The notes under the pieces: generated by a model
What the model was told of the DNA's origin: nothing
The model's database searches: none
Seen by the model: only the letters and a program-made list of their open reading frames with translations
Made by a program: the position numbers and the translations under genes
Shown here: in pieces, positions 1-64,000 of the stretch
Numbering within the stretch: the first letter of the stretch is position 1
Layout: each line of letters opens with the position of its first letter
Assembly (NCBI GenBank): GCA_003194525.1
Contig: NBIV01000037.1
Span: 357,286 to 421,285 of the forward strand
Length of the DNA: 64,000 nt
Direction of reading: 5' to 3'
DNA from: Gracilariopsis chorda
Taxonomy: Eukaryota; Rhodophyta; Florideophyceae; Gracilariales; Gracilariaceae

Positions 1-474
1 GCGTATGACGCGGTAAAAGGAGAAATTTGTAACCGCAAGGCGGAACGGAAACGAACAGCTCGCCTCCGGGAAGCAAATTCAGCATCAAAGCAGTCGAACG
101 GCAACGAAGCACAATTGGCACACAGCGAAGCTTGTAACAGTCACTCGTCAAGGGCATTGGGCCTTGCCGAAGCTCGTCGTGGAAAGGCCGCAGGGAAGGG
201 AGAGGCTACTGCGCCTGTTTTCCACGAGGAAGATGTTCCCCCTCGAACTGAAAATACTATGAGAGCCTCTCCATGGGAAGCGTCTATTCCTCATCCTAGT
301 GATGAAATTGGTTTCTCAATCACTGATCAGAAACGTCTTTTCGACGATGAGTCCGAGGACCCCACCGAACGTCGTCCACCCAACGAGGACAAAGCTTGTT
401 CTTCCGAGGATGATGTGCTTCCTGGACACTCAGCCAATGTACTGCTGAAGCTGAAGGTCAAAAATACTGCGTGA
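1..474 (+). CDS. Partial unknown coding fragment, open at the left edge
   Basis: The frame is open from the first base of the window to a TGA at 472-474, so any start lies outside. The predicted peptide is hydrophilic: a basic stretch rich in Lys and Arg near the left edge, then an acidic, Ser/Pro-rich tail. I see no domain, signal peptide or membrane segment. Given the decay of everything around it, it could be an exon of a real gene or an old fragment. I do not recognise the family. Confidence 0.3.
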   Translation, partial: AYDAVKGEICNRKAERKRTARLREANSASKQSNGNEAQLAHSEACNSHSSRALGLAEARRGKAAGKGEATAPVFHEEDVPPRTENTMRASPWEASIPHPSDEIGFSITDQKRLFDDESEDPTERRPPNEDKACSSEDDVLPGHSANVLLKLKVKNTA

Positions 475-2284
475 AAAGTGGGAGAACCTCTACAGCTGAT
501 GATATTAATCCTTCGTAAAAGAGTGTGTGTAATCCACTTCATTGCAGGAAAGCTCCAGCTGTTGAGAAGAACTTTAATGATAGTTTGGGAACCAATACAG
601 GAAAGGTTAGTCACAGTCAAGAGATCCATGAAGGAGGATGACGATCCCGAGATGTACAGAAAAAGAAAGAATCTCTGGTCAGAAGAATTCCATAGCATGC
701 AAAATGCCAAGTCGTAACAAGAGAAGGCGAAAAAAAGTTCCAAAACGATATTGGGACTAGTTTGTTTCACCTGGCATACTAATCATACCCCATCACCACC
801 AACATGAGATGAATCTGATTTGCTGACGATATCCTGCGTTCATTTCGTCTGCAACTTGTATACGACAAGTAGTGGTCTCCTGGTTTTTTGCAGGTTTTCC
901 CGTCTATTTCTACCTTTTTCGAGCTCCAACCTTCGACAGAGTACTTTTAAAAGCGAGACTTCAGCCTGTTCCAAGTGAATACATTATCAAGGATAATAGT
1001 TGAAATCAACTTGCGGATGTGTAGAAATTGAAGCAAGTCATCCATTAAACGTCTCCAGTTGCGCAAGTATCTCTTGCTGATTTCCACAGAGAAACCTAAG
1101 AGTAGCACTTGAATCTCTCAGTAATTATATGCATTCAATGGTTTTCACCAACTCTTTCTGTGCTTTGGTCTCCGAAAACGTGAAAACGTGAAATGCATTA
1201 TGGAGCAAAGCGTACCAGAGTAATATCTGACGGAGAAGCAAAAACCTTTTCTTCGATTTGGTGCATTGTTTTGGAAAGATCCGTTGGGCTGCAGACATTC
1301 TTCTTTGACGAATAGAAAGTGTATTGGTCGGACGGTTGGTTCTCGAACACAACGTGTAATGTTTGGTGCCAGGTTACGAACTGTCATCAATTGTTAGAAC
1401 ACAAGCATTGTGATTAACTGTTTCACCTGATTTTCTATTGTTTGACCAAACTTGTGAGAGGGTTGCAAGATGTACTCCGGAGACGATCGAGCAGGAAACC
1501 GTAATAAATACCCCTCAAAACGCTGTGACATTACGTTTCCTCAGCCCTTTTGACAATACTTGAGTAGTGTGATGCATTCATGAAAGTGCAGACCGGTACC
1601 AGCTGATGGGAAGAACGAGACGATGCTGGTAACAGAGCATGACATCAGACAGACAAGAGCACCGAGAAGTTGAGTGCCCCAAGACCCAAGTAGTTAAAAC
1701 TCGCCTTTGAAATCGGAAACAGTCTGCAATGTTGTCATAGTCCAAAGTAATAATTTTTGAATTGGTCACCGGAAAGGCATCATGTGATTTGCTGGCAACC
1801 AACAGCGAATTTTTAGATGAAGAATGATTGCCAAGACCGAAGCTTTTGGTGGAACGCCCCCTAGGGAGTTCTTTTCCGTGAGTAGGTCGGTCAAACTTCC
1901 TTACCCTTAGTGAAAACATCCGATGTATTCTCAGAGAGCACGAATTCGTCTTCAAATCGCGAAGAAGAAGCTGGAAACCTAGAGGGGAACCTGGTGTTTT
2001 GGATAATAGAAGCCATAATTGAAACGCTGCCAACATATCGATGTTCTCGTAATTGAGCCTGAAACACACGTGTGGTATGTAGATACCTGGAATTATCGTG
2101 GCTTTGAAAATTGTTCATTTCGAGGTCTTCAGCTACCCAAGGAGGATTGGAGAAGAAATGCGGACTGCGGCGAATCATGTCTGGATATCCTCAGATATTT
2201 TTGAGCACAAACAGAGCTTCGTTGATTGTTCTTTTTCCTTTTCCTAGAGCAATATTGCCAATTGTTCATGCAGTACAGTAAACC
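475..2284. other. Gene-free degraded stretch
   Basis: Only short, overlapping, mutually inconsistent reading frames are present. A possible short exon follows a TTGCAG acceptor-like site near 548, giving about 30 codons before a stop. I see no recognisable protein, RNA gene or tandem repeat. Confidence 0.4.
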
Positions 2285-2848
2285 ATGGGTACGTGCAAGG
2301 AACTCGACCATTGTAAGTGTATTTACGCAGCCAACCCTAAATCTGCATTGTTCGTAAAGTGCATTGCGTGCCTTGCCGATATTCAAATGGAGTGCAGAAC
2401 ACAAGCATCGGAAAACATTATCCAATGGGGCCAGTGGCGAACCAAAAAATCTCTTGCCGCTCTGGATTATCTTGCCCAAAAGGTGTGTTCTGCGTGCAAC
2501 AGTATTGAACCCAGGATGGTCTCACACCGTGCTCCAAAAAGGAACGCTTTACCGCTCCTGATGTATAGTGTGGTTCCAGAACACGTTTCGAGGTTTGTTT
2601 TCTCCCAGAATCCGGAACAAGACGTGAGATCAAAATTTTATTGTGTTGAACACTACAGTTGTGATGAAATCCCGGCTCCGCCATGAAAGCCCATTTCAAG
2701 TCTCAAAGTAAGTCGTAGACCAAGTAAGGCGCTCTCGAACATTGCAGGTGCTAAACGCCAAAGACGATATAGAAAAAAGAACAGGGATCAAGTGAATGAA
2801 AGGGCAAGAGAGAAGTATATCAAAAAGAAGAACAAAGCGGTAGGGAAT
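2285..2848 (+). pseudogene. 5' part of a decayed unknown gene split by the Gypsy insertion
   Basis: An ATG at 2285 opens a Cys-rich frame (a CKELDHCKC motif near the start, several later Cys pairs) that reaches a TGA at 2684. Past that stop the same frame stays open through a strongly basic segment (RRYRKKNRD, then ERAREKYIKKKN) to the Gypsy insertion point. A GTAAGT near 2707 and a TGCAG near 2747 could bound a short intron, but removing it would not remove the stop. The frame continues in phase after the retrotransposon at 11879. The reading frame was therefore already interrupted before or independently of the insertion. The family is unknown; a basic N-terminal region of this kind occurs in transposases and DNA-binding proteins, but that is only a guess. 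Confidence 0.4.
2844..2848 (+). repeat. Target site duplication GGAAT, left copy
   Basis: GGAAT immediately precedes the left LTR and is repeated at 11874-11878 immediately after the right LTR. Five-base duplications are usual for Gypsy integrases. Confidence 0.95.
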
Positions 2849-2943
2849 TGTGAGATAGTGAAGTCCAGTGGATTCCGCAACTCTGGAGACCCATGTGGAC
2901 GATACACGTTGTGTATCTGGCCCAAGGATGGCTATCTGTATTT

Positions 2944-2950
2944 TATATAA
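2944..2950 (+). promoter_or_regulatory. Candidate TATA box in the 5' LTR
   Basis: TATATAA lies in an AT-rich patch about 95 bp into the LTR. It is the expected place for the retrotransposon promoter. The same motif lies at 11491-11497 in the 3' LTR. Confidence 0.5.
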
Positions 2951-3008
2951 TTTATTTAGTTTTATTGAATTAGTAACCATAGGACTAGATATAGCTACTG
3001 TAGAGTAG

Positions 3009-3076
3009 GGCACTTTACAGTGCCACAGGGTCGAGGCGCCTCGGTGCCGATACTTAGGCACCTCGAGCTGCGCCTC
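3009..3076 (+). other. Two consecutive stem-loops in the LTR
   Basis: GGCACT-TTAC-AGTGCC forms a 6-bp hairpin at 3009-3024. A compound stem follows at 3033-3076, with outer GAGGCGC pairing GCGCCTC and inner GGTGCC pairing GGCACC. Both lie downstream of the TATA box and so could be in the RNA. A role in polyadenylation, dimerisation or packaging is possible but not shown. Confidence 0.45.
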
Positions 3077-3328
3077 CCCTAGGGACAGTAAACTCAGACA
3101 CCCTTGTGAGTCTTGAGCACCCCCGTACTCGGTACTCACAATTCCCTTTGGCCTTCAAGGTATCGCTACCGCAATTCCGACCTGTAGGACTGCGTAGTCA
3201 GCGCCACCCCATTGCGCCAACATTACCAGAGGTGTCGCCGCCGCTTCATTAACCTTAGGACCCCCCAGCTCTGCCACGCTACCACGAGACCATTAGGAGC
3301 TTGCCCACTTGGCTCACTATCCTACATT

Positions 3329-3348
3329 TGGTCTCCCGACCTAGAATC
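3329..3348 (+). other. tRNA primer binding site
   Basis: The site starts TGG two bases after the 5' LTR and is complementary to a tRNA 3' end that would finish in GACCA. The 15-nt core TCCCGACCTAGAATC recurs at the same place in the older Gypsy element on the minus strand (33134-33153), so both families use the same or a very similar primer tRNA. I did not identify the tRNA. Confidence 0.75.
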
Positions 3349-3431
3349 CCCTTTGGACGTTTCGATACAGACCTTTAGGAAAGAAGAATTTACGGGATTC
3401 TACCTTTGGACTTTGGACCGACGGACTGGTA

Positions 3432-5606
3432 ATGACAAGCAACCGCCCCATGGATACCGAAAATAACAACCGACCAGATGACCAGAGGACGCCACAGGCT
3501 GGCCCCAGTGGACTGTCGACGGTTCCTGAAACCATTGGCCTCGCGGCCGATGCGAGCAGTGACCGACGGAGTACGCGCAGTCAACCTTTAGGGCGTCCAT
3601 TGACCCCCGTGGATAATCCTGAACGGATTGCGAGAGAGTCCAATTTGGCCGCTCGTCTCCGCTCACGCCTTAACAGGATCAATTCCCAGCCGGCCACGCC
3701 GACGCAAGACCTACAGGAAGCTTCTCCAGATGTGAGGGAAGACCTCTCCAGGGGTCTCGCAGATGTCCTTTGGCCGCAGCTGAAACGGCTCTGTGAGGAG
3801 CACGTCCAGTCCCTTTTGGATACGCGTGTTCCAGAGGTCCTTGACGGAATGATTGACCAACGGATTACTCGCCTCGTTCCTCAGGTCCTGGAATCCACGA
3901 CCTTCGTGGAAGCCATGGCCTCGACCATACGGACGGAGGTCACACGCCAGGTAGGCACCCCGGCCCTCGCGGCCAATATTCAAAGTATTCCTTCGGCCTC
4001 CGTGTGGCAACCACACTCCGAACCCCCGGGAGTGGCTGCTTTACCAGCCTCTCGCCGGGTAAACCAACAGGACGACCAAATGGAAGTGCACCCAGGGAGT
4101 GGAAGAGAGCCTCCCCGGCAAGAAGGCCTAATGACTGCACGACCCATGAGGTACCAGGGCTCCCAGCAGGCCCGCAGACCCATCGGATTTGGCGATGTCG
4201 AGATCGCTCCATTGGACGAGCGAAGTGCTGACCGAAGGAAGAATAGAAGACCTAGAAGGAACAAGAAGTCGAGGAAGAGGAGAGACCATTCGGACGAGAG
4301 CGATGACGGGTCCAGTTCGGACTCGTCAGTTTCGACCGATACGGACGCGGATGAGGCGGCTGTTCGACGCCTCAGGCCGCTGGCAACCACCAACGAACTT
4401 TTTAAGAAAGTGTTGGACTATCGGACTTACCGACTGGACAACAGGTCCTCAAGGTATTCCGGTTCGGTGGCTCGACGAGTCACCAAGTGGGCCAAACGGA
4501 TGCAGCTTACCGTCACGGACAAATTCTCGGGCGCTGACCCGATTGCTGTCCTTAGGTTTCTGTCTCAATTCCGTACGGCCTGCGACCAGAACGGCGTCCA
4601 CGAGGGAGCCGCTCTGTATCTGTTTCAGTTTTTCCTCAGTGGACAAGCGCGTGACCATGTGGTTTCGAAGATCTCCGGTTCCAGTGACCCAATGGATGCG
4701 ACCGATAGGGAGCTCCTTAGGTCCTACCCAGAGGTCGTCCATTACCTTTTGGAGACGTACGCCACTGATGACGTAATCATGGATGCCCATCAGGACGTGA
4801 TTTCCTTTAGGCAAAGCACTAACGTAACCGAAACGGACTTTGCTGACCAACTGTGGAAGAAGGCGTACCGCTGTGGGAATGTGTTTTCCGAAGGGCGACT
4901 CAAGCAGCACTTCATCGCTGGATTGCTGCCGGCCATTAGGACTCACGTGCGTAATCACCACTCGGACAACCAACGCCTCTCGTTCCGACAGCTGGTCACA
5001 TATGCCGAAGGATACGGCAAGACCTATAGGACATCCCGCCGAGCGGCTGACTTGGATACCAGAGGCCGAGCATCACCCTTAAGGAAGAGTTCCAAAGTCC
5101 ATATGGTCAACTCTTCTGAAAGCGAGTCCACTGGTAACATCCGTTCGGAAGAAGGAGATATCCTTGCGGTCTCTTTTTCTTCCGCTCCGTCTGGTGCTCC
5201 ATCCATATCGGCCACTGGAACTACTACTACTCCATCTGGACAAACGACGCCGCGGTATACTTTCGTCCAACCTAGGAAGGACGTATTCACCCGCGGGCCC
5301 CCTTGCTACCTCTGCCTTTCCACGGCCAGGCCGTGTGATTGCATGAAGTTCATGCCGGAGGACGTTCGCAAGAACCTGTTGGCCCTAAGGGATGAGAACT
5401 TCCAGGCCAGGAGGGCGGAGGGAAATTACCCTCGTCAGTACCAGCGGAATCAGTCCTCAGGGTCTAGTCGATACGCCACGCCGCGGGAGGCTCCAGCCTC
5501 TCAGGTCAACGCTGTCGATATTTCCGATACGGATACTGTCCCTCAGGTGACCCCCGTGGAAGCTCCAGTGGACCGTCACGGAAAGACCGAACAGGAAAAC
5601 GCGTAG
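3432..5606 (+). CDS. gag: Gag polyprotein of the Gypsy chromovirus
   Basis: This 724-codon ORF encodes the structural protein that forms the virus-like particle and packages element RNA. It starts at the first ATG after the primer binding site. The N-terminal half is polar and disordered, with a very basic then acidic Ser-rich block near residues 270-305. A retrotransposon Gag-type helical capsid region covers roughly residues 355-525, beginning FSGADPIAVLRF. The C-terminal part has CYLCLSTARPCDC near residue 624; this is a Cys cluster and not a canonical CCHC zinc knuckle. The stop at 5604-5606 lies in a different frame from pol. Codon use matches pol, and the frame is intact. Confidence 0.92.
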   Translation: MTSNRPMDTENNNRPDDQRTPQAGPSGLSTVPETIGLAADASSDRRSTRSQPLGRPLTPVDNPERIARESNLAARLRSRLNRINSQPATPTQDLQEASPDVREDLSRGLADVLWPQLKRLCEEHVQSLLDTRVPEVLDGMIDQRITRLVPQVLESTTFVEAMASTIRTEVTRQVGTPALAANIQSIPSASVWQPHSEPPGVAALPASRRVNQQDDQMEVHPGSGREPPRQEGLMTARPMRYQGSQQARRPIGFGDVEIAPLDERSADRRKNRRPRRNKKSRKRRDHSDESDDGSSSDSSVSTDTDADEAAVRRLRPLATTNELFKKVLDYRTYRLDNRSSRYSGSVARRVTKWAKRMQLTVTDKFSGADPIAVLRFLSQFRTACDQNGVHEGAALYLFQFFLSGQARDHVVSKISGSSDPMDATDRELLRSYPEVVHYLLETYATDDVIMDAHQDVISFRQSTNVTETDFADQLWKKAYRCGNVFSEGRLKQHFIAGLLPAIRTHVRNHHSDNQRLSFRQLVTYAEGYGKTYRTSRRAADLDTRGRASPLRKSSKVHMVNSSESESTGNIRSEEGDILAVSFSSAPSGAPSISATGTTTTPSGQTTPRYTFVQPRKDVFTRGPPCYLCLSTARPCDCMKFMPEDVRKNLLALRDENFQARRAEGNYPRQYQRNQSSGSSRYATPREAPASQVNAVDISDTDTVPQVTPVEAPVDRHGKTEQENA

Positions 5607-5707
5607 AGGAGCGACCTGAGGCAAGCCGCCCCTCTGAGAATCCCTGCCTCAACCCCGATGGACAGGAGTCATCTGACTCCAGAAGTCCTTCGGAGTCTCA
5701 CCAACCA

Positions 5708-8700
5708 ATGGACGAATGGATCGACGACCCTTTGGAGCCGTCGCTGGATGACCAGGACCCTATTTGTGTCCTGAGGAAGGAGAACTATAAAGTTCGAATG
5801 ACCATAGGACTCCGCCCCTCACACTCTAGAGTGGCTACGAGTGTGCTGGACACGGGCGCTGGGCCCAATTTGGTACATCCTAAGGTCCTACCGAGTGGTT
5901 GGGAAGACAAGGTTCAGGTGAGGAAGACCCCTAGGATCACTGATGCTTCGCGCAGACCAATGGCCATTAAAGGAATCATTTCTTTATTTGTCCAACTGGG
6001 CAGTTTGCGAGTCCGCACGTGGTTCCTCGTATGTCCAAACTTGGGAGCGGAATGTATCCTTGGGACTTCCTTCATCGACCGCTACGTGAAGGCCATCTAC
6101 CCTGGCCTTCGGAAAGTCGCGTTCTATCGCGCACATCCTGTGGCCCTGATAGGTTCCAAGCCGGGACCTGAGGCAAACCCGCGGAAACCTCCACTGGCGA
6201 CGAACACTGTGTCCAATAAGGTCAGGCTCACAAAAGCCCTGGTCATCCCTGCGATGACTCAGACCACCGCTTGGGTTCAGTGCGAGTCCTCTGGTCTTTT
6301 GACGCTGCAGAATCATCCCAAGACGATCCGGCGTCAACTCACCCTTATGGCCAATGGAGTTATGGACATCCGTCCGCGGCAGCCCTTTGTGGTCAGTATC
6401 AGTAACTTCACTGACCACCCGGTTCGATTACCTAAAGGAACAGTAGTTGGCATCGCCCTGCCAGCTCCTGTGGCCATTATGGAAACCAATATGGACAACT
6501 CCCAACCGGACGACGACGAGGACGTCGAGTCCTGGGAGGGGGACGTCAACATGGGCGACGAATTCGAATCCTATAGGCCTCAGGTTATAGAGCTCCTTCG
6601 GGAATTCAAATCCATGTGGTCTGGCCAGCTAGGCGAGATTCGGGCGACAAAGCACCGAATTGACCTTAAGGACGACGCGAAGCCAGTGTACCAGCACCCC
6701 TATAGGACGGGCCTAAAAGGAAGAACCATCGTGGCCGAACAGATGGACAAGATGAGGAGGGCCAACGTCATCGAGCCAGCTCCTCCTCATCAGTCCGAAT
6801 GGGCAAGCCCTTTTGTCCTTGTGGCCAAGAAGGATGGCTCCGTCAGGTTTTGCGTTGACTATAGGAAGCTCAGCGCTATGACCAAACGGGATTCGTACCC
6901 TATCCCCCGGATGGACGACTGTCTCGATTCCTTAGGAGAGGCAGCTGTCTTTACCACCTTGGACGCCAATTGGGGATATTGGCAAATACCACTGGACGAT
7001 GACGCGAAGCCGCTGACCACGTTTACGACCCACGAGGGACTTTTCCGATTCATTCGGATGCCCTTTGGATTAATGAACGCACCCGCGACGTTCCAGAGGG
7101 CAATGGACATTATCCTATCTAGGGTCAAATGGAAGTTCGCGCTGGTCTACTTGGATGACGTTATCATCTTTTCGAAGACCATTGGTGAACATTTCTCCCA
7201 TGTTAGAACAGTCCTGAGGATTCTCCGTGAGGCCGGAATAACCTTGAAGCTCCCCAAGTGCTTCTTTTTCCAGTCCTCTGTGGATTATCTTGGCCATGTG
7301 GTCCGCCCTGGCTGCCTACAGGTTGCCTCGAGGACGACTGACGCCATACGGCAAGCTAAGCCCCCCAGGACCCATACGGAGTTGCGTTCTTTTTTAGGTC
7401 TGTGCAACGTCTATCGTCGCTTTGTCCAAGGGTTTGCAAAGATCCCTGCGCCGCGTAACGACATGCTGCGCAAAGGGACCCCATCGGAGTTCGATTGCCT
7501 GACGGACGAACAATACGAAGCTTTTGAGGCCCTGCGGGATAAGCTTCTGAACCCTCCTATATTGGCCTTGCCTAAACCGGACAAACCGTACATCCTTGAT
7601 ACGGATGCGTCCGATGGCCAAATTGGATGTGTTCTCCTCCAGGAACAAGAATCTCCGAAGGACTATAGACCAATTGGATATTGGAGCCGCTCGCTAACGA
7701 GCCCAGAGCGGAATTATAGCACGTCCGAGAAGGAGTGCTTAGCCATTGTCTGGTCAGTATTAACCTTAAGGCCATACTTGGAAGGAGTCCGCTTTACCAT
7801 TAGGACTGATCATCATTCCCTCAGGTGGCTTATGAACATGACCGACGCGTCCAGCAGGCTCGCCCGATGGAGATTGCGCCTGTCGGAGTTTGATTTCGAC
7901 GTTGCCTATAGGCCGGGGATCAAGCACCGAGCAGCGGATGCCCTCTCTAGGATCCTAACCGACGGCACCGACGAATCCCCACTGGACGACGAGCTACCCA
8001 CGCCGGACCTTTCAGGTTATGAATCTGACCATGAGGATGACTTCCTTCTAGGACGCGTTAATTGCGATGACTCCGATGTGGACGTGAATGCAGTTTACCT
8101 TGTGGACTGGCCTATGGATGACGACAGCGAAGCGCGGACCCTTGAGGTTCATGCGGTTCAACCAGAGGAAAAGGAGCTCTTGCCCATCACGCTGGATGAG
8201 CTCCTTCAGGCCCAAAAGGACGACGAGTACTGCAAAAACCAGGCTGACCTCGTCGGGACCCCTGGCTGTCTGTTCGACTACGACCGATTCGGACTGCTCT
8301 GTCGCAGAGCCCCTCTGGACGGAGCAATCCAGCGGGTCATTCCCAAGGTCCTCAGGGCACGGGTTCTATACCTCGCCCATTACCCCCGGTTGGCCGGCCA
8401 TCCTGGCGGAACAAGAATGTATCAGTCCTTAAGGAAACATTTCTACTGGCCCTTTATGGCTAATGACCTCTGGCAGACCTCTAGGACATGCGCTTCGTGC
8501 GTGAAAGCACGCGGCTCGAAAACCATCCATCAGGCCAAGTTGAAGCTGTTCCCAGCCGCAGGACCACTGGAGTTTATCGCTACGGATATCCTAGGGCCAT
8601 TACCGTCAACGACCCATGGGAACAAATTTATATTGGTGCTTACCGATCGGTTCACCAAGCTCACCAGAGCTATTCCCATGAGGTCCACTACGGCCACTGA

Positions 8701-9970
8701 CGTAGCAATGGCGTTCTTGACCCATTGGGTGTATCCATATGGTCTGCCACTTTATCTCCTATCGGACAACGGGCCACAATTCGTGTCGAAATTCTTCGCT
8801 CACGTCTGTTCGACCTTAGGAATTAAGCACGTCACCACAACGGCTTATCATCCGCAGACCAATGGACAGGCTGAGCGCTTCAATAGAACCATTAAGGACA
8901 GGTTGGTGCATTATGTTGCAGAGCACCAGGCCGATTGGGATGACTACGTCGGACCACTGGTCTATGCGTATAACACGCAAGTCCATCGGTCCACGGGGAC
9001 TACACCCTTCGACCTAACGCTCACGCGACAGCCCCCGCACTTTGCGGTTGACCTTAAGGACAGCTGGATACCACAGGACTTCACGGCAGAAATGACCCCT
9101 GCCCAGGCCAAACGGTACACCCGGAAGCGGATTGACGATATCATCCGTACGGCCAGAGCACGGTTGAACAAGTCCCAACGGAGGTACAAGGATGACTTCG
9201 ATAAGTCCGTCAGGTTTACGCTATCCTTTAAGGCCGGTGACATGGTCTACTTAGACCGCGCTCCATCGGATAAGCCGCAGGACGATATCGAGGTCATCAC
9301 TCGAAAGCTCCTCCCACGGTCCACTGGTCCCTATAAGGTTCTCTCAGCTACGTCCCATACGGTCACTATTGAAATCGATGGCCTACAGGACACCGTCGCA
9401 ATTGACCGCGTTACGGCCGCGCCTATGCCGCCGAAGCCCACTGGTTCCCCTTTGGAAACTCCTGAGGACGCCCCTTCAGATGCTCCCAATTCCGCCGTAC
9501 AGGACTCTACACCTACGGACGAGCAGCTTTCGTCCCGCCCTAAGGTAGTTACGGCAGATCCATTGATCGCTACACCACTTCCAAAGGCCGTCTCGGCTGA
9601 CCCACTGGCCCCCTCATCCCAAGAGGAACACAACGACGGAGTACCGTCCCAGTTGGCCAATGATGGTTACGCCCCTTTGGACGAGATGGATCTCCCCGAG
9701 GAGTGGCCTGTGGATGTTCCGAAGGACGTATCTTCACTTCCTAAGGAAAGCGCTATAGACCGTGTGGTCAATGCCGGCATTGACGACGACGGCGTCGTCA
9801 AATACCGTGTCCATTGGTACGGTTACAAACCCTCTGAGGACACATGGGAACCCCGGGAGAACATCCCGGAGAACTTTGTCCTTAGGTTTTGGCGCCGCAT
9901 GGGCCGCACGGAGCGCGACCTTAAGGAGGGGGCATACATATTGAAATCCAATGGTCAAGGTTCGAATTAA
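5708..9970 (+). CDS. pol: Pol polyprotein: protease, RT, RNase H, integrase, chromodomain
   Basis: This intact 1,420-codon frame replicates and integrates the element. In order I see an aspartic protease (DTGAGPN near residue 48), reverse transcriptase (FCVDYRKL near 380 and the catalytic YLDD near 480), RNase H (LDTDASDG near 628), an HHCC integrase zinc domain (about 885-935), the integrase core with ATDILG, SDNGPQF and the NGQAERFN Glu (about 958-1055), and a C-terminal chromodomain (about 1347-1397, WYGYKPSEDTWEP). The frame is -1 relative to gag and is open upstream past the gag stop, so the true product is probably Gag-Pol made by frameshifting and the ATG at 5708 may not be used. I see no classic slippery heptamer at the gag end. 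Confidence 0.95.
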   Translation: MDEWIDDPLEPSLDDQDPICVLRKENYKVRMTIGLRPSHSRVATSVLDTGAGPNLVHPKVLPSGWEDKVQVRKTPRITDASRRPMAIKGIISLFVQLGSLRVRTWFLVCPNLGAECILGTSFIDRYVKAIYPGLRKVAFYRAHPVALIGSKPGPEANPRKPPLATNTVSNKVRLTKALVIPAMTQTTAWVQCESSGLLTLQNHPKTIRRQLTLMANGVMDIRPRQPFVVSISNFTDHPVRLPKGTVVGIALPAPVAIMETNMDNSQPDDDEDVESWEGDVNMGDEFESYRPQVIELLREFKSMWSGQLGEIRATKHRIDLKDDAKPVYQHPYRTGLKGRTIVAEQMDKMRRANVIEPAPPHQSEWASPFVLVAKKDGSVRFCVDYRKLSAMTKRDSYPIPRMDDCLDSLGEAAVFTTLDANWGYWQIPLDDDAKPLTTFTTHEGLFRFIRMPFGLMNAPATFQRAMDIILSRVKWKFALVYLDDVIIFSKTIGEHFSHVRTVLRILREAGITLKLPKCFFFQSSVDYLGHVVRPGCLQVASRTTDAIRQAKPPRTHTELRSFLGLCNVYRRFVQGFAKIPAPRNDMLRKGTPSEFDCLTDEQYEAFEALRDKLLNPPILALPKPDKPYILDTDASDGQIGCVLLQEQESPKDYRPIGYWSRSLTSPERNYSTSEKECLAIVWSVLTLRPYLEGVRFTIRTDHHSLRWLMNMTDASSRLARWRLRLSEFDFDVAYRPGIKHRAADALSRILTDGTDESPLDDELPTPDLSGYESDHEDDFLLGRVNCDDSDVDVNAVYLVDWPMDDDSEARTLEVHAVQPEEKELLPITLDELLQAQKDDEYCKNQADLVGTPGCLFDYDRFGLLCRRAPLDGAIQRVIPKVLRARVLYLAHYPRLAGHPGGTRMYQSLRKHFYWPFMANDLWQTSRTCASCVKARGSKTIHQAKLKLFPAAGPLEFIATDILGPLPSTTHGNKFILVLTDRFTKLTRAIPMRSTTATDVAMAFLTHWVYPYGLPLYLLSDNGPQFVSKFFAHVCSTLGIKHVTTTAYHPQTNGQAERFNRTIKDRLVHYVAEHQADWDDYVGPLVYAYNTQVHRSTGTTPFDLTLTRQPPHFAVDLKDSWIPQDFTAEMTPAQAKRYTRKRIDDIIRTARARLNKSQRRYKDDFDKSVRFTLSFKAGDMVYLDRAPSDKPQDDIEVITRKLLPRSTGPYKVLSATSHTVTIEIDGLQDTVAIDRVTAAPMPPKPTGSPLETPEDAPSDAPNSAVQDSTPTDEQLSSRPKVVTADPLIATPLPKAVSADPLAPSSQEEHNDGVPSQLANDGYAPLDEMDLPEEWPVDVPKDVSSLPKESAIDRVVNAGIDDDGVVKYRVHWYGYKPSEDTWEPRENIPENFVLRFWRRMGRTERDLKEGAYILKSNGQGSN

Positions 9971-10795
9971 TCCAATGGACGTCGCTAGCTATCGCGCTAA
10001 AGTCGCTGAGCTGACCATAGGACAGACGTACTAAGCACGCGCACTACGCGCGCTAAGCCGATCTGGCTTTCTATGGGCCACGGCGCGGAGCGCTAACCAT
10101 CCTCTGGTCTAACTATAGTGCGGCCTGCCTCTGGCGCACACTAATTTTGGCACTAACTATCAGCCCAATGAAACATCCGATGGACTTACAGCGCGGGCAG
10201 CGCCTGCCAAGGCGCGCGCGCTTGATCAAAAACGCCGTCGGCCAAATGGACAATTTTTTGAAGTGGCGTTGCACGCCCCGAAATCGGCCAAAGCAAAGAA
10301 CGGCCGATATCTCGGCTTCTAGGCCGCGCACAGACCAACGGACAGCCGATTCGGAGTCTCCTCGTTTCGGCCGAAACGGCACCGTACGGGCACATTGTGC
10401 GACGAGCACGCAAGAAGCGCGCGCGCTGGCCACTGGCATCTCAAAAAATCAACAATTTCCAATGGACAATTTCTTCGCTTGATTTTTCGAGTGCCAAGGG
10501 TGTTGTCCAGAATGGGCACGAGCCCCAGCGCTCCCACGTTGGGCACGTGTCCACGCCCATTGGACAACCGCTGCCCTGAGAAACCGGCCACGCCGAGCGA
10601 GATCACTACGCCTCCATTGGCTACTGCAAACTGTTGCAAGTCCACTGGAGCGCGAACCGTCGCGGTGCACCCTGAGGGCAACCCACCGCACTAATTGACC
10701 TGAAGGCCGGTCAAGCCGACCTAAGGGAAACGGACGTAATAACCAATGGATAACTTGACTTTATTGAGACCTAACAGGCTAATTGAAGAGTACCC
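9971..10795 (+). other. Non-coding 3' internal region of the Gypsy element
   Basis: About 0.8 kb lies between pol and the antisense ORF. It is GC-rich, with many short GCGC-type blocks and repeated CCAATGG, CCATTGG and CCACTGG words. No convincing sense ORF is present. Confidence 0.5.
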
Positions 10796-11224
10796 TCAGG
10801 CCGATGGAGCCGGCGTGATCGCGTCGCCGCCCTGGCCCTCAGACGCACCACCACCGCCATCGGTTGGCGCCTGACCACCGGAACTCTGACCACTGGGACC
10901 CACCGTGCGCTGGCGCTTGCGCGGAGGACTGTGCGGACCACTGGACGCGGAGCCTGCACCGCCGCTACTGTCGCTCAAAGCGAGCCCATAGCGAGCGTCG
11001 ATGTCCGCAAGGACCTTGTTGGACAGCACATGAGCGTTCTCCTGTAGGATCTGCTCCACCGAGTCCTTTAGGGCCTCATTCTCCTCCAGCAGGGCCCCGT
11101 AACGCGACGCACGACGCGCCCAAGACCTAGCGCGGCGCAATAAGTCCTCAAGGCCACCGGAAACATTGAGGCCAGCGGCACCAGCGACCTCACGGAGAGC
11201 TTCGGCCGCATTGGTTACGCCCAT
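10796..11224 (-). CDS. Antisense ORF between pol and the 3' LTR
   Basis: From an ATG at 11224 this ORF gives 142 residues on the strand opposite to gag-pol. It has an Arg-rich helix (LLRRARSWARRASRYG) followed by a heptad-like segment (LLEENEALKDSVEQIL), a Ser/Gly-rich linker and a basic PPRKRQRT motif that looks like a nuclear localisation signal. The frame is open further upstream to about 11373 without an earlier ATG. An Arg-rich region followed by a leucine-zipper-like helix suggests a nucleic-acid-binding coiled-coil protein, but I cannot assign a family. It could also be chance openness in GC-rich DNA. Antisense ORFs near the 3' LTR are known in some plant Gypsy lineages. Confidence 0.45.
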   Translation of the reverse strand: MGVTNAAEALREVAGAAGLNVSGGLEDLLRRARSWARRASRYGALLEENEALKDSVEQILQENAHVLSNKVLADIDARYGLALSDSSGGAGSASSGPHSPPRKRQRTVGPSGQSSGGQAPTDGGGGASEGQGGDAITPAPSA

Positions 11225-11382
11225 AGGGATAGCCGGGATAGGCGGCAGCGGGGTGCCGCTGACAGCTGAAATCGGACAGGTGCGTTGTAGGAACGGTGAG
11301 ACCAAAGGAAAAACTTGGTAACCGGCCAATGGGCTGAAGATACCCGTGGAGGACAAGCGGTTCGACCGAGACGGTCAAGCCT

Positions 11383-11395
11383 AAGGAGAGGGCGA
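11383..11395 (+). other. Polypurine tract
   Basis: AAGGAGAGGGCGA ends exactly where the 3' LTR begins. It is the expected primer for plus-strand DNA synthesis. Confidence 0.8.
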
Positions 11396-11873
11396 TGTGA
11401 GATAGTGAAGTCCAGTGGATTCCGCAACTCTGGAGACCCATGTGGACGATACACGTTGTGTATCTGGCCCAAGGATGGCTATCTGTATTTTATATAATTT
11501 ATTTAGTTTTATTGAATTAGTAACCATAGGACTAGATATAGCTACTGTAGAGTAGGGCACTTTACAGTGCCACAGGGTCGAGGCGCCTCGGTGCCGATAC
11601 TTAGGCACCTCGAGCTGCGCCTCCCCTAGGGACAGTAAACTCAGACACCCTTGTGAGTCTTGAGCACCCCCGTACTCGGTACTCACAATTCCCTTTGGCC
11701 TTCAAGGTATCGCTACCGCAATTCCGACCTGTAGGACTGCGTAGTCAGCGCCACCCCATTGCGCCAACATTACCAGAGGTGTCGCCGCCGCTTCATTAAC
11801 CTTAGGACCCCCCAGCTCTGCCACGCTACCACGAGACCATTAGGAGCTTGCCCACTTGGCTCACTATCCTACA
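11396..11873 (+). repeat. 3' LTR of the young Gypsy element
   Basis: This is a 478-bp copy identical to 2849-3326, followed directly by the target duplication GGAAT at 11874-11878. Confidence 0.97.
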
Positions 11874-12232
11874 GGAATGTTTCAAACAGCTTCCAAAGTT
11901 CCATCGGAGTTGTACAACCGATTGCAGTTGATAAGGGAACATTCATGGTTTCGGAGGGTAGGCGTGGAGAAAAATCTCATTCTTTCTCTAGGATTAATTA
12001 GGATGGGCATTACACTCTGAAAGATGTTCTCGATGGCTACGACGTGAAGCGCTTTTTTCATACGTTTGAAGAAGGTAAGAAGATTACGTGTGCTGACGAT
12101 AACATCCGAATGGTTCAGTTCATGCGTAGTACTGAAGGAAAACGAGTTGTCTTTTCTGCTGCCGACGATACAGGCTCCTCGGACTCTACTAAAGAAGAAA
12201 TGAATGACCCAGTACGTTGGCAAAGTCCGTAA
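11874..12232 (+). pseudogene. 3' part of the decayed gene split by the Gypsy insertion
   Basis: Once one copy of the target duplication is removed, the frame that entered the element at 2848 continues here in phase. It passes an in-frame TAG at 11999-12001 and stays open to 12232. The later part reads as ordinary protein (GHYTLKDVLDGYDVKRFF near its start, an acidic C-terminus). The family is not recognised. The two in-frame stops either side of the retrotransposon show the gene was decaying independently of it. Confidence 0.4.
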
Positions 12233-12504
12233 ATGCTGCTGGGATATGAGATGTGGGCATCGCATTTCTTTCCGTATTCGTTCAGAGACTGCTCCTGGCG
12301 ATCAGATTGTGGCAGAAACGAAGGCCAGTGAGATTCAGACTGAGTCTTTCGAGGCAAATCATATCGTCATAGCCTGCAGCTGTTGCGGATCGGAACGTTT
12401 GAGATCAAGCATCACAAAACAATTTGGTTCTGTCTGCTTTTCTGAGATTATCTTCAGTTCGTCTGGGAATCAATATATTATCAAAAACATAATCGAAAAG
12501 AAGG

Positions 12505-12740
12505 CGATTATGGTTGGCGAGTACAACACACTCCGGACCACAACCACCTGGAGAGTCGAAGATATGATTCGTACATTTTCTTTGAGTTCTTTCAGCAACA
12601 CTCGGAAGCACATGCTTTTCTTCTTACTGTCGGATGTCATGGTTTCTATCCCTCATAAACAATGTTTCGATGAGATGCCATACAGTGGATGCCATTTGCA
12701 CTGCAGTGAGGAAATCTTGATGAGTATGGTCTTGTGAGGA
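12505..12740 (+). pseudogene. Degraded relative of the unknown gene at 17.2-17.8 kb
   Basis: This segment matches the start of the minus-strand gene at 17778-17215 over more than 100 bp of recognisable nucleotide similarity, in the opposite genomic orientation. The corresponding frame here has several stops. It shows a small dispersed gene or repeat family of unknown function. Confidence 0.5.
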
Positions 12741-13136
12741 ACTTAGCAATTCTTTGCATTTTTTCACGAGACAGCGGTAACGGAAGCTAAGCTCTGCTGG
12801 CAGGAATTGAAATTGTCGAGAGATCTCATGGTGGGCAGCGCGGAAGAGCTTCAGCAGCGTGAGTGGACGTGTTTCATGAATTTTTGAATATACGGTGGGG
12901 GTAGACGTGGGAGCGGATGGTCGAAAGGAAAGTAGTGAATCTGAAAGTACTTTATTCTTCGGCGGAAACAGAGCTGGCACCATTTTTGATCATTACGGTG
13001 ACCTGTTCAGGCCCTGCGTAGGAATTTTTCTCTTATTAGTTGCAGAAATACACTATTTCATCGTAAGGAGGAGGCGGGAATTCGAGAGGAACGCCAGAGC
13101 TCCTGTGGACAACGCTTCTTAACGTCTTCAGGAGCT

Positions 13137-14385
13137 ATGGGCGTCGTTGAAGTGCGTGAGACTCTTCGCGCGCAGTCTAACGAGTTTCACCCGAGAAAGA
13201 GACCAGGGCCACAAGCACCCCGTGAACTCAATGCAGACCGGGATTCTGGGGGACATTATGTTGGTGCACTGTCAAAAGCTTTGGTCAGGTTGAAGAACAA
13301 CCAGCAGCAAATTAAGGCCCTAACTTCAACACGAAGCACAGATCCTAGCTTGCAGATGGTGAAACGTCGTGAATACGCCTTGAAGAAAGAGAAGCCAATA
13401 TGGTATCTGTCTTGGCTATCGTATCAAGTTCTTAGCAGGCACCTGGGATTGGTTCGATGTGTTGCTTTCGACGCAAGCAACGCCTGGTTTTCCAATGGTA
13501 ATGCAGATAGCACCGTAAAGATATGGGACTCTGATACAGGGCGGCTCAAACTAACGCTAACTGGCCATGTTTCAAACGTTTTGCAGAATTGCAATATCAG
13601 AACGTCACACTTATATGTTTACGGTTGGAGATGAAAAGATGGGTAAATGCTGGAATCTGTAACAGGACAAGGTGATTCGGAACTATCATGGTCACCTCTC
13701 CAGTGTATGCTGTGTGTCCTTGCCTCCATTTCTTGATGTGTTTGTTGGTCACAGGAGGATGATAGTGCACGGTAGGATTCTGGGATGTACGGAACAGGGC
13801 CTAAGTATTTCTTTCGGGCGCTCATAGAGACACACTCAACTCAATTTTGACTCAGCCTGTTGATCCCCAAATGATTTCGGCAAGTGTCGATTCGACCAAC
13901 TGAAAACGGGATCTTGCTGCTGGAAAGTGCTCTGCAACGCAAAAAGAATCACAAGAAGGGCATGTGAGCTTTGGCCCAGCATTCTGGACAGTTCTCATTT
14001 GCGTCTACTGTGGCGGATAACATCAAACCATGGGCATTACTACATGGAAAGATCATGCGCTACTTCAGCGGCGCACATGGAAGGAAGTTACTCAACGCCT
14101 TGGCAATTAACGAAGGCATGGTTTTCGCAATTGGCGGACGACGACAGAACTGGTGCTTTCTGGGATTACAGCTCAACCCACTGCTTTCAGAAAGCAAAAG
14201 GAGTGGTTCAGCATAAAATTCTTGAGCGTGAGAATGGCATTCACGGACTTGCTTCTGATAAGAGCAGAATTCGTCTGCTTACTTGCGAAACCGACAAGAC
14301 CGTTCGTAGATGGGGAGAAGTTGAAGAAGCGACAGAGGAGACACATCCCATGACATGGGAGCCCAGGAAGAAAGATGTTTATTAA
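13137..14385 (+). pseudogene. PRP46: PRP46/PLRG1 (Prl1) WD40 splicing factor relic
   Basis: PRP46/PLRG1 is a WD40 protein of the spliceosomal NineTeen complex. The first 165 codons carry the pre-WD40 region and the first WD repeat (HLGLVRCVAFDASNAWF, STVKIWDSDTGRLKLTLTGH), which is diagnostic for this family. The second repeat continues in another frame (TYMFTVGDEKMGKCWNL, then a TAA), followed by KVIRNYHGHLSSV. The last repeat and tail are clear near 14280-14385 (LLTCETDKTVRRW and EEATEETHPM). Frameshifts, stops and weak middle repeats show a pseudogene. The order of all parts is preserved, so it is a decayed gene and not scattered exons. A functional copy must be elsewhere. Confidence 0.85.
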
Positions 14386-14523
14386 TGTTGACCGTTTCGT
14401 GAATGGCAGACATGGTCCGAGGAGAAGGAAGTCGCGAAATATTTCTTGTCCTTCAAGAAGCACAAAGGGTATGGGATAAGAAACACTGCAAACGCAAAAT
14501 ATTGAATGAATTAGTACAAGGTA

Positions 14524-15129
14524 CTACTTCAGTGTCGGAGCTAACGTTTTGGGAAGGCGCTCAACCTTGTATTGATGCTCTGAGATATACATGATCGGTG
14601 TTCCAGCAAATTTCCTAATAAGCCTCTTCAAATCCTTATCAAAGGTAGCCACAATGTATATACGATGTGCGGCAATACACTGCATGATGCATCTGTCGGC
14701 ATAAGGTCCTTTACGAGAACAAACAAGTCGTTTGAAACGTCTATCTCGTGCTACTCGCAAAGCAACAGAGTATTTCTTGGGGAGCTTTTGTAGCTCGGCG
14801 ATGACGCAATCTGAGATCCAGATGATGGAAGGCGTTGCAAGACAATGAATCATTCCACGAGCTACGTCAATTTCGTTGGCCACGGTAACGTTAATGAAGT
14901 TTGTGCCCAAGAGAATTCTACATGGACGTCCAAGCGAAGGGTTGAATCGGGAGAACATTGAAAAAGGAGTGGAATTGTTCGCCAAAGTGTCTTTGTCTAG
15001 TTTCTTCTCAAAGGCTGGCGCTGCATCTTGCTTTGAAAGCTCCCTTATCTTGATACGAGAGTTGTTCGGAGAAACGAAACGTTTCAATTCAGCCTACTTT
15101 CTCTGACGTTTCTTTCTCGCGCCTCTCAT
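14524..15129 (-). pseudogene. FCF1: FCF1/UTP24 PIN-domain rRNA-processing nuclease relic
   Basis: FCF1/UTP24 is the PIN-domain endonuclease of the small-subunit processome. From an ATG at 15129 the frame encodes 201 residues, close to the usual length of about 198, and matches end to end: a basic N-terminus, KRFVSPNNSR, TNFIN, SDCVIAELQKL, YSVALRVARD, IVATFDKDLKRLIRK, PIMYISEHQY. It is broken by a TAG at codon 12, where the family has a Phe or similar residue after Arg-Lys, and the family Met before KR is a Leu. The conserved first PIN Asp of the LVDTNF motif is Gly here (LLGTNF), and the YADD motif reads YADR, so the active site is lost. It lies tail to tail with the PRP46 relic. Confidence 0.9.
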
Positions 15130-15254
15130 TTTTCGTATAAGAAACTAGAACCACTTCCGCCTTCTAAGTAGTTTTATTGCCAACTCAGTTTGCAGCTAGG
15201 GTAGATACATATGTTCGACGCAGCTTTGTAGCGCTGGGTGTCGTCGTCGGGCAA

Positions 15255-15770
15255 TGAGGATGTTTATGGTTCTGTGACGAAATATTTGTTGGATACTGGC
15301 GTCTGGGAGTTGAACGTGCTGGAACACTTCTTGGACGAGACCCGGACATTAGCGCATTTGGTAAATTGTTGACCGGTGGAAGTGTTCCTTTACCAATGAA
15401 GATTGCCAGAGAAGAAGTATTCAACGATTTTGATGAAGATTTGAAAAAGGAGAAATTGCTTCATGGTCTTTCGTACACGGCACATGCTATCAAATGTGCT
15501 GCTGGGGTAGAACGTTTGGGGCGATTTGAAGTATTGCGAGATCACGGCGAGGAGCACTTGAAGTATTGGGATGAGGGCGTTGCATGAGAGATAAGAAGCT
15601 TTGAGTTCGTCAAGGGTGTGAGCGTCGTGGAGACTGTTATGATTGTGGAATTCAATAAGAAGGATGGAGAGGATATAGCGCTACTGGGGCTCTCGAGTTT
15701 TCGCGGAGGTTGGGAAATTAAGGAGACTTCACGAGGCTGTTGGGAAACATAATATATATGCTGTGCACGC
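15255..15770 (+). pseudogene. BioA/BIO1-type diaminopelargonate aminotransferase relic
   Basis: The family is a PLP-dependent class III aminotransferase of biotin synthesis. The best part reads CDEIFVGYWRLG, then PDISAFGKLLTGGSVPLP, EEVFNDF and LLHGLSYTAHA, which is the order of the cofactor Asp, the substrate-site GYWRLG loop, the PLP Lys in GKLLTGG and the LLHG(H)SYTAH motif of this family. The His of LLHGHSYTAH is Leu. After a stop near 15585 a shifted frame continues with VKGVSVVETVMIVEF. The N-terminal half of the enzyme is missing. In fungi and plants this domain is often fused to dethiobiotin synthetase; I cannot see that here. Confidence 0.75.
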
Positions 15771-17214
15771 CACTTTCAGAGAGAACGCACTGTGACGTGC
15801 TTTCGAAACGCGAAAGGGTGCTAGACAAGTACCAGCATGAAGCGTCAGGGTTTCAACCAAAGAAAGACGACTTTTTGCCTTCATGAGCGATGGAAATTTG
15901 GTTAGAAAAGGGAAGCAGTAGAACTCATCGCGGCAAAAACAATGCTCGTTTTGTGGCAGATAGAATCTGCGCCTTCTTCAGAGGCAAATGACAATCACTC
16001 CATACTGGTCATTTCAGGCCTATAGAGTCCGAAACCTGGGCATTACAAGAGCGTCAACCACCTTCATCTTCTTCTTTACTGTGGAAGTTGTGCTCTAATT
16101 CCTAGCAACAAGCACTGAGCTTGTCGCACAGCATCTTGCCAAGAGTCTATTACCACAAAGCCCAGTCTGCCCTCTTTTGACGAGAAGTACGCACGGCGAT
16201 GCGCAATCTGGGTATGCAAAGTGACGCCTTCACCCATCCACCTTCGTAAACTTCCAGTGCCAAGATACATCTCAAGCAAAATGGAAAGCAAAGTTTTTAT
16301 TGATTTGTTGGGAGATATTGTATCCATTCTAAGCGAAACAGTTTTTCACGTAGTGGTTTTGATCGGCCGAAATACGGAAACTGCACCTAAACAAACGTCT
16401 TTGAGGGCATCTTCTTGAAAGAATTTGGAGACGCGATCGACATTGCTGCCCTTGGTAGATTATGGGTTCAGTGACTACGCTTTCTTTTCGGTTTCGTGAC
16501 TTCTTTTACCCTTCAAGGGTGAGCTAAACGTCATGTGTTGAGTGTTCGTGTTCGACTTTGCAACTTGGAATCCATGTCGAGTCAAGTAACAACGCACTGC
16601 AAAAGCGCCCTGGCTTTACTGCAAGTTGTGCCATTAACTGTATTACAAGGAGAACGGGAACTTCCCGTCGGGAAGCACGTAACGCTAAACTTCAACTGGC
16701 TGGCCCAAACCGTTGCTCCATTCTCAACTCGTGCACCCAATCATTTTTTCCATGACTGCGCTATCGTGGTATGATATACGAAGTTAAAGCTAGATCCCAA
16801 AAAATACCATATGACAGCGTTATAGAGATCCTGTTCAGCACGAATAAAACTCATTGCGTTCGTTCGTTCGCTCACCGTGGATGTCTTAGATCTCAAATTG
16901 AGAACGACACCATCGTCAAACTTATCATGTCCTTCAAAGGAAACTCCTCAGTACAAAGACCAGATGCTAACTCACTTTTAGATCCATCATCTCCAGAGAA
17001 GTGTGCTCATCCACAAGCGTCCAGTATCTTCTAGAGGGAACTCGAAGCCATTGGAATTGCGAACATAATGTCCCAAATATTGTTATAAGAAAGAAAGCGG
17101 ACGTCACGAATGCTGAGAACTTGACAGAATCACTTTGTCACTGCAGGATTGTTCTGTCAAATTTCATGGCGAAAGCCATAAACAAATCGCAGATCACTGT
17201 TTTTGCCAGTAATC
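15771..17214. other. Gene-free degraded stretch with one dispersed repeat copy
   Basis: No frame here gives a recognisable protein. It contains one copy of a dispersed repeat (16204-16349). Short ORFs at 16.5-17.3 kb show no motif. Confidence 0.4.
16204..16349 (+). repeat. Dispersed repeat, copy 1
   Basis: About 145 bp beginning CAATCTGGGTAT is similar, in the same orientation, to 18656-18800. Shared blocks include ACACCCATCCAC-like, TCAAGCAA-ATGGAAAGC-like and ATATTGTATCCATTCTAA segments. Its nature is unknown. Confidence 0.6.
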
Positions 17215-17778
17215 CTACTTTCTCTTCGTCATCATGCGCATGCCTTGGTTCATCAGCTCATATTCATCTCTCTTTGCTTTGGTTGCTTTCTGAAATTCCT
17301 TCAGAAGTTCGTTCTTTTGCGTAGTACACAGGGCAATATAATCCCTAGCACTTCCTATAAACTCACCAATGAAAGTCAAATATTCTGAAACTCGGTCAAC
17401 GAATTCGTTTGGGTTTAGCTCCTCCTTCATCGTGAGCTTAAGCGTGGGCTTCACCTTTTTACCAGCGACTTCAGCCACAGCAAATTGGCCTTTTTCCATC
17501 AGAACAGTGAGGGTGCGTGTTTCAGTACGATCGATACGAAACTTTTGGGAGGGATCATGGGTATCCTGGGTCGAGAGCGCATAAACATACCTCGAACATA
17601 TCTCATCGTGGTTGAAGAACGGATCCTGGGATGTGGAACCATCACACACGGAAACAGGGAGAAATGCGTATTCTTGCGAGTTCTGCGAAAAGAATTCAAA
17701 GAGCACGAACCATGTTTTTTGACTCGCCAAGCAGTTCTGGTCCGGAGCATATTGTTGTGCGCCACCATGATGGGCCAT
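17215..17778 (-). CDS. Uncharacterised 187-residue protein
   Basis: A complete frame with an ATG at 17778. The protein is mixed alpha/beta-like, hydrophilic, with a basic, helical C-terminus (KATKAKRDEYELMNQG, then MMTKRK), and has no membrane segment or signal peptide. I do not recognise it. A degraded relative of its first third lies at 12505-12740, so it belongs to a small multicopy family and may itself be a mobile-element gene or a gene relic. It is one of the few unbroken non-Gypsy frames in the left part of the window. Confidence 0.45.
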   Translation of the reverse strand: MAHHGGAQQYAPDQNCLASQKTWFVLFEFFSQNSQEYAFLPVSVCDGSTSQDPFFNHDEICSRYVYALSTQDTHDPSQKFRIDRTETRTLTVLMEKGQFAVAEVAGKKVKPTLKLTMKEELNPNEFVDRVSEYLTFIGEFIGSARDYIALCTTQKNELLKEFQKATKAKRDEYELMNQGMRMMTKRK

Positions 17779-19856
17779 TGTTCTAAATTGCCTTCAATAC
17801 TGTATTGATTCTTAAATAAGCTGTAGAAGGGAGAGAGAGCCTCGAGATGTTTACCTCGACATCACACCCAGAGGATTGCAGATTACAAGAGCACGCAGTG
17901 CTTCGATTTATCTTCATTTCCAAAAATCGACAACGTTTGCTGGTCAACGTTCTCATGCATACTGCGGAAATCCACAACAACCCTGTACGGCACAAGGACG
18001 TTCATTTAACTATTGGGTCGCCCGATGTGAGAGACAATGACTGGTCACTGGTCAGAAACGTCCTGCGCCCACAATTACAATGGATGCCGATACCTCTATC
18101 TACATCTCTTTCGGCTTTACCTCTTCGTTTTGGGATATACTGTTTGAACCAAGACGATATCGATTCGTTTTCCATGTATTTGACCGTATGTTAACCGATG
18201 TGATAGGAAGTTGCAGTTCACGAACTAAGGGGTGAAGTCACTTAGGGAGTCGAAAGGCTTATAATTTCATGGCCAAGAGAAAGCGAAAATGGAAGATGCA
18301 ATGTAGAGAGTGAGCATAAGAACAGTTCGGTGTGACGCAGTTTGAATTGATTACTTCTTCATGCATCATTTGAATTGATGAGTTTTGGGCCTCTCCGAGG
18401 ATCCGTAAAGACCTTCCTTGGGTCTAGAAGATTACAATTGACATTCTCAAGGGGAAGAAGTGGTACTAATAGCCATGGGACTTATCCGATAGCGTTTTCC
18501 CATCTTCAGACGCGCTTGGGGTATTTAAAATCTTCTGAATACGTTTGTTCGCTCCACGCTGCTGCCATTTTCGTGAGCATTGGTTCCGTACCATACATGA
18601 TACGTCCATTTTTGTTCCGCTAACGATTCTGTGCTTGCCGACTGTATCGTATGCACAATCTGGGTATATAGAGCGATGCCTACACCCATCCACTGTCTTA
18701 AATGCCCAGCGCCAAGAGAATATCAAGCAAGATGGAAAGCGAGGTTTTATTGATATGTTAGGACATATTGTATCCATTCTAAAGAAAAATGTTCTTCAAC
18801 AGTCGTACGAAAGTGCCCACTCATCTATCCAGTTCAAAGCCAATTGGTCTCCATGTATAAGTTTACCGGAAAGCAAGCATACCGAAACCAACCGTTGACA
18901 AAACTGTAGAAGACATCCGTGCGTTAAACAACAGCACTCCTCGTCTCGTCATAGCAGTGTGCGTGCAAGACGTTCGAGAGACGAATTTCGTGGCATACGA
19001 GGCCAAAGAAGAACAGCTTGAGACCCCGAAAACTACATTACACAACTTGCCGACAGCCTGCCCCAACTACATAGGTCTACAAGAAGACCCAGAGCTCGCC
19101 AGGATAAGTAGAACTTGCTAATGTCGACAGGCGCTCGTCACAAGCCCTCTAAAGAACTCATTCCCAGCATAACCAGCCCCAAGGCGTACAAGGTCTACTT
19201 TTTCTTTGAGAGCCAGAGCAGTTGCCAATCAAACTCTTGGTGACGGCTATATACCTGGGGTACGCCGAAATGAACCACAAAAAAGAATCCAAACAAAAAC
19301 AAACAGTGATGGGATGGTTAGAGAAGAAGACGTAGTGTGCGGAAGGTGGAGAGTGACGGTGCAGAGCTTACAAGAACCTATCGAATGTGTATTGATGAGG
19401 TGGTGTTTGCGGAGCAAGGTTGGATCAAGGCGCCATCCATTGAGCTCAAAACATTAGCTCCATATTTTGGTGCACGACATGTTGCACATCTATTGAAAAA
19501 TTACTACCTAGATCCAAGTCTTTGAAAGTATATTGATATTTTAATGAGCTACAGTTCCGCCTGAGTGGAGTTTTCAAAAATGCTACTCGTGAATATCCTA
19601 TGACACATCTCTCCAAAACTACTCTATCGGAAAGGGGAGATTATATATGTATGCTATCAAAAGGAAGCATTATCAATAATTATATAATGGCTATAATGTG
19701 AATGGACAGAGAAGTAAGGTATTTTGTATCAAACTCTGGCACGCTTAATCCTGGTTCTCTTATTATTCGGAAAAGGTAGAGACGGAAGAGAAATATTTCT
19801 AAGTGGAACTGGAACTCGCAATTTCTGAAGAGTGTGAAGAGTATTACAAAAAATGT
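17779..19856. other. Gene-free degraded stretch
   Basis: Short ORFs (for example 17847-18194 and the region 18.9-19.5 kb) show no recognisable domain. The dispersed repeat copy 2 lies at 18656-18800. I see no RNA gene. Confidence 0.4.
18656..18800 (+). repeat. Dispersed repeat, copy 2
   Basis: Similar to 16204-16349 in direct orientation, ending ATATTGTATCCATTCTAAAG plus about 20 bp. The two copies are clearly diverged, so they are old. Confidence 0.6.
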
Positions 19857-20395
19857 TCAATGGTCGATCGAAATAGCAGATGCAGAAAAGATTATCTCAA
19901 TCTGGAGAAGAAAATTTAAAGTGAAAGAGTGGTCATTTTTTAGTGAATTGCTCTCTTTTAGCGATTTGTATTGTGGACGGGTGAAAGTTGTACAAAGCCG
20001 CAAATGGAACCAGAAACGTGAAGAGTCCGCACCAATTCTACTGCCCATTGGCTGATAAACTAATTGAGAATACATGGGATACCACAGGTCTAATTAGTAG
20101 AGATGAGCAAGAAAGTGAACATGTTCCTGAGAAGCCAATGTTTGCAGGCACTGGCTTGCATTTAATGAAAACGAATAGACGTAGAAATAACAAGGATGGC
20201 AAGATTAAAAAAAGCTTTATATCAAGGACCATGCAATTTTTGCAAAGGAAATACAAAGTCCAAGGTTTTACGTTCTGGGTGCTATATTAGAAAGGAAAGA
20301 GAAGTGTCTTTATGTCACAGTGGTGCTAATAAATATTGTTTTATGAAACAAAGTGAAGATTGTCACGGTATAATGACGGTCAGAAGCTGATAAAG
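19857..20395 (+). pseudogene. piggyBac transposase C-terminal fragment
   Basis: The fragment contains the end of a DDE piggyBac transposase: DRNSRCRKDYLNLEKK, then SPHQFYCPLADKLIENTWD, then a C-terminal Cys-rich zinc-binding region (CNFCKGNTKSK, later a CHSG-type motif and a final Cys/His pair). It aligns segment by segment with the C-terminus of the longer copy at 22.7-23.2 kb. Several stops and frame changes make it non-functional. No upstream catalytic part is visible. Confidence 0.75.
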
Positions 20396-20871
20396 GTGTC
20401 AAAATTCTTGTCAAACTTTTCATTTTATAGTAAAAATCAATTTTTAAATGCAAGAGTTTACAATAAGATCATTTTACCTTAAGCCCCCTACTAATTCAAT
20501 CCGCCTAACTTAGACTTCCTAGATTATTTAAACTCTATGACGAAACTGCCTGTTTTACATATTTCACCGTGTTCTTTCTGCTGTTCAAGTGGGTGTTTAC
20601 AGTGTTCTGAAAGTTTAAATGTATTTAGATTTAGTCGAGCTCCCGAAGGAGTTTTGGAGTTTAAGTAAACTCAGCGAGGTTCAAACTCATGTTTTGTTGC
20701 TTGCATGTGACCTGACGACTACTGCGCTGCTGTTCTGGCTCAGTGGTCGTCTTCTCCAACTACTTATAGTTCAAAGACCACCCCAATGGCAATTTTTTAA
20801 GTTCCAAATATGAAATGTGGGGCCAAGCCGATCAGATTTCAATTGTTTTTCAAATTTGCGTGCCGGTGCAC
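20396..20871. other. Gene-free AT-rich spacer
   Basis: AT-rich sequence between the two piggyBac relics. Nothing recognisable is present. Confidence 0.4.
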
Positions 20872-20993
20872 TGATCTCATATGAGGTCAGCGCGCCGATG
20901 TGATAGTCACTAGTACAGAGACGGATTCTTCTCAATCTAGTGTCTACAACACAACTGTACTCATATGAGTCCGAAGGTACTCATGTGAGTCCT
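20872..20993 (+). repeat. Left inverted-repeat end of the piggyBac unit
   Basis: It begins with the near-perfect palindrome CTGATCTCATATGAGGTCAG and continues with CTAGTGTCTACA and two ACTCAT-type palindromes (ACTCATATGAGT and ACTCATGTGAGT). Confidence 0.6.
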
Positions 20994-21167
20994 AACTTGA
21001 AAAGAATACTTCACTAAAATCAATTCACCAATATGCAAACCTTATCCGCCCAGTTACCAGAGCAACGTCCCTGCCTTCTATTCCATGCAAAAACTACAGG
21101 TCTGTTCCAACATACAAGTCCAATATTCCCCAAACTGTTGCTCTACATACTCTAAATCTCCGAAATA

Positions 21168-23244
21168 ATGCCGAGCCCGTCAGATCCACGTCCGACTGTT
21201 GGTATTGTCAAAAATACTCGGGCCACGCTGGTCACTTCTGACGCAGAATGTAAGGGTTTGTTCGGCTCTACTTGGAAGACTAAGCGCTTGATTGGAAATG
21301 TAGTCAATGTTGTAATTTCCATTGAAACTGGTCGACGCCAAACGTCAGTGACTGTTGATTGGGAACTACCCACGCGTATTAAGCAATGCTGTATCAAAAA
21401 ATACAGTTTAAAACCGGTTACACCTAAACAAGAAATAATACAGCCTGTAACAGACGATAACATCATTCAGCCTGCTTATGATACACAAACCGTGACCAGA
21501 ATGGAAAATGCTGTCTTCCCGCGAATTATAGCGCATCTGCTACTGGATTAGAAGGGGTGAGCATTCAAGTGTATGAACGTGTTTGGACCAATAAGAACTT
21601 TCATGTTGATTTAAATGGATCTATACCAGACCGATTATGGAAGGTAATTGGTCCAGCTGGGAATATATTTCTACAAAACTATACTCAGTATGCCATGAAA
21701 TTAGACGGCTTTTTCATGTGGATGTTTCCGCATGAATATATGCAGATCATAATACAGCTGAAAATTATAAAGCTGGAGTCCGTCCGTCATGCTGCCATGA
21801 CCGGTGGGGAATTGCTAAGGTTTTTTGGTATATCGAATGTAATATCACGATTCTCTTTCACCAGTCGTTGGTCTCTGTGGTCCAGTGATTCGGTTTCCGA
21901 ATACATTCCTATGCCAAAGTTTGGAATGATAATGTCCTGCAAGCGATAGAAGGCTATTTTGTCCTGCAACACTTTGGGTAAGTACACAGAAAGCGAAAAC
22001 TGTGACAAGCGATGGGCGAATGTGAGCCGGGTTTTCGATGCCATCAATTGACATCGACGTGGCCATTTGCTACTGTCACATAATTTATGTGTCGATGAAA
22101 GGATGTCACTTTGGTGTGGACTTGGTGGCGACTAGATTTCGATAGACCTTCCCCATTACGTGGCAATGGAACGTAAGCCCGAACATGTCTATGAGATAAA
22201 AATCGTTTTCTGTGGTGTCAGTGGAATACATCTTGGTATGGCACTCGCACTTTCCTCTCAAGATACATCTGAGAGAAGTTATGAATCGCATCATCCACAT
22301 GGTACTGTTACCTTGTTACGTCTGACAGAACTCTGGGTTCATACAAATAGGATTGTATGCGCCGACTCTGGATTTGCGTCAGTAATGACTGCTACCGCAC
22401 TTTTAAATTATGGGCTACGATTTATTGGAGTCGTTAAGACCGCTACTAAACAGTAATCAATGACTTTTTTGTCCCAGCAGAAGCCTTCACGGAGAGAGAA
22501 TCAGGTTGTCCTGGTAAGTCAAGGCACGAATAGCTGCCCATCTGTTATGGCCATTTTATGGATGGACAGAGGACGCCGTTACTTCGTAAACATAGGTGGC
22601 ACAACGCTGCCGTCTCAGCCAGTTGTTTGGTACAGATGGAGAGAAATTGGACATGACGCTCAGTTTGTCACCGTGGAAATATCTATTCCAACGATTATCG
22701 ACAGTTACTATCAGACATCTTCCAAAATTGATAGGCACAATCGATGCCGCCAGGACAATCTTAATCTTGAAAAGACAGTTGAGGTTAAGGATTGGTCACT
22801 AAGGCTTAGTAATACATTGCTTTCAATTTCTATTGTTGACTTCTGGTTACTTCACAAGGGAAGTATAGGGGTAAGAAATTTTCGACGCAGAAAAATTTTT
22901 ACGCCAAACTTGCAAAACAGCTGATTTACAATTCGTACGATGTGAATGGCATCAGACAAAGAAGCAATGTTGATGAAGAAATATCTGAGGCTCCAATGGT
23001 CAGTGGTACTGGAATACATTTGCTTGCAACACATAAGAAACGAAAGCTGAATAGTGGCTCTATCTCTAAAGCGACCTATCAAGCTAGATGCAAAGTATGC
23101 AAGATGGATAAGAAGTCTAAATATCTACTTTCTGAATGCTCAAAGCTCAATAGAGAAGTATGGATATGTCACAGTCAGACGGGACGTGACTGCTTTCAAA
23201 AACATCTTGTAGACAAGCATTTCAAAGATTACAATAGTATGTAA
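21168..23244 (+). pseudogene. piggyBac (DDE_Tnp_1_7) transposase pseudogene
   Basis: piggyBac transposases cut and paste DNA at TTAA. From an ATG at 21168 I see an N-terminal region to 21551, then the conserved middle (GGELLRFFGISN near 21805), the first catalytic area (LCVDERMSLW near 22095), the second block (IVCADSGFASVMTA near 22355, followed by GLRFIGVVKTAT), a third block (DRHNRCRQDNLNLEKT near 22732) and a C-terminal Cys-rich zinc domain (CKVCKMDKKSK near 23092, ending with CFQKHLVDKHF). At least four stops or frame changes separate these blocks. The order and spacing match a single full-length transposase gene. Confidence 0.85.
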
Positions 23245-25560
23245 GTGCTCCTATGCCAGGTGCCCTGACATGGTTAGTGATAAAAGCAAAAGAGATGTGG
23301 TTCTTAACTATAGCCGCCTACGTTTCTTATTTGCGTCTTTTGACTTGCTGAATCAGTTAGTTGTTTAAAGCGTAGTACCCATATATGAAAATTTACCTTA
23401 TTCGTTCTCATGTTTTAGTGGTCGCTGTTAAGTTGACTGAAACAGTAACTTTAACAGAAACATCGACCTTTTTTTCAGATGTTTTTGCCCTCTTGGTGAG
23501 GGCGGCGAGTTGACCTCACGACTTATTTTTCATTTTACATGTGGCTGTGAAGCCTCGGAGGTGTTCTGCTCGCTGCATTAACTTTATGGTATATGTAGTA
23601 AACAAAGAATGGGTTGTAGCTATTTGTTTAACGTAATTGACTACTATTTCGTTACATGGACTCATATGAGTACAGTGCTGTACTAATATGAGTACATTTG
23701 GCTGTCCTGTAGACACTAGTATCTACTTGAAATTGTCCTCGTATGAGGTCAGATTTAAACATTTCTGCAAAACAAAAATTTAAAACGTTATATAAACCTT
23801 TTTATACCACATTAATTGGAAACACAAATTCTGTTAAGGCATTCATCGGTAATTAGCTTTGAATCAAAGATTTTTACGTTACCTTTAAAAACAAATGTCC
23901 TTAAAATCTCAAAAAGTAAGCAAAAAAAACTGCTTTTTGACTCTGCGGTGAAGGAATATCTACCAAAAGTATGTCAAGTAACAAGACTAGAAAAATTTGC
24001 TAAGAATAGTTAGAAGGTGTTAAAGAATCAGCATCATAGTTATTTGTGCCTATATCATAAGTGTTTTTTGCAATGAAAGCTGTCAAGAAGGATTCTATTT
24101 TTATCGATATTCAAACATACTCAACTTTGGATTTCAACATATTTTTATGCGATCGTCACTAGTTTGGGAAAAGTGCGAGGGATTGAAAGGGAGTAGAACC
24201 ACTTCAACAATTATGGCGAGCGCAGCGTCAATCCATTTATATCCCTTGCGTAAACTATAACCATCACCTTACAGATAAAGGTTTTTTGGCAAAACAAACC
24301 TCAGTGCGAAAGAATTGAAGTTAATAACTACATCTGCCAGTAATTCTTTTTTAATGGAGCTTTTCAAGCTGGAAGCGATATGTCTGCCCTTGGGGAGTCA
24401 GTGTCCTTTCTCTAGCCATTGGAATCTGGTTACAGCTTTTCTTATCCGTTCTGACACGGGGTTTCATCCAGTTCGTTACTGGATTTTTCCCTTTTGCAAT
24501 GAGAAACATTGAACAGCCGTGGCCTGTGGCACAACCCATTATTACAGACGTGAGAAGTTTCCCATCGTCTTTCATTTTCATTGATAGGAAGCCGTTTCTC
24601 CGGTTCGTAGCAGCAAATCCTCTATAACGACGTCTGTGTGAATCCGATATAGCTCTTCGATCAAGGTTCTCGATGTTTTGGAGTTCCGTAAAGATCGTTG
24701 GCACTTCTTGCTTGGTGTTGTTTTATCAAGTCCACCAAAGTTTGCACATGTTCTTCCTTTAGCGCGTTAGTGCGTGTGAGTACTAAATGTCCGTCTGACG
24801 TCCTGTCAGTGGGCGGCTTCTTGACCGAAACGAGCGCGGAGCTCAGAGAGATGGAAATTTGTTATGTAAGCCTTACGTTTATCATTAGCATCTTGTGCGT
24901 CGTAGATCGTATTTCAAACATTCGGATGGTTAAAGCGGGCTTAGATGCAAAACGTGTGTGGTCTACTAGCATGTTCTCTTCTGAAAACGTCCAAACTGGT
25001 TTGCGCGCTTTGTGCTGCAATACCCTGCGAAGGGAAAGACACGCGAAGGCGTTCAGGTCCTCCTCTGTAAATGGTAGGAACAGTAAACAGAGCCAGTGGC
25101 GGGGGGCGCGCTATTCTGGTGTAACTCCAACGCTTACCGTCACGACCGGCGTGTAGTTGTACGGTATAAGTGGACAGCGAGCAAAAGAAAAGCGAGAGAG
25201 GAAAAAGGAATCACCGGCAAACACGGTGGTGCTGCCTGTATCACGGAAAATATAGACAAGTTAGTGGAACACGCAGAGCAGATGATAACGCGACGCAGAA
25301 TGCGGTTCGAGAACATACAAAGTTAAATAACTAGTCCCGCATCAGGCTTTGGCTCATCGGTGGAGTTTAACATGCACCAGGGGTTCCTGCGTCAGAGCAG
25401 AACACTCGGTTGTTGTTTTTAATTCCCCGCAGTGCGGTCACAGTTGCCTGCCTAGGTATACGTGGCGCCGGCCCACTGTCAGGCAGCTGTATTAAATTAG
25501 CTAAATATAATATAGCTATTATTTAACAATAGGTGCAAACGCCACTACACGTATGCTAAG
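23245..25560. other. Gene-free AT-rich stretch
   Basis: Past the right piggyBac end (23659-23752) this is mostly AT-rich. An unbroken minus-strand frame at 24351-24704 (117 codons) and a plus-strand frame at 24698-25156 carry no recognisable domain. I would not call either a gene. Confidence 0.4.
23659..23752 (-). repeat. Right inverted-repeat end of the piggyBac unit
   Basis: The reverse complement of this segment matches 20872-20993 in the order CTCATACGAG, CTAGTGTCTACA, TGTACTCATATTAGT, ACTCATATGAGTCC. Mismatches are spread evenly, so the element is old. Confidence 0.6.
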
Positions 25561-26337
25561 TGTGGTGCAAAACCCCAAAAGAGAGACCAAGCACGAATGT
25601 GTTCAACGTCCTTCTCTCTTTAGAGTGTAGCACGGCGACAGAACTACCTGTGGTGAGCACACGAGCCGGGCTTTAACCGGGGCTCACTTCACAACTAGCA
25701 TACAGGTGCAAGAGCGGCCTGTAAAAGGATCGAAGACATGCAAATCAGTGATAGTATGGAACGGGTGGTCACTCATACGAGTATTGCACGACGGTTCACT
25801 GGTAAGCACAAAGAGTGCCACCTGTGTAAAAGAATAACGAAAAGAAACAAAACACACAACAAACGACAAACACAAGTCTATGAATGTGGTTGAAAGCGCA
25901 ACGACGTGGATGACTAGTCCTACACAAGGGGACGACTCTTCGAGGGAGGTTATCGTGTGCTGGGGGTGTCTGAGTCAGAGCCAAACACTCGCTTGTGCGA
26001 GGTTCATTGACCAGGACGACCCCAGCTCCCCTACCTAAGTAGGGTGCCGGCAGTTAACCGTACACTACAATAACTAATTATGTAGAGAGATAAGTTCATA
26101 TATAACTAAATAAATAAACAAATGGTAGTACCAGTATCGCTAAGAAGAGGTGCCTGCACACGTACACGTGTGTTATCCGTACTCCTGTTACCATTGTCCA
26201 ACTAACACGATTTCAAGTGTGCCATGGCCAACCCATTGGGGAATTACTTCTCATATACATGGCAAAATCCAACTCTCGTCACGAGATGTGTTTGAGCGTG
26301 CTTCCCGATTAAGCACTGTGTGGGTCGTTGCTCTACA
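25561..26337 (-). repeat. LTR of the older Gypsy element (3' LTR in element orientation)
   Basis: The 777-bp copy runs TGTGGTGCAAAA to GTTGCTCTACA on the plus strand. It is equal in length to 33156-33932 and similar along its whole length, with scattered substitutions. Confidence 0.9.
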
Positions 26338-26340
26338 TAT

Positions 26341-26350
26341 CCCCCTCCTG
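26341..26350 (-). other. Polypurine tract of the older Gypsy element
   Basis: On the minus strand CAGGAGGGGG sits three bases before the LTR that starts TGTAGAGC. This fixes the element orientation as minus. Confidence 0.65.
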
Positions 26351-26413
26351 AGGCACGAAAAAGTCTTGTAGTGAGATGTCAACCCGTCGCGCTGGACTGC
26401 GTAAGTAACCACC

Positions 26414-27989
26414 ATGAGCGGGCATTCAACCGATTCCGAGGAGCAGAACCCAAAAGCAAATAGTTCTTCTACGATCACCGATAACCTCTATGTTTCTCAT
26501 CCACCTCTTGTAAGGTTTTCGTCTTCTGCGCGTTCTCTGACGATGAGTTTCAACAATCCCAACAATGGTGGCCAGGCTCCTAGTACAGGGTATTTCTCCG
26601 GCTTCCAGACTGCGCCTCTCCTTTCACAGGGTAATCAGACCAATCAACCAGACCAACTGAACCAATCTGGTAATGCCGCGAATGCGTCAATAACTCTGAG
26701 CGCCTCGTTCACTGCGTCAATGGCGGGTATGTGGCCATCCTACGAGAAGTTATTGTCCGTGAACCCATGAGTTGAACCTGCCCGATATCGTGTGGCGCAA
26801 TGGTTTCACCCAACGGGGGCTCAAAACGAGGACTTGCTTCAGAATTAAGTTGATTGCAACGGAATGCTTCTGGGAGATCTCCATATTTGGGTAACCTACA
26901 GCTTCGACTGGTGAAGCCTCGTAGCCTTGTCTGCACACCTGATGGTACACCAAAGAGGGGAGCACGATGCACAGGCCCAGAGCGGCATGGTCCATTTGGC
27001 ATATCAACGACTGGATTGGACGCCTTCGGAGAACCGGATTCCGGGGGAGTATCAGTTCGACGTGGCTCTCTATCGCACTCAAGGCAAGATTCGTTACGGG
27101 GGCCGTTTAGCTAACTTATCGAGAAGTATTCCCAACAGTGTGCATGCCACTCAGGTTAAGCAGAGGTATCTGTGCTCGGCTCGCCCCATCATCCGTGCTG
27201 CGTTTCGTTGCCTTCCTTGCTTGCCACAATCCACCTTTCCACAGATGATCCATTTCGAATGTCGAGCACGCTCCCGATTTGGACACATGATTTCATATCA
27301 AAACGTTGAAGTCGAACGCATCCGGCCGCAGTATATGCGTGGGCGTTACGTGCCTCTCCCCAGTATCTCGGCGACTTATGAAGCGTGCTGGGGTTGCTAC
27401 ATTAAGCGTCCACCGTGTATCACCTACATCGGTAGTAGACTGTGCAACCATCCGTTTTCTGGCTGGTGGTACGTCTTCCTCACAGAGTGGGTAGCTCGCG
27501 CTGCAGCGTTCCTTTTAGTTGATGTGTACCACCAGTACTGACTGTGGCTCCTTCCTCTGAGGGTTCGAACCAGTAATCATGCTCTTGATCTCTCCGTCGT
27601 ATTAGGAGTTGGTGGCAATCACAAAAAAAGTAATCTCCTTGTTGGATGCTATGGACAAAGTAGACTGGAATGCAGTGCCCATCCAATGGAGTCGAAGGGA
27701 GCAGGGGACGAATCCGTCCGACCAATCACCGGAGCGTCGTACCCCGTTGGCGGGAGATTACGTTTTCTACGACCCGTGGGAGCAAACGTTTATCAATGAA
27801 GTGCAAGCAACCGCGTTGCCGGCCGCTGAACGCGCGGTTCCACCGGGTCATGCGCGGGGCTACGTCATGACAGATGGTTACTTTCATCCTTATGAGGAGC
27901 CAGATCCCATGATGGATGACGACAAGAGCGTGGGAGCGACCGGTGGTGGGAGCCTTCTTCTTCCAGAGAGTGCGGGTAGACCACTTTAG
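26414..27989 (+). pseudogene. Antisense coding relic inside the older Gypsy element
   Basis: On the strand opposite to gag-pol, next to the 3' LTR, a chain of frames resembles one protein: MSFNNPNNGG near 26542, an Asn/Gln-rich segment, then across a stop WFHPTGAQ near 26800, LLGDLHIWVTYSFDW near 26870 and PSENRIPGEYQFDVALY near 27027, with possible continuation to an acidic C-terminus at 27989. The blocks WFHP.G, GDLHIWVTYSFDW and the FDVALY segment recur in the same order at 34318-34977 beside the other LTR. The function is unknown. It could be a regulatory or structural protein of the element. Confidence 0.5.
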
Positions 27990-28743
27990 GCTATTTTAAC
28001 GCCTCCAGTACCTGTTCCAGCGATACTGTCACAGCCTGTGTCTTTTCTGCCTAAGCCGATTCAAGTCCCAAATGGTGTTGGAGCATCTCAGGGTGGTGGG
28101 TCAGCCAGCGGAGCCGTGCCGAGAGCCGGTGTAACGCCGATGGTGAGGATACCGGGTCCAACCGTGCTGCCATTATCTCCCAGTTCTTGTCAGACTTGGG
28201 GATTGATCCCCCCGAGACCGGCGGTACCCTCATGCAGATGTGGGACGCCGTGCTCGCGTGAATGGCACAAGATGGGCACTCACCTGGACCGAAAGGTAGC
28301 GGGGGACCTTCCTCGTGAGAGGGGCAGACCCAAAATAGCTTGGATGTTGTACCTCCGATTAGCGGGCTGAAACATAAAAATCCATTCGATGGCTGCAACC
28401 GATAGAGAGGAGTAAAATTTGATTCACCTGGCCAACGTTTATCTTATACTTCTTCTTCTTGTCTTATTGCACTCCCTTCCTTCTATGCAAGGGATTTTAT
28501 CCTCCTCATGAGGCAAATTCTTCTCTCTTTCCTGAGCTTCTTCCTTCTTCCTTTTTTCGAGTGTGCATCATCCCTTCCAAAAGGGGTATACCATAATCTT
28601 CCCTTCTGAGTTTCAACTTCATCTCTTCAGGAGCGTCCACCTCTACTTCGAAGAGAGGGTGACCAACGGGCGATCAAAGCAGTGAACTACCCTAAAAGGG
28701 CGTTGTTGATATTTTCCGGCAGTCTGGTCTTCTGACGATGGTG

Positions 28744-29232
28744 TTACTGCACGATATTCGATTGTGGTAAATGTTCAACCGGTTCATACGTGTCAGCGAA
28801 CGGCGGGTAACCAAACCAACGAACGCGGTATTCAGATTCCCTGGTTTGGTTGTAACGATGCCCAACGATGTGGTCTATTACGAACTCCATTGGATAAAAG
28901 TCTCGCTTAGTGGCTCCCTTAGTCACCTGCTTCACAGTGTTATCAGCCGGCCACATTGATGATTGGGCGCCGTAGCGGGCTGATCCAACGCCACTGGCGG
29001 AACGGTTGACCTGTAAGTATTCTTTGGCGCCACACTTCGGGGTGGAGGTGAGCTCAGTTTCTGACAACCAGGAGGGCGTTCCGCGAGCTGGCAGGGATAC
29101 TCTTGTCTGGGTCGTGACGGTTCGCGGTGGGGAGGCGGGACGACAACAACGGCGCGTGCCGGTGCGACGGCAGGTGTCAGCGTTGCTGAGCACCCACTGG
29201 GTGGCGCACGGCGCGAGTAACGTAATATGCAC
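28744..29232 (-). pseudogene. Integrase C-terminus with chromodomain, relic
   Basis: The last 50 or so codons of this minus-strand frame form a chromodomain (IDHIVGHRYNQ, then YRVRWFGYPPFADTYEP), the domain that binds chromatin marks in chromoviral integrases. Upstream residues look out of frame or deleted. It corresponds to the C-terminus of pol in the intact element at 2.8-11.9 kb, but the sequences are clearly from another family. Confidence 0.75.
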
Positions 29233-29552
29233 TGTGTTGTTTCTTCTGCACCAGCAGTGTAATCCGTCCCCTTAGGGCTTAGCTTCACGATAAGTTTCCG
29301 CTAATTTTCCATCCCATGATGATCTGAGCCAATAAAACGGACAATTCATGAACATTCAGTGAGTCGGGATCACAAGAAAACTAACCCCTGCGGTGAGTGT
29401 ATCTTTCTTGATGGTGTCAAATCGTGGCTGCGGCTTCTATAAACTGGTATCCGTGTTGTGTTCAGTAAGGCTATTCTGGTTGTAGCCAGAAAGCGATTCC
29501 ACTTCAATAAACCGAGCATCTTTTCCACTTGGGACTGTTATTCCTCCCTTGC

Positions 29553-30595
29553 CTAGGACCCTGCTCCGTAAGGATATTGAGCACTCGGTGTCCTTTCTAG
29601 CAGTAAATCAATCCGGTGTTCCGTGGTTGAGACCTCTCCGAGAGACCCATCCCACACTGGTGTAAACTCACGTAACATCTCTCGTAATCTCTTGCGGTCG
29701 GAATCCGGCACATTTCCAAGATCCCGATCCCCTATTTCCTTCACAGGGTCGAGCGTTATATCACTCATTAAAATGGCCTTGTCTTCCAAATATTTCGTGT
29801 GTTCAGACTTCTCTTTCGAGGAAGCGACTTCAACAGCGCTCTCCTCCCCCTCCTTAGAGCGAACTACGTCGCTATCGTTGGCGGTGGTAACGATTTCGAG
29901 CATCTCGGCGGCGGACACCTTCGTAGGGATGAGTGCCGTCGGATGGGGAAGGATGGTACCCAAGAATTGGTTCTTCACCAGATACTGTGGTTTCGTGACG
30001 AAGTTGGCAATGAGAACCCGAAAGGGGTGTTCATTGCAGATTTGAACAACTCCAATGGCCAAAGCGAGCTTATACTTTTCATAGAGAGAGCTGAGTGGTT
30101 TAACCACACGTAACCCACGCAGAGCAGGGGTAACATCAACCAGTACTTGGGATGCCGGAGGAATCGCAACAGTTCGTGCAACCCAGAGCTTCGGTGACTC
30201 CTTCGAAGGTGATGAATCCTGAAATGGGGCTGGCAAGGGTACCAACTTGGATGGCGCCCTTTGCAGGGAGCGGCAAATAATCGATACAAATTAGGCACCT
30301 TCCATTTCGACTCTCGCAGCCGCGGCCGAATAGTCTCGACGAATCGATCACAAAAGTCATACCCCAAAATAACGAGGGCAGGTAGCGTCTTGCAGAAGAT
30401 GAATTCCAGGGGCACTACGCAGTTGCCCATCCGCACGACAAGTGTGACGATTCCTGCCGTTCGTAAATGGTTGATGTTAGCGTTGGCGACGTCCATAATA
30501 GGTCCATGACGAACACGTCAACGCACCTCTGGCGGTAATAAAGACTCAACGACGAAGTTAGGGCTGGCACCTGTATCCAGAATAGACAGATGACG
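29553..30595 (-). pseudogene. Protease and start of reverse transcriptase, relic
   Basis: On the minus strand LDTGASPN marks the aspartic protease near 30555-30580. A frame to 29975 continues the protease fold (PALVILGYDFCDRFVE), and a second frame to 29553 covers the protease-RT linker with the conserved Gypsy stretch ending STTEHRIDL near 29625. It then stops where the fingers of RT should begin. Frameshifts and a large deletion make it inactive. Confidence 0.75.
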
Positions 30596-30732
30596 CACCC
30601 TATACTGGGTGGAAAGGACAAGGTCAGCAAACACATTGTAGTTTCGCTTGGTCATTAACATGAATCGATCCGGAAGCCGGTTGTTCCTATTCCTTATTCA
30701 TGGATGACGTAACACTTTAATGGTGGTGGAGT

Positions 30733-32632
30733 CTACGTCTGGTTTGGCCACTTTCTTCGAAAGAATGCGGACTGGGGTGCGAGACTGTGACTCCTCGGGC
30801 GCCTTGGGCCCCAATTTGGGCGCCTCTCTAACGGAGAAGACTCCCCCACCCAGTTTCTTCGAGTGGTCTTCGTCCGGGCAGGGACGGCGTACTGCGCACT
30901 AGACCCCTGGGTGCAGATCTGTGGAACAGCAACATGACTACGCGCAACAGCAGAGTTCGACGCGATGACGGCGAACGAGTTCATTACCTTCGTCAACGGA
31001 GCCTGCGCGGATAGCCGGTTAGGAAAGTCCATTTTGGAACGCAGGTATGACTGGACATGTACGAATGCTATACCTTCCCGGGTCAAAGCTTTGTAATTCA
31101 CCAAGACCTTGGGAATTTCCCTCAATGTCATTGTACAATTCGTGGCCACATGACCATGGTCGTAGCAAATGTAGCAGATCAACTTTTGGGGTGTCCCGAT
31201 AGTTTGGTCCGTAAACTTCACCATTTCAGGGTCCACCCATCCAGGCTTCTGGTAACGATTACCATGAGCATATGGGACGGTTGGAGCACGCACACGGGGG
31301 TTGTCGGCATAGAACAGCTTGTTATTCATCTGATACGAGGCGTCCAAGGTGGATGGAAGCTCTGTTGTCGGAATAGAAACCTGGTTCCCCTGTGCAAGGT
31401 GTAGATTATCAACCTCACGACAATTGTAATCCTGCGGCACATAGAGATGGAAGACGGTGCAGCCCCGATATCGAGTGCTCTTGATTTGATCCGAGGAGAC
31501 GAGCGAGCACGCAGGGCATCTCCTTCCGCCTTTGCCTACTGAGCAAACTGGAGATAAGTTGTCCTCTTCTTGTCCTCACGACGTTGAGTGACAAGGGTGC
31601 GATTAGCCGTATCTAATTTGTCGATCAACATCTTGAAATGTTCGCTAGTGGTGTAAACATTGCCAAAACGGTGGAAGTCATTATTCAACTGTACGGAGAT
31701 TTTGGTCTCCGACTCCTTTGGGCTTTGTTTGGTATCACGTAGCCCAAGGACAGGCTCTTGGATGGCATTTCCGTACCGTACGAGCGTAGAAAAGTACTAC
31801 ACGGCCTCGGGCCAACACGTTATCTCTCCTTCGAAGGCAAGTGAAGATCCTCTTACGAAGTTGAATGGATCTTCTGCGAGTCTACGTAAACATTACGGTA
31901 GGGCAGTGTAAGCCTGTCCTTCACTGATAGCGAGGATATCAGCCTTCACTACGAAGCTTGATAAGAAATCGAAGACCAGTATGGGGTCTTCCCCAGTGAA
32001 AAGAACTGGTTACGAAACGACAAAGCCATCCTCTTGATGCAATCCTTTACCTGCCCAGTTCCACGGGGTGTTTGGTCCAACGAGGAGTCTGCCAAATGGT
32101 AGTACCAGTACGATAAAAGCTTCCTATACCAAGGGTTAGTAGGCTTCAGCAACTTCAAGCCAGGGTGCTTTCTTCCCTTTGAACGGGCTCTAACTTCGCC
32201 ATATGTGGCTCACGATTTCCGCGAACGCGGAGAATGGCGACCACCATCAGAAGATGAGTCCGACGAACAACGTCCCGAATAGGCTGACAATGCGGACGAG
32301 TCCGAGTCGTAGTTGTGGTTACCACTCTTCTTGGAGTGTCTCTTTGTGCCGGCACAATGGCGTGCATGTTGTGATACTTCAGGTGTATTGTCCTGGACGT
32401 CGTCCGCGCTTACAATGGTCGCTTTCAACGTCGAATGACGGGCCATGCCAAGATTGAATTTCGTATCAATGTCGGTCACCATACTTTGGTATCCACGAAA
32501 TACTTCCGATAGGGAGTTCACATCCTTCCATGGAGTACGTAGATCTTCAGACCCACCTCCAATGAGAACAGCATCAACCCTCATACGGATTGAATCGACC
32601 TCACTAACAAGGGTCGCGTGAGAGATTTGCAA
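30733..32632 (-). pseudogene. Gag relic with CCHC zinc knuckle
   Basis: A minus-strand frame at 32632-32210 carries a polar N-terminal region with an acidic Ser-rich block. Fragments near 32.0 kb correspond to the start of the capsid domain. A 235-codon frame at 31440-30733 carries a proper CCHC knuckle (CYICYDHGHVATNC). Several frameshifts separate the parts. Unlike the intact Gypsy gag in this window, this family kept the canonical knuckle. Confidence 0.7.
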
Positions 32633-33133
32633 CCAGGTGCTTGAGCCTTCAGGTTTCTCACCTCTGCGTCCAATTTGCTCATTCGCAGATCAATCACCAC
32701 AACGGTGGGTTCAGGTCTCATCATTTGAGCACTCAAAAGAACAGCCACTGGGAGCACTGACAACTTGGTAGATTGTTTCCGGCTTCCCGGTATCTGTTCA
32801 ATACGCTCCGCTGCGGCGGAAACTGAACGCGATCACGGAGGGATCTCCGCATCAACGGACCTCTGTTGCGACGGACCTCGGACTTTATCACTCGACGTCT
32901 CGCCGGAGTCCATCGTTGCTAGACGTTAAAAACGACCAGATATTGGGAACAATCAGAGAGCTAACGAACAAAATATCCTTGAACGAGAGCCACTAACTCA
33001 ATCGAGAAACTCACTTCCAATTTCGGAACCACAAACCGTAAGACGGTCACGAGTCCAGAAAAACTTCTGTGTACAACCAAGAGATATCGGATCGAAAGAC
33101 AAACACTGCTGAGTCTCCAACGAGACACTAGAT

Positions 33134-33153
33134 CGATTCTAGGTCGGGATAAC
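33134..33153 (-). other. Primer binding site of the older Gypsy element
   Basis: Directly inside the 5' LTR the minus strand reads TGTTATCCCGACCTAGAATC. It shares the 15-nt core TCCCGACCTAGAATC with the primer binding site of the young element at 3329-3348. Confidence 0.7.
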
Positions 33154-33155
33154 AG

Positions 33156-33932
33156 TGTGGTGCAAAATCTCAAAAGGGAGACGAAGCAAGAGGGTGTTCG
33201 AAGTCCTCCTCTACTTAGAGGGTAGCACGGCGACAGAACTACCTGTGGTGAGCACACGAGCCGGGCTTTAACCGGGGCTCACTTCACAACTAGCATACAG
33301 GTGCAAGAGCGGCCTGGAAAAGGATCTAAGACATGCAAATCAGTGATAGTATGGAACGGGTGGTCACTCATACGAGTAATGCACGACGGTTCACTGGTAA
33401 GCACAAAGAGTGCCACCTGTGTAAAAGAGTAACAAAAAGAAACAAAACACACAACAAACGACAAACACAAGTCTATGAATGTGGTTGAAAGCGCAACGAC
33501 GTGGATGACTAGTCCTACACAAGGGAACGACTCTTCGAGGGAGGTTATCGTGTGCCAGGGGTTTCTGAGTTAGAGCCGAAAACTTGCTTGTGCGAGGTTC
33601 ATTGACCAGGACGACCCCAGCTCCCCTACCTAAGTAGGGTACCGGCCGTCAGCCGTACACTGCAATAACTAAGTATGTAGATAGATAAGTTAGTAGATAA
33701 CTAAATAAAAAAATAAATAGTGGTAACAGTATCCTTAAGAAGGGGTGCCTGGACACGTACACGTGTGTTATCCGTACTCCTGTCATCAGTGTTCAACTAA
33801 GGCGATTTCAAGTGTGCCATGGCCAAAACATTGGGGAATTACTTCTCATATACGTGGCTAAATCCAACTCTCGTCACGAGACGTGTATGAGCGTGCTTCA
33901 CCATTAATCACCACGAAGTGTGTTGCTCTACA
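33156..33932 (-). repeat. LTR of the older Gypsy element (5' LTR in element orientation)
   Basis: A 777-bp copy paired with 25561-26337, with TG...CA ends and the same length to the base. Confidence 0.9.
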
Positions 33933-34317
33933 TTAAATGTGCCAAAGTGGATAGTGAACTAATGTTCATTAAAATTTGGAAGAAACCTTGGCGTCGAGAA
34001 ATTCACCTCCAATTCATATGTCGAACGCTTCCGCCGCAATGCTGTAAATGCGTATATATGAGTCTCAATATGCGATAAACCTCCCCGAACGCGTTGCAAT
34101 ACATATTACCCTCCTTTGGCGCAAACAACTCCTCGTAAGCAACGGTCAATACCACAACACGTGCCTACTCAACCGTCTCCTCTGCATGGCCGATTCTTTA
34201 TCGTCTTCTCGCGACCAGTAAAGGTCTTTTTCTCTCAACGCGATTAAATCTTCGCTTCCATGCTTATACACTTCATTAACTTCATCTGCAGTTTTACATC
34301 CGATTCTTCGCATCCCA

Positions 34318-34977
34318 ATGAATATCAATCCGAACAACTCAGCAAATCAGATGCAAGTCGGAACATCAAACGGTCCGAACCTATCCGCAGCTCCCAAGAA
34401 CTTCGGACTTCCACCTGGGATGCAATGGAATTCCCCGCAAGTTTTAGGCGGCATCAACACAGCTCCTCTGCCTCAAGCGATTCATCTTCCAGGGAGAGCT
34501 GCCCCGTAACCATCGAACTGCCAACCTGCTCAGCAGGTCTATGAACCTGCTTCGCAGCCTTAACAACTGAATCAACAGACCTGGCAGAGGCCTTCACAGC
34601 AATTGATGCCAGGAAACATCCCTCCCTGACCATAGGCCTCTTATGAAGAGCAATAAGCGCTGAATACTCTATAGAATGCAGTTCCATACCTACGGGCTCC
34701 TTGGTTTCACCCTCCTGGGGTCCACTCCATGATGATTATCGAATTATATGCCGCTGATGTAGGCCAGTTCGCGGGGGAGTTACATGTCTATATGACTTCA
34801 ACATTTGAATGGACACACCGGATCGCCGTCTCCTGTGAGGCCATTATCCACAATCGTGGGAAAACGGACGCGAACGAGCGAGCAGCCTTCATCAAGGTGG
34901 CGCATCAATGGTTATATCGAACCTATTCAGACCGTCCAATTCCGAATAGCTTCCGTTTTGAAATGGCCATATACTGA
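34318..34977 (+). pseudogene. Homologue of the antisense relic, outside the right LTR
   Basis: MNINPNNSANQ opens an Asn/Gln/Pro-rich frame. After several stops, WFHPPGVHS near 34710, AGELHVYMTSTFEW near 34755 and DRPIPNSFRFEMAIY near 34930 match in order the blocks seen at 26414-27080. It lies about 390 bp beyond the right LTR, where a second element of the same kind would have its internal sequence. This is inferred to be part of a second, more diverged tandem element. The function is unknown. Confidence 0.5.
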
Positions 34978-35212
34978 CTTCAGTGTTCTCGGAGTGCTAG
35001 ATAGAGGTGCTGGATCGCAAGTTTCTTAGGCAAAAGCTCAAAAATACTACGAAAATGATAGATTCTGCTCGTGTCTGGCGCTGGCCAAGTAAGAAATTTT
35101 TTTTTTGGAATTCACACTTCCATATCTTACAGAGCCTTGCCTCACCTGCACTGCGCATCGCTAGTTTCAAGTTTGGAGCAAGTTCATACTCCACTAAAAG
35201 CTAGATACAGAT

Positions 35213-35255
35213 CTCGAAATGGCGCTGGCCGCGCAGCGGCCAGCGCCATTTCGAG
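35213..35255. repeat. Perfect 20-bp hairpin with 3-nt loop
   Basis: CTCGAAATGGCGCTGGCCGC, then GCA, then its exact reverse complement. The 11-mer TGGCGCTGGCC also occurs alone at about 35076. It may be a non-autonomous element end, a fold-back element or a cruciform site. Confidence 0.85.
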
Positions 35256-35452
35256 CACCCAACCAAAACTAACATTTTTATTTCCATCTTTTGAATTTCA
35301 AACTTCATACTGCCTAGTTTTACTTCCAACTCATCCTCAGGAACTCATCTGCGCAGCTCTCTCCGTTCTCACAAACCCGAAACACCTCGCATCAGATTCC
35401 AATACCACCCATTCCGTCATCCTAACAGCCTCAACGACACTACTAAACATCA

Positions 35453-36080
35453 CTAGCCTTCTTTTCCCTCTTCCCTGTTTCCATGCCTCCTCTTCCATCG
35501 ACTCTTAACCTCCAATGCTTCCTCGTCCTTCTCCTCCACACTCCTTTTCACGACCCCTCTACCTCCAGGAGTACCTGGAGACCCACTCCTGACAGCATCT
35601 CCAACCCCACCTTCCCCTCCACCTCCATATATCTTGTTCTGCATATTCTCGACTAGATGCACAGACCTGTCCACCAGTTAAAGCCGTTTCTCCAACTCCA
35701 AAATCCGTCCTCGCAACTCCTCAATCTCCTTCCACAGCCTCCCCAGCTCCCCTCCCACACACGCCACAACCCCATTGACGTGCTGCTCTGCCCACACCCC
35801 AGCCTCCCTCACCCTCCGGGGCAACTCAGCTACAGCAACCATCGGCACTTCTTCCTCCGACGCACACAGAACCATCCCTCCCAACTCCACGACAACCTCC
35901 TCAATACAATCACCCAAACACTCCTTAAGTTCTCCCCCAGCGCTCCTCATTAGTTCCTTCACATCGCGCTAGAACCCATCCAATCGTCTCCCTCCACCTC
36001 CCCCTACCCCTCCTCTTCGACCACCCTCGACCGCACCTTCCTCCCCACCATCCCCTCCCATCATCATCCCAACCCCAAGC
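35453..36080 (-). pseudogene. Gly/Glu-rich coiled-coil relic left of copy A
   Basis: A minus-strand frame runs through a Gly/Arg-rich start near 36060, a stop near 35968, then MKELMRSAGGELKE and a helix (LWKEIEELRGRILELEKRL) to 35678, a further stop, and a Gly-rich and basic tail to 35453. The purine-rich sense strand and coiled coil resemble gene 3 of the module in style but not in sequence. It may be a further gene of the same element or a neighbour. Confidence 0.3.
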
Positions 36081-36770
36081 TCACTGACCAAAAATTGCAA
36101 ATAGTAGTCATGTTGCGTTTGGATGTTCTCAAATGACATCAATCTTCAAGAGTCGTGAATGAATTTTCAAAAGTCGATAATGAATGTCCCACCTCTTCAC
36201 TTGAACCAACTTCTTCATTGCTTAAATGTACAGCTTATCATCTTCTCATTTGCTCACCCCTTGTCCTTCCCAACACACAAAACAATATTTTGAACCTCTA
36301 CACGATATTACCTTCACCCTCTTCACTCTTCTTCATACATCAAGCACGCCACAATGCATTCATGTATGAAAATAACCAGTATTTTCTATATCAACAGAAT
36401 GGACAATCGCGGTATTTGGCTATAACAACGGGATCCTTCACACCCGTACAATCACCGTCAATTCTCATACATAATCCCATACTCAATTTTACATCCATTC
36501 GTGTTTCATATGAGCTCCCCCTTCATTCGCCCCTCCAATACAGCCATCCCAAGTTTCTCCTCATACTTGTACACCTTTCTTTATGGAAAATAACAAAGTG
36601 AAATCTTTGTAGACATCATCCCTTCTTTATTACGCATCACTCGAATGAATCCGCATAAAAATTAATCCCTATCGTAATAAACCTCTCCCATTCACTATAA
36701 ACATTACTATAAAGATCAGAAAACAATCATCAGATTTAACAAACGTATATCACTAGTTTACTTATCATTA
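36081..36770. other. Gene-free AT-rich spacer
   Basis: A plus-strand frame at 36155-36601 is open but has low-complexity composition and no motif. Otherwise nothing is recognised. Confidence 0.4.
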
Positions 36771-39700
36771 TCAATCGCTTTCATCCTCCTCACCTATCAG
36801 ACCCTCTGCTCCTATAGGAAACATTGCACCCTCATCGTCATCCTCCTGTTCATAATCTCCATCAGTGTTCATTTCCGCTGGTTTCAGTATATCCTCATCG
36901 TCCTCCTCATCCGACGGGTTCTCACCTTTGGCTTCTTGCATAACTACATCTCTATCGTCAGCTTCATCTCCCCGCTCCTCTTCCCCTCCTCCCACCTCAC
37001 ATAAATCGCCACGGTCCTCTCCATCATTAAAAAAGGGAGGGCGGAAACCGCTTTGCCTATGCACCGCATCCGGGAAATTGTATCTCTCAGGTACAAAGTA
37101 CATATACTATCGCATGCAATAGCCTTTCGATATTGCATCATTGTACCCAGCTCCAGCATGAACTACATCCCCTCTTCCAATGAAAACAGAAAACGGTGGA
37201 ACTTTGAACTTCCGAACCATCATAGAAGCCGAAAGCTCTTTCAAGTTACCCCGTGTCATTGTTAGAGTATGTGACCGTTCACAAACCCAAATCATGAACG
37301 CATCCGGTCCCAATGCCATTGCAAAATACCCTTAGTTCACATTTCTCATCCTGTCATTCTCCGTCAAACCCCTGAAATCCGTGTGTAGCACCTGTCTCAG
37401 ACAATCCTCTCCAGTACGAAGGATACGGCCACCCGTGTGAGGATCATACGTCGTTCCACTTTCAGACAACCCGACAGCCGCTGCAATCTGACCGAGCCTT
37501 GCATCCAACATGGCTCTCTTTCGAGCAAGAACCGCACCGTTTTCAAGCTCCTCAATTCTGTCCGCAATCCCTCGTTTAGTTTTGATGAAACGCCCCACCA
37601 CCTGGATACCATTCTTAGCATCCGTTCCCCTCCTCCATTGATGATCATATTCCAGAAAACACGATTCGCTTCGTTCGTGAGATCCGGTTGCGAAACAACG
37701 TCGCGTTCGAAGAAGTCTATCAGTTCTCCTATCACATCTTCGTCCATTTGCAGTCCCCTCTTCAAAGCCTCACTCGCCATGCCTTCATCTGTCCCGAAAT
37801 TATCCAGCACACAAAACCCTCTCTACGACATCTCTGCTCTCTTCTTGGCAAATTAAACACGAGCCAAGTCCTCTCTCTCAAAAGTGGCCATCCATAACGC
37901 TTTCTATTCATTCGATGCCGTTCCTGATGACCGCATCTTCACTCCCAGCACTGCACGTGTCGTAGTAACCATCTCTTTGTCCATGTTGCGCGACGCACGC
38001 CAGTACAAATCATGATGAACCTTTGGGAAGTCACCAGGTGATAGGCACTCCGCCCGATGGTGCTTCCTCAGATTTATCCTCTGCATCCATGGATGGGAAT
38101 GCTTCACTGCATTACGGCTTGCAGGCCACTCACTGGGCAACGAGTATATCAGGGCAACCCAAGACATGTCCGCTCCCATAGCCAGATCTCCTGGCGTACT
38201 TAAGCCAGCTGGAAGCTTGTCAGGATCCTTATCGTCAAAGCTGCCTGCGGTTTGCTGCTCTTCTGCCTCGTCTTTCTCATCATCGACAAAGTCCTCCTGA
38301 GCTTCATCCTCGCTTGACTCGAGCACAATTATCTCCTGTGCTGTCAACCACCTTTTCAAATCTCTCCTTTCCATACTACGCAGTACCTCCACCACCTCCT
38401 GCGAGATGCCAAAGCCAGGTCGCTTCACACCAGGTGCAGTCGGCTTACGATTCGATCGTCTCTGCCTCTTCACCAGTGGCTCAAAATCAACTGACTCTTC
38501 ATCTTCATCTTCGCCCAGGACCTCCACTTTACGCTTCTTTGAGTTTCTCTTACTTGTTCGAGGCTCCTGGTCAGCGTTTGGAGGCTCCTGAGCAGCTTTT
38601 TCATTCAGACCAAGCAACTCGATCACGTCCACATCGGCCGCAGAGGGAGCAGCAGCAGTAGCATCCTGTCCCTGCATGCCCGACAAAGCGCTGGACAACG
38701 TCCTACGAACCTCTTTCACCTTATTACTCACTCCGGACTCCAGTGAACTGCGGTTTCCTTTCGTATACCACTTCTCCAGACGAGATATGATATACTTTGA
38801 CACAGTCTGGTCAGAATCGCCGATGGTAACCGTGGTATTCATCAATTCCTGTCCATTCTTTTTCTCCTTTATGGAACTCCCCAGGTCACTGCAAATATCA
38901 TACGTTCTAGAAGCGCATTCGAAGAAGTACTTTCGGAAATCCTCAAACGGTCCCATCTTCACAGTGGCTGCCGAACTCACTTGAACATGCGCCTGTAGAC
39001 ATTGGATAGTAAAACGAAACTTATCCCCTGACATTCCAAGAAGAATATCACCAGACACATGAGTGATTCCAGTTTGAGGCGTCTCCTGCCAGATAACATC
39101 GAAGAACTCTAACAGACCGGGACTATGCGAAAACTTCAGAGCAAGAGCAGAATGGCGACTGAAATTACGTATCTTCCCTTCTTTCCCCTTCGTCTCACTG
39201 CTACACAACACCCCCGTGATTTGGCTTGGTTTAGGCTTTGGCAACTCATACCCATCCTGCATTACGCCATTACGAATAAACGAAACAGCAGTGTGAATCT
39301 TATCTGCGGAGTACATCACCAGAACATTGGAGCTCAAATCATTCAACGTCTTCCCCAGCCACAACACCTCATTCAATTTCATACTCTGGCCGTCGTTCCG
39401 TTCGCAAAGCATGACGTTCAAACCAGCAGTAATCCGTGGCCATCTCGAACCATCCTGCTCGAGGTCCAGTAGAACACTCACTCGATGGAAGCCGTCCACC
39501 AAAACCACAGGAACAATCAAACGCCCACTCGCATCAATAGCGTCACTAACCGGCACATCCTCCAACAGGGCCACCGCAATCGACCCAAGAGAAGGGAGCC
39601 ATGCGAATTTCCTCAGTTTGTTCAAAGTATCTCGAAGATGTTTTTTCATTCTTCGAACGAACCATGTTCTTCGGAAATCGAATGTTGTGGATATCGATTA

Positions 39701-40560
39701 CGCAATTGTGCTGGTCATAATCATCTCGGTTGATGTCTAAGACCCCCAAACTGTTATCCACCTCTTCCGAAGGAACAGCATCACCATCATCATATAAAAC
39801 GCTCTCACCCAGATCAAGATGATTCCTGGAGAGTGCAGGCACCTCTGTGACGCCATCACAGGAGCTTGCACCGACTTCAGGGCCTCCTCGTTTTCCAGAG
39901 CCGCCAGCGAGAGCACCTGATGTTCCTCCACCGCTCTGACGGGTTTTCACCGGAGCCTCTCCACTGCTCTCAAGGCTCTTCACCGGCGCTTTGGTCACCA
40001 ACATTCTTGATGGTGTACCAGCAACAGCGGGAAGGCGCTTGAATTATCTTGCAGTGGTCCTGGAAGCTGTAATTCTGTGGACAGTATTCAAATTTGCCCC
40101 TGACTGCGGTGGAACCGACGCATTCCCCTCTCCGCCTTCAATTTTGACACTCATCATCCCAGTGTCCCATGAATATAAAGCCGCTGAAACCATCTCCTTC
40201 AAAGATGCGTGCAGTTCCTCGGGACCCCCGAAAACGTAAGGGTACTTCTCATCTTGGTGTGACGAAATATTTGTCTTAACGATAACCACCAAGTCCTCTC
40301 CAGGTCTCTGCGTAGAGGACAGGGGATGGTTGTGTAAATAACGACATAGTGTCGTCCCGGGCCCCCCAGCAACCCCCACACCGCGCAATTTCGCCTCTCC
40401 TACCTTCAACTTCGCATTACTACTCCCAAATCATATCGAACAGATTGACCTTGGCATCGCCCTTAAGCACCTGACCCGTATTGCCCCCAATTGATGGCTC
40501 AGGGTGGCTGGCAGTTCGGGTGGCACCCCGGCTCTTCGCTCTGCCTCGCATGGTCGGCAT
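36771..40560 (-). pseudogene. Module copy A, gene 1: ParB-like plus 2OG-Fe(II) dioxygenase protein
   Basis: From an ATG at 40560 (MPTMRGRAKS) the protein has four parts. The N-terminal domain carries GEDLVVIVK and YPYVF. A ParB-like domain follows (VIDIHNIRFP near 39690; VLVDGFHRVSVLL near 39490, the DGxHR signature). Then comes a charged linker with nuclear-localisation-like basic clusters and a conserved DMSWVALIYSLPSEWP block. The C-terminal dioxygenase-like domain has RGFCVLDNFGTDEGM near 37800, Fe-binding HTD near 37385 and a distal His in GDVVHAGAGY near 37160, followed by an acidic tail. In-frame stops near 37857, 37817, 37334 and 37107 and a frame change near 39600 break it. The same order of parts occurs in copy B at 60.5-64 kb. 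ParB domains bind palindromic DNA and CTP in bacteria; the role here is unknown. Confidence 0.7.
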
Positions 40561-41050
40561 GTCGATAACACGTCTCTTTGGCGAAACAGGCTTCCTCGTA
40601 GTCCGTTTCCGTCATGGCGCGTTTATCCTATTCCCAGTGAAATCCATGGCTGAGTACTTCAAAGGTCGTGCTTGCGTTTTCTTGGCACCCACTGACGTCG
40701 AATGCTCCCGTGACCACGTATGCTTGGTTCCAAAGAGATGGACGTAAGCACTATATATCATTTTCAAGACGTTTCATGACATCCATTGTCGTCAATGTAG
40801 CATCCCTGCAATTCCCCTCCCAATTACTTGCATTGCAAAAAGAATTTGATAATTATTTGGTCGAGGACCATGGTCCGAGGTGCGTGGTGCTCCATCGGGA
40901 ACACGATGGAGCGCCAGGACGCAAAATGTTAATTAAAATTCATGCCTGGCGCTCCATCGTGCTCGCGATGGAGCACCATGACACCTCGGACCACGGACCT
41001 CGACCCAAAACGAAGAGAAACATAATCCGAAGGAAACGGGTTCATTCAAG
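40561..41050. promoter_or_regulatory. Divergent promoter region of copy A
   Basis: 490 bp lies between the starts of the ParB-dioxygenase gene and the methyltransferase-SET gene. It contains the 143-bp inverted repeat described separately. No other motif was assigned. Confidence 0.5.
40861..41003. repeat. 143-bp inverted repeat with two 24-bp palindromes
   Basis: The arms begin TCGAGG and meet at TTAATTAA (40929-40936). Each arm contains GCTCCATCG, six bases, then CGATGGAGC (40889-40912 and 40951-40974, 62 bp apart). Arms match with a few differences. It lies exactly between two divergent genes, as does the palindrome array in copy B, which suggests operator or ParB-type binding sites rather than a chance fold-back. 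Confidence 0.85.
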
Positions 41051-44000
41051 ATGCACGGAACCGGAGAAGAGCTTATTGATGCTTATCTTGCAGTTCGTAA
41101 TGACTACGCAGCGACGAGGCAAAATGTGGATAAGCCGAGACGTTTGAAGCACACCAACTTTGTGGAGTTCGCGGTACAAAGTCGCAACGTTCATGACTCT
41201 GCCAAGAAAATTTTTCTCACCCTCATCGGACCGGATTACATCTCGTATTCGGACTCCGAGCTCCGTAACATGTCTCGCAGAGGCCCTCCACGTCAACTCT
41301 ATCTTATGGCAAGAATAATGGACGTAAAGACCATGAAGAAGACAGGCGTGTAAGGGACTTTTGGAAGGTTCATTGTAAAAGGAAAAGGCTTAAAAAAATT
41401 CCCTGTAACGTGTTGCTATCTGTCTTTTGTAAGTCCCGTGTTTTGGGATCAACCAAGAAATCTTCCGCTTTCCACTCGGATCCTTGCACCGACTTTTAAA
41501 TGGTCATTGGGTTGTCTATGGTGCAACACAATGCCGTGGATAAGAAAGGAAGTGGTAGGAAAAGGAAAAGGGGCATGGCAGCTAAGAAGTTCTCGAAAGT
41601 GAGTTTGTCGGACAAGACCCAGAGTCAGAGAGTCGGGTATGGTGTGCAGCTGGTGACCAGAGCTTGGGATTGTTTCGCCCAATTCCTCGGGTTTCCTAAC
41701 GTTGAGGTTATGATTTTGCCTTACATTCATCTCGACTATATCAGTGTAGTCTTCACCGATATTGCACAACGCTGCATGGGCTTCCAACACAAAGATTGTT
41801 CCAAACAGTTTGTGGAGGAGAAGAACGTCACCACTGTAGAAGAAAACGTTACCAAATGGGCATGGAATCTGCCGGAGCCAGTGGGTACAGGGCTTCGCCT
41901 TTGTGCCAAAGAATACCTTGGTGACCTTTCTAATGTGGTGGTACAAGAGAAAGTGTTCCACATCTCTGCTCCCAGCAAATGGGATGCCCTCAAAAGGTTC
42001 ATCATCACGAGAATGGGACTTTTCCCTCTGCGGTTTGAGAACTTTAGTGAATCTCTTGTCACTAAGGTTCAAGAGGCCATAAAGCCTCTGAAGCTCATTT
42101 CATTGCATGGAAGCAATGTCAAAGTACATCAAGCAGTGAAACCAGAGCCCGCAGAAGACGTTGACATCATTATGGAGCCAGTAGAAACTGGTACGGCTGG
42201 TGGTGGGAACAAATGTGCTGAGCGTATGGAAGGTGGTAATCAGGGTGAGTTGGAAGAAGTGGAAGAGATAGAGATGGTACATGATACGGAACGTGGCACT
42301 GCGGAACGTGGTAGTGCACCAAAGGCCACTGAAGGACTGCAGACAACAGCTTTGTCGCAGAACTTGTCGTATGATGTCGAAGGCACGGGGATTCGTGCAC
42401 CACCGTACCCTACGACTTTGGATGATGTGATAGCTTACAAATATTGTGAGAAGGAGATGTACCGCAACTTCCGTCTCCACAACTGCAAGTTCAAAATCTC
42501 ATCGAAGTTGACTACAACAAGTCTGGCGAAAGCGAGGTATCTATTGAAGGAAGGGTGCAGTTCCTACTTTCCGATCCGCCATATGGGACTCGTTCTGAGC
42601 GTCGTTTGGAGAACAGCGAACACGATATTCTGACAGAGAAGGGCATGAGCAGGTCAGCGAGGAGGTCTTCAAAGCTTCTACGTCCTGATGGACATATTAT
42701 ACAGTTCGGCTCATGGGATCAGGTACCGTTGTGGCGGGATGTGCTACGGAAAGTTACCTACATGGATGACTCTGATACGATGCGTTAATTTTTTGTCGTC
42801 GACGAACAGCCCCTCCATTTCGTACGGTTTTTAAGTAATACAACGGGTAACGTTGGGGGAAGAAGTTGCCGGTTGCACCAGACGACAGAATACGCTGTAC
42901 ATGCTGTTCGTTCTGGAGTTCCTTATGCATAACAGCACCGGATGGTCAACTATGAAAACTTCAATTATGTTGCTTCACGATACCCAGCTTATCATGCAGT
43001 CATGGATCAGGTGCCGCCGATGTCAAATAGTGAGACGCTCATGTGGTCTGTAAAAAACCCGGATAAGAAGTATACGAGGAGGAGGGTGCGACCGGAAGAG
43101 AAGTGTAGGGCACTGTTGAAAGAGCTGATTTGCAGGTTCAGTCAGCCAGGAGACCTCGTGGTCGACATGTTTGCCGGAACGTTCTCGACAGCGATGGCGT
43201 GCATAGAACTGCCCAAGTATCGGAAGTTTGTGGGGTGTTAACCGGACAAAGCTTGCTTTGAACACGCCAGGCATGCCGCTATTGTTCGCTTCGCTTCCAT
43301 AATACGGGAAGGACACACGGATGTTGAGAAGAGCCAGGAGCTTCGAAAGATGACCCATTGTGTTTCCTCTGCATTCCCAATGGGAAGAAGCAGGCACAGC
43401 GTGTTATGGAGGTCTGTCGACGGGTTTCCACCGTACCAAATTCTTCCCCCACACCTTGTCGACTTTCTCTCCACTTTGTGGCAAAGTGAAATTCTAAGGA
43501 AGTTGGGAAGGAAGAAAGCTATGGATGGATGGCCGAGGGAGCTGCAGGGAAGAATGAATCTGGAGAACATGAAGTCTCTATGGGCAATGGAGGCTGTGCA
43601 ATATGGGTTGCGAGTGGGCAACTCTGCTATTCTTCACGAAAAGGGTGGTGTTGGAGTGTTTGTAACTCGTCGAATTGCTGCAGGCGAGGTAGTGTGCTAT
43701 TTTAACGGGACGTTGGTTTATCATGACCTTTCGAATCGGAAAGAAGTGCAAAAGAACTACGGGGAGGGAGTCATGGGTGTGACGAAGGATCGCTTCCGGA
43801 AGTATGCAGTGGAGATAGAGGTCTACGGTTAACAGTTCCAATCACTTCCGCATCGAAAACAGCTGACGAATTGGCATGGAAAACAAGCAAACCCCATTAT
43901 ATGGGTGGTTCCTTCCCCTTTTTGTATTGCGGGGTATATCAACGATCCAAAGTACGTGGAAGGGGATAAACAGTAAGATGCCATGATGGATGGCCTCGTG

Positions 44001-44147
44001 AAAAGAAGGGAGGCTAATGTGCGAATGAAACGGACACCAGTGGGACGAACACCAGGGGGAATAACGGACTACAAATTTATTAAGATGGAGGCGACAGCCG
44101 ACATAGAGGAAGGAGAGGAACTCTTCGCCAGATACGGTGATTTTTAG
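41051..44147 (+). pseudogene. Module copy A, gene 2: DNA methyltransferase-SET fusion
   Basis: The N-terminal domain starts at 41051 (MHGTGEELIDAYLAV). A long middle region runs 41500-42540. A DNA amino-methyltransferase follows, with motif IV DPPY at 42573-42584 and motif I (DMFAGTFSTAMAC) near 43164. The order IV before I is that of the beta-type N6-adenine/N4-cytosine methylases (N6_N4_Mtase). A SET domain follows directly (GVGVFVTRRIAAGE near 43650, GYINDPKY near 43933 in place of the usual NHSC, and IEEGEELFARYG near 44110). Frame changes near 42550 and stops near 42787 and 43239 break the gene. The linear order is identical in copy B. A combined DNA and histone methylation writer is inferred. 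Both active sites still look plausible in the residues that remain. Confidence 0.75.
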
Positions 44148-44496
44148 TACTGGCCAACCCATTTGAATGTGGAGGATGGAACTATAGTCATTGATTAGTT
44201 TGTTGTTATAAACCTTCGTCCATAGCTTGGCTAAAGGGTGACGTTTATTATTTGAACGGATGTGCAGTCCTAACTTAGCAGAAAATCACTTTTAAGTAAG
44301 GATAGAAGATACAACGCAATATGGATGTGATACAGAAACGTCCATTTTCGGTACCACGGAGGATTGTATTCTCAAGATTTCACAAAAAAACAAAGACGTT
44401 TGTGCGCATTGGGTGGCGAGATTTTCCCGGACAACACACGGCGTGCGCCATCCTAGAGCGTCACTAGCCACTTGTGCAAGATGTTTGACTCCAAGA
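44148..44496. other. Spacer between genes 2 and 3 of copy A
   Basis: About 350 bp with no ORF of note. The two flanking genes are co-oriented. Confidence 0.4.
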
Positions 44497-46851
44497 ATGG
44501 CGCCGAAGGGAAAGAAGCGAGGCCCGGCAAGGGTTCGTGCGGCGAATGCGCTTAAGACGTGGCGAAAGGCTATTGAGGAGCGAACCGCGAGTGGAACGAA
44601 AGCGAATTAATGTGTTCCCAGGAGCGGTTTATCGGTGAGGAGGTCAGAAGAAGGTGCTTCGAAGAGAGGGGGAAGAGTTGGGGCAAAGAACGTCGGATCC
44701 GAGCGCACGACGAGTGAGCGCAAGACAAGTGAGCGCACGAAGAGTGAGAATTTGAAGGCTGATGCCCATGCGCATGTAGCACGCAAGAGAGATTCGTTTC
44801 GGGGAGAGCGATCTATGCCTGGGTCTGGTGGTGGGGTGGAGGGTAAGAAAGGGTCGGTTGCTAGGAGAAGAGAAGAGGTACCAGATCAGGGAGGGTTGAA
44901 AGCAAATGCGCGGGTCGAAGACCGAAATAAATATGAAGAAATGCCAGAAAGGAAACAAATGGAAGAGGCAGTTTCGCTGAAGAGAAGTGGAGCCCCAACG
45001 GGAAATCAATATGGAGGAGAGGTAAATGTCCCTTTAGTACAGAGTGATGGGGATGAAGAGGATCCCATTGTGGAGGGGAGATGGACGAGAGAGAGAATAG
45101 AGGAAGGAGTGGGACGCCACTCTGATTTAAAGGAAACGCGGAAAGTGCAAGAAGTGGTCAGAGCGACTGCTGGAATACAGGAAACATCGAAAAGCAGAGA
45201 ACGTACGAGCACCCCGGTACGGGCGCGAAAGGTGCAAATGGCTCAAGACTTGGAAAGTGATAAAGGAAGCATAACGCCGCGGACTCCAGAAGGAGTGCGA
45301 GAGCGGAAACGAAGTGTTCATCCGTCGCCAAGTGAGCCTGCTGAGGAGCGACGGCTGCCTGTCAATATTTTGGGAGATGCAGGGAATGACGACATCGGTG
45401 TGATATCTCGATCTTCGTTAGTTGAGAGGGTCAATATGTTGAATGCAGAACTCGGGCATGTCCAAGGGGACCAGTGCAGCCTAGAGATGTCACTGAAGCT
45501 GACGCAAGAGGAACTGACGAGGGTGAGAGAAGAGATGAGCGAGAAGAATTTGCTGATAGATAGCTTACGGGAAGGGATGAAGGTGAGACGAGGGGAGAGA
45601 AAGGGATCTGAAGCTGAAAAGGAATTGCGAGGGCGTAGGAAGTATGTGGTTGATGTGCAAGAAGGTTTTTATGGTTTTGCCAGGGTAGTATATGATAGGT
45701 TGTTGTACTATGCAAAGGTGGAGGTATCGGAGCTTTGTTTTACTTCGGAAGGTGTGGAAAGGAACTGGACGGATCGATGCAAATTATTGGGGAAGGGAAA
45801 AGAGGGGAGTATGTTTGTTTTGGGAGGAAAGGAGATTGTACCTCGATGTCCGTTTGAGATTGCGTCTGAGATGAGGTCGTACACGCCTTCTACGGGAGGA
45901 GGAAGTAATGAATTATTGAATTACTTGGTTGGCGTTGAGATTGAGGGGGAGAGATGGGAGTCGATTCGTGAAGCGGGTAGGAAGGATCAATGCGTGCGGG
46001 AGGTTGTTGCGGACAGGTGTTTGAGGCAACGTATGAAGCAGAAGTTGAGTGATCTGATTGGGGTGCGGAAGCGTGCGGCACGGGACAAAATGTTTTCGTT
46101 GCTTAGATATGACTTGATAGCCAGACGTATGAGACCGCGAGAGGGGAGGGAGCTAGACATTGAGTTGAAGAAGCAGTTAGAAAAAGCAAAGACGAAATTC
46201 AAGGGGGATGTGGAGGCAAAGAGCGGTAGTTTATGTTCTTGGAGGATGAAAACAATCGAAGATCTTACGTGTTCTGGATTTCAGGTTGCTGGGCGGCTGA
46301 GAGAGTTTAGTGAAGGGGACATGTACTTCAAGAACGGGGCTGCGGTGGAAGTGTTGGAAGAATTCATGGGATATGAGTTGGGAGCGGAAAGGGAGGGAAA
46401 GATGGAATACGTTGATGGGACAGTGATGCATTTGGCTTGTTTGGATGCGTGGATCGGATGTGTTTTGAGGGCAATGGACACAGATGTAGGGCGTGGAGGA
46501 AGACGGCAGTTGTTATGTTCTACGTTGTACGGTGAGTTTCTTCCGCTCGCGGTAGAGAATATACTTGGTGTGGCGTGGGAGACGGTGAGAGAGCTACATC
46601 ATGAAGAATTGGAGAATGAAGGTTGCGATGAGGGTGACCCGCGTTGTATAGCTGGCAATGTGGATAGAGAAGTGACAATAGCGCTGTGGATACCTTCGAA
46701 GCGGAGGATATACTTGGCCGTGAAGGATGAATACTTTTTGGAACATATGACGAAACGGCTGGGAGGGGTGCTGGACTGTTATGTTGCTGCGTCCAGAAGA
46801 TGTGTGGATCAAGAGGTTGGTGAAAGAGGGTCGAGATGTTGGGAGAGGTGA
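44497..46851 (+). CDS. Module copy A, gene 3: coiled-coil protein of unknown function
   Basis: An ATG at 44497 starts a short basic frame to 44610 (MAPKGKKRGPARV). A 738-codon frame at 44635-46851 follows and needs either a short intron or a frame change to join it. Parts in order: a basic, repetitive low-complexity head (SERKTSERTKSE), a coiled coil about residues 260-315 (LVERVNMLNAELGH to EKNLLIDSLREG), then a conserved globular region of about 400 residues with YYAKVEVSELCF, RMKQKLSD.IGVRKR, MYFKNGAAVEVLEEFMGYE and YVDGTVMHLACLDAWI. Copy B has the same order of blocks at 55952-53456. This is the best preserved frame of either module copy apart from the transposase. I know no family for it. 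Confidence 0.6.
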
Positions 46852-47149
46852 GGCGACGGATCATGTCGAGGCGCAGTGGGAGGAATGCCTGGGAGGTTAT
46901 GAAGAACAAGTTGAAGAAGAATAGTGTTACTGGTGGAACGGGTGGTTTGCTGATGTGTTGTAGATTGTGGGGCGTAAGGATTTGAAGAGGTGTCACGATA
47001 GAATCGGTTGATGTAGAAAGGATGGAAGCCCCAGTGAAGACGAAGAGTGAATGGCGGGGGGGGATAGTTTTATCAAATGACGTGGCCTGCACCTAGAATG
47101 GAGGTGGAAGGAATGAGGCCGAACCAAGGAGATACGTCGTCGTCTATGG

Positions 47150-48290
47150 AAGGTTTGGAGATGGGAACTGGATCGGTGGTGTGTTCCCGCTCGTCATCGG
47201 TTGACCACCGAAGGCCGACGCAGTTGAGGGTGATATCGACATTGTCGCGAGGTGGTACGAGTTCAAGGAATTGTACAAAAGCGAATTCCTTTGTAATGGG
47301 GGTGGAAGAGCTTGAAGAGGGGGAACGCAGTTTGAAGCGAACTAGGGCAATGAGCTTGGAGAACCATACAGTGGGTGTGGACGGAGAGGAGGAGTTGGTT
47401 CCTGCGACAAGGGTATGGGAGAACTTTGGTGATCTGGAAGGTCCGAATGATGGAATGGCGAAGTTGCGCTGGAGGAGAGGGACGGATGGTTCTTGGAAGA
47501 CGAGTTCGTTTCGTTCTTGGTTGTGATTGTGTAGTGTTGGGATGTAACTGCCGACGACGTATGCGGAGTTGACGAAGGTGAGACGAGTTTGACGGAGGTT
47601 GTTGGGTGAGGGATTTAGCTTGAGATATTCGATAGGGAGACGAAGGAATGAAGTGTGGTGTGACCTAGTTGTGAGGTGATTGAGAGCGTGTCTGAGAAGA
47701 AGAGTTCTTGAAGAAATTTTGGACTTGCGTTGGGGGTGGATACAAGGTACTTTGCGGCTGTGAAGATGTCGTAGAAGAAAAGATGTTTTCCGTCACGTAC
47801 GAAGGAGGGTTTTGCGGGGTTGCGGTTGAGTTTGAGATCGAGCATGAGAGGATTGGGAAGGGTCTGCGGAAAGTGGATTCCAGTCTTTGAAGAGATTGGA
47901 GCGGTCTATAGCATGGATGGTTTCTGCATGGGCGGTGGCTCTTCGCTTGGAAGTTTTGGAGTAATGTGATTTGAAGAGGACTTGGCCGTGCTCGGAGATG
48001 CCTGCGTCGTTGAAGTGGAGACCCCCGTATCGGCGTATGTCTTCGACGATGTGGTCGAGGAGATGGTAATTGAGGGTTTCGAGGTGGGAGGAGTGGTAGG
48101 GTCCGAGAATGGACGCGGCTGTGACTTGGAAGGATCTGATGTGTTATTCGAGAGATAGGAGGGAGGTGTCTGTCCATTCGGGGGAGGAGTTGTATCGTAT
48201 AGCGGAGAGAAGGAGGTATGTGTACTTGGTGAGGACAGAAGTGATGGGGGAGGAGTCGGTTTCTTTGCAGCATCTCGTCTGTGTTTTCGG
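47150..48290 (-). pseudogene. Module copy A, gene 4: truncated KDZ/Plavaka-like transposase and companion ORF
   Basis: On the minus strand the frame opens abruptly at RCCKETDSSPITSVLTKY near 48275 and carries the transposase C-terminus (LNYHLLDHIVEDIRRYGG, FNDAGISEHGQVLFKSHY, then TSKRRATAHAE). It has a TAA near 48155. The companion ORF follows from 47800 (HLFFYDIFTAAKYL, later FAIPSFGPSRSPKFSH). Both match the complete copy B ORFs at 52.1-53.2 kb. Homology stops at about 48290, so at least 500 N-terminal residues are missing. Confidence 0.75.
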
Positions 48291-48294
48291 AATG

Positions 48295-48577
48295 CTAGTT
48301 TGAGTGCTAGTTTTTCTAGTTTGGGGGTGCTAGAAAGCCTATGGTGGGCGTTCAAAAAAATCTCAGAATGTTTTTGCTAGTATATCTAGCACAAAATACT
48401 AGCTCAAATGAATGCAGAGGTGAATGTGAGAAAACTAGCAACATTCATACTCTCAGTAAGAAACTAGCATTCTATCGTTCAGTTCTCATTCATACTAGAG
48501 CGTAAATACTACGAACAGTGAAGGGGTGAATGTTTGTCATCTAGTGCCAGATCATTCACCATCGGCGATGAAATCTA
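48295..48577. repeat. CTAG-rich cluster at the copy A breakpoint
   Basis: Twelve CTAG words occur in about 280 bp, many as ACTAGC or GCTAG, including GCTAGTATATCTAGC at 48376. This begins exactly where homology to the transposase ends. It may be a decayed tandem repeat or element terminus. Confidence 0.6.
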
Positions 48578-48655
48578 GCAGACATGGACGTTTCGGATGC
48601 GGTACTCATTCACTTTTACCTCGTCTAATGGATGTAATCTTGAATCTATACTACG

Positions 48656-48811
48656 CCAGTACAGGCCTCCCCTCACCGTCTATCGTGGAATGGAAACCGC
48701 TTTCATTGTCGTTTCATTTTGATCCAGGCGTAGTGCGCCTAGAAAAAATCGAAAACGGTAACAAAAACGGCCTCCATTCCACGATAGACGGTCAGGCGAG
48801 GCTTGTACCGG
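48656..48811. repeat. 156-bp imperfect palindrome between the two module copies
   Basis: Outer arms of about 40 bp share ACCGTCTATCGTGGAATGGA in inverted orientation. Pairing continues inward to the centre AGGCGTAGTGCGCCT at about 48733. It is a fold-back structure of the same scale as the ones in the divergent promoters, with unrelated sequence. Confidence 0.8.
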
Positions 48812-49079
48812 TCACAAAACGAAACCACAAAGAAACAAGTTCGAATGCGCTCCCTCCTTTCATCACGACGCCTCCAACAACACAACTTGTGTTGAACACA
48901 CGTACCTCATCCAAACCTCTGCTCATCCCCCCTCGCTGCACCTTCTCCCTTCGACCTCCCCATTCGCACCTGCAGAAGATACAAATAAGCAAACACAAAC
49001 AAACACTCGTTAGAAACCATCAAACCTCATCCAATCTGCAACTTCTCTCTCGCACATTCGCATCAATAAGCAAACAAAA
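48812..49079. other. Spacer, possible minus-strand exon
   Basis: On the minus strand a pyrimidine tract and TTCTGCAG near 48975 precede an open frame to 48792. It could be the last exon of a minus-strand transcript running through the tandem array to its right. Not a confident gene. Confidence 0.3.
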
Positions 49080-49745
49080 GTCAGATCTCCATCAAATAAA
49101 GAATCCAAAATAACTTCGCCACCGCACTCACCTCTAAGAAAAACACCCACTCCTTATCACCTAGTGCAGTATCCACAACGCTTCGCAGCAGAAACCAAAA
49201 ACTTGTCAGTTCTCCGTACATAGCCAATACCAGATAACATTAGCACTTAAACTCACCTTGCAACCACCACTTCTTCAAACCCATTTCCCATCTCGCTCGC
49301 TTCGCATCAATAAACAAGAACGTGTCAGATCTCTTTAGGTAGCCAGTCCCAGAAAACATTCTCAATGAAACTCACCTTGTAGCAACCAGTTCTTCGCACC
49401 CATTCGCTCATGCCTCTCCCTTCGCGCTTAAACACAGAAACATGTCAGATCTCCACCAAAAAACGAAGCAAAACTAAAACACAACCGCACTCACCTCTAT
49501 GCTCGCCATTCATTCGCTCTCACCTATCACCGCATCCACAACGCGTCGCGACAGCAACAAACTCTTGTCAGATCTCCGCACGTAGTCGTTACCAGATAAC
49601 ATTCGCAGTCTAACTCACCTTGTAGAAACCACTTCTGCTCACCCGATCCACCCCTTCTCATTCATATAGCTCCGTATCAAGAAACAAAACATGTCCGGTC
49701 CTCGTCCAGATTGAAAAGTGAACAGCATAGCAAACTCACCTGTTC
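49080..49745 (-). repeat. Tandem array of about 121-bp units with regular splice-donor motifs
   Basis: The word ACTCACCT, which is AGGTGAGT on the minus strand, recurs at 49126, 49251, 49370, 49489, 49613 and 49734, with spacings of 119-125 bp. Each unit also has a GTCAGATCTCC-like word at a fixed distance, which on the minus strand gives CTGAC, a plausible branch point, about 45-50 nt after the donor. Two alternating unit types are visible. Either this is an ordinary diverged tandem repeat or a run of duplicated micro-exons and introns on the minus strand. Confidence 0.7.
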
Positions 49746-50289
49746 CTCGCAGTTTTCCAAGCCCCTAGCTTCATCCCAAAACACTGCAGTTGCTCCCTCT
49801 CCCGCATGAACATAGAAAGCGTAGCGAGAGTCAGCACATGTCAACACACGAAAAAACGAGACGTACTCAATTGCACTTCACGAACCTGCAAGCACGAGCG
49901 GGACGTTCCGCCACATCCAGCGTCCAGGAAATCGCATGCTCCGAAGATAACACTGATCTACACCCTCGTCTACACATGTTCCCAACCTTTTCATGCGAAA
50001 TAATCAAGTCCTCGCCGTCGCTTAAAAAATTTACCATCTTTGAATGTTTTCATTCCAAACTACTTTCCCGTCCACAAACGTGCCATGCCTGCCGTGCCTG
50101 CCACGCGCCTCTCTGGTGCATCACAATGCCACCTGATTGCTGCTCCTGAGCAGTCATATATTCTCCCAGAACGCCTCCCACGTCTTTCTCATCTCCCACA
50201 GACTTACATCCTTCTCCTCTGCACCATGCAGCCTTGTTGCTTCCACAGGTGCTCCTTCCAGACAAAACTCCACGCCTCCCTTGTCTAAC
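49746..50289. other. Upstream region of the copy B transposase gene
   Basis: Pyrimidine-rich on the plus strand. A frame at 49790-50149 has a Cys/His cluster (CHACRACHAPLWC) but no clear link to the transposase. An upstream exon is possible. Confidence 0.35.
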
Positions 50290-52553
50290 ACCAGCGCCGT
50301 TGTCGCCTCCGCCACACCCCCAACCGCTTCCTCGCCACCACTCCCAGGAAAGGCACCCAGCTCCCACCCCGCACCAAACGACCACGCATTGAGACCGCAG
50401 ACTCCCGCTCCGTTCGCATCTCAAACCGCCCCTCTGACAACGTTCCGCTCGTGGAAGACGATGAACACCATTCCAGCCAGATCGCTCTAGCCGTTCGCTC
50501 CGCCGACGCCGTCCACCTTCTCCACTCCTCTCTCTCCTCCCCTTGCAACACACCTGCTTCCAGCACCCTCGCACCTGCCAACCTCCACCCTATTGTCTCT
50601 TACATCGCTTCCATCGCCACCAATCTCGGCAAACGCAAAGCAGACGAACTCATCAACCTTCTCAAAGACCCGGATTACTCCCAGGCACTCATCCAACAAA
50701 TAACGTCCGTCTCCCACTGCCTTGAACTCCATGCAAAGCTCTTCGAGGACACCGTCGGCTCTATCGGCTTCGAATCCAGAACTATACGTCACAAATCCCC
50801 AAACATCACCGCAACTCTCTACCTGAAAAACTCCGTCGATGTCCTCCTCAAACAACTCCACTACGCTTCTCGCGCAAACACCTTCTTCCAACCAGTAAGA
50901 CAGTCTGCGTCAGACGGCTCCCCCGCACACGCTCACCCCATGGCTTCAAAACTTGGTACATGCGTCTACAAGAATCTCAAGCACCACATCCTACATTCTC
51001 AAGACCCAGATGTTATTTGGCACAACTCCAACATCACTGGCATTGAATCTTTCATAGGCTTCGTACAGCTTTACTCAGACAAGTCTTCCACCTCGCTCAA
51101 GAACTCCTCTATCACCTCCTACCCCCTCCACATCACCCTCCTCAACTTTTCAGACTCCTTCCGCCGCCATTGCATATCCCGTAACTACACCCTACTCGGC
51201 TACTTCCCCACGTCCTTCGAAGCCCCTTCCTCCCCATCCGACGAGGATTCCCTCGAAGACCGCTCGCTTTCCTCCGCCATCACCCGTACCACCCGAATGG
51301 AACTCATTCAAGAAGGTCTGCAAACCATCCTCGAGCCCCTTGCAGCTGTTGACTTCAAAGGATTTCCTTTCCGGGATGAAGACCAGGTCATCCGGCAGTG
51401 CCACCCAGTCATCGAAAACTATGCTGCAGACATCCCCGAAGCGAAAGACATCCTCGCTGTCCTCCACGGCACAAAACCGTTGAAGCCCTGCTATATATGC
51501 CTCGTTCCCCGCTCCGACCTCAGCCTCCACCTCAGCTCCTTAACCTCTCGAACCGCTTCCCACACCCTCCAAACAAGATCCTCACACGACGCCCTTTTCA
51601 AGGATGCAAATAACGCCGAACTACAACGTAGACCGCGCGTCGCAAGGACTCTCAGAGATCAAGCAGCATCTCTCCTGCACACAAACTCCCTCTCCCCCTA
51701 CCACTCCTTCTTCGAATCTTACCCCCTCCTCAATATTTCCCCACTGGTCACCCCATACTCCATCTTCTCCTTCGAACCCCTTCACAATCTGCACCTCGGT
51801 ATCTCCAAACTCGTCAAACTCGCAACCATCGAACGCCTGAAATCCGACAATCTCTTCACCACTGTTGGCTCCTCCTCGAGATCATTCAAATCCATTCGAA
51901 GCACCCTTCTCACCCATGCAAACACCATTCTCGCAGATATCGAAGTCAACTTCTCCGCACTGGGACTTCACATTGACTTTTCCACCGCAGAGAAGGGCAA
52001 ATCCCTCAACGGCTTCTTCATCCCGGACGGCATCAAAGGCATGCTCGAGGCAAACGATTACCGCGCAGTCGACATGGTGTTTCCCTTCGTAGGCGCCTTC
52101 TTCGATCGTTGCTGCAACGAAGTTGACACAGCACCCATCACATCCATCTTCACGACATACGCCAACCACTTCACTACCGCACTCCACTACAACACCACCT
52201 CAGAATGGACACACCAACAATTTCGTTCCCTCCAAGAACTCATCAAGCACTTCAAGCATCTCTGCGTCTCCATCCTCGGCCCTTTCCAGGCTTCTCACTT
52301 CGGAACGCTCAAATTCCACCTTCTCGATCACGTTGTCGCCGACATCAAACTATACGGAGGTCTCCACTTCACTGACGCTGGCATCTGCGAACACGCACAC
52401 CTACTCTTCAAAAACCATTATCGGCGCACATCCCGAAGATCTTCAACCGCTCACAGAGAAACAATCGACGCAATTCAACTCACAGAAGGCTTTCGAAACT
52501 CAACTGCCATCCCCCACCGCCTTTCCTCCTCCTCAAACTCCCACACACTCTAA
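50290..52553 (+). CDS. Module copy B, gene 4: KDZ/Plavaka-like transposase
   Basis: The frame is open from about 50290 and unbroken to TAA at 52551-52553 (the part from 50451 alone gives about 700 residues). It resembles the fungal Plavaka group of KDZ DNA transposases. Recognisable parts are a Cys pair motif KPCYICLVPRSDL near residue 350, an Arg-rich segment (RRPRVARTLRDQAASLL), a phrase SLSPYHSFFESYPL that leads into FEPLHNLHLGISK (like the DLLHEFELG block), and a C-terminal GICEHAHLLFKNHY followed by RTSRR that carries the expected catalytic Glu and basic tail. KDZ enzymes move DNA elements and in some lineages carry DNA-modification genes. The true start is unknown; no ATG is obvious at the upstream end, so a 5' exon is likely. 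A CACTA-type Tnp2 enzyme is the alternative. Confidence 0.65.
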
Positions 52554-52568
52554 GCTCGAAGATATTCC

Positions 52569-53402
52569 ATGGTTCGCGCCGGTACCACCATTCTCTTTCG
52601 GGATATAATCACCGCAGAAAAGTACCTTCGGGCGAACCCAAACCGCTCCAATGCCTCTCTCTCAAACATCTTCACCTCTTCCACCATATCGTTCATCACC
52701 CAAATCTCACGAGACGCAATCTCACCGTTTCACAATCTATGCCTCGAAGCGCTTGGACTTTCCCCTTCTTCACCCTCCCTCTCTTCTCTCAACTTCTCTG
52801 TCGTCAACTCCGCCTTCATCCGCAGTGGTTTCACCCCTTCCTTGCAAGACGTCGACAGAACGTTCAAATGCATCCGGTTCACAGAACCATCGGCCCCTGT
52901 TCTCCAGCGCATCTTTGCCACCACCAGCTTCGGTCCTTCAAAACTTCCAAAGTTCTCTCATATTCTCGCCTCAAGCACTCCACCACCCAACTGCAAGTTC
53001 CCCACGGTTTGGGTATGTAAGCTTCTTGCCCTTCTCCGCTTCCGCATAAAAGACGATGAGCCAATTGAACGCGAATATGCTTTCGTCCGCTTGTTCGAAC
53101 TCACAGATCCTCTTGATCACGTGGATCAAACTCTTAACTGCATCACCCTCCGTTGGGCGACAGACGATGAACATGACCATACTATTCTCCCCGCTCTTCA
53201 CGGAACCTGGAATCCTAGCCCCAATGCCACACCTTGGTTCGGTCTTGTTCCTTTCTCCGCCATCAAAAGTTCCGTGCATCTTGTTCGCCAGAACTCCCCA
53301 GCACGACCTTTCTTTCCGCCCCTTCCATGGCAAGAACATCGTTTCTATATGAACAGATTCTTCCGCGACCCACGAGCAAGAGCTTATTCCACCGCAAGGT
53401 AA
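52569..53402 (+). CDS. Module copy B, companion ORF of the transposase
   Basis: An ATG 15 bp after the transposase stop starts a 277-residue ORF in a different frame. It carries TILFRDIITAEKYL at its start, FATTSFGPSKLPKFSH in the middle and EREYAFVRLFEL with LNCITLRWATDDEHD towards the end. The same ORF follows the truncated transposase in copy A. It may be a C-terminal domain joined by a small intron or frame change, or a separate accessory protein. No family is recognised. It ends 53 bp before the convergent gene 3. Confidence 0.55.
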   Translation: MVRAGTTILFRDIITAEKYLRANPNRSNASLSNIFTSSTISFITQISRDAISPFHNLCLEALGLSPSSPSLSSLNFSVVNSAFIRSGFTPSLQDVDRTFKCIRFTEPSAPVLQRIFATTSFGPSKLPKFSHILASSTPPPNCKFPTVWVCKLLALLRFRIKDDEPIEREYAFVRLFELTDPLDHVDQTLNCITLRWATDDEHDHTILPALHGTWNPSPNATPWFGLVPFSAIKSSVHLVRQNSPARPFFPPLPWQEHRFYMNRFFRDPRARAYSTAR

Positions 53403-53455
53403 TCAAATTTAGAAACACAGACCCGCTAACTCTAGCAATAAACTTCTTAAACTTC

Positions 53456-55952
53456 TCATTCCTCCGCCATCTCTTCTCCACGCCCACCGTCCTCTCCGTC
53501 TTCCTTCCCCTCCCCTTCCTCTCTGGGTTCCAACATTTCTTTCTCAACGGCTACCAACTCCTTAAACTCCCGTTCTTCAGGCATGCAACGGCCGACGTAG
53601 CAATCAAATACATTACCAAGGTACGTAGTCATTTCATCCAAAAACACCTCGTACTGGACACACAGATACACCATTTGGTTCGACGGAATCCAACACACAA
53701 CGGTCCCCTCACGTTCCTCATTCCCTACCACTTCAGTCGGATCTTCAGCTTTCACACCATAGTTCACAAGCTCCTTCCCGTACTTCCCTTCGATCTTCCC
53801 TCTCGCATTCAGTAGGATATCCTCCACAGCAAGCGGGAGATACTTTGCATACATACATCGAAAACAGCATTTGCCGCTTCCCTCCTCTCCCCACATCTTC
53901 TATCAATGCCTCTACCACAGAAGCAATCCACGCATCCAATCGCACCAAATGCATCACACTTCCATCTACATAGCTCGTCTCACGTTCCCTGCACGGTCGC
54001 TCCACGTCGTACCCCATAACTTCCCTCAACACCTCCACACTCAATCCGTTCTTGAAGTACAAGTCATCTGGTTCTTCTCCATACTTTGTCGAAGTCACGT
54101 CATAACCAGAGAAACATATTCTGTCTAAACCAGACAACCTCCACGCACATAAGATCGGATCTCCCCTCTCATCTTTCGGCAACAATTTCTCTTCCGCCTC
54201 CTTCATCTGCTCTTCATACGCCACAGCCACCTCTTCATCATCCTCCTTCCGCGGTTTCCTAGCAAGTAGAGTGTACCCCAGACCAAAGAATAACCTATCC
54301 CTCGCATTCCTTTTCCGCACCCGGACAGTATCACTAAGAGCCTGTTTCATGCGCCTCCTCAAACACAGATCCCTCCTCAACTCTTCTTCGCAGTCAACCT
54401 TAATCCCCATGGCTTCGAACCTTTTCCAAATCGGATTCTCCAGCTCCATCCGCACCACATGCAACAACATCTCATCGCTTCCTCCTCGAAAAGACGGAGT
54501 GTAGGCCTTTGGCCACCACGACTTTCTTCCTAGCGCCAGCTCCATAGGATCCAAAGGCACCATCTCCTTCTCGTCTATAATCAGAACACTGTGCTTCCTC
54601 CCCGGTCCCACCTCTTCAGCCCTGTTCGACCAGTTTCACTCCGAAAATCTCCTTCCGAGGCACAACTCAGTGGTCTCCTGCTTCGCATATACCAATATCT
54701 TCTCATAAACTTTCGAGGCTACTCCAATGAAACGTATATCAATTTCGATTTCGTACCATTTCCGACCACTCTTGATGTCTTTGCCACTCAGTTTTCCTGT
54801 TCGACCAGGAATACTCTCTCTTAATGACGTCAGCAGCATCTATTTCTTCGTAAGTTCATCTTCTAGCCTCTTCATCTCCCTCTTTGCCAGGTTCAAGCTT
54901 ATTTGGAGGCTAGTGTTGTCATCTCTTGCTCTTCTTAGTTCCCCCTTCAGGTCTCCAAGCTTTGTCAACAGCTGATTCCGTCCCATAAACTTTGCCTCTC
55001 CATGCTCCGTTCTCTTATGTCCCACTTCCTTCAACGGCTCAATTCCATCTTCATCCTCATCCTCCTCATACCTTTCCTTCTCCCAGATCCGATCTCCCTT
55101 CCCACCACCACCTACCCTCGTGCATTGTATCGACTCCCTTCGTATAGCTTCGTCAGCGTATCCATGTTCGACACTCTTCATAGCATTATCCCGATTGAGC
55201 CGGTAAGAGGACCCTTGCGTTGTTCTGCGTGCCGGGACTCTGCGAGTTCGGCCTCCATTTGCGCAAACAACGGCTGATTGCTTCGTATTTTCCTTCCCTC
55301 CACGTCCCTCCCCGCCAACACGTCGTACTGCAGCTTGAAAACGAACGGGACCCTTCTTGCGTTCCCCAATTTCCCCCGTACCTTGGTGTACTTCGTCTTG
55401 CCGTGTCTCACTCACGTGTTCCTTTGAGGCAAGAGTGCTGCCCTGCTCCTCATTCCTCTCTAAACACTGTTCGGCTGCCTTTCATTTACGTCTCTCCTCG
55501 ACGACACCGCCGTAACTGCCACTAGACCTTCGCCTCTTCGGTTTTCTTTCGGTTTCTCCTTCTTCCTCTCCCTCACTTTCTACCAAAAAAACCGTGTGAA
55601 CGGCACGATTACGAGTAACTGGACCTCTCGGCTGTCTTTCCTTCTTCCTCCTTACGACTTCACTCACCGTACGGTACGTCATAGTTGAGGTGCCTCCTTC
55701 CTGCTTTTCATCTTCCTTCCCCGTTTGTACGATGGTACTTTCACGTCGCCTCTCCGTCGTTTGCAACCCAGAACGCGGCGGACCTCTCTTCACATACACA
55801 CCCCGTTTCTTGCTTTTCCGCGCATCTGCAGCACTTGAACTTCCCGCGAAGGGTCTTTCCGAGTCCACACTTGGCCTCCCACCATTTACTTTGAGAGACT
55901 TCGACGTACCGCCCTCCTTACTGTACCGTACGCGCTGCTGCTGTTTTCCCAT
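53456..55952 (-). pseudogene. Module copy B, gene 3: coiled-coil protein, broken
   Basis: An ATG at 55952 (MGKQQQRVRYSKEGG) opens a basic head to 55482. After a frame change the coiled coil appears (LLTKLGDLKGELRRARDD near 54960, ending EDELTKK). A TAG at 54840 interrupts it in frame, the globular part follows (YEKILVYAKQETTELC near 54710), then a TGA near 54633, then RMKQALSDTVRVRKR, DLYFKNGLSVEVLREVMGYD and YVDGSVMHLVRLDAWI, and a last frame change near 53870 with LPLAVEDILLN and VVCWIPSNQMVYL. Each block matches copy A gene 3 in order. This copy is dead. Confidence 0.7.
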
Positions 55953-56436
55953 CCGTAAATAGGCGGTATTGAACCAAACCGCGGTATCGGGAGGCGGAAA
56001 GTAGAAGTTATACCAGGTTGGAGACAAAGGAAAGGATTTACTTCGAAAGTGACTTCGCGGGATGAGGCGAAAGAGCCAGAAGATGTATAAACTGTGTCAT
56101 CCGAAGCCCGACAAAAATGGATTTTTGAATATCCCTCCATGAACGACGATCTACCCAAAAACCTATGCAAAAATGGAGTATTTGGAAACCCTCATCCATA
56201 TCTTTCACGATTCGTTTCCACACACTCCCTCAAATCCTTAACGACATGTATACATATGTTATCCTGTTCCTCTTTCTTTCTATTAATTCACTTGAACTAA
56301 ATGCCATTTAGCACCTCTATCCCATTTCACAATTGACAGCTTTAACAACGAATAAGACAGGAACCAGGATGTCGAGAATAACAGAACAGAAGTTTACTCA
56401 AAATAGTGCTTCACAAGTAACACAGGTAAGAAGAGT
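55953..56436. other. Spacer between genes 2 and 3 of copy B
   Basis: About 480 bp with no convincing ORF. It corresponds to the spacer 44148-44496 of copy A, though the sequences are not obviously similar. Confidence 0.4.
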
Positions 56437-59400
56437 TCAAGCCGTGCTTCTAAAAACGTTGTCATTCCCGTAACGAAGAAACAACTCTTCTCCTTCCTTT
56501 ATATCGCGTATTGCTCTCGCAGATAGCAGAGTGTATTCCATAATTCTTTGCTGCGATAACGTAGAGCTCACCGGACGTATCTGAGCATTCGCCTTTCTTC
56601 GTATGTTGGGTTCATCTTCTGCTAAGTCTTTCTCCTCGTCTCCGTCCAGGTAGCGGGGATCATTAATATAGCCTGCCATACAAAAAGGTGCAGGAACAAT
56701 CCATATCCTGGCTTTCTTCGTTCCTCCATTGTAGTTAGGCAGAGTTTCAAAACCAATGCCGCTACCTACCACTTCCATGGGGAACTTGTTGAAACGCGAA
56801 ACAGTAGCTCCCATGAGCCTTTCCCCATACGTAACATGTTGTTGGGGACGTTGACTAATGTCATGATACACAATAGTCCCATAGAAGTGACAAACAGCCT
56901 CTCCTTCTGCGAAATATCGTGCACTAAAGACTCCGAGCCCGCTAGATGGGTGATTCACTGAAGACTTCGCCACAACGCACCAGTAACTTGATGCATCTAC
57001 ACCACGCAACAACTCTGGCTCTAACTCGTTCAGCTTTGCCTGAGTGCTTTGCGGCCACAGATGTAAAGCCTTAGTACGATACTTGCCGATAAGATCCATA
57101 TCACACCATAAAGTCGATAGAAAAGCCATTATATGGAAAAGAAACCTTTGATACTGCGGGAAATCCTTCGGTGCTGTCCATTGCATTCCTCTGGATCTCT
57201 TCCTGAACACCGTGGCCACATGAAGTGCCACCTGTACAACAGCATTCGTACGGATGCGTTCATCACATTCCAAGTCACCGACTTTGAGGGAATTGTCGGC
57301 AATTAACTTTCCCATGTGCACTCTACCGTTATGCTTCGCGTGTATGAAACAATAACGATACTTCTCACCGCCGATTAACTTTCTGTGCGGAACAAGTTCC
57401 ATGCACGCGAGTGCTGTGGTAAACGTTCCTGAGAAGAAATCCATGACAAGGTCTCCAGGTTGAGAAAAACGTGCTATGAGCTCTTTCATCAACTATCTCG
57501 ACTTCTGCTCCGGGCGAATCTGACGATTTACAAATCATTGCCCATCCCGCACCTTCCAGTACAGTCTCTCTCCTGGGGCATGATTGGGAACCTGATCGAT
57601 TACTCCGACATGTCCAGGGTATCGGCTGTCAACATGGTTGAACTTACGGTAGTTCACCATTGTCTTCCGCTCCGCATAGGGAATGCCATTCCGAACCGCA
57701 TGCACTACTTGCTCCCCTGCGGGAACAAGCTAATGTTGTTGCGACGAGGGAACGCCATCGGGTTTGAGCGATGGCGCAAACACAACAGGGACGTCTTATC
57801 CACGGTGAAAGACTTCTTCATCCTCCCGTCTGCATCAACGTATTGGCAGTCGGTCAAAATCTTGTACCATATCAGGACTGAAAACCTGAACAGAAGACGA
57901 ACAAGGGTCCGCCAGGACGCAGGCAATCCGAGTTGTGATCGGCAAACGAAACCATCTTCTGGTGACTGATGCGATCGTATTCGGTATCCCGAATTTGATA
58001 CGGCGCGTCAGATATAGAGAGCTGAACTCTCCCCTCGGAGATATGGTGCCTCCCGGAACACGTTCATGAACGTCCACCAGCTCTTCGGAGTCCACGCAGT
58101 AGAACGCAAAGTTCTTGTCCATCACGGACTCCAGAATCTTCATAACCTTCGCAGTCACAGGCCCCAACGTCCCATGAGGAGGGAGGATGTTCACCAAAAC
58201 GTCCACCGTTGCCTGTATCTCCGCAGCAGTGGGAGCAGTAGGCGTGGCAATTACGTAATCACTGCTACTACCGCTTTCACCCGTCTGTCCGCAGCCATTG
58301 GAGCTCTCACAGAGCTGCTTTCCAATGGCCTGCACGCCCTTCGTGTGGCTCTTGGTTCCAGGAGCGGCGGATGGTTTGGAATGTACATCCGTAGGGCGCG
58401 ACAAAGCTTTGCTGGGTTGAACATTATGCTTTGCAAAAGCTTCCTTCACTGATTTGACAGTATCTTCGGACAAGGAGTCAAATTGAACTGGTGGGTTCGT
58501 GATGCTTCGCGTAAACGTAGATAGCACTGGCCATTGCTCGGTTTCACTCAGCTCATACATCTTCTTGTCCAGTACAATACGCAGAAGATCCGAGACGAAT
58601 TCTCTGGCCAGAATACGCATATTGCGGTCTACGTCATCCGAAAAAGCAATAGCCCAGGGCACAACATTGTCCTCGGATACCGCCGGCTTCATTTCTTGTC
58701 CCAGCTTGTACGCAGCGGTTTTGGGGCTGTAACCAATCGTTTGGGAGTGAATATCAGAGAGCTTTAAAGTGTCTCTGTTGATAAGGAGATAAGGAAGCAT
58801 CATCTGCTCGCAGTCTCTGAAACCCAAAACGACAGCTAACGCGTCCCAAGCCCTGCATACGTGCTGTACGCCGTACGCCATACGCTGACCGTGCATGCGA
58901 TTAGACATGGTGAAACTTTCCACGTACTTCACTGCCTTCACCTTCTTTCCGTGTCCGAGGCGTCGCTTCCGTTCCCGACCCGTGCGTTCAATCTCGATGT
59001 GCTTTACCACCGACAAGTACAGCAGCTGTTGGAATCGAGTAGCAGGAACGGTCTTAAACCTTCCCTTTCCCTTCCCTGTAGTGGCTCCGCGAAATTACCT
59101 CTTGAAGATGTCAATGTTGAACACCCTTTGTACCATCCCTGTTCCACCTCCGCGCCTCCCGTCAATGGTCCACTCGTAAAAGTCCCGTAAACGCCTGTCT
59201 TTCGACCCCTCTTGTTTATCGAACAATGCCACATATCGATAAACCTGTCGGAAGTACTGCGTCGGACCCTGTACAGAGGTGCAAAGATAAGCAGTGACAT
59301 CTTCGTCGCTGTAGGAGGTGTGGGAGGAACCAAGGAATCTTTCCAACAATCCGAACACTTCTGAATTCGCTCGACGATTCTGTAGCATAAACTCTACAAA

Positions 59401-59598
59401 CTTCTCGAATGTGACATCGCCTTTAGGGACCCCGGAGCCTCTCGATTCCGCGTACGCATCACGGACGGACATAAACACATTCCAGATGGTTGTGAAGCTT
59501 TCCGAAATGCTCATGTCTGAGGGCGGGTGCGCAGGAGCCCTATGCCCTATCACGGGTGCACCTGAGGTACTCCCCTGTTTAGTGGAGGGGAACGACAT
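56437..59598 (-). pseudogene. Module copy B, gene 2: DNA methyltransferase-SET fusion
   Basis: From an ATG at 59598 (MSFPSTKQGS) the N-terminal domain runs to 59095. A 393-codon frame follows to 57835 (RMAYGVQHVCRAWDAL near its start), which needs an intron or frame change at about 59096. At the place of the methylase motif IV this copy reads LADPCSSS instead of DPPY, so catalysis is lost. Further on, after stops near 57770, 57740, 57531 and 57492, an unbroken 351-codon frame carries motif I (DFFSGTFTTALACMEL near 57430) and a whole SET domain (GLGVFSARYFAEGE near 56945, GYINDPRY near 56670, IKEGEELFLRYG near 56480). The SET half is intact while the methylase half is broken. Confidence 0.75.
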
Positions 59599-60516
59599 GG
59601 GTGGAATTTTGGCGGGAGATGCACAGATGCACGAAAGATTGCGTTCGAGTTTGAATGGTTGCGAAGGAGATGCTTCGTGGCAACCGAGGAACGAAAACGC
59701 CCGTTCTGATGGTTCACGTCCCTCGAACTTCGAATAGATTTGATTTCGAAGTGTGTAATGGAGCACGGAGGGAAACTTCGGAGGGTTTTGTTTGGAATGA
59801 GGGAGTTGGGCAGTGCAGAATAGACGGAGAAGGTGAAACTTCGAGAATTCGTCGCAGTTCTCACAGTTCAGGTTGTCGGTGTAACGTCGCAGCTGCGCCG
59901 GGTGAATGGTCTTGACATTGTCGGTCGACAATGTCAAGCACGGACACCAGAATGTTGATTTTTGGTTAAACAAGGGGGGGTCGTTCTTGACATTGTCGAC
60001 CGACAATGTCAAGCACGGACACCAGAATGTTGATTTTTGATTAAATTACGGGGGGTCGTTCTTGACATTGTCGACCGACAATGTCAAGACCGACCACCCG
60101 GCGCAGCTGCGCCGGCCTGGGGGTCAGTGCCAGTAATGAAGCGTTGACGCGTGGCAGGGGGGGAGTTAGAGAAGAGGTGGAAAGGGCGACCGGAATGCTT
60201 CCTCCGCAAAGAACTGTGAGCGAACTCACCGAATCCACTTCTTCGTGCCACCTTAGCACCTGGTACGACTGAAAGGACGCAAAGAGAACCTCTGCCTACC
60301 CTCAGGGTTGAATTCAGCTGTTAGCACGCGCTGATTTTCGCGACCGTCTGCACCAGATTACGCGATTCTGTGTCGCTTATCGAAAGGTCGCTTATCGATA
60401 TGTTTCCCATCATGGTGCGCAAGACTGCAAATGCGGACAACAGGCGGCACACTAGGAGGTCTACCAGAACCAGTGCCTCTGTGCGGAAAGCGAGGGCAAC
60501 ACCGTCCGATAGCGCA
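59599..60516. promoter_or_regulatory. Divergent promoter region of copy B
   Basis: About 0.9 kb lies between the starts of the methyltransferase-SET gene and the ParB-dioxygenase gene. It holds the palindrome array at 59889-60113. No TATA box was assigned. Confidence 0.5.
59889..60113. repeat. Array of three 28-bp perfect palindromes with exact 75-bp period
   Basis: CTTGACATTGTCG, two bases, then its reverse complement occurs at 59911-59938, 59986-60013 and 60061-60088. The central dinucleotide is GT in the first and AC in the others. The spacers share CACGGACACCAGAATGTTGA. The whole array is enclosed by inverted GGCGCAGCTGCGCC-type arms, so it is symmetrical about 60000. The layout resembles an iterated operator or a partition site and stands upstream of a gene for a ParB-like protein. 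Confidence 0.9.
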
Positions 60517-63500
60517 ATGCCAACAACGCGCAGCGGCACAAAGCAGCCCAGTGACCCATCCTGGGGGCCGAACCCAAGCAAGAAGGTGACCCTGGTCGTC
60601 CGTCTACCGAATGGGGAGAAGACGAGCGTGGGGACTGCCTTTGTCGAAGGTGATTCCGGTGCTGGTGGGCACTTGGTGAGGACGCTGCATGGGCACGAAC
60701 TGACGGGGAAGCCGACAGAGGACCTTGTCGTCATATGGAAGGTGCTCATTGAGGATGGCCAAGATATGCAGTACCCGTATCAGTTCAAGACGAGTGACAG
60801 CGTGCCGAACACTCTGGGAGATATGGAGAGCCACGCTTTCTACTGCTGGGACGTGAACATGATGCAACCTTCTCGTGGCGGAGCCTCCACTCCCTGCACT
60901 CCCGCTGCGAAACCGTCTTCCGCCCAGACTCCCGCTGCGACGAAGAATCCGTCCACCAAGAAGTTGAAGCAGAAAACCGCAAGAAAGGCGAAGGCGAAGA
61001 AGTTGACGCAATTGGTGAGCTTGAGTGACGACGAAGGTGATGAAATACACAAGGGTGCGTTGCACTCCAATTTGAAGACGACCACCTCCACCGGAAAGGC
61101 GAAGGTGGTCAGACTGAGCGATCCGAAGAAAGGAAACAGCGCGAATCCCATTGTCACTCCGGCGAAGCCTCCACTAAACCCGGGAGCCAGCAGTGGGGGA
61201 GGTGCGTCGCAGTTACAGACAGCGCAGACTGCCGTTTCTGCCCCCCCGAAATCCTTAACAATTGCTGAAGGAACTGCTGGCAACGCAAGTGATGCAGGCA
61301 GTGGTGGTCAGAGTCAATTGGCGTATCAGACCCAAGTTGCAGAAGCAATTATGGAGGCAGGAAACAGCGCACCGATGGAGGTTGTATTCCCAGAGCAACC
61401 TGGTGGGAAGGAAGAAGGAAGTGATGATGATGAGGTGCAGTTCGTGGGTTCGAAAGCATTGGCTTCAGAGGCCAAAGTTGACTTGTTCGATAAGGGAGAT
61501 GAGCTACCTCCTGATGATGTCGACGACAGTATGCTGGATATTTCGTTTGATATGAACGACTACACATACCATACGTATGTTGTCGATATTGACCTCATTA
61601 AGCCTCCGGATGACGGTGTGCGAGAACTAGACCTCACCCACAAGAACGAAGTAGAGCAGCAAATAGAGCTCTACGAAATCTTGGGGTCCGTTGGGAATCT
61701 GAGTTTCACATTTATCGGTACGAAGAAGCCGGGACATGACTGGTTTGAAGGGAACCGAATTGTGGTAGAATGTACTTGGTTGACGGGTTACACCGCTTGA
61801 ATGTTTACCTCGACCAGAAGAAAACGAATGAAAAACTTCAGGATGTCTGCCACCGGCTCAGTGTAATCGTTTTGGAGAAGACATGATGGGCTGCAAATGA
61901 CCATGTCTCAAGTGATTTCGATTGGAAACGCGCTGAATGATACGGTTGCTGCGGCTAGAGTGATGTCATTTCGAGACAAACTCTACTCCATTCATTCGTT
62001 TATGAAAACGATTGAAAAGGAGACGAAGGTGGACTTCAAGAAAGTCACGCGCACAATGCTACGTGGTGCAATGTTGAAGTGCAAGGTGATAGGGACTTCA
62101 TACCCCAAAACATGTTGCGGTTTGTGGACATGGGTTTGAGAATGTTCACCGACGAAGACTTCATGTCGAGAATGAGGGAAATGTGCTTCAAGTACCCGGA
62201 GCTGGGGATTAAGCACTTTTCCAGTGACAGGTTCTTCAATCTGAAGGGGGACAGGATGAAATTTGCGTTGGAAGCCTTACAGGAACACTATGACGTGCGA
62301 AGAGCATCAAAAGGGACTGCTATGGGCAGGTTTCAGGACATGAGGTTGCATTTCTTCAGATGTTGTGAGCAAGCTTACAAACTATTTGAAGAAGTGGCGA
62401 AGACGTAGAACATAGGGCTTCACATCGTGTTCAAAACTGAGGTTTTGATAGGGTCCTTGGTTTGTTCCTGTTCGAAATTATGTTGCCAGAAACACCGCAC
62501 GCCTGGAGAGGGCGGCCACTCCTGCCATGTGGGAAGAAAACATATCGAAGAGGCTAACGAATCTGAAGATGAGACTAGGAACGACGTTCCGTAAGGACTT
62601 TCAAAAGCCAAATCCAAGTCCGTCCCTCCCGCACCTGTACCTGTTCCGACGACACAGGGGAAAAGCGCAGTTCAGGTAGTAATTCGAGCTTGCCCGCGAG
62701 GGCGAGTAAGAAGAAGGCTCTGGCCACTTGAAAGACGGAATTGCAACGGGATGGTTTCTGCGGGATCTACGCTGGGAAGAGAAGAGAAAGGTCCGGAAAA
62801 CAAAGAAACCGGCAGAGGAAGACTCGGAAGACGAAGAGGACGCTGAGGAGCTGGTGTTTGAAATCGGTGGACGCCGATGCGAAAAGGCAGAGAACCGATG
62901 ATGTTCCTGACTTCGTCATCAACATTCTGAAGCAGAAGCGAGGACGTGAACTATGCCACTTCTTAAGAAAGAATAAGCTACTGCTTTTCAGTGACGACGA
63001 GGGGGGAGAAGATGAAGACAGGAACGATCCAAACAAGAAGAAGTTTGATGATGAAGTGCCTCAGATTCTTCCAGAAGGATTGGTCAAGGCCGAGGAGGAT
63101 ACCAATGTGGGGGACTTGAGCTGGCTCAAGTATGTGAGCATGTTGCCCAGCAGGTGGCCCACCGCAACTGCAGATGGTGTTAAGGGCATGTACGCGTGGA
63201 TGGACAGGATACATCTTCCCAAGGAGCACCGTTGCCATTTGCTTGGGCCGAACGACATGAGGGGTGTTCATCACGCAGTTTTCTGGCATGGTGCGTTCCA
63301 GGAGCTTTTGAGCGAATGGAATAGGGAAAGGAAAGCGTCTGAAGAAGCAGCGCCGGTTCTCAGCGATGCGGAAGCGAACAGTCTCTGGGAGCGGGCGGTG
63401 GAGGAGGACTACTACGCCATGGTGTACTTTGCGAAGAAGACAAGCGAGTTGAAAGAGCGAGGATTTTGTGTGCTGGAAGGTTTCGGAACGGATGAAGGAA

Positions 63501-64000
63501 TGAGGAGCAGGCTCCATGCCATGAGTGACTTGATGGATGGTGATGTGAGTGAGAAGCTGCTTGGATTCTTCGAGGAGTATTTCAATCGCCAACAAGATCT
63601 TCGAGAAGCAGAGAATCAAGAGTTCTGGAACCCCATTTTCAATGCTGGGGAGGCAGCTGATGAAGCAGACAGACTGTCTGGGTCTACGAGGTATATGACT
63701 ACACGGAGAGGAATCGCGGATGAAATGGAAAGAACGACGGAGAATCACTGGGTGGAAGAGGCGGGCGTTGTTGGATGCACGTATGGGTCAGATCTGTGTA
63801 TGCCTAGGATTGGAAGATAACCGAGTGGCGGTGCATAAGATGTTTGCGCCAAAGACTGGGGGTAGAGTGTTGTGTACTGGACGCGGCTGTCCCAGACAGA
63901 AGCTACATACGGACTTTCAGACGCTGACGATCCCGGAGAAACTGAACGAAAAGAATCCGGGGTACTTTATGATAGCCTCTGGCAAGTATTCGTTTCCATT
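60517..64000 (+). pseudogene. Module copy B, gene 1: ParB-like plus 2OG-Fe(II) dioxygenase protein, runs off the window
   Basis: The ATG at 60517 (MPTTRSGTKQ) matches the start chosen in copy A; the frame is open further upstream. Parts in order: the N-terminal domain (KVTLVVRLPNGEK, EDLVVIWK, YPYQF), a long Ala/Lys/Ser-rich linker, ParB-like residues (YVVDIDLIKPP near 61580), a one-base frame change just before VDGLHRLNVYLD (61774-61809), a conserved alpha-helical part to 62408, a second linker, LSWLKYVSMLPSRWP near 63120, and the dioxygenase domain (ERGFCVLEGFGTDEGM near 63455). A second frame change near 63755 leads to the Fe-binding HTD at 63906-63914. The distal His lies beyond the window. 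Confidence 0.7.

What the first reader, a model, noticed from the sequence alone, without database searches (positions are those of the whole stretch)
36771..64000. One four-gene module present twice in opposite orientations: a candidate large DNA transposon with epigenetic cargo
Seen in the sequence: ParB-dioxygenase, methyltransferase-SET, coiled-coil protein and KDZ/Plavaka-like transposase occur in this order at 36.8-48.3 kb and as an inverted copy at 50.3-64 kb, with the same relative directions (1 and 2 divergent, 2 and 3 co-oriented, 3 and 4 convergent). Protein-level similarity is moderate and nucleotide-level similarity largely lost, so the two copies are old and distinct subfamilies, and shared order is not a recent duplication artefact. 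Known: some fungal KDZ transposons are linked to TET/JBP dioxygenases. Inference: this is a related element class with a different toolkit, combining a DNA methylase, a SET domain, a ParB-like protein and a 2OG dioxygenase.
Basis: partly seen in the sequence, partly recalled or inferred. Interest (0 to 1): 0.92.

Follow-up and report, generated by a model that had tools for sequence, protein, structure and literature searches.

The report
Algal jumping genes carrying chromatin writers
The window holds two members of a large, repeated family of jumping genes, one inserted inside the other, that carry their own DNA- and histone-modifying enzyme genes in what looks like a red seaweed genome, and that show a strange strand bias on either side of a central palindrome.

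Summary
In detail: four genes occur twice, inverted, in one order. The window is a nested insertion: an old element (34,978 onward) is broken at 48,275, inside its transposase gene, by a second element of another subfamily that starts at 48,276 and runs off the contig. In this 91-Mb genome (very probably a red alga) the module is a high-copy DNA transposon family: of 113 methylase-SET loci 79 have the coiled-coil gene in the expected place; the 23-bp end sequence has 239 matches against 1 control; all 10 end pairs read (of 22 seen) have an exact 2-bp target duplication. The transposase is Plavaka, not KDZ. Between subfamilies all four genes show purifying selection (dN/dS 0.13-0.36 in 7 comparisons; 4 others weaker or saturated). 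One subfamily is 99.4-99.8% identical across 8 loci. A second element class shares the methylase-SET, 2OG-like and membrane genes without detected Plavaka. The ParB and 2OG labels rest on motifs; both fold predictions failed. Unexpected: in the best copy GC skew runs from about -0.45 to +0.6, crossing zero beside a long palindrome, and decayed copies do not mutate that way. That hints at a replication or excision phase of its own.

The parts
34978..48275 (.). Element 1 (family B), ParB-side end on the left; interrupted at 48,275 by element 2, its transposase-side end lies off the contig
   Evidence: End repeat at 34,978; segments of 68-77% DNA identity to the C31 element up to exactly 48,275
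34978..35005 (+). Element 1 ParB-side terminal inverted repeat (decayed, 6 of 28 differ from the C31 transposase-side end)
   Evidence: homologous to the C204 end (L066)
35210..35258 (.). Subterminal palindrome (arms 23, 2 mismatches)
36771..40430 (-). Element 1 gene A: ParB-like motif plus 2OG-dioxygenase-like motif (pseudogene)
   Evidence: motifs only, no Pfam match
40859..41005 (.). Element 1 central palindrome with four TGGYGCTYCATC half-sites
   Evidence: 5 matches in the window against 0.05 expected; 4 are here, 1 at 5,192
41048..44201 (+). Element 1 gene B: amino-methyltransferase (DPPY) fused to SET (with stops)
44611..46851 (+). Element 1 gene C: coiled-coil protein, open frame of 746 aa
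47073..48275 (-). Element 1 gene D: C-terminal part of a Plavaka-type transposase, cut by element 2
   Evidence: 77% DNA identity to C31 over 45,386-48,275
48276..64000 (.). Element 2 (family A), transposase-side end on the left; runs off the contig end
   Evidence: end repeat; contig C37 is 421,285 bases, so it ends at window 64,000
48276..48303 (+). Element 2 transposase-side terminal inverted repeat CGTCTGTGTTTTCGGAATGCTAGTTTGA
   Evidence: 1 mismatch to the C31 end
49179..49644 (+). Subterminal repeats of about 119 bp in element 2
50289..53402 (+). Element 2 gene D: Plavaka transposase (one frame, with a stop after 52,550)
   Evidence: PF18759, E 2.6e-20
53456..55970 (-). Element 2 gene C: coiled-coil protein (broken frames; right limit approximate)
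56437..59604 (-). Element 2 gene B: methyltransferase (motif IV DPCS instead of DPPY) fused to SET (right limit approximate)
59888..60115 (.). Element 2 central hub: tandem 75-bp units with the palindrome TTGACATTGTCG..CGACAATGTCAA
60403..64000 (+). Element 2 gene A: ParB-like/2OG-like gene, frame broken, cut by the contig end

Best explanation
Shown: these are two members of a large family of terminal-inverted-repeat DNA transposons with a Plavaka (CACTA-like) transposase and a 2-bp target duplication. The longest copy with both ends read is 13.8 kb, about 18 kb is extrapolated for the C31 type, and many shorter deletion forms exist. Element 2 inserted into the transposase gene of element 1. 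The elements carry a fused amino-methyltransferase-SET protein, a coiled-coil protein, a ParB/2OG-like protein and a membrane-like protein; the first three and the transposase were maintained by selection between subfamilies. Inferred: the transposase cuts and pastes the element; the methylase-SET protein writes a base methyl mark (most likely N6-methyladenine) and a histone-lysine mark on element chromatin, with the coiled-coil or zinc-finger partner for targeting and the 2OG-like enzyme as possible eraser, so that the element sets its own chromatin state in a host without a detected C5-cytosine methylase. Subfamilies with a lost methylase motif IV would keep only the SET and SAM-binding roles.
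For: Collinearity: 79 of 113 methylase-SET loci have the coiled-coil gene downstream on the same strand, with 0 wrong-strand and 0 wrong-side cases; 82 of 126 coiled-coil loci have convergent Plavaka. Ends: 239 matches to the 23-bp end with at most 2 mismatches, against 1 for the control; 22 convergent pairs among the places listed there, all 22 joining one transposase-side and one ParB-side end; exact 2-bp duplication in 10 of the 10 pairs read, in none extending to 3 bp. Nesting: homology stops at 48,275 and the end repeat starts at 48,276. Recent activity: 8 loci at 99.4-99.8% over 3.4-4 kb. Selection: dN/dS 0.13-0.36 in 7 comparisons of C31 with element 1, element 2 (transposase) and L033, covering all four genes; 0.65-0.99 in 3 comparisons among family-B copies, ParB gene only. 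Enzymes: profile matches, over short stretches, to DpnA, RsrI, MboIIA, CcrM and to KMT2C/EZH2/SETD8. No C5 methylase match in the genome and no CpG excess of C-to-T changes.
Against: No complete long element with a target duplication was read: the one long copy with both ends seen (C6, 13.8 kb) has no matching 2 bp. The 10 duplications come from elements of 5.65-11.85 kb; 6 of those 10 hold methylase-SET and coiled-coil matches, in 4 of the 6 (C12, C32, C64, C144) shortened and abutting through an internal deletion, and none holds a ParB match (C109 holds part of the 2OG-like region). DPPY is lost in family A (window, L009) and family C. The SET motif reads IND in 16 of the 23 relatives my expression caught, instead of the usual NH. 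Two fold predictions failed at pLDDT about 35. 29 of 113 loci had none of the three neighbours in the capped lists. No modification data were available. Between C31 and element 2, four further comparisons are saturated or weaker: pN/pS 0.48-0.53 in three, dN/dS 0.47 in one; dS exceeds 1 in most of the seven good ones.
Confidence: 0.78

Rival explanations
1. A mobile replicon: the element also replicates outside the chromosome, from the central palindrome between the divergent ParB and methylase genes. ParB-like protein binds the palindromes, the methylase times or marks replication, and the transposase only integrates the molecule. (Compatible with the best explanation as to what the element is.)
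For: GC skew of the plus strand runs from about -0.45 at the left to +0.62 at the right of the C31 element, sets in at its left end repeat and crosses zero beside the palindrome; at third codon positions the sign follows position in all 8 C31 frames, and the transposase (C31 and element 2) runs against the rule of the other genes. Cumulative minima lie about 300-630 bp from the palindromes in three families. Decayed copies mutate symmetrically. Half-sites occur only at the centre within element 1 and C31. The core genes also occur in elements without detected Plavaka.
Against: No polymerase or helicase gene seen. Skew grows towards the ends, whereas a fixed origin would give a step; resection of 3' ends or selection on composition could also do it. 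The separation of position from gene strand rests on the transposase gene and one frame not shown to be a gene (c31 19,043-19,579); C-rich codon use of that transposase is an alternative. At the left of element 1 the skew is not bounded by the end: the flank reads -0.32 and -0.22 at 34.2-34.7 kb, the first 250 bp inside -0.01. One nearly complete and two partial elements were examined. The control stretch of 34 kb also holds a palindrome with arms of 22. ParB fold unconfirmed.
Confidence: 0.13
2. Endogenous virus or virus-derived giant repeat.
For: Large size, membrane-like protein, methylase, repeated intact copies.
Against: Scans of viral contigs gave no relative or only partial matches of 22-50% identity to the methylase region, as did phage records; end repeats with 2-bp duplication and Plavaka; no capsid-like match in Pfam scans of 10 C31 frames.
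Confidence: 0.04
3. Segmental duplication of an ordinary host gene cluster.
For: Two copies lie side by side in the window.
Against: More than 100 loci on many contigs, exact ends, target duplications, neutral decay of copies.
Confidence: 0.01
4. The cargo acts on host or rival elements (genome-wide anti-silencing or counter-defence) and not on the element itself; motif-IV-dead families act as inhibitors.
For: DPPY replaced by DPCS (family A) or by DAPT, DAPA, DALT (family C) in families that spread; several subfamilies share one genome.
Against: No functional data; short forms without ParB still spread, which trans-complementation explains equally.
Confidence: 0.12

Closest known systems
Plavaka transposons of fungi (PlavakaA/B; Kojima 2025, PMC12730594: abstract, section 3.2.2 and passages read)
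   Same: PF18759 transposase; 2-bp target duplication; some PlavakaB families carry a chromatin-related cargo gene (TET/JBP)
   Different: Ends CGTCGG..CCGACG, not TGT..ACA or CATCA..TGATG; cargo is methylase-SET plus ParB/2OG-like plus membrane-like protein; host very probably a red alga
KDZ transposons with TET/JBP (same paper)
   Same: DNA transposon with a dioxygenase(-like) gene
   Different: No KDZ match found; 2-bp, not 8-bp, duplication; no TET/JBP Pfam match
HarbingerS/MuDR of Phytophthora with SET (named in the introduction of PMC12730594, passage read)
   Same: Transposon-encoded SET domain
   Different: Other transposase; the passage seen does not mention a fusion to a DNA methylase
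DNMT-carrying retrotransposons of dinoflagellates and charophytes (PMC5890265, abstract read)
   Same: Transposon encodes its own DNA methylase
   Different: C5-cytosine enzyme in retrotransposons; here an amino-methyltransferase with SET in a DNA transposon
Bdelloid rotifer N4CMT (PMC8885841, passages read)
   Same: Bacterial beta-type amino-methyltransferase joined to a chromatin domain, in genomes without C5 methylases
   Different: Host gene with a chromodomain reader; here mobile, with a SET writer
Plavaka giant repeats of Amoebidium (PMC11244446, passages read)
   Same: Giant repeats flanked by Plavaka, with red-algal hits
   Different: Tandem clusters with tyrosine recombinases up to 50 kb; no methylase-SET mentioned in the passages seen

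Membership tests
Plavaka superfamily | Plavaka transposase domain PF18759 | tested here: met
   2.6e-20 and 2.7e-21; 119 matches at E up to 0.01 genome-wide
Plavaka superfamily | 2- or 3-bp target duplication | tested here: met
   10 of 10 pairs exact 2 bp; the C6 pair has none
PlavakaA / PlavakaB | Termini TGT..ACA or CATCA..TGATG | tested here: not met
   Termini CGTCGG..CCGACG in all 10 pairs; so not filed under A or B
KDZ | KDZ transposase PF18758 | tested here: inconclusive
   0 matches, but the control also rang nowhere; the window transposase matches only PF18759
KDZ | 8-bp target duplication (stated for Zisupton) | tested here: not met
   figure from PMC12730594
TET/JBP-bearing transposon | TET/JBP dioxygenase domain | tested here: not met
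   No Pfam match in the 2OG-like region at E up to 10; a distant relation is not excluded
2OG-Fe(II) dioxygenase | HxD...H motif and double-stranded beta-helix fold | tested here: inconclusive
   Motif conserved; model pLDDT 35, no PDB relative. Motif rule recalled
ParB/Srx | ParB fold | tested here: inconclusive
   Motif VDGxHR only (recalled); model failed, no Pfam or PDB match
Beta-class amino-methyltransferase (N6A/N4C) | Motif IV (DPPY) before motif I (FxGxF), PF01555 match | tested here: met
   DPPY lost in families A and C. Class rule recalled
SET methyltransferase | PF00856 with NH and Y catalytic residues | tested here: inconclusive
   PF00856 above cut-off (element 2, C31, P0013), below it in element 1; IND instead of NH. 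Residue rule recalled
Starship (fungal giant transposons) | Tyrosine-recombinase captain | not tested
   Considered only; the definition is recalled

The most novel reading that the evidence does not exclude
A eukaryotic mobile replicon: a conserved core (ParB-like/2OG-like gene, amino-methyltransferase-SET gene and membrane-protein gene placed around a central palindromic hub) that replicates extrachromosomally, gains a strong symmetric GC skew there, and has been paired with different integration machineries (Plavaka in one class, an unidentified one with an OrsD zinc-finger protein in the other).
Probability: 0.12. Interest if true: 0.95.

Novelty: new variant of a known kind. Interest (0 to 1): 0.8.

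Why it matters
Transposons that carry a SET domain or a 5mC-directed enzyme are known. I found no description of one protein that joins an amino-methyltransferase to a SET domain inside a DNA transposon: searches (1 paper, listing only, a review of fungal metabolism; 0; 0); the library lacks most subscription papers. The host genome shows no C5-cytosine methylase match and no CpG decay, so this is a natural case for asking whether 6mA or 4mC marks transposon chromatin in a eukaryote, a point that PMC8885841 (passage) calls controversial for forms beyond 5mC and 6mA. The skew about a central palindrome also needs an explanation and can be tested.

Tried and rejected
Segmental duplication: rejected by copy number, ends and target duplications. 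Fungal KDZ: rejected on transposase and duplication length. Viral origin: two scans of viral contigs gave nothing or only partial matches to the methylase region (73 loci); phage records likewise (51 records, none with 80% of the query in one place). Structure predictions of the ParB-2OG protein and of the 2OG-like part were too poor to use, so no fold search was run. Profile searches of solved structures with the ParB/2OG and coiled-coil alignments gave nothing meaningful. Guessing the right end of the C53 element at 102.6-103.9 kb failed; the pattern search later placed it at 97,085. Five of six guessed transposase-side ends in family B held no end or homology. RIP/CpG decay was tested and not seen. 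The exact host species was not established. The rest of element 1 beyond element 2 was not located.

Rows dropped before counts: I entered the tables by coordinates: 118 of 118 methylase rows (merged to 113), 130 of 134 coiled-coil rows (merged to 126; 4 overlapping fragment rows left out), 59 of 59 Plavaka rows, 66 of 84 ParB rows (18 fragment rows left out). In one search the coiled-coil rows were pre-merged to 126 and the 119 rows. In one search the 48 rows were pre-merged to 40. All these tables are lower bounds because only best candidates are scored.
Full report
WHAT IS IN THE WINDOW. The four genes are there, twice, in the order and directions given. The window lies at the end of contig C37 of a 91.3-Mb genome in 1,081 contigs. 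Pfam supports three parts: Plavaka transposase (2.6e-20), N6_N4_Mtase (4.5e-8) and SET (1.6e-6). The ParB and dioxygenase labels have no library support and rest on motifs: VDGFHR/VDGYHR, and HTD...GDVFHAG...RYH, near-invariant in 11 aligned sequences.

NESTED INSERTION. The C31 copy (L061 and L062, contiguous) aligns with window 45,386-48,275 at 77%; the match stops exactly there, and window 48,276-48,303 matches the C31 terminal repeat in the other orientation. Three further loci (C53, C27, C386) start at the same base with different flanks. The second element therefore sits inside the transposase gene of the first. Among 83 coiled-coil/Plavaka neighbour pairs, 82 are convergent; the one same-strand pair is this junction. 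The skew also flips here, from +0.56 just left of the junction to -0.43 by 48,776-49,025.

A TRANSPOSON FAMILY. Searches of the own genome gave 118, 84, 134 and 59 matches for methylase-SET, ParB part, coiled-coil and transposase, and 119 for PF18759. Of 113 merged methylase-SET loci, 79 have the coiled-coil gene downstream on the same strand, 32 a listed transposase convergent to it, 29 the ParB gene upstream and divergent, 29 none of the three; no gene was on the wrong side, and one transposase was on the wrong strand. All four were listed at 6 loci (C230, C263, C31, C332, C46, C550). The end CGTCGGTGTTYTCGGAATGCTAG occurs 239 times with at most 2 mismatches; the reversed control once (only the first places are listed). 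In that list I count 22 convergent pairs of 5.65-11.85 kb, each with one T-type and one C-type end. I read 10 of the 22: all 10 have an exact 2-bp duplication, none longer. By the hit coordinates, 6 of these 10 (C12, C32, C53, C64, C144, C187) enclose methylase-SET and coiled-coil matches; in C12, C32, C64 and C144 both are shortened and abut. None of the 10 holds a ParB match; C109 holds part of the 2OG-like region. Against this: the longer C6 element (13.8 kb, both ends read) has no matching duplication, and no full 18-kb copy was read end to end; that figure is extrapolated from C31 and the C204 end.

ACTIVITY AND SELECTION. Eight loci of the C31 family are 99.4-99.8% identical over 3.4-4 kb. 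Between families dN/dS is 0.13-0.36 in 7 comparisons: C31 against element 1 (coiled-coil, methylase part, SET part, methylase N part, ParB part), element 2 (transposase) and L033 (ParB-2OG). Four further comparisons with element 2 are saturated or weaker (pN/pS 0.48, 0.53, 0.53; dN/dS 0.47). Among family-B copies, ParB gene only, it is 0.80, 0.99 and 0.65; in family A, methylase N part, 0.54. This is what cargo kept by selection in the mobile lineage looks like, shown for decay in one gene only.

THE ENZYMES. A profile of 20 sequences matches DpnA, RsrI, MboIIA and CcrM (annotated as adenine enzymes or, for RsrI and CcrM, so recalled) and, over short stretches, SET domains of KMT2C/D, EZH2 and SETD8. 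Motif IV is DPPY in element 1 and the C31 family and DPCS in family A (element 2 and L009); in family C it is DAPT in three of five loci, DAPA and DALT in the others. Of 41 relatives, 37 matched my expression, 35 of them with DPPY or DPPF. So not every family can be expected to methylate. The SET motif is IND in 16 of 23 relatives matched. Named relatives are red algal: Chondrus crispus and Pyropia vietnamensis for methylase-SET (2 named of 41 relatives), Gracilaria domingensis for the ParB/2OG query (1 relative). Two relatives, P0003 (methylase-SET) and P0046 (coiled-coil), both come from a source contig listed at 7,972 bp, which suggests linkage in another genome. The genome holds light-harvesting proteins (15 matches). 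I infer a red alga; the species is unknown.

HOST BACKGROUND. No C5-cytosine methylase match was found, while the control rang in 10 of 14 genomes. In 27 aligned copies C-to-T changes are no commoner at CpG (0.296 and 0.307 on the two strands) than elsewhere (0.264-0.317). The 2OG-like enzyme is therefore unlikely to serve against 5mC.

A SECOND ELEMENT CLASS. Of the 113 methylase-SET loci, 22 have an OrsD/C2H2 protein (PF12013, 1.7e-8) downstream on the same strand, none upstream. By inspection, ten of these contigs (C58, C353, C117, C138, C172, C176, C263, C379, C539, C378) also carry the 2OG-like gene upstream and divergent, and seven of them (C58, C353, C117, C138, C172, C176, C379) weak membrane-protein matches (about 20-24% identity) further out. 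No PF18759 match lies beside them. A core is thus shared between two element classes.

A FIFTH GENE. A membrane-like protein (417-aa frame; membrane character judged by eye, no Pfam match above cut-off) lies between the 2OG part and the ParB-side end of C31 and gives 137 matches; it is present in many short forms, for example C7, C14, C15, C66, C109, C210, C340 and C669.

THE SKEW. In C31 the plus-strand GC skew is -0.39 to -0.51 from the left end over 6 kb, near zero at the centre, and +0.62 in the last window; the left flank is 0 to -0.14. At third codon positions: transposase (+ strand) -0.70, coiled-coil (-) -0.51, SET and methylase parts (-) -0.19 and -0.11, ParB (+) +0.36, 2OG-like (+) +0.47, membrane-like (+) +0.44, last frame (-) +0.61, all in plus-strand sense; two retrotransposon frames in the window are near 0. 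Most genes alone would fit G-rich coding strands; the transposase (C31 and element 2) and the last frame, which is not shown to be a gene, are what separates position from strand. Cumulative minima at C31 12,070, window 41,303 and 59,483 lie about 300-630 bp from the central palindromes. C31 has a perfect 76-bp palindrome; element 1 has two palindromes with the half-site TGGYGCTYCATC, found elsewhere in the window only at 5,192, and in the C31 stretch only at the centre; element 2 has a different palindrome in 75-bp units. A scan of 30 ParB loci found a palindrome upstream of ParB in 20 and none in 10; the 34-kb control stretch also gave three, the longest with arms of 22. In 27 family-B copies singleton substitutions are strand-symmetric (per 1000: C-to-T 12.96, G-to-A 12.52; C-to-G 8.87, G-to-C 8.29; A-to-G 11.1, T-to-C 9.91), so mutation in the chromosome does not seem to make the skew. 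The left border of element 1 is not sharp: the flank at 34.2-34.7 kb reads -0.32 and -0.22. The skew may come from an extrachromosomal phase, from exposure of 3' ends after excision, from codon use, or from selection; this is unresolved. Three elements of three families were examined, two of them clearly incomplete.

LITERATURE. Kojima 2025 (PMC12730594; abstract, one section, passages) gives PlavakaA/B termini and duplications, TET cargo, and SET in HarbingerS/MuDR. Amoebidium (PMC11244446; passages) has Plavaka giant repeats with red-algal hits. PMC5890265 (abstract) and PMC8885841 (passages) give the nearest methylase precedents. Searches for the combination, or for skew in such transposons, listed nothing that I judged to describe it from titles and abstract starts.

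VERDICT. A real, recently active transposon family with a new epigenetic toolkit, seen here as one element inside another; the cargo's action is inferred, and the skewed, palindrome-centred layout is the most open and most novel point.

Noticed in passing
window 34978-64000; L061/L062: Strong GC skew along the elements, changing sign beside a central palindrome; in the transposase gene it runs against the coding-strand bias of the other genes.
   Followed up: partly
L018, L020, L021, L023, L030 and contigs C58, C353, C172, C379: Second element class with the same methylase-SET (motif IV lost), on several contigs also the 2OG-like and membrane-like genes, but an OrsD zinc-finger protein and no detected Plavaka.
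   Followed up: partly
L062:7683-8934: Conserved membrane-like protein as a fifth element gene, present in many short forms (137 matches).
   Followed up: partly
window 2842-11688: Gypsy chromovirus-type LTR retrotransposon (repeats 99% identical over 300 bp; RT, RNase H, integrase, chromodomain).
   Followed up: no
window 25559-25858 and 33154-33453: Another pair of 300-bp direct repeats (94%) spaced 7.6 kb, perhaps an older LTR element.
   Followed up: no
window 35210-35258 and L066: Near-perfect subterminal palindrome next to the ParB-side end in element 1, with a homologous stretch in the C204 element.
   Followed up: no
window 49179-49644: Three diverged copies of a repeat of about 119 bp between the element 2 end and its transposase gene.
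   Followed up: no
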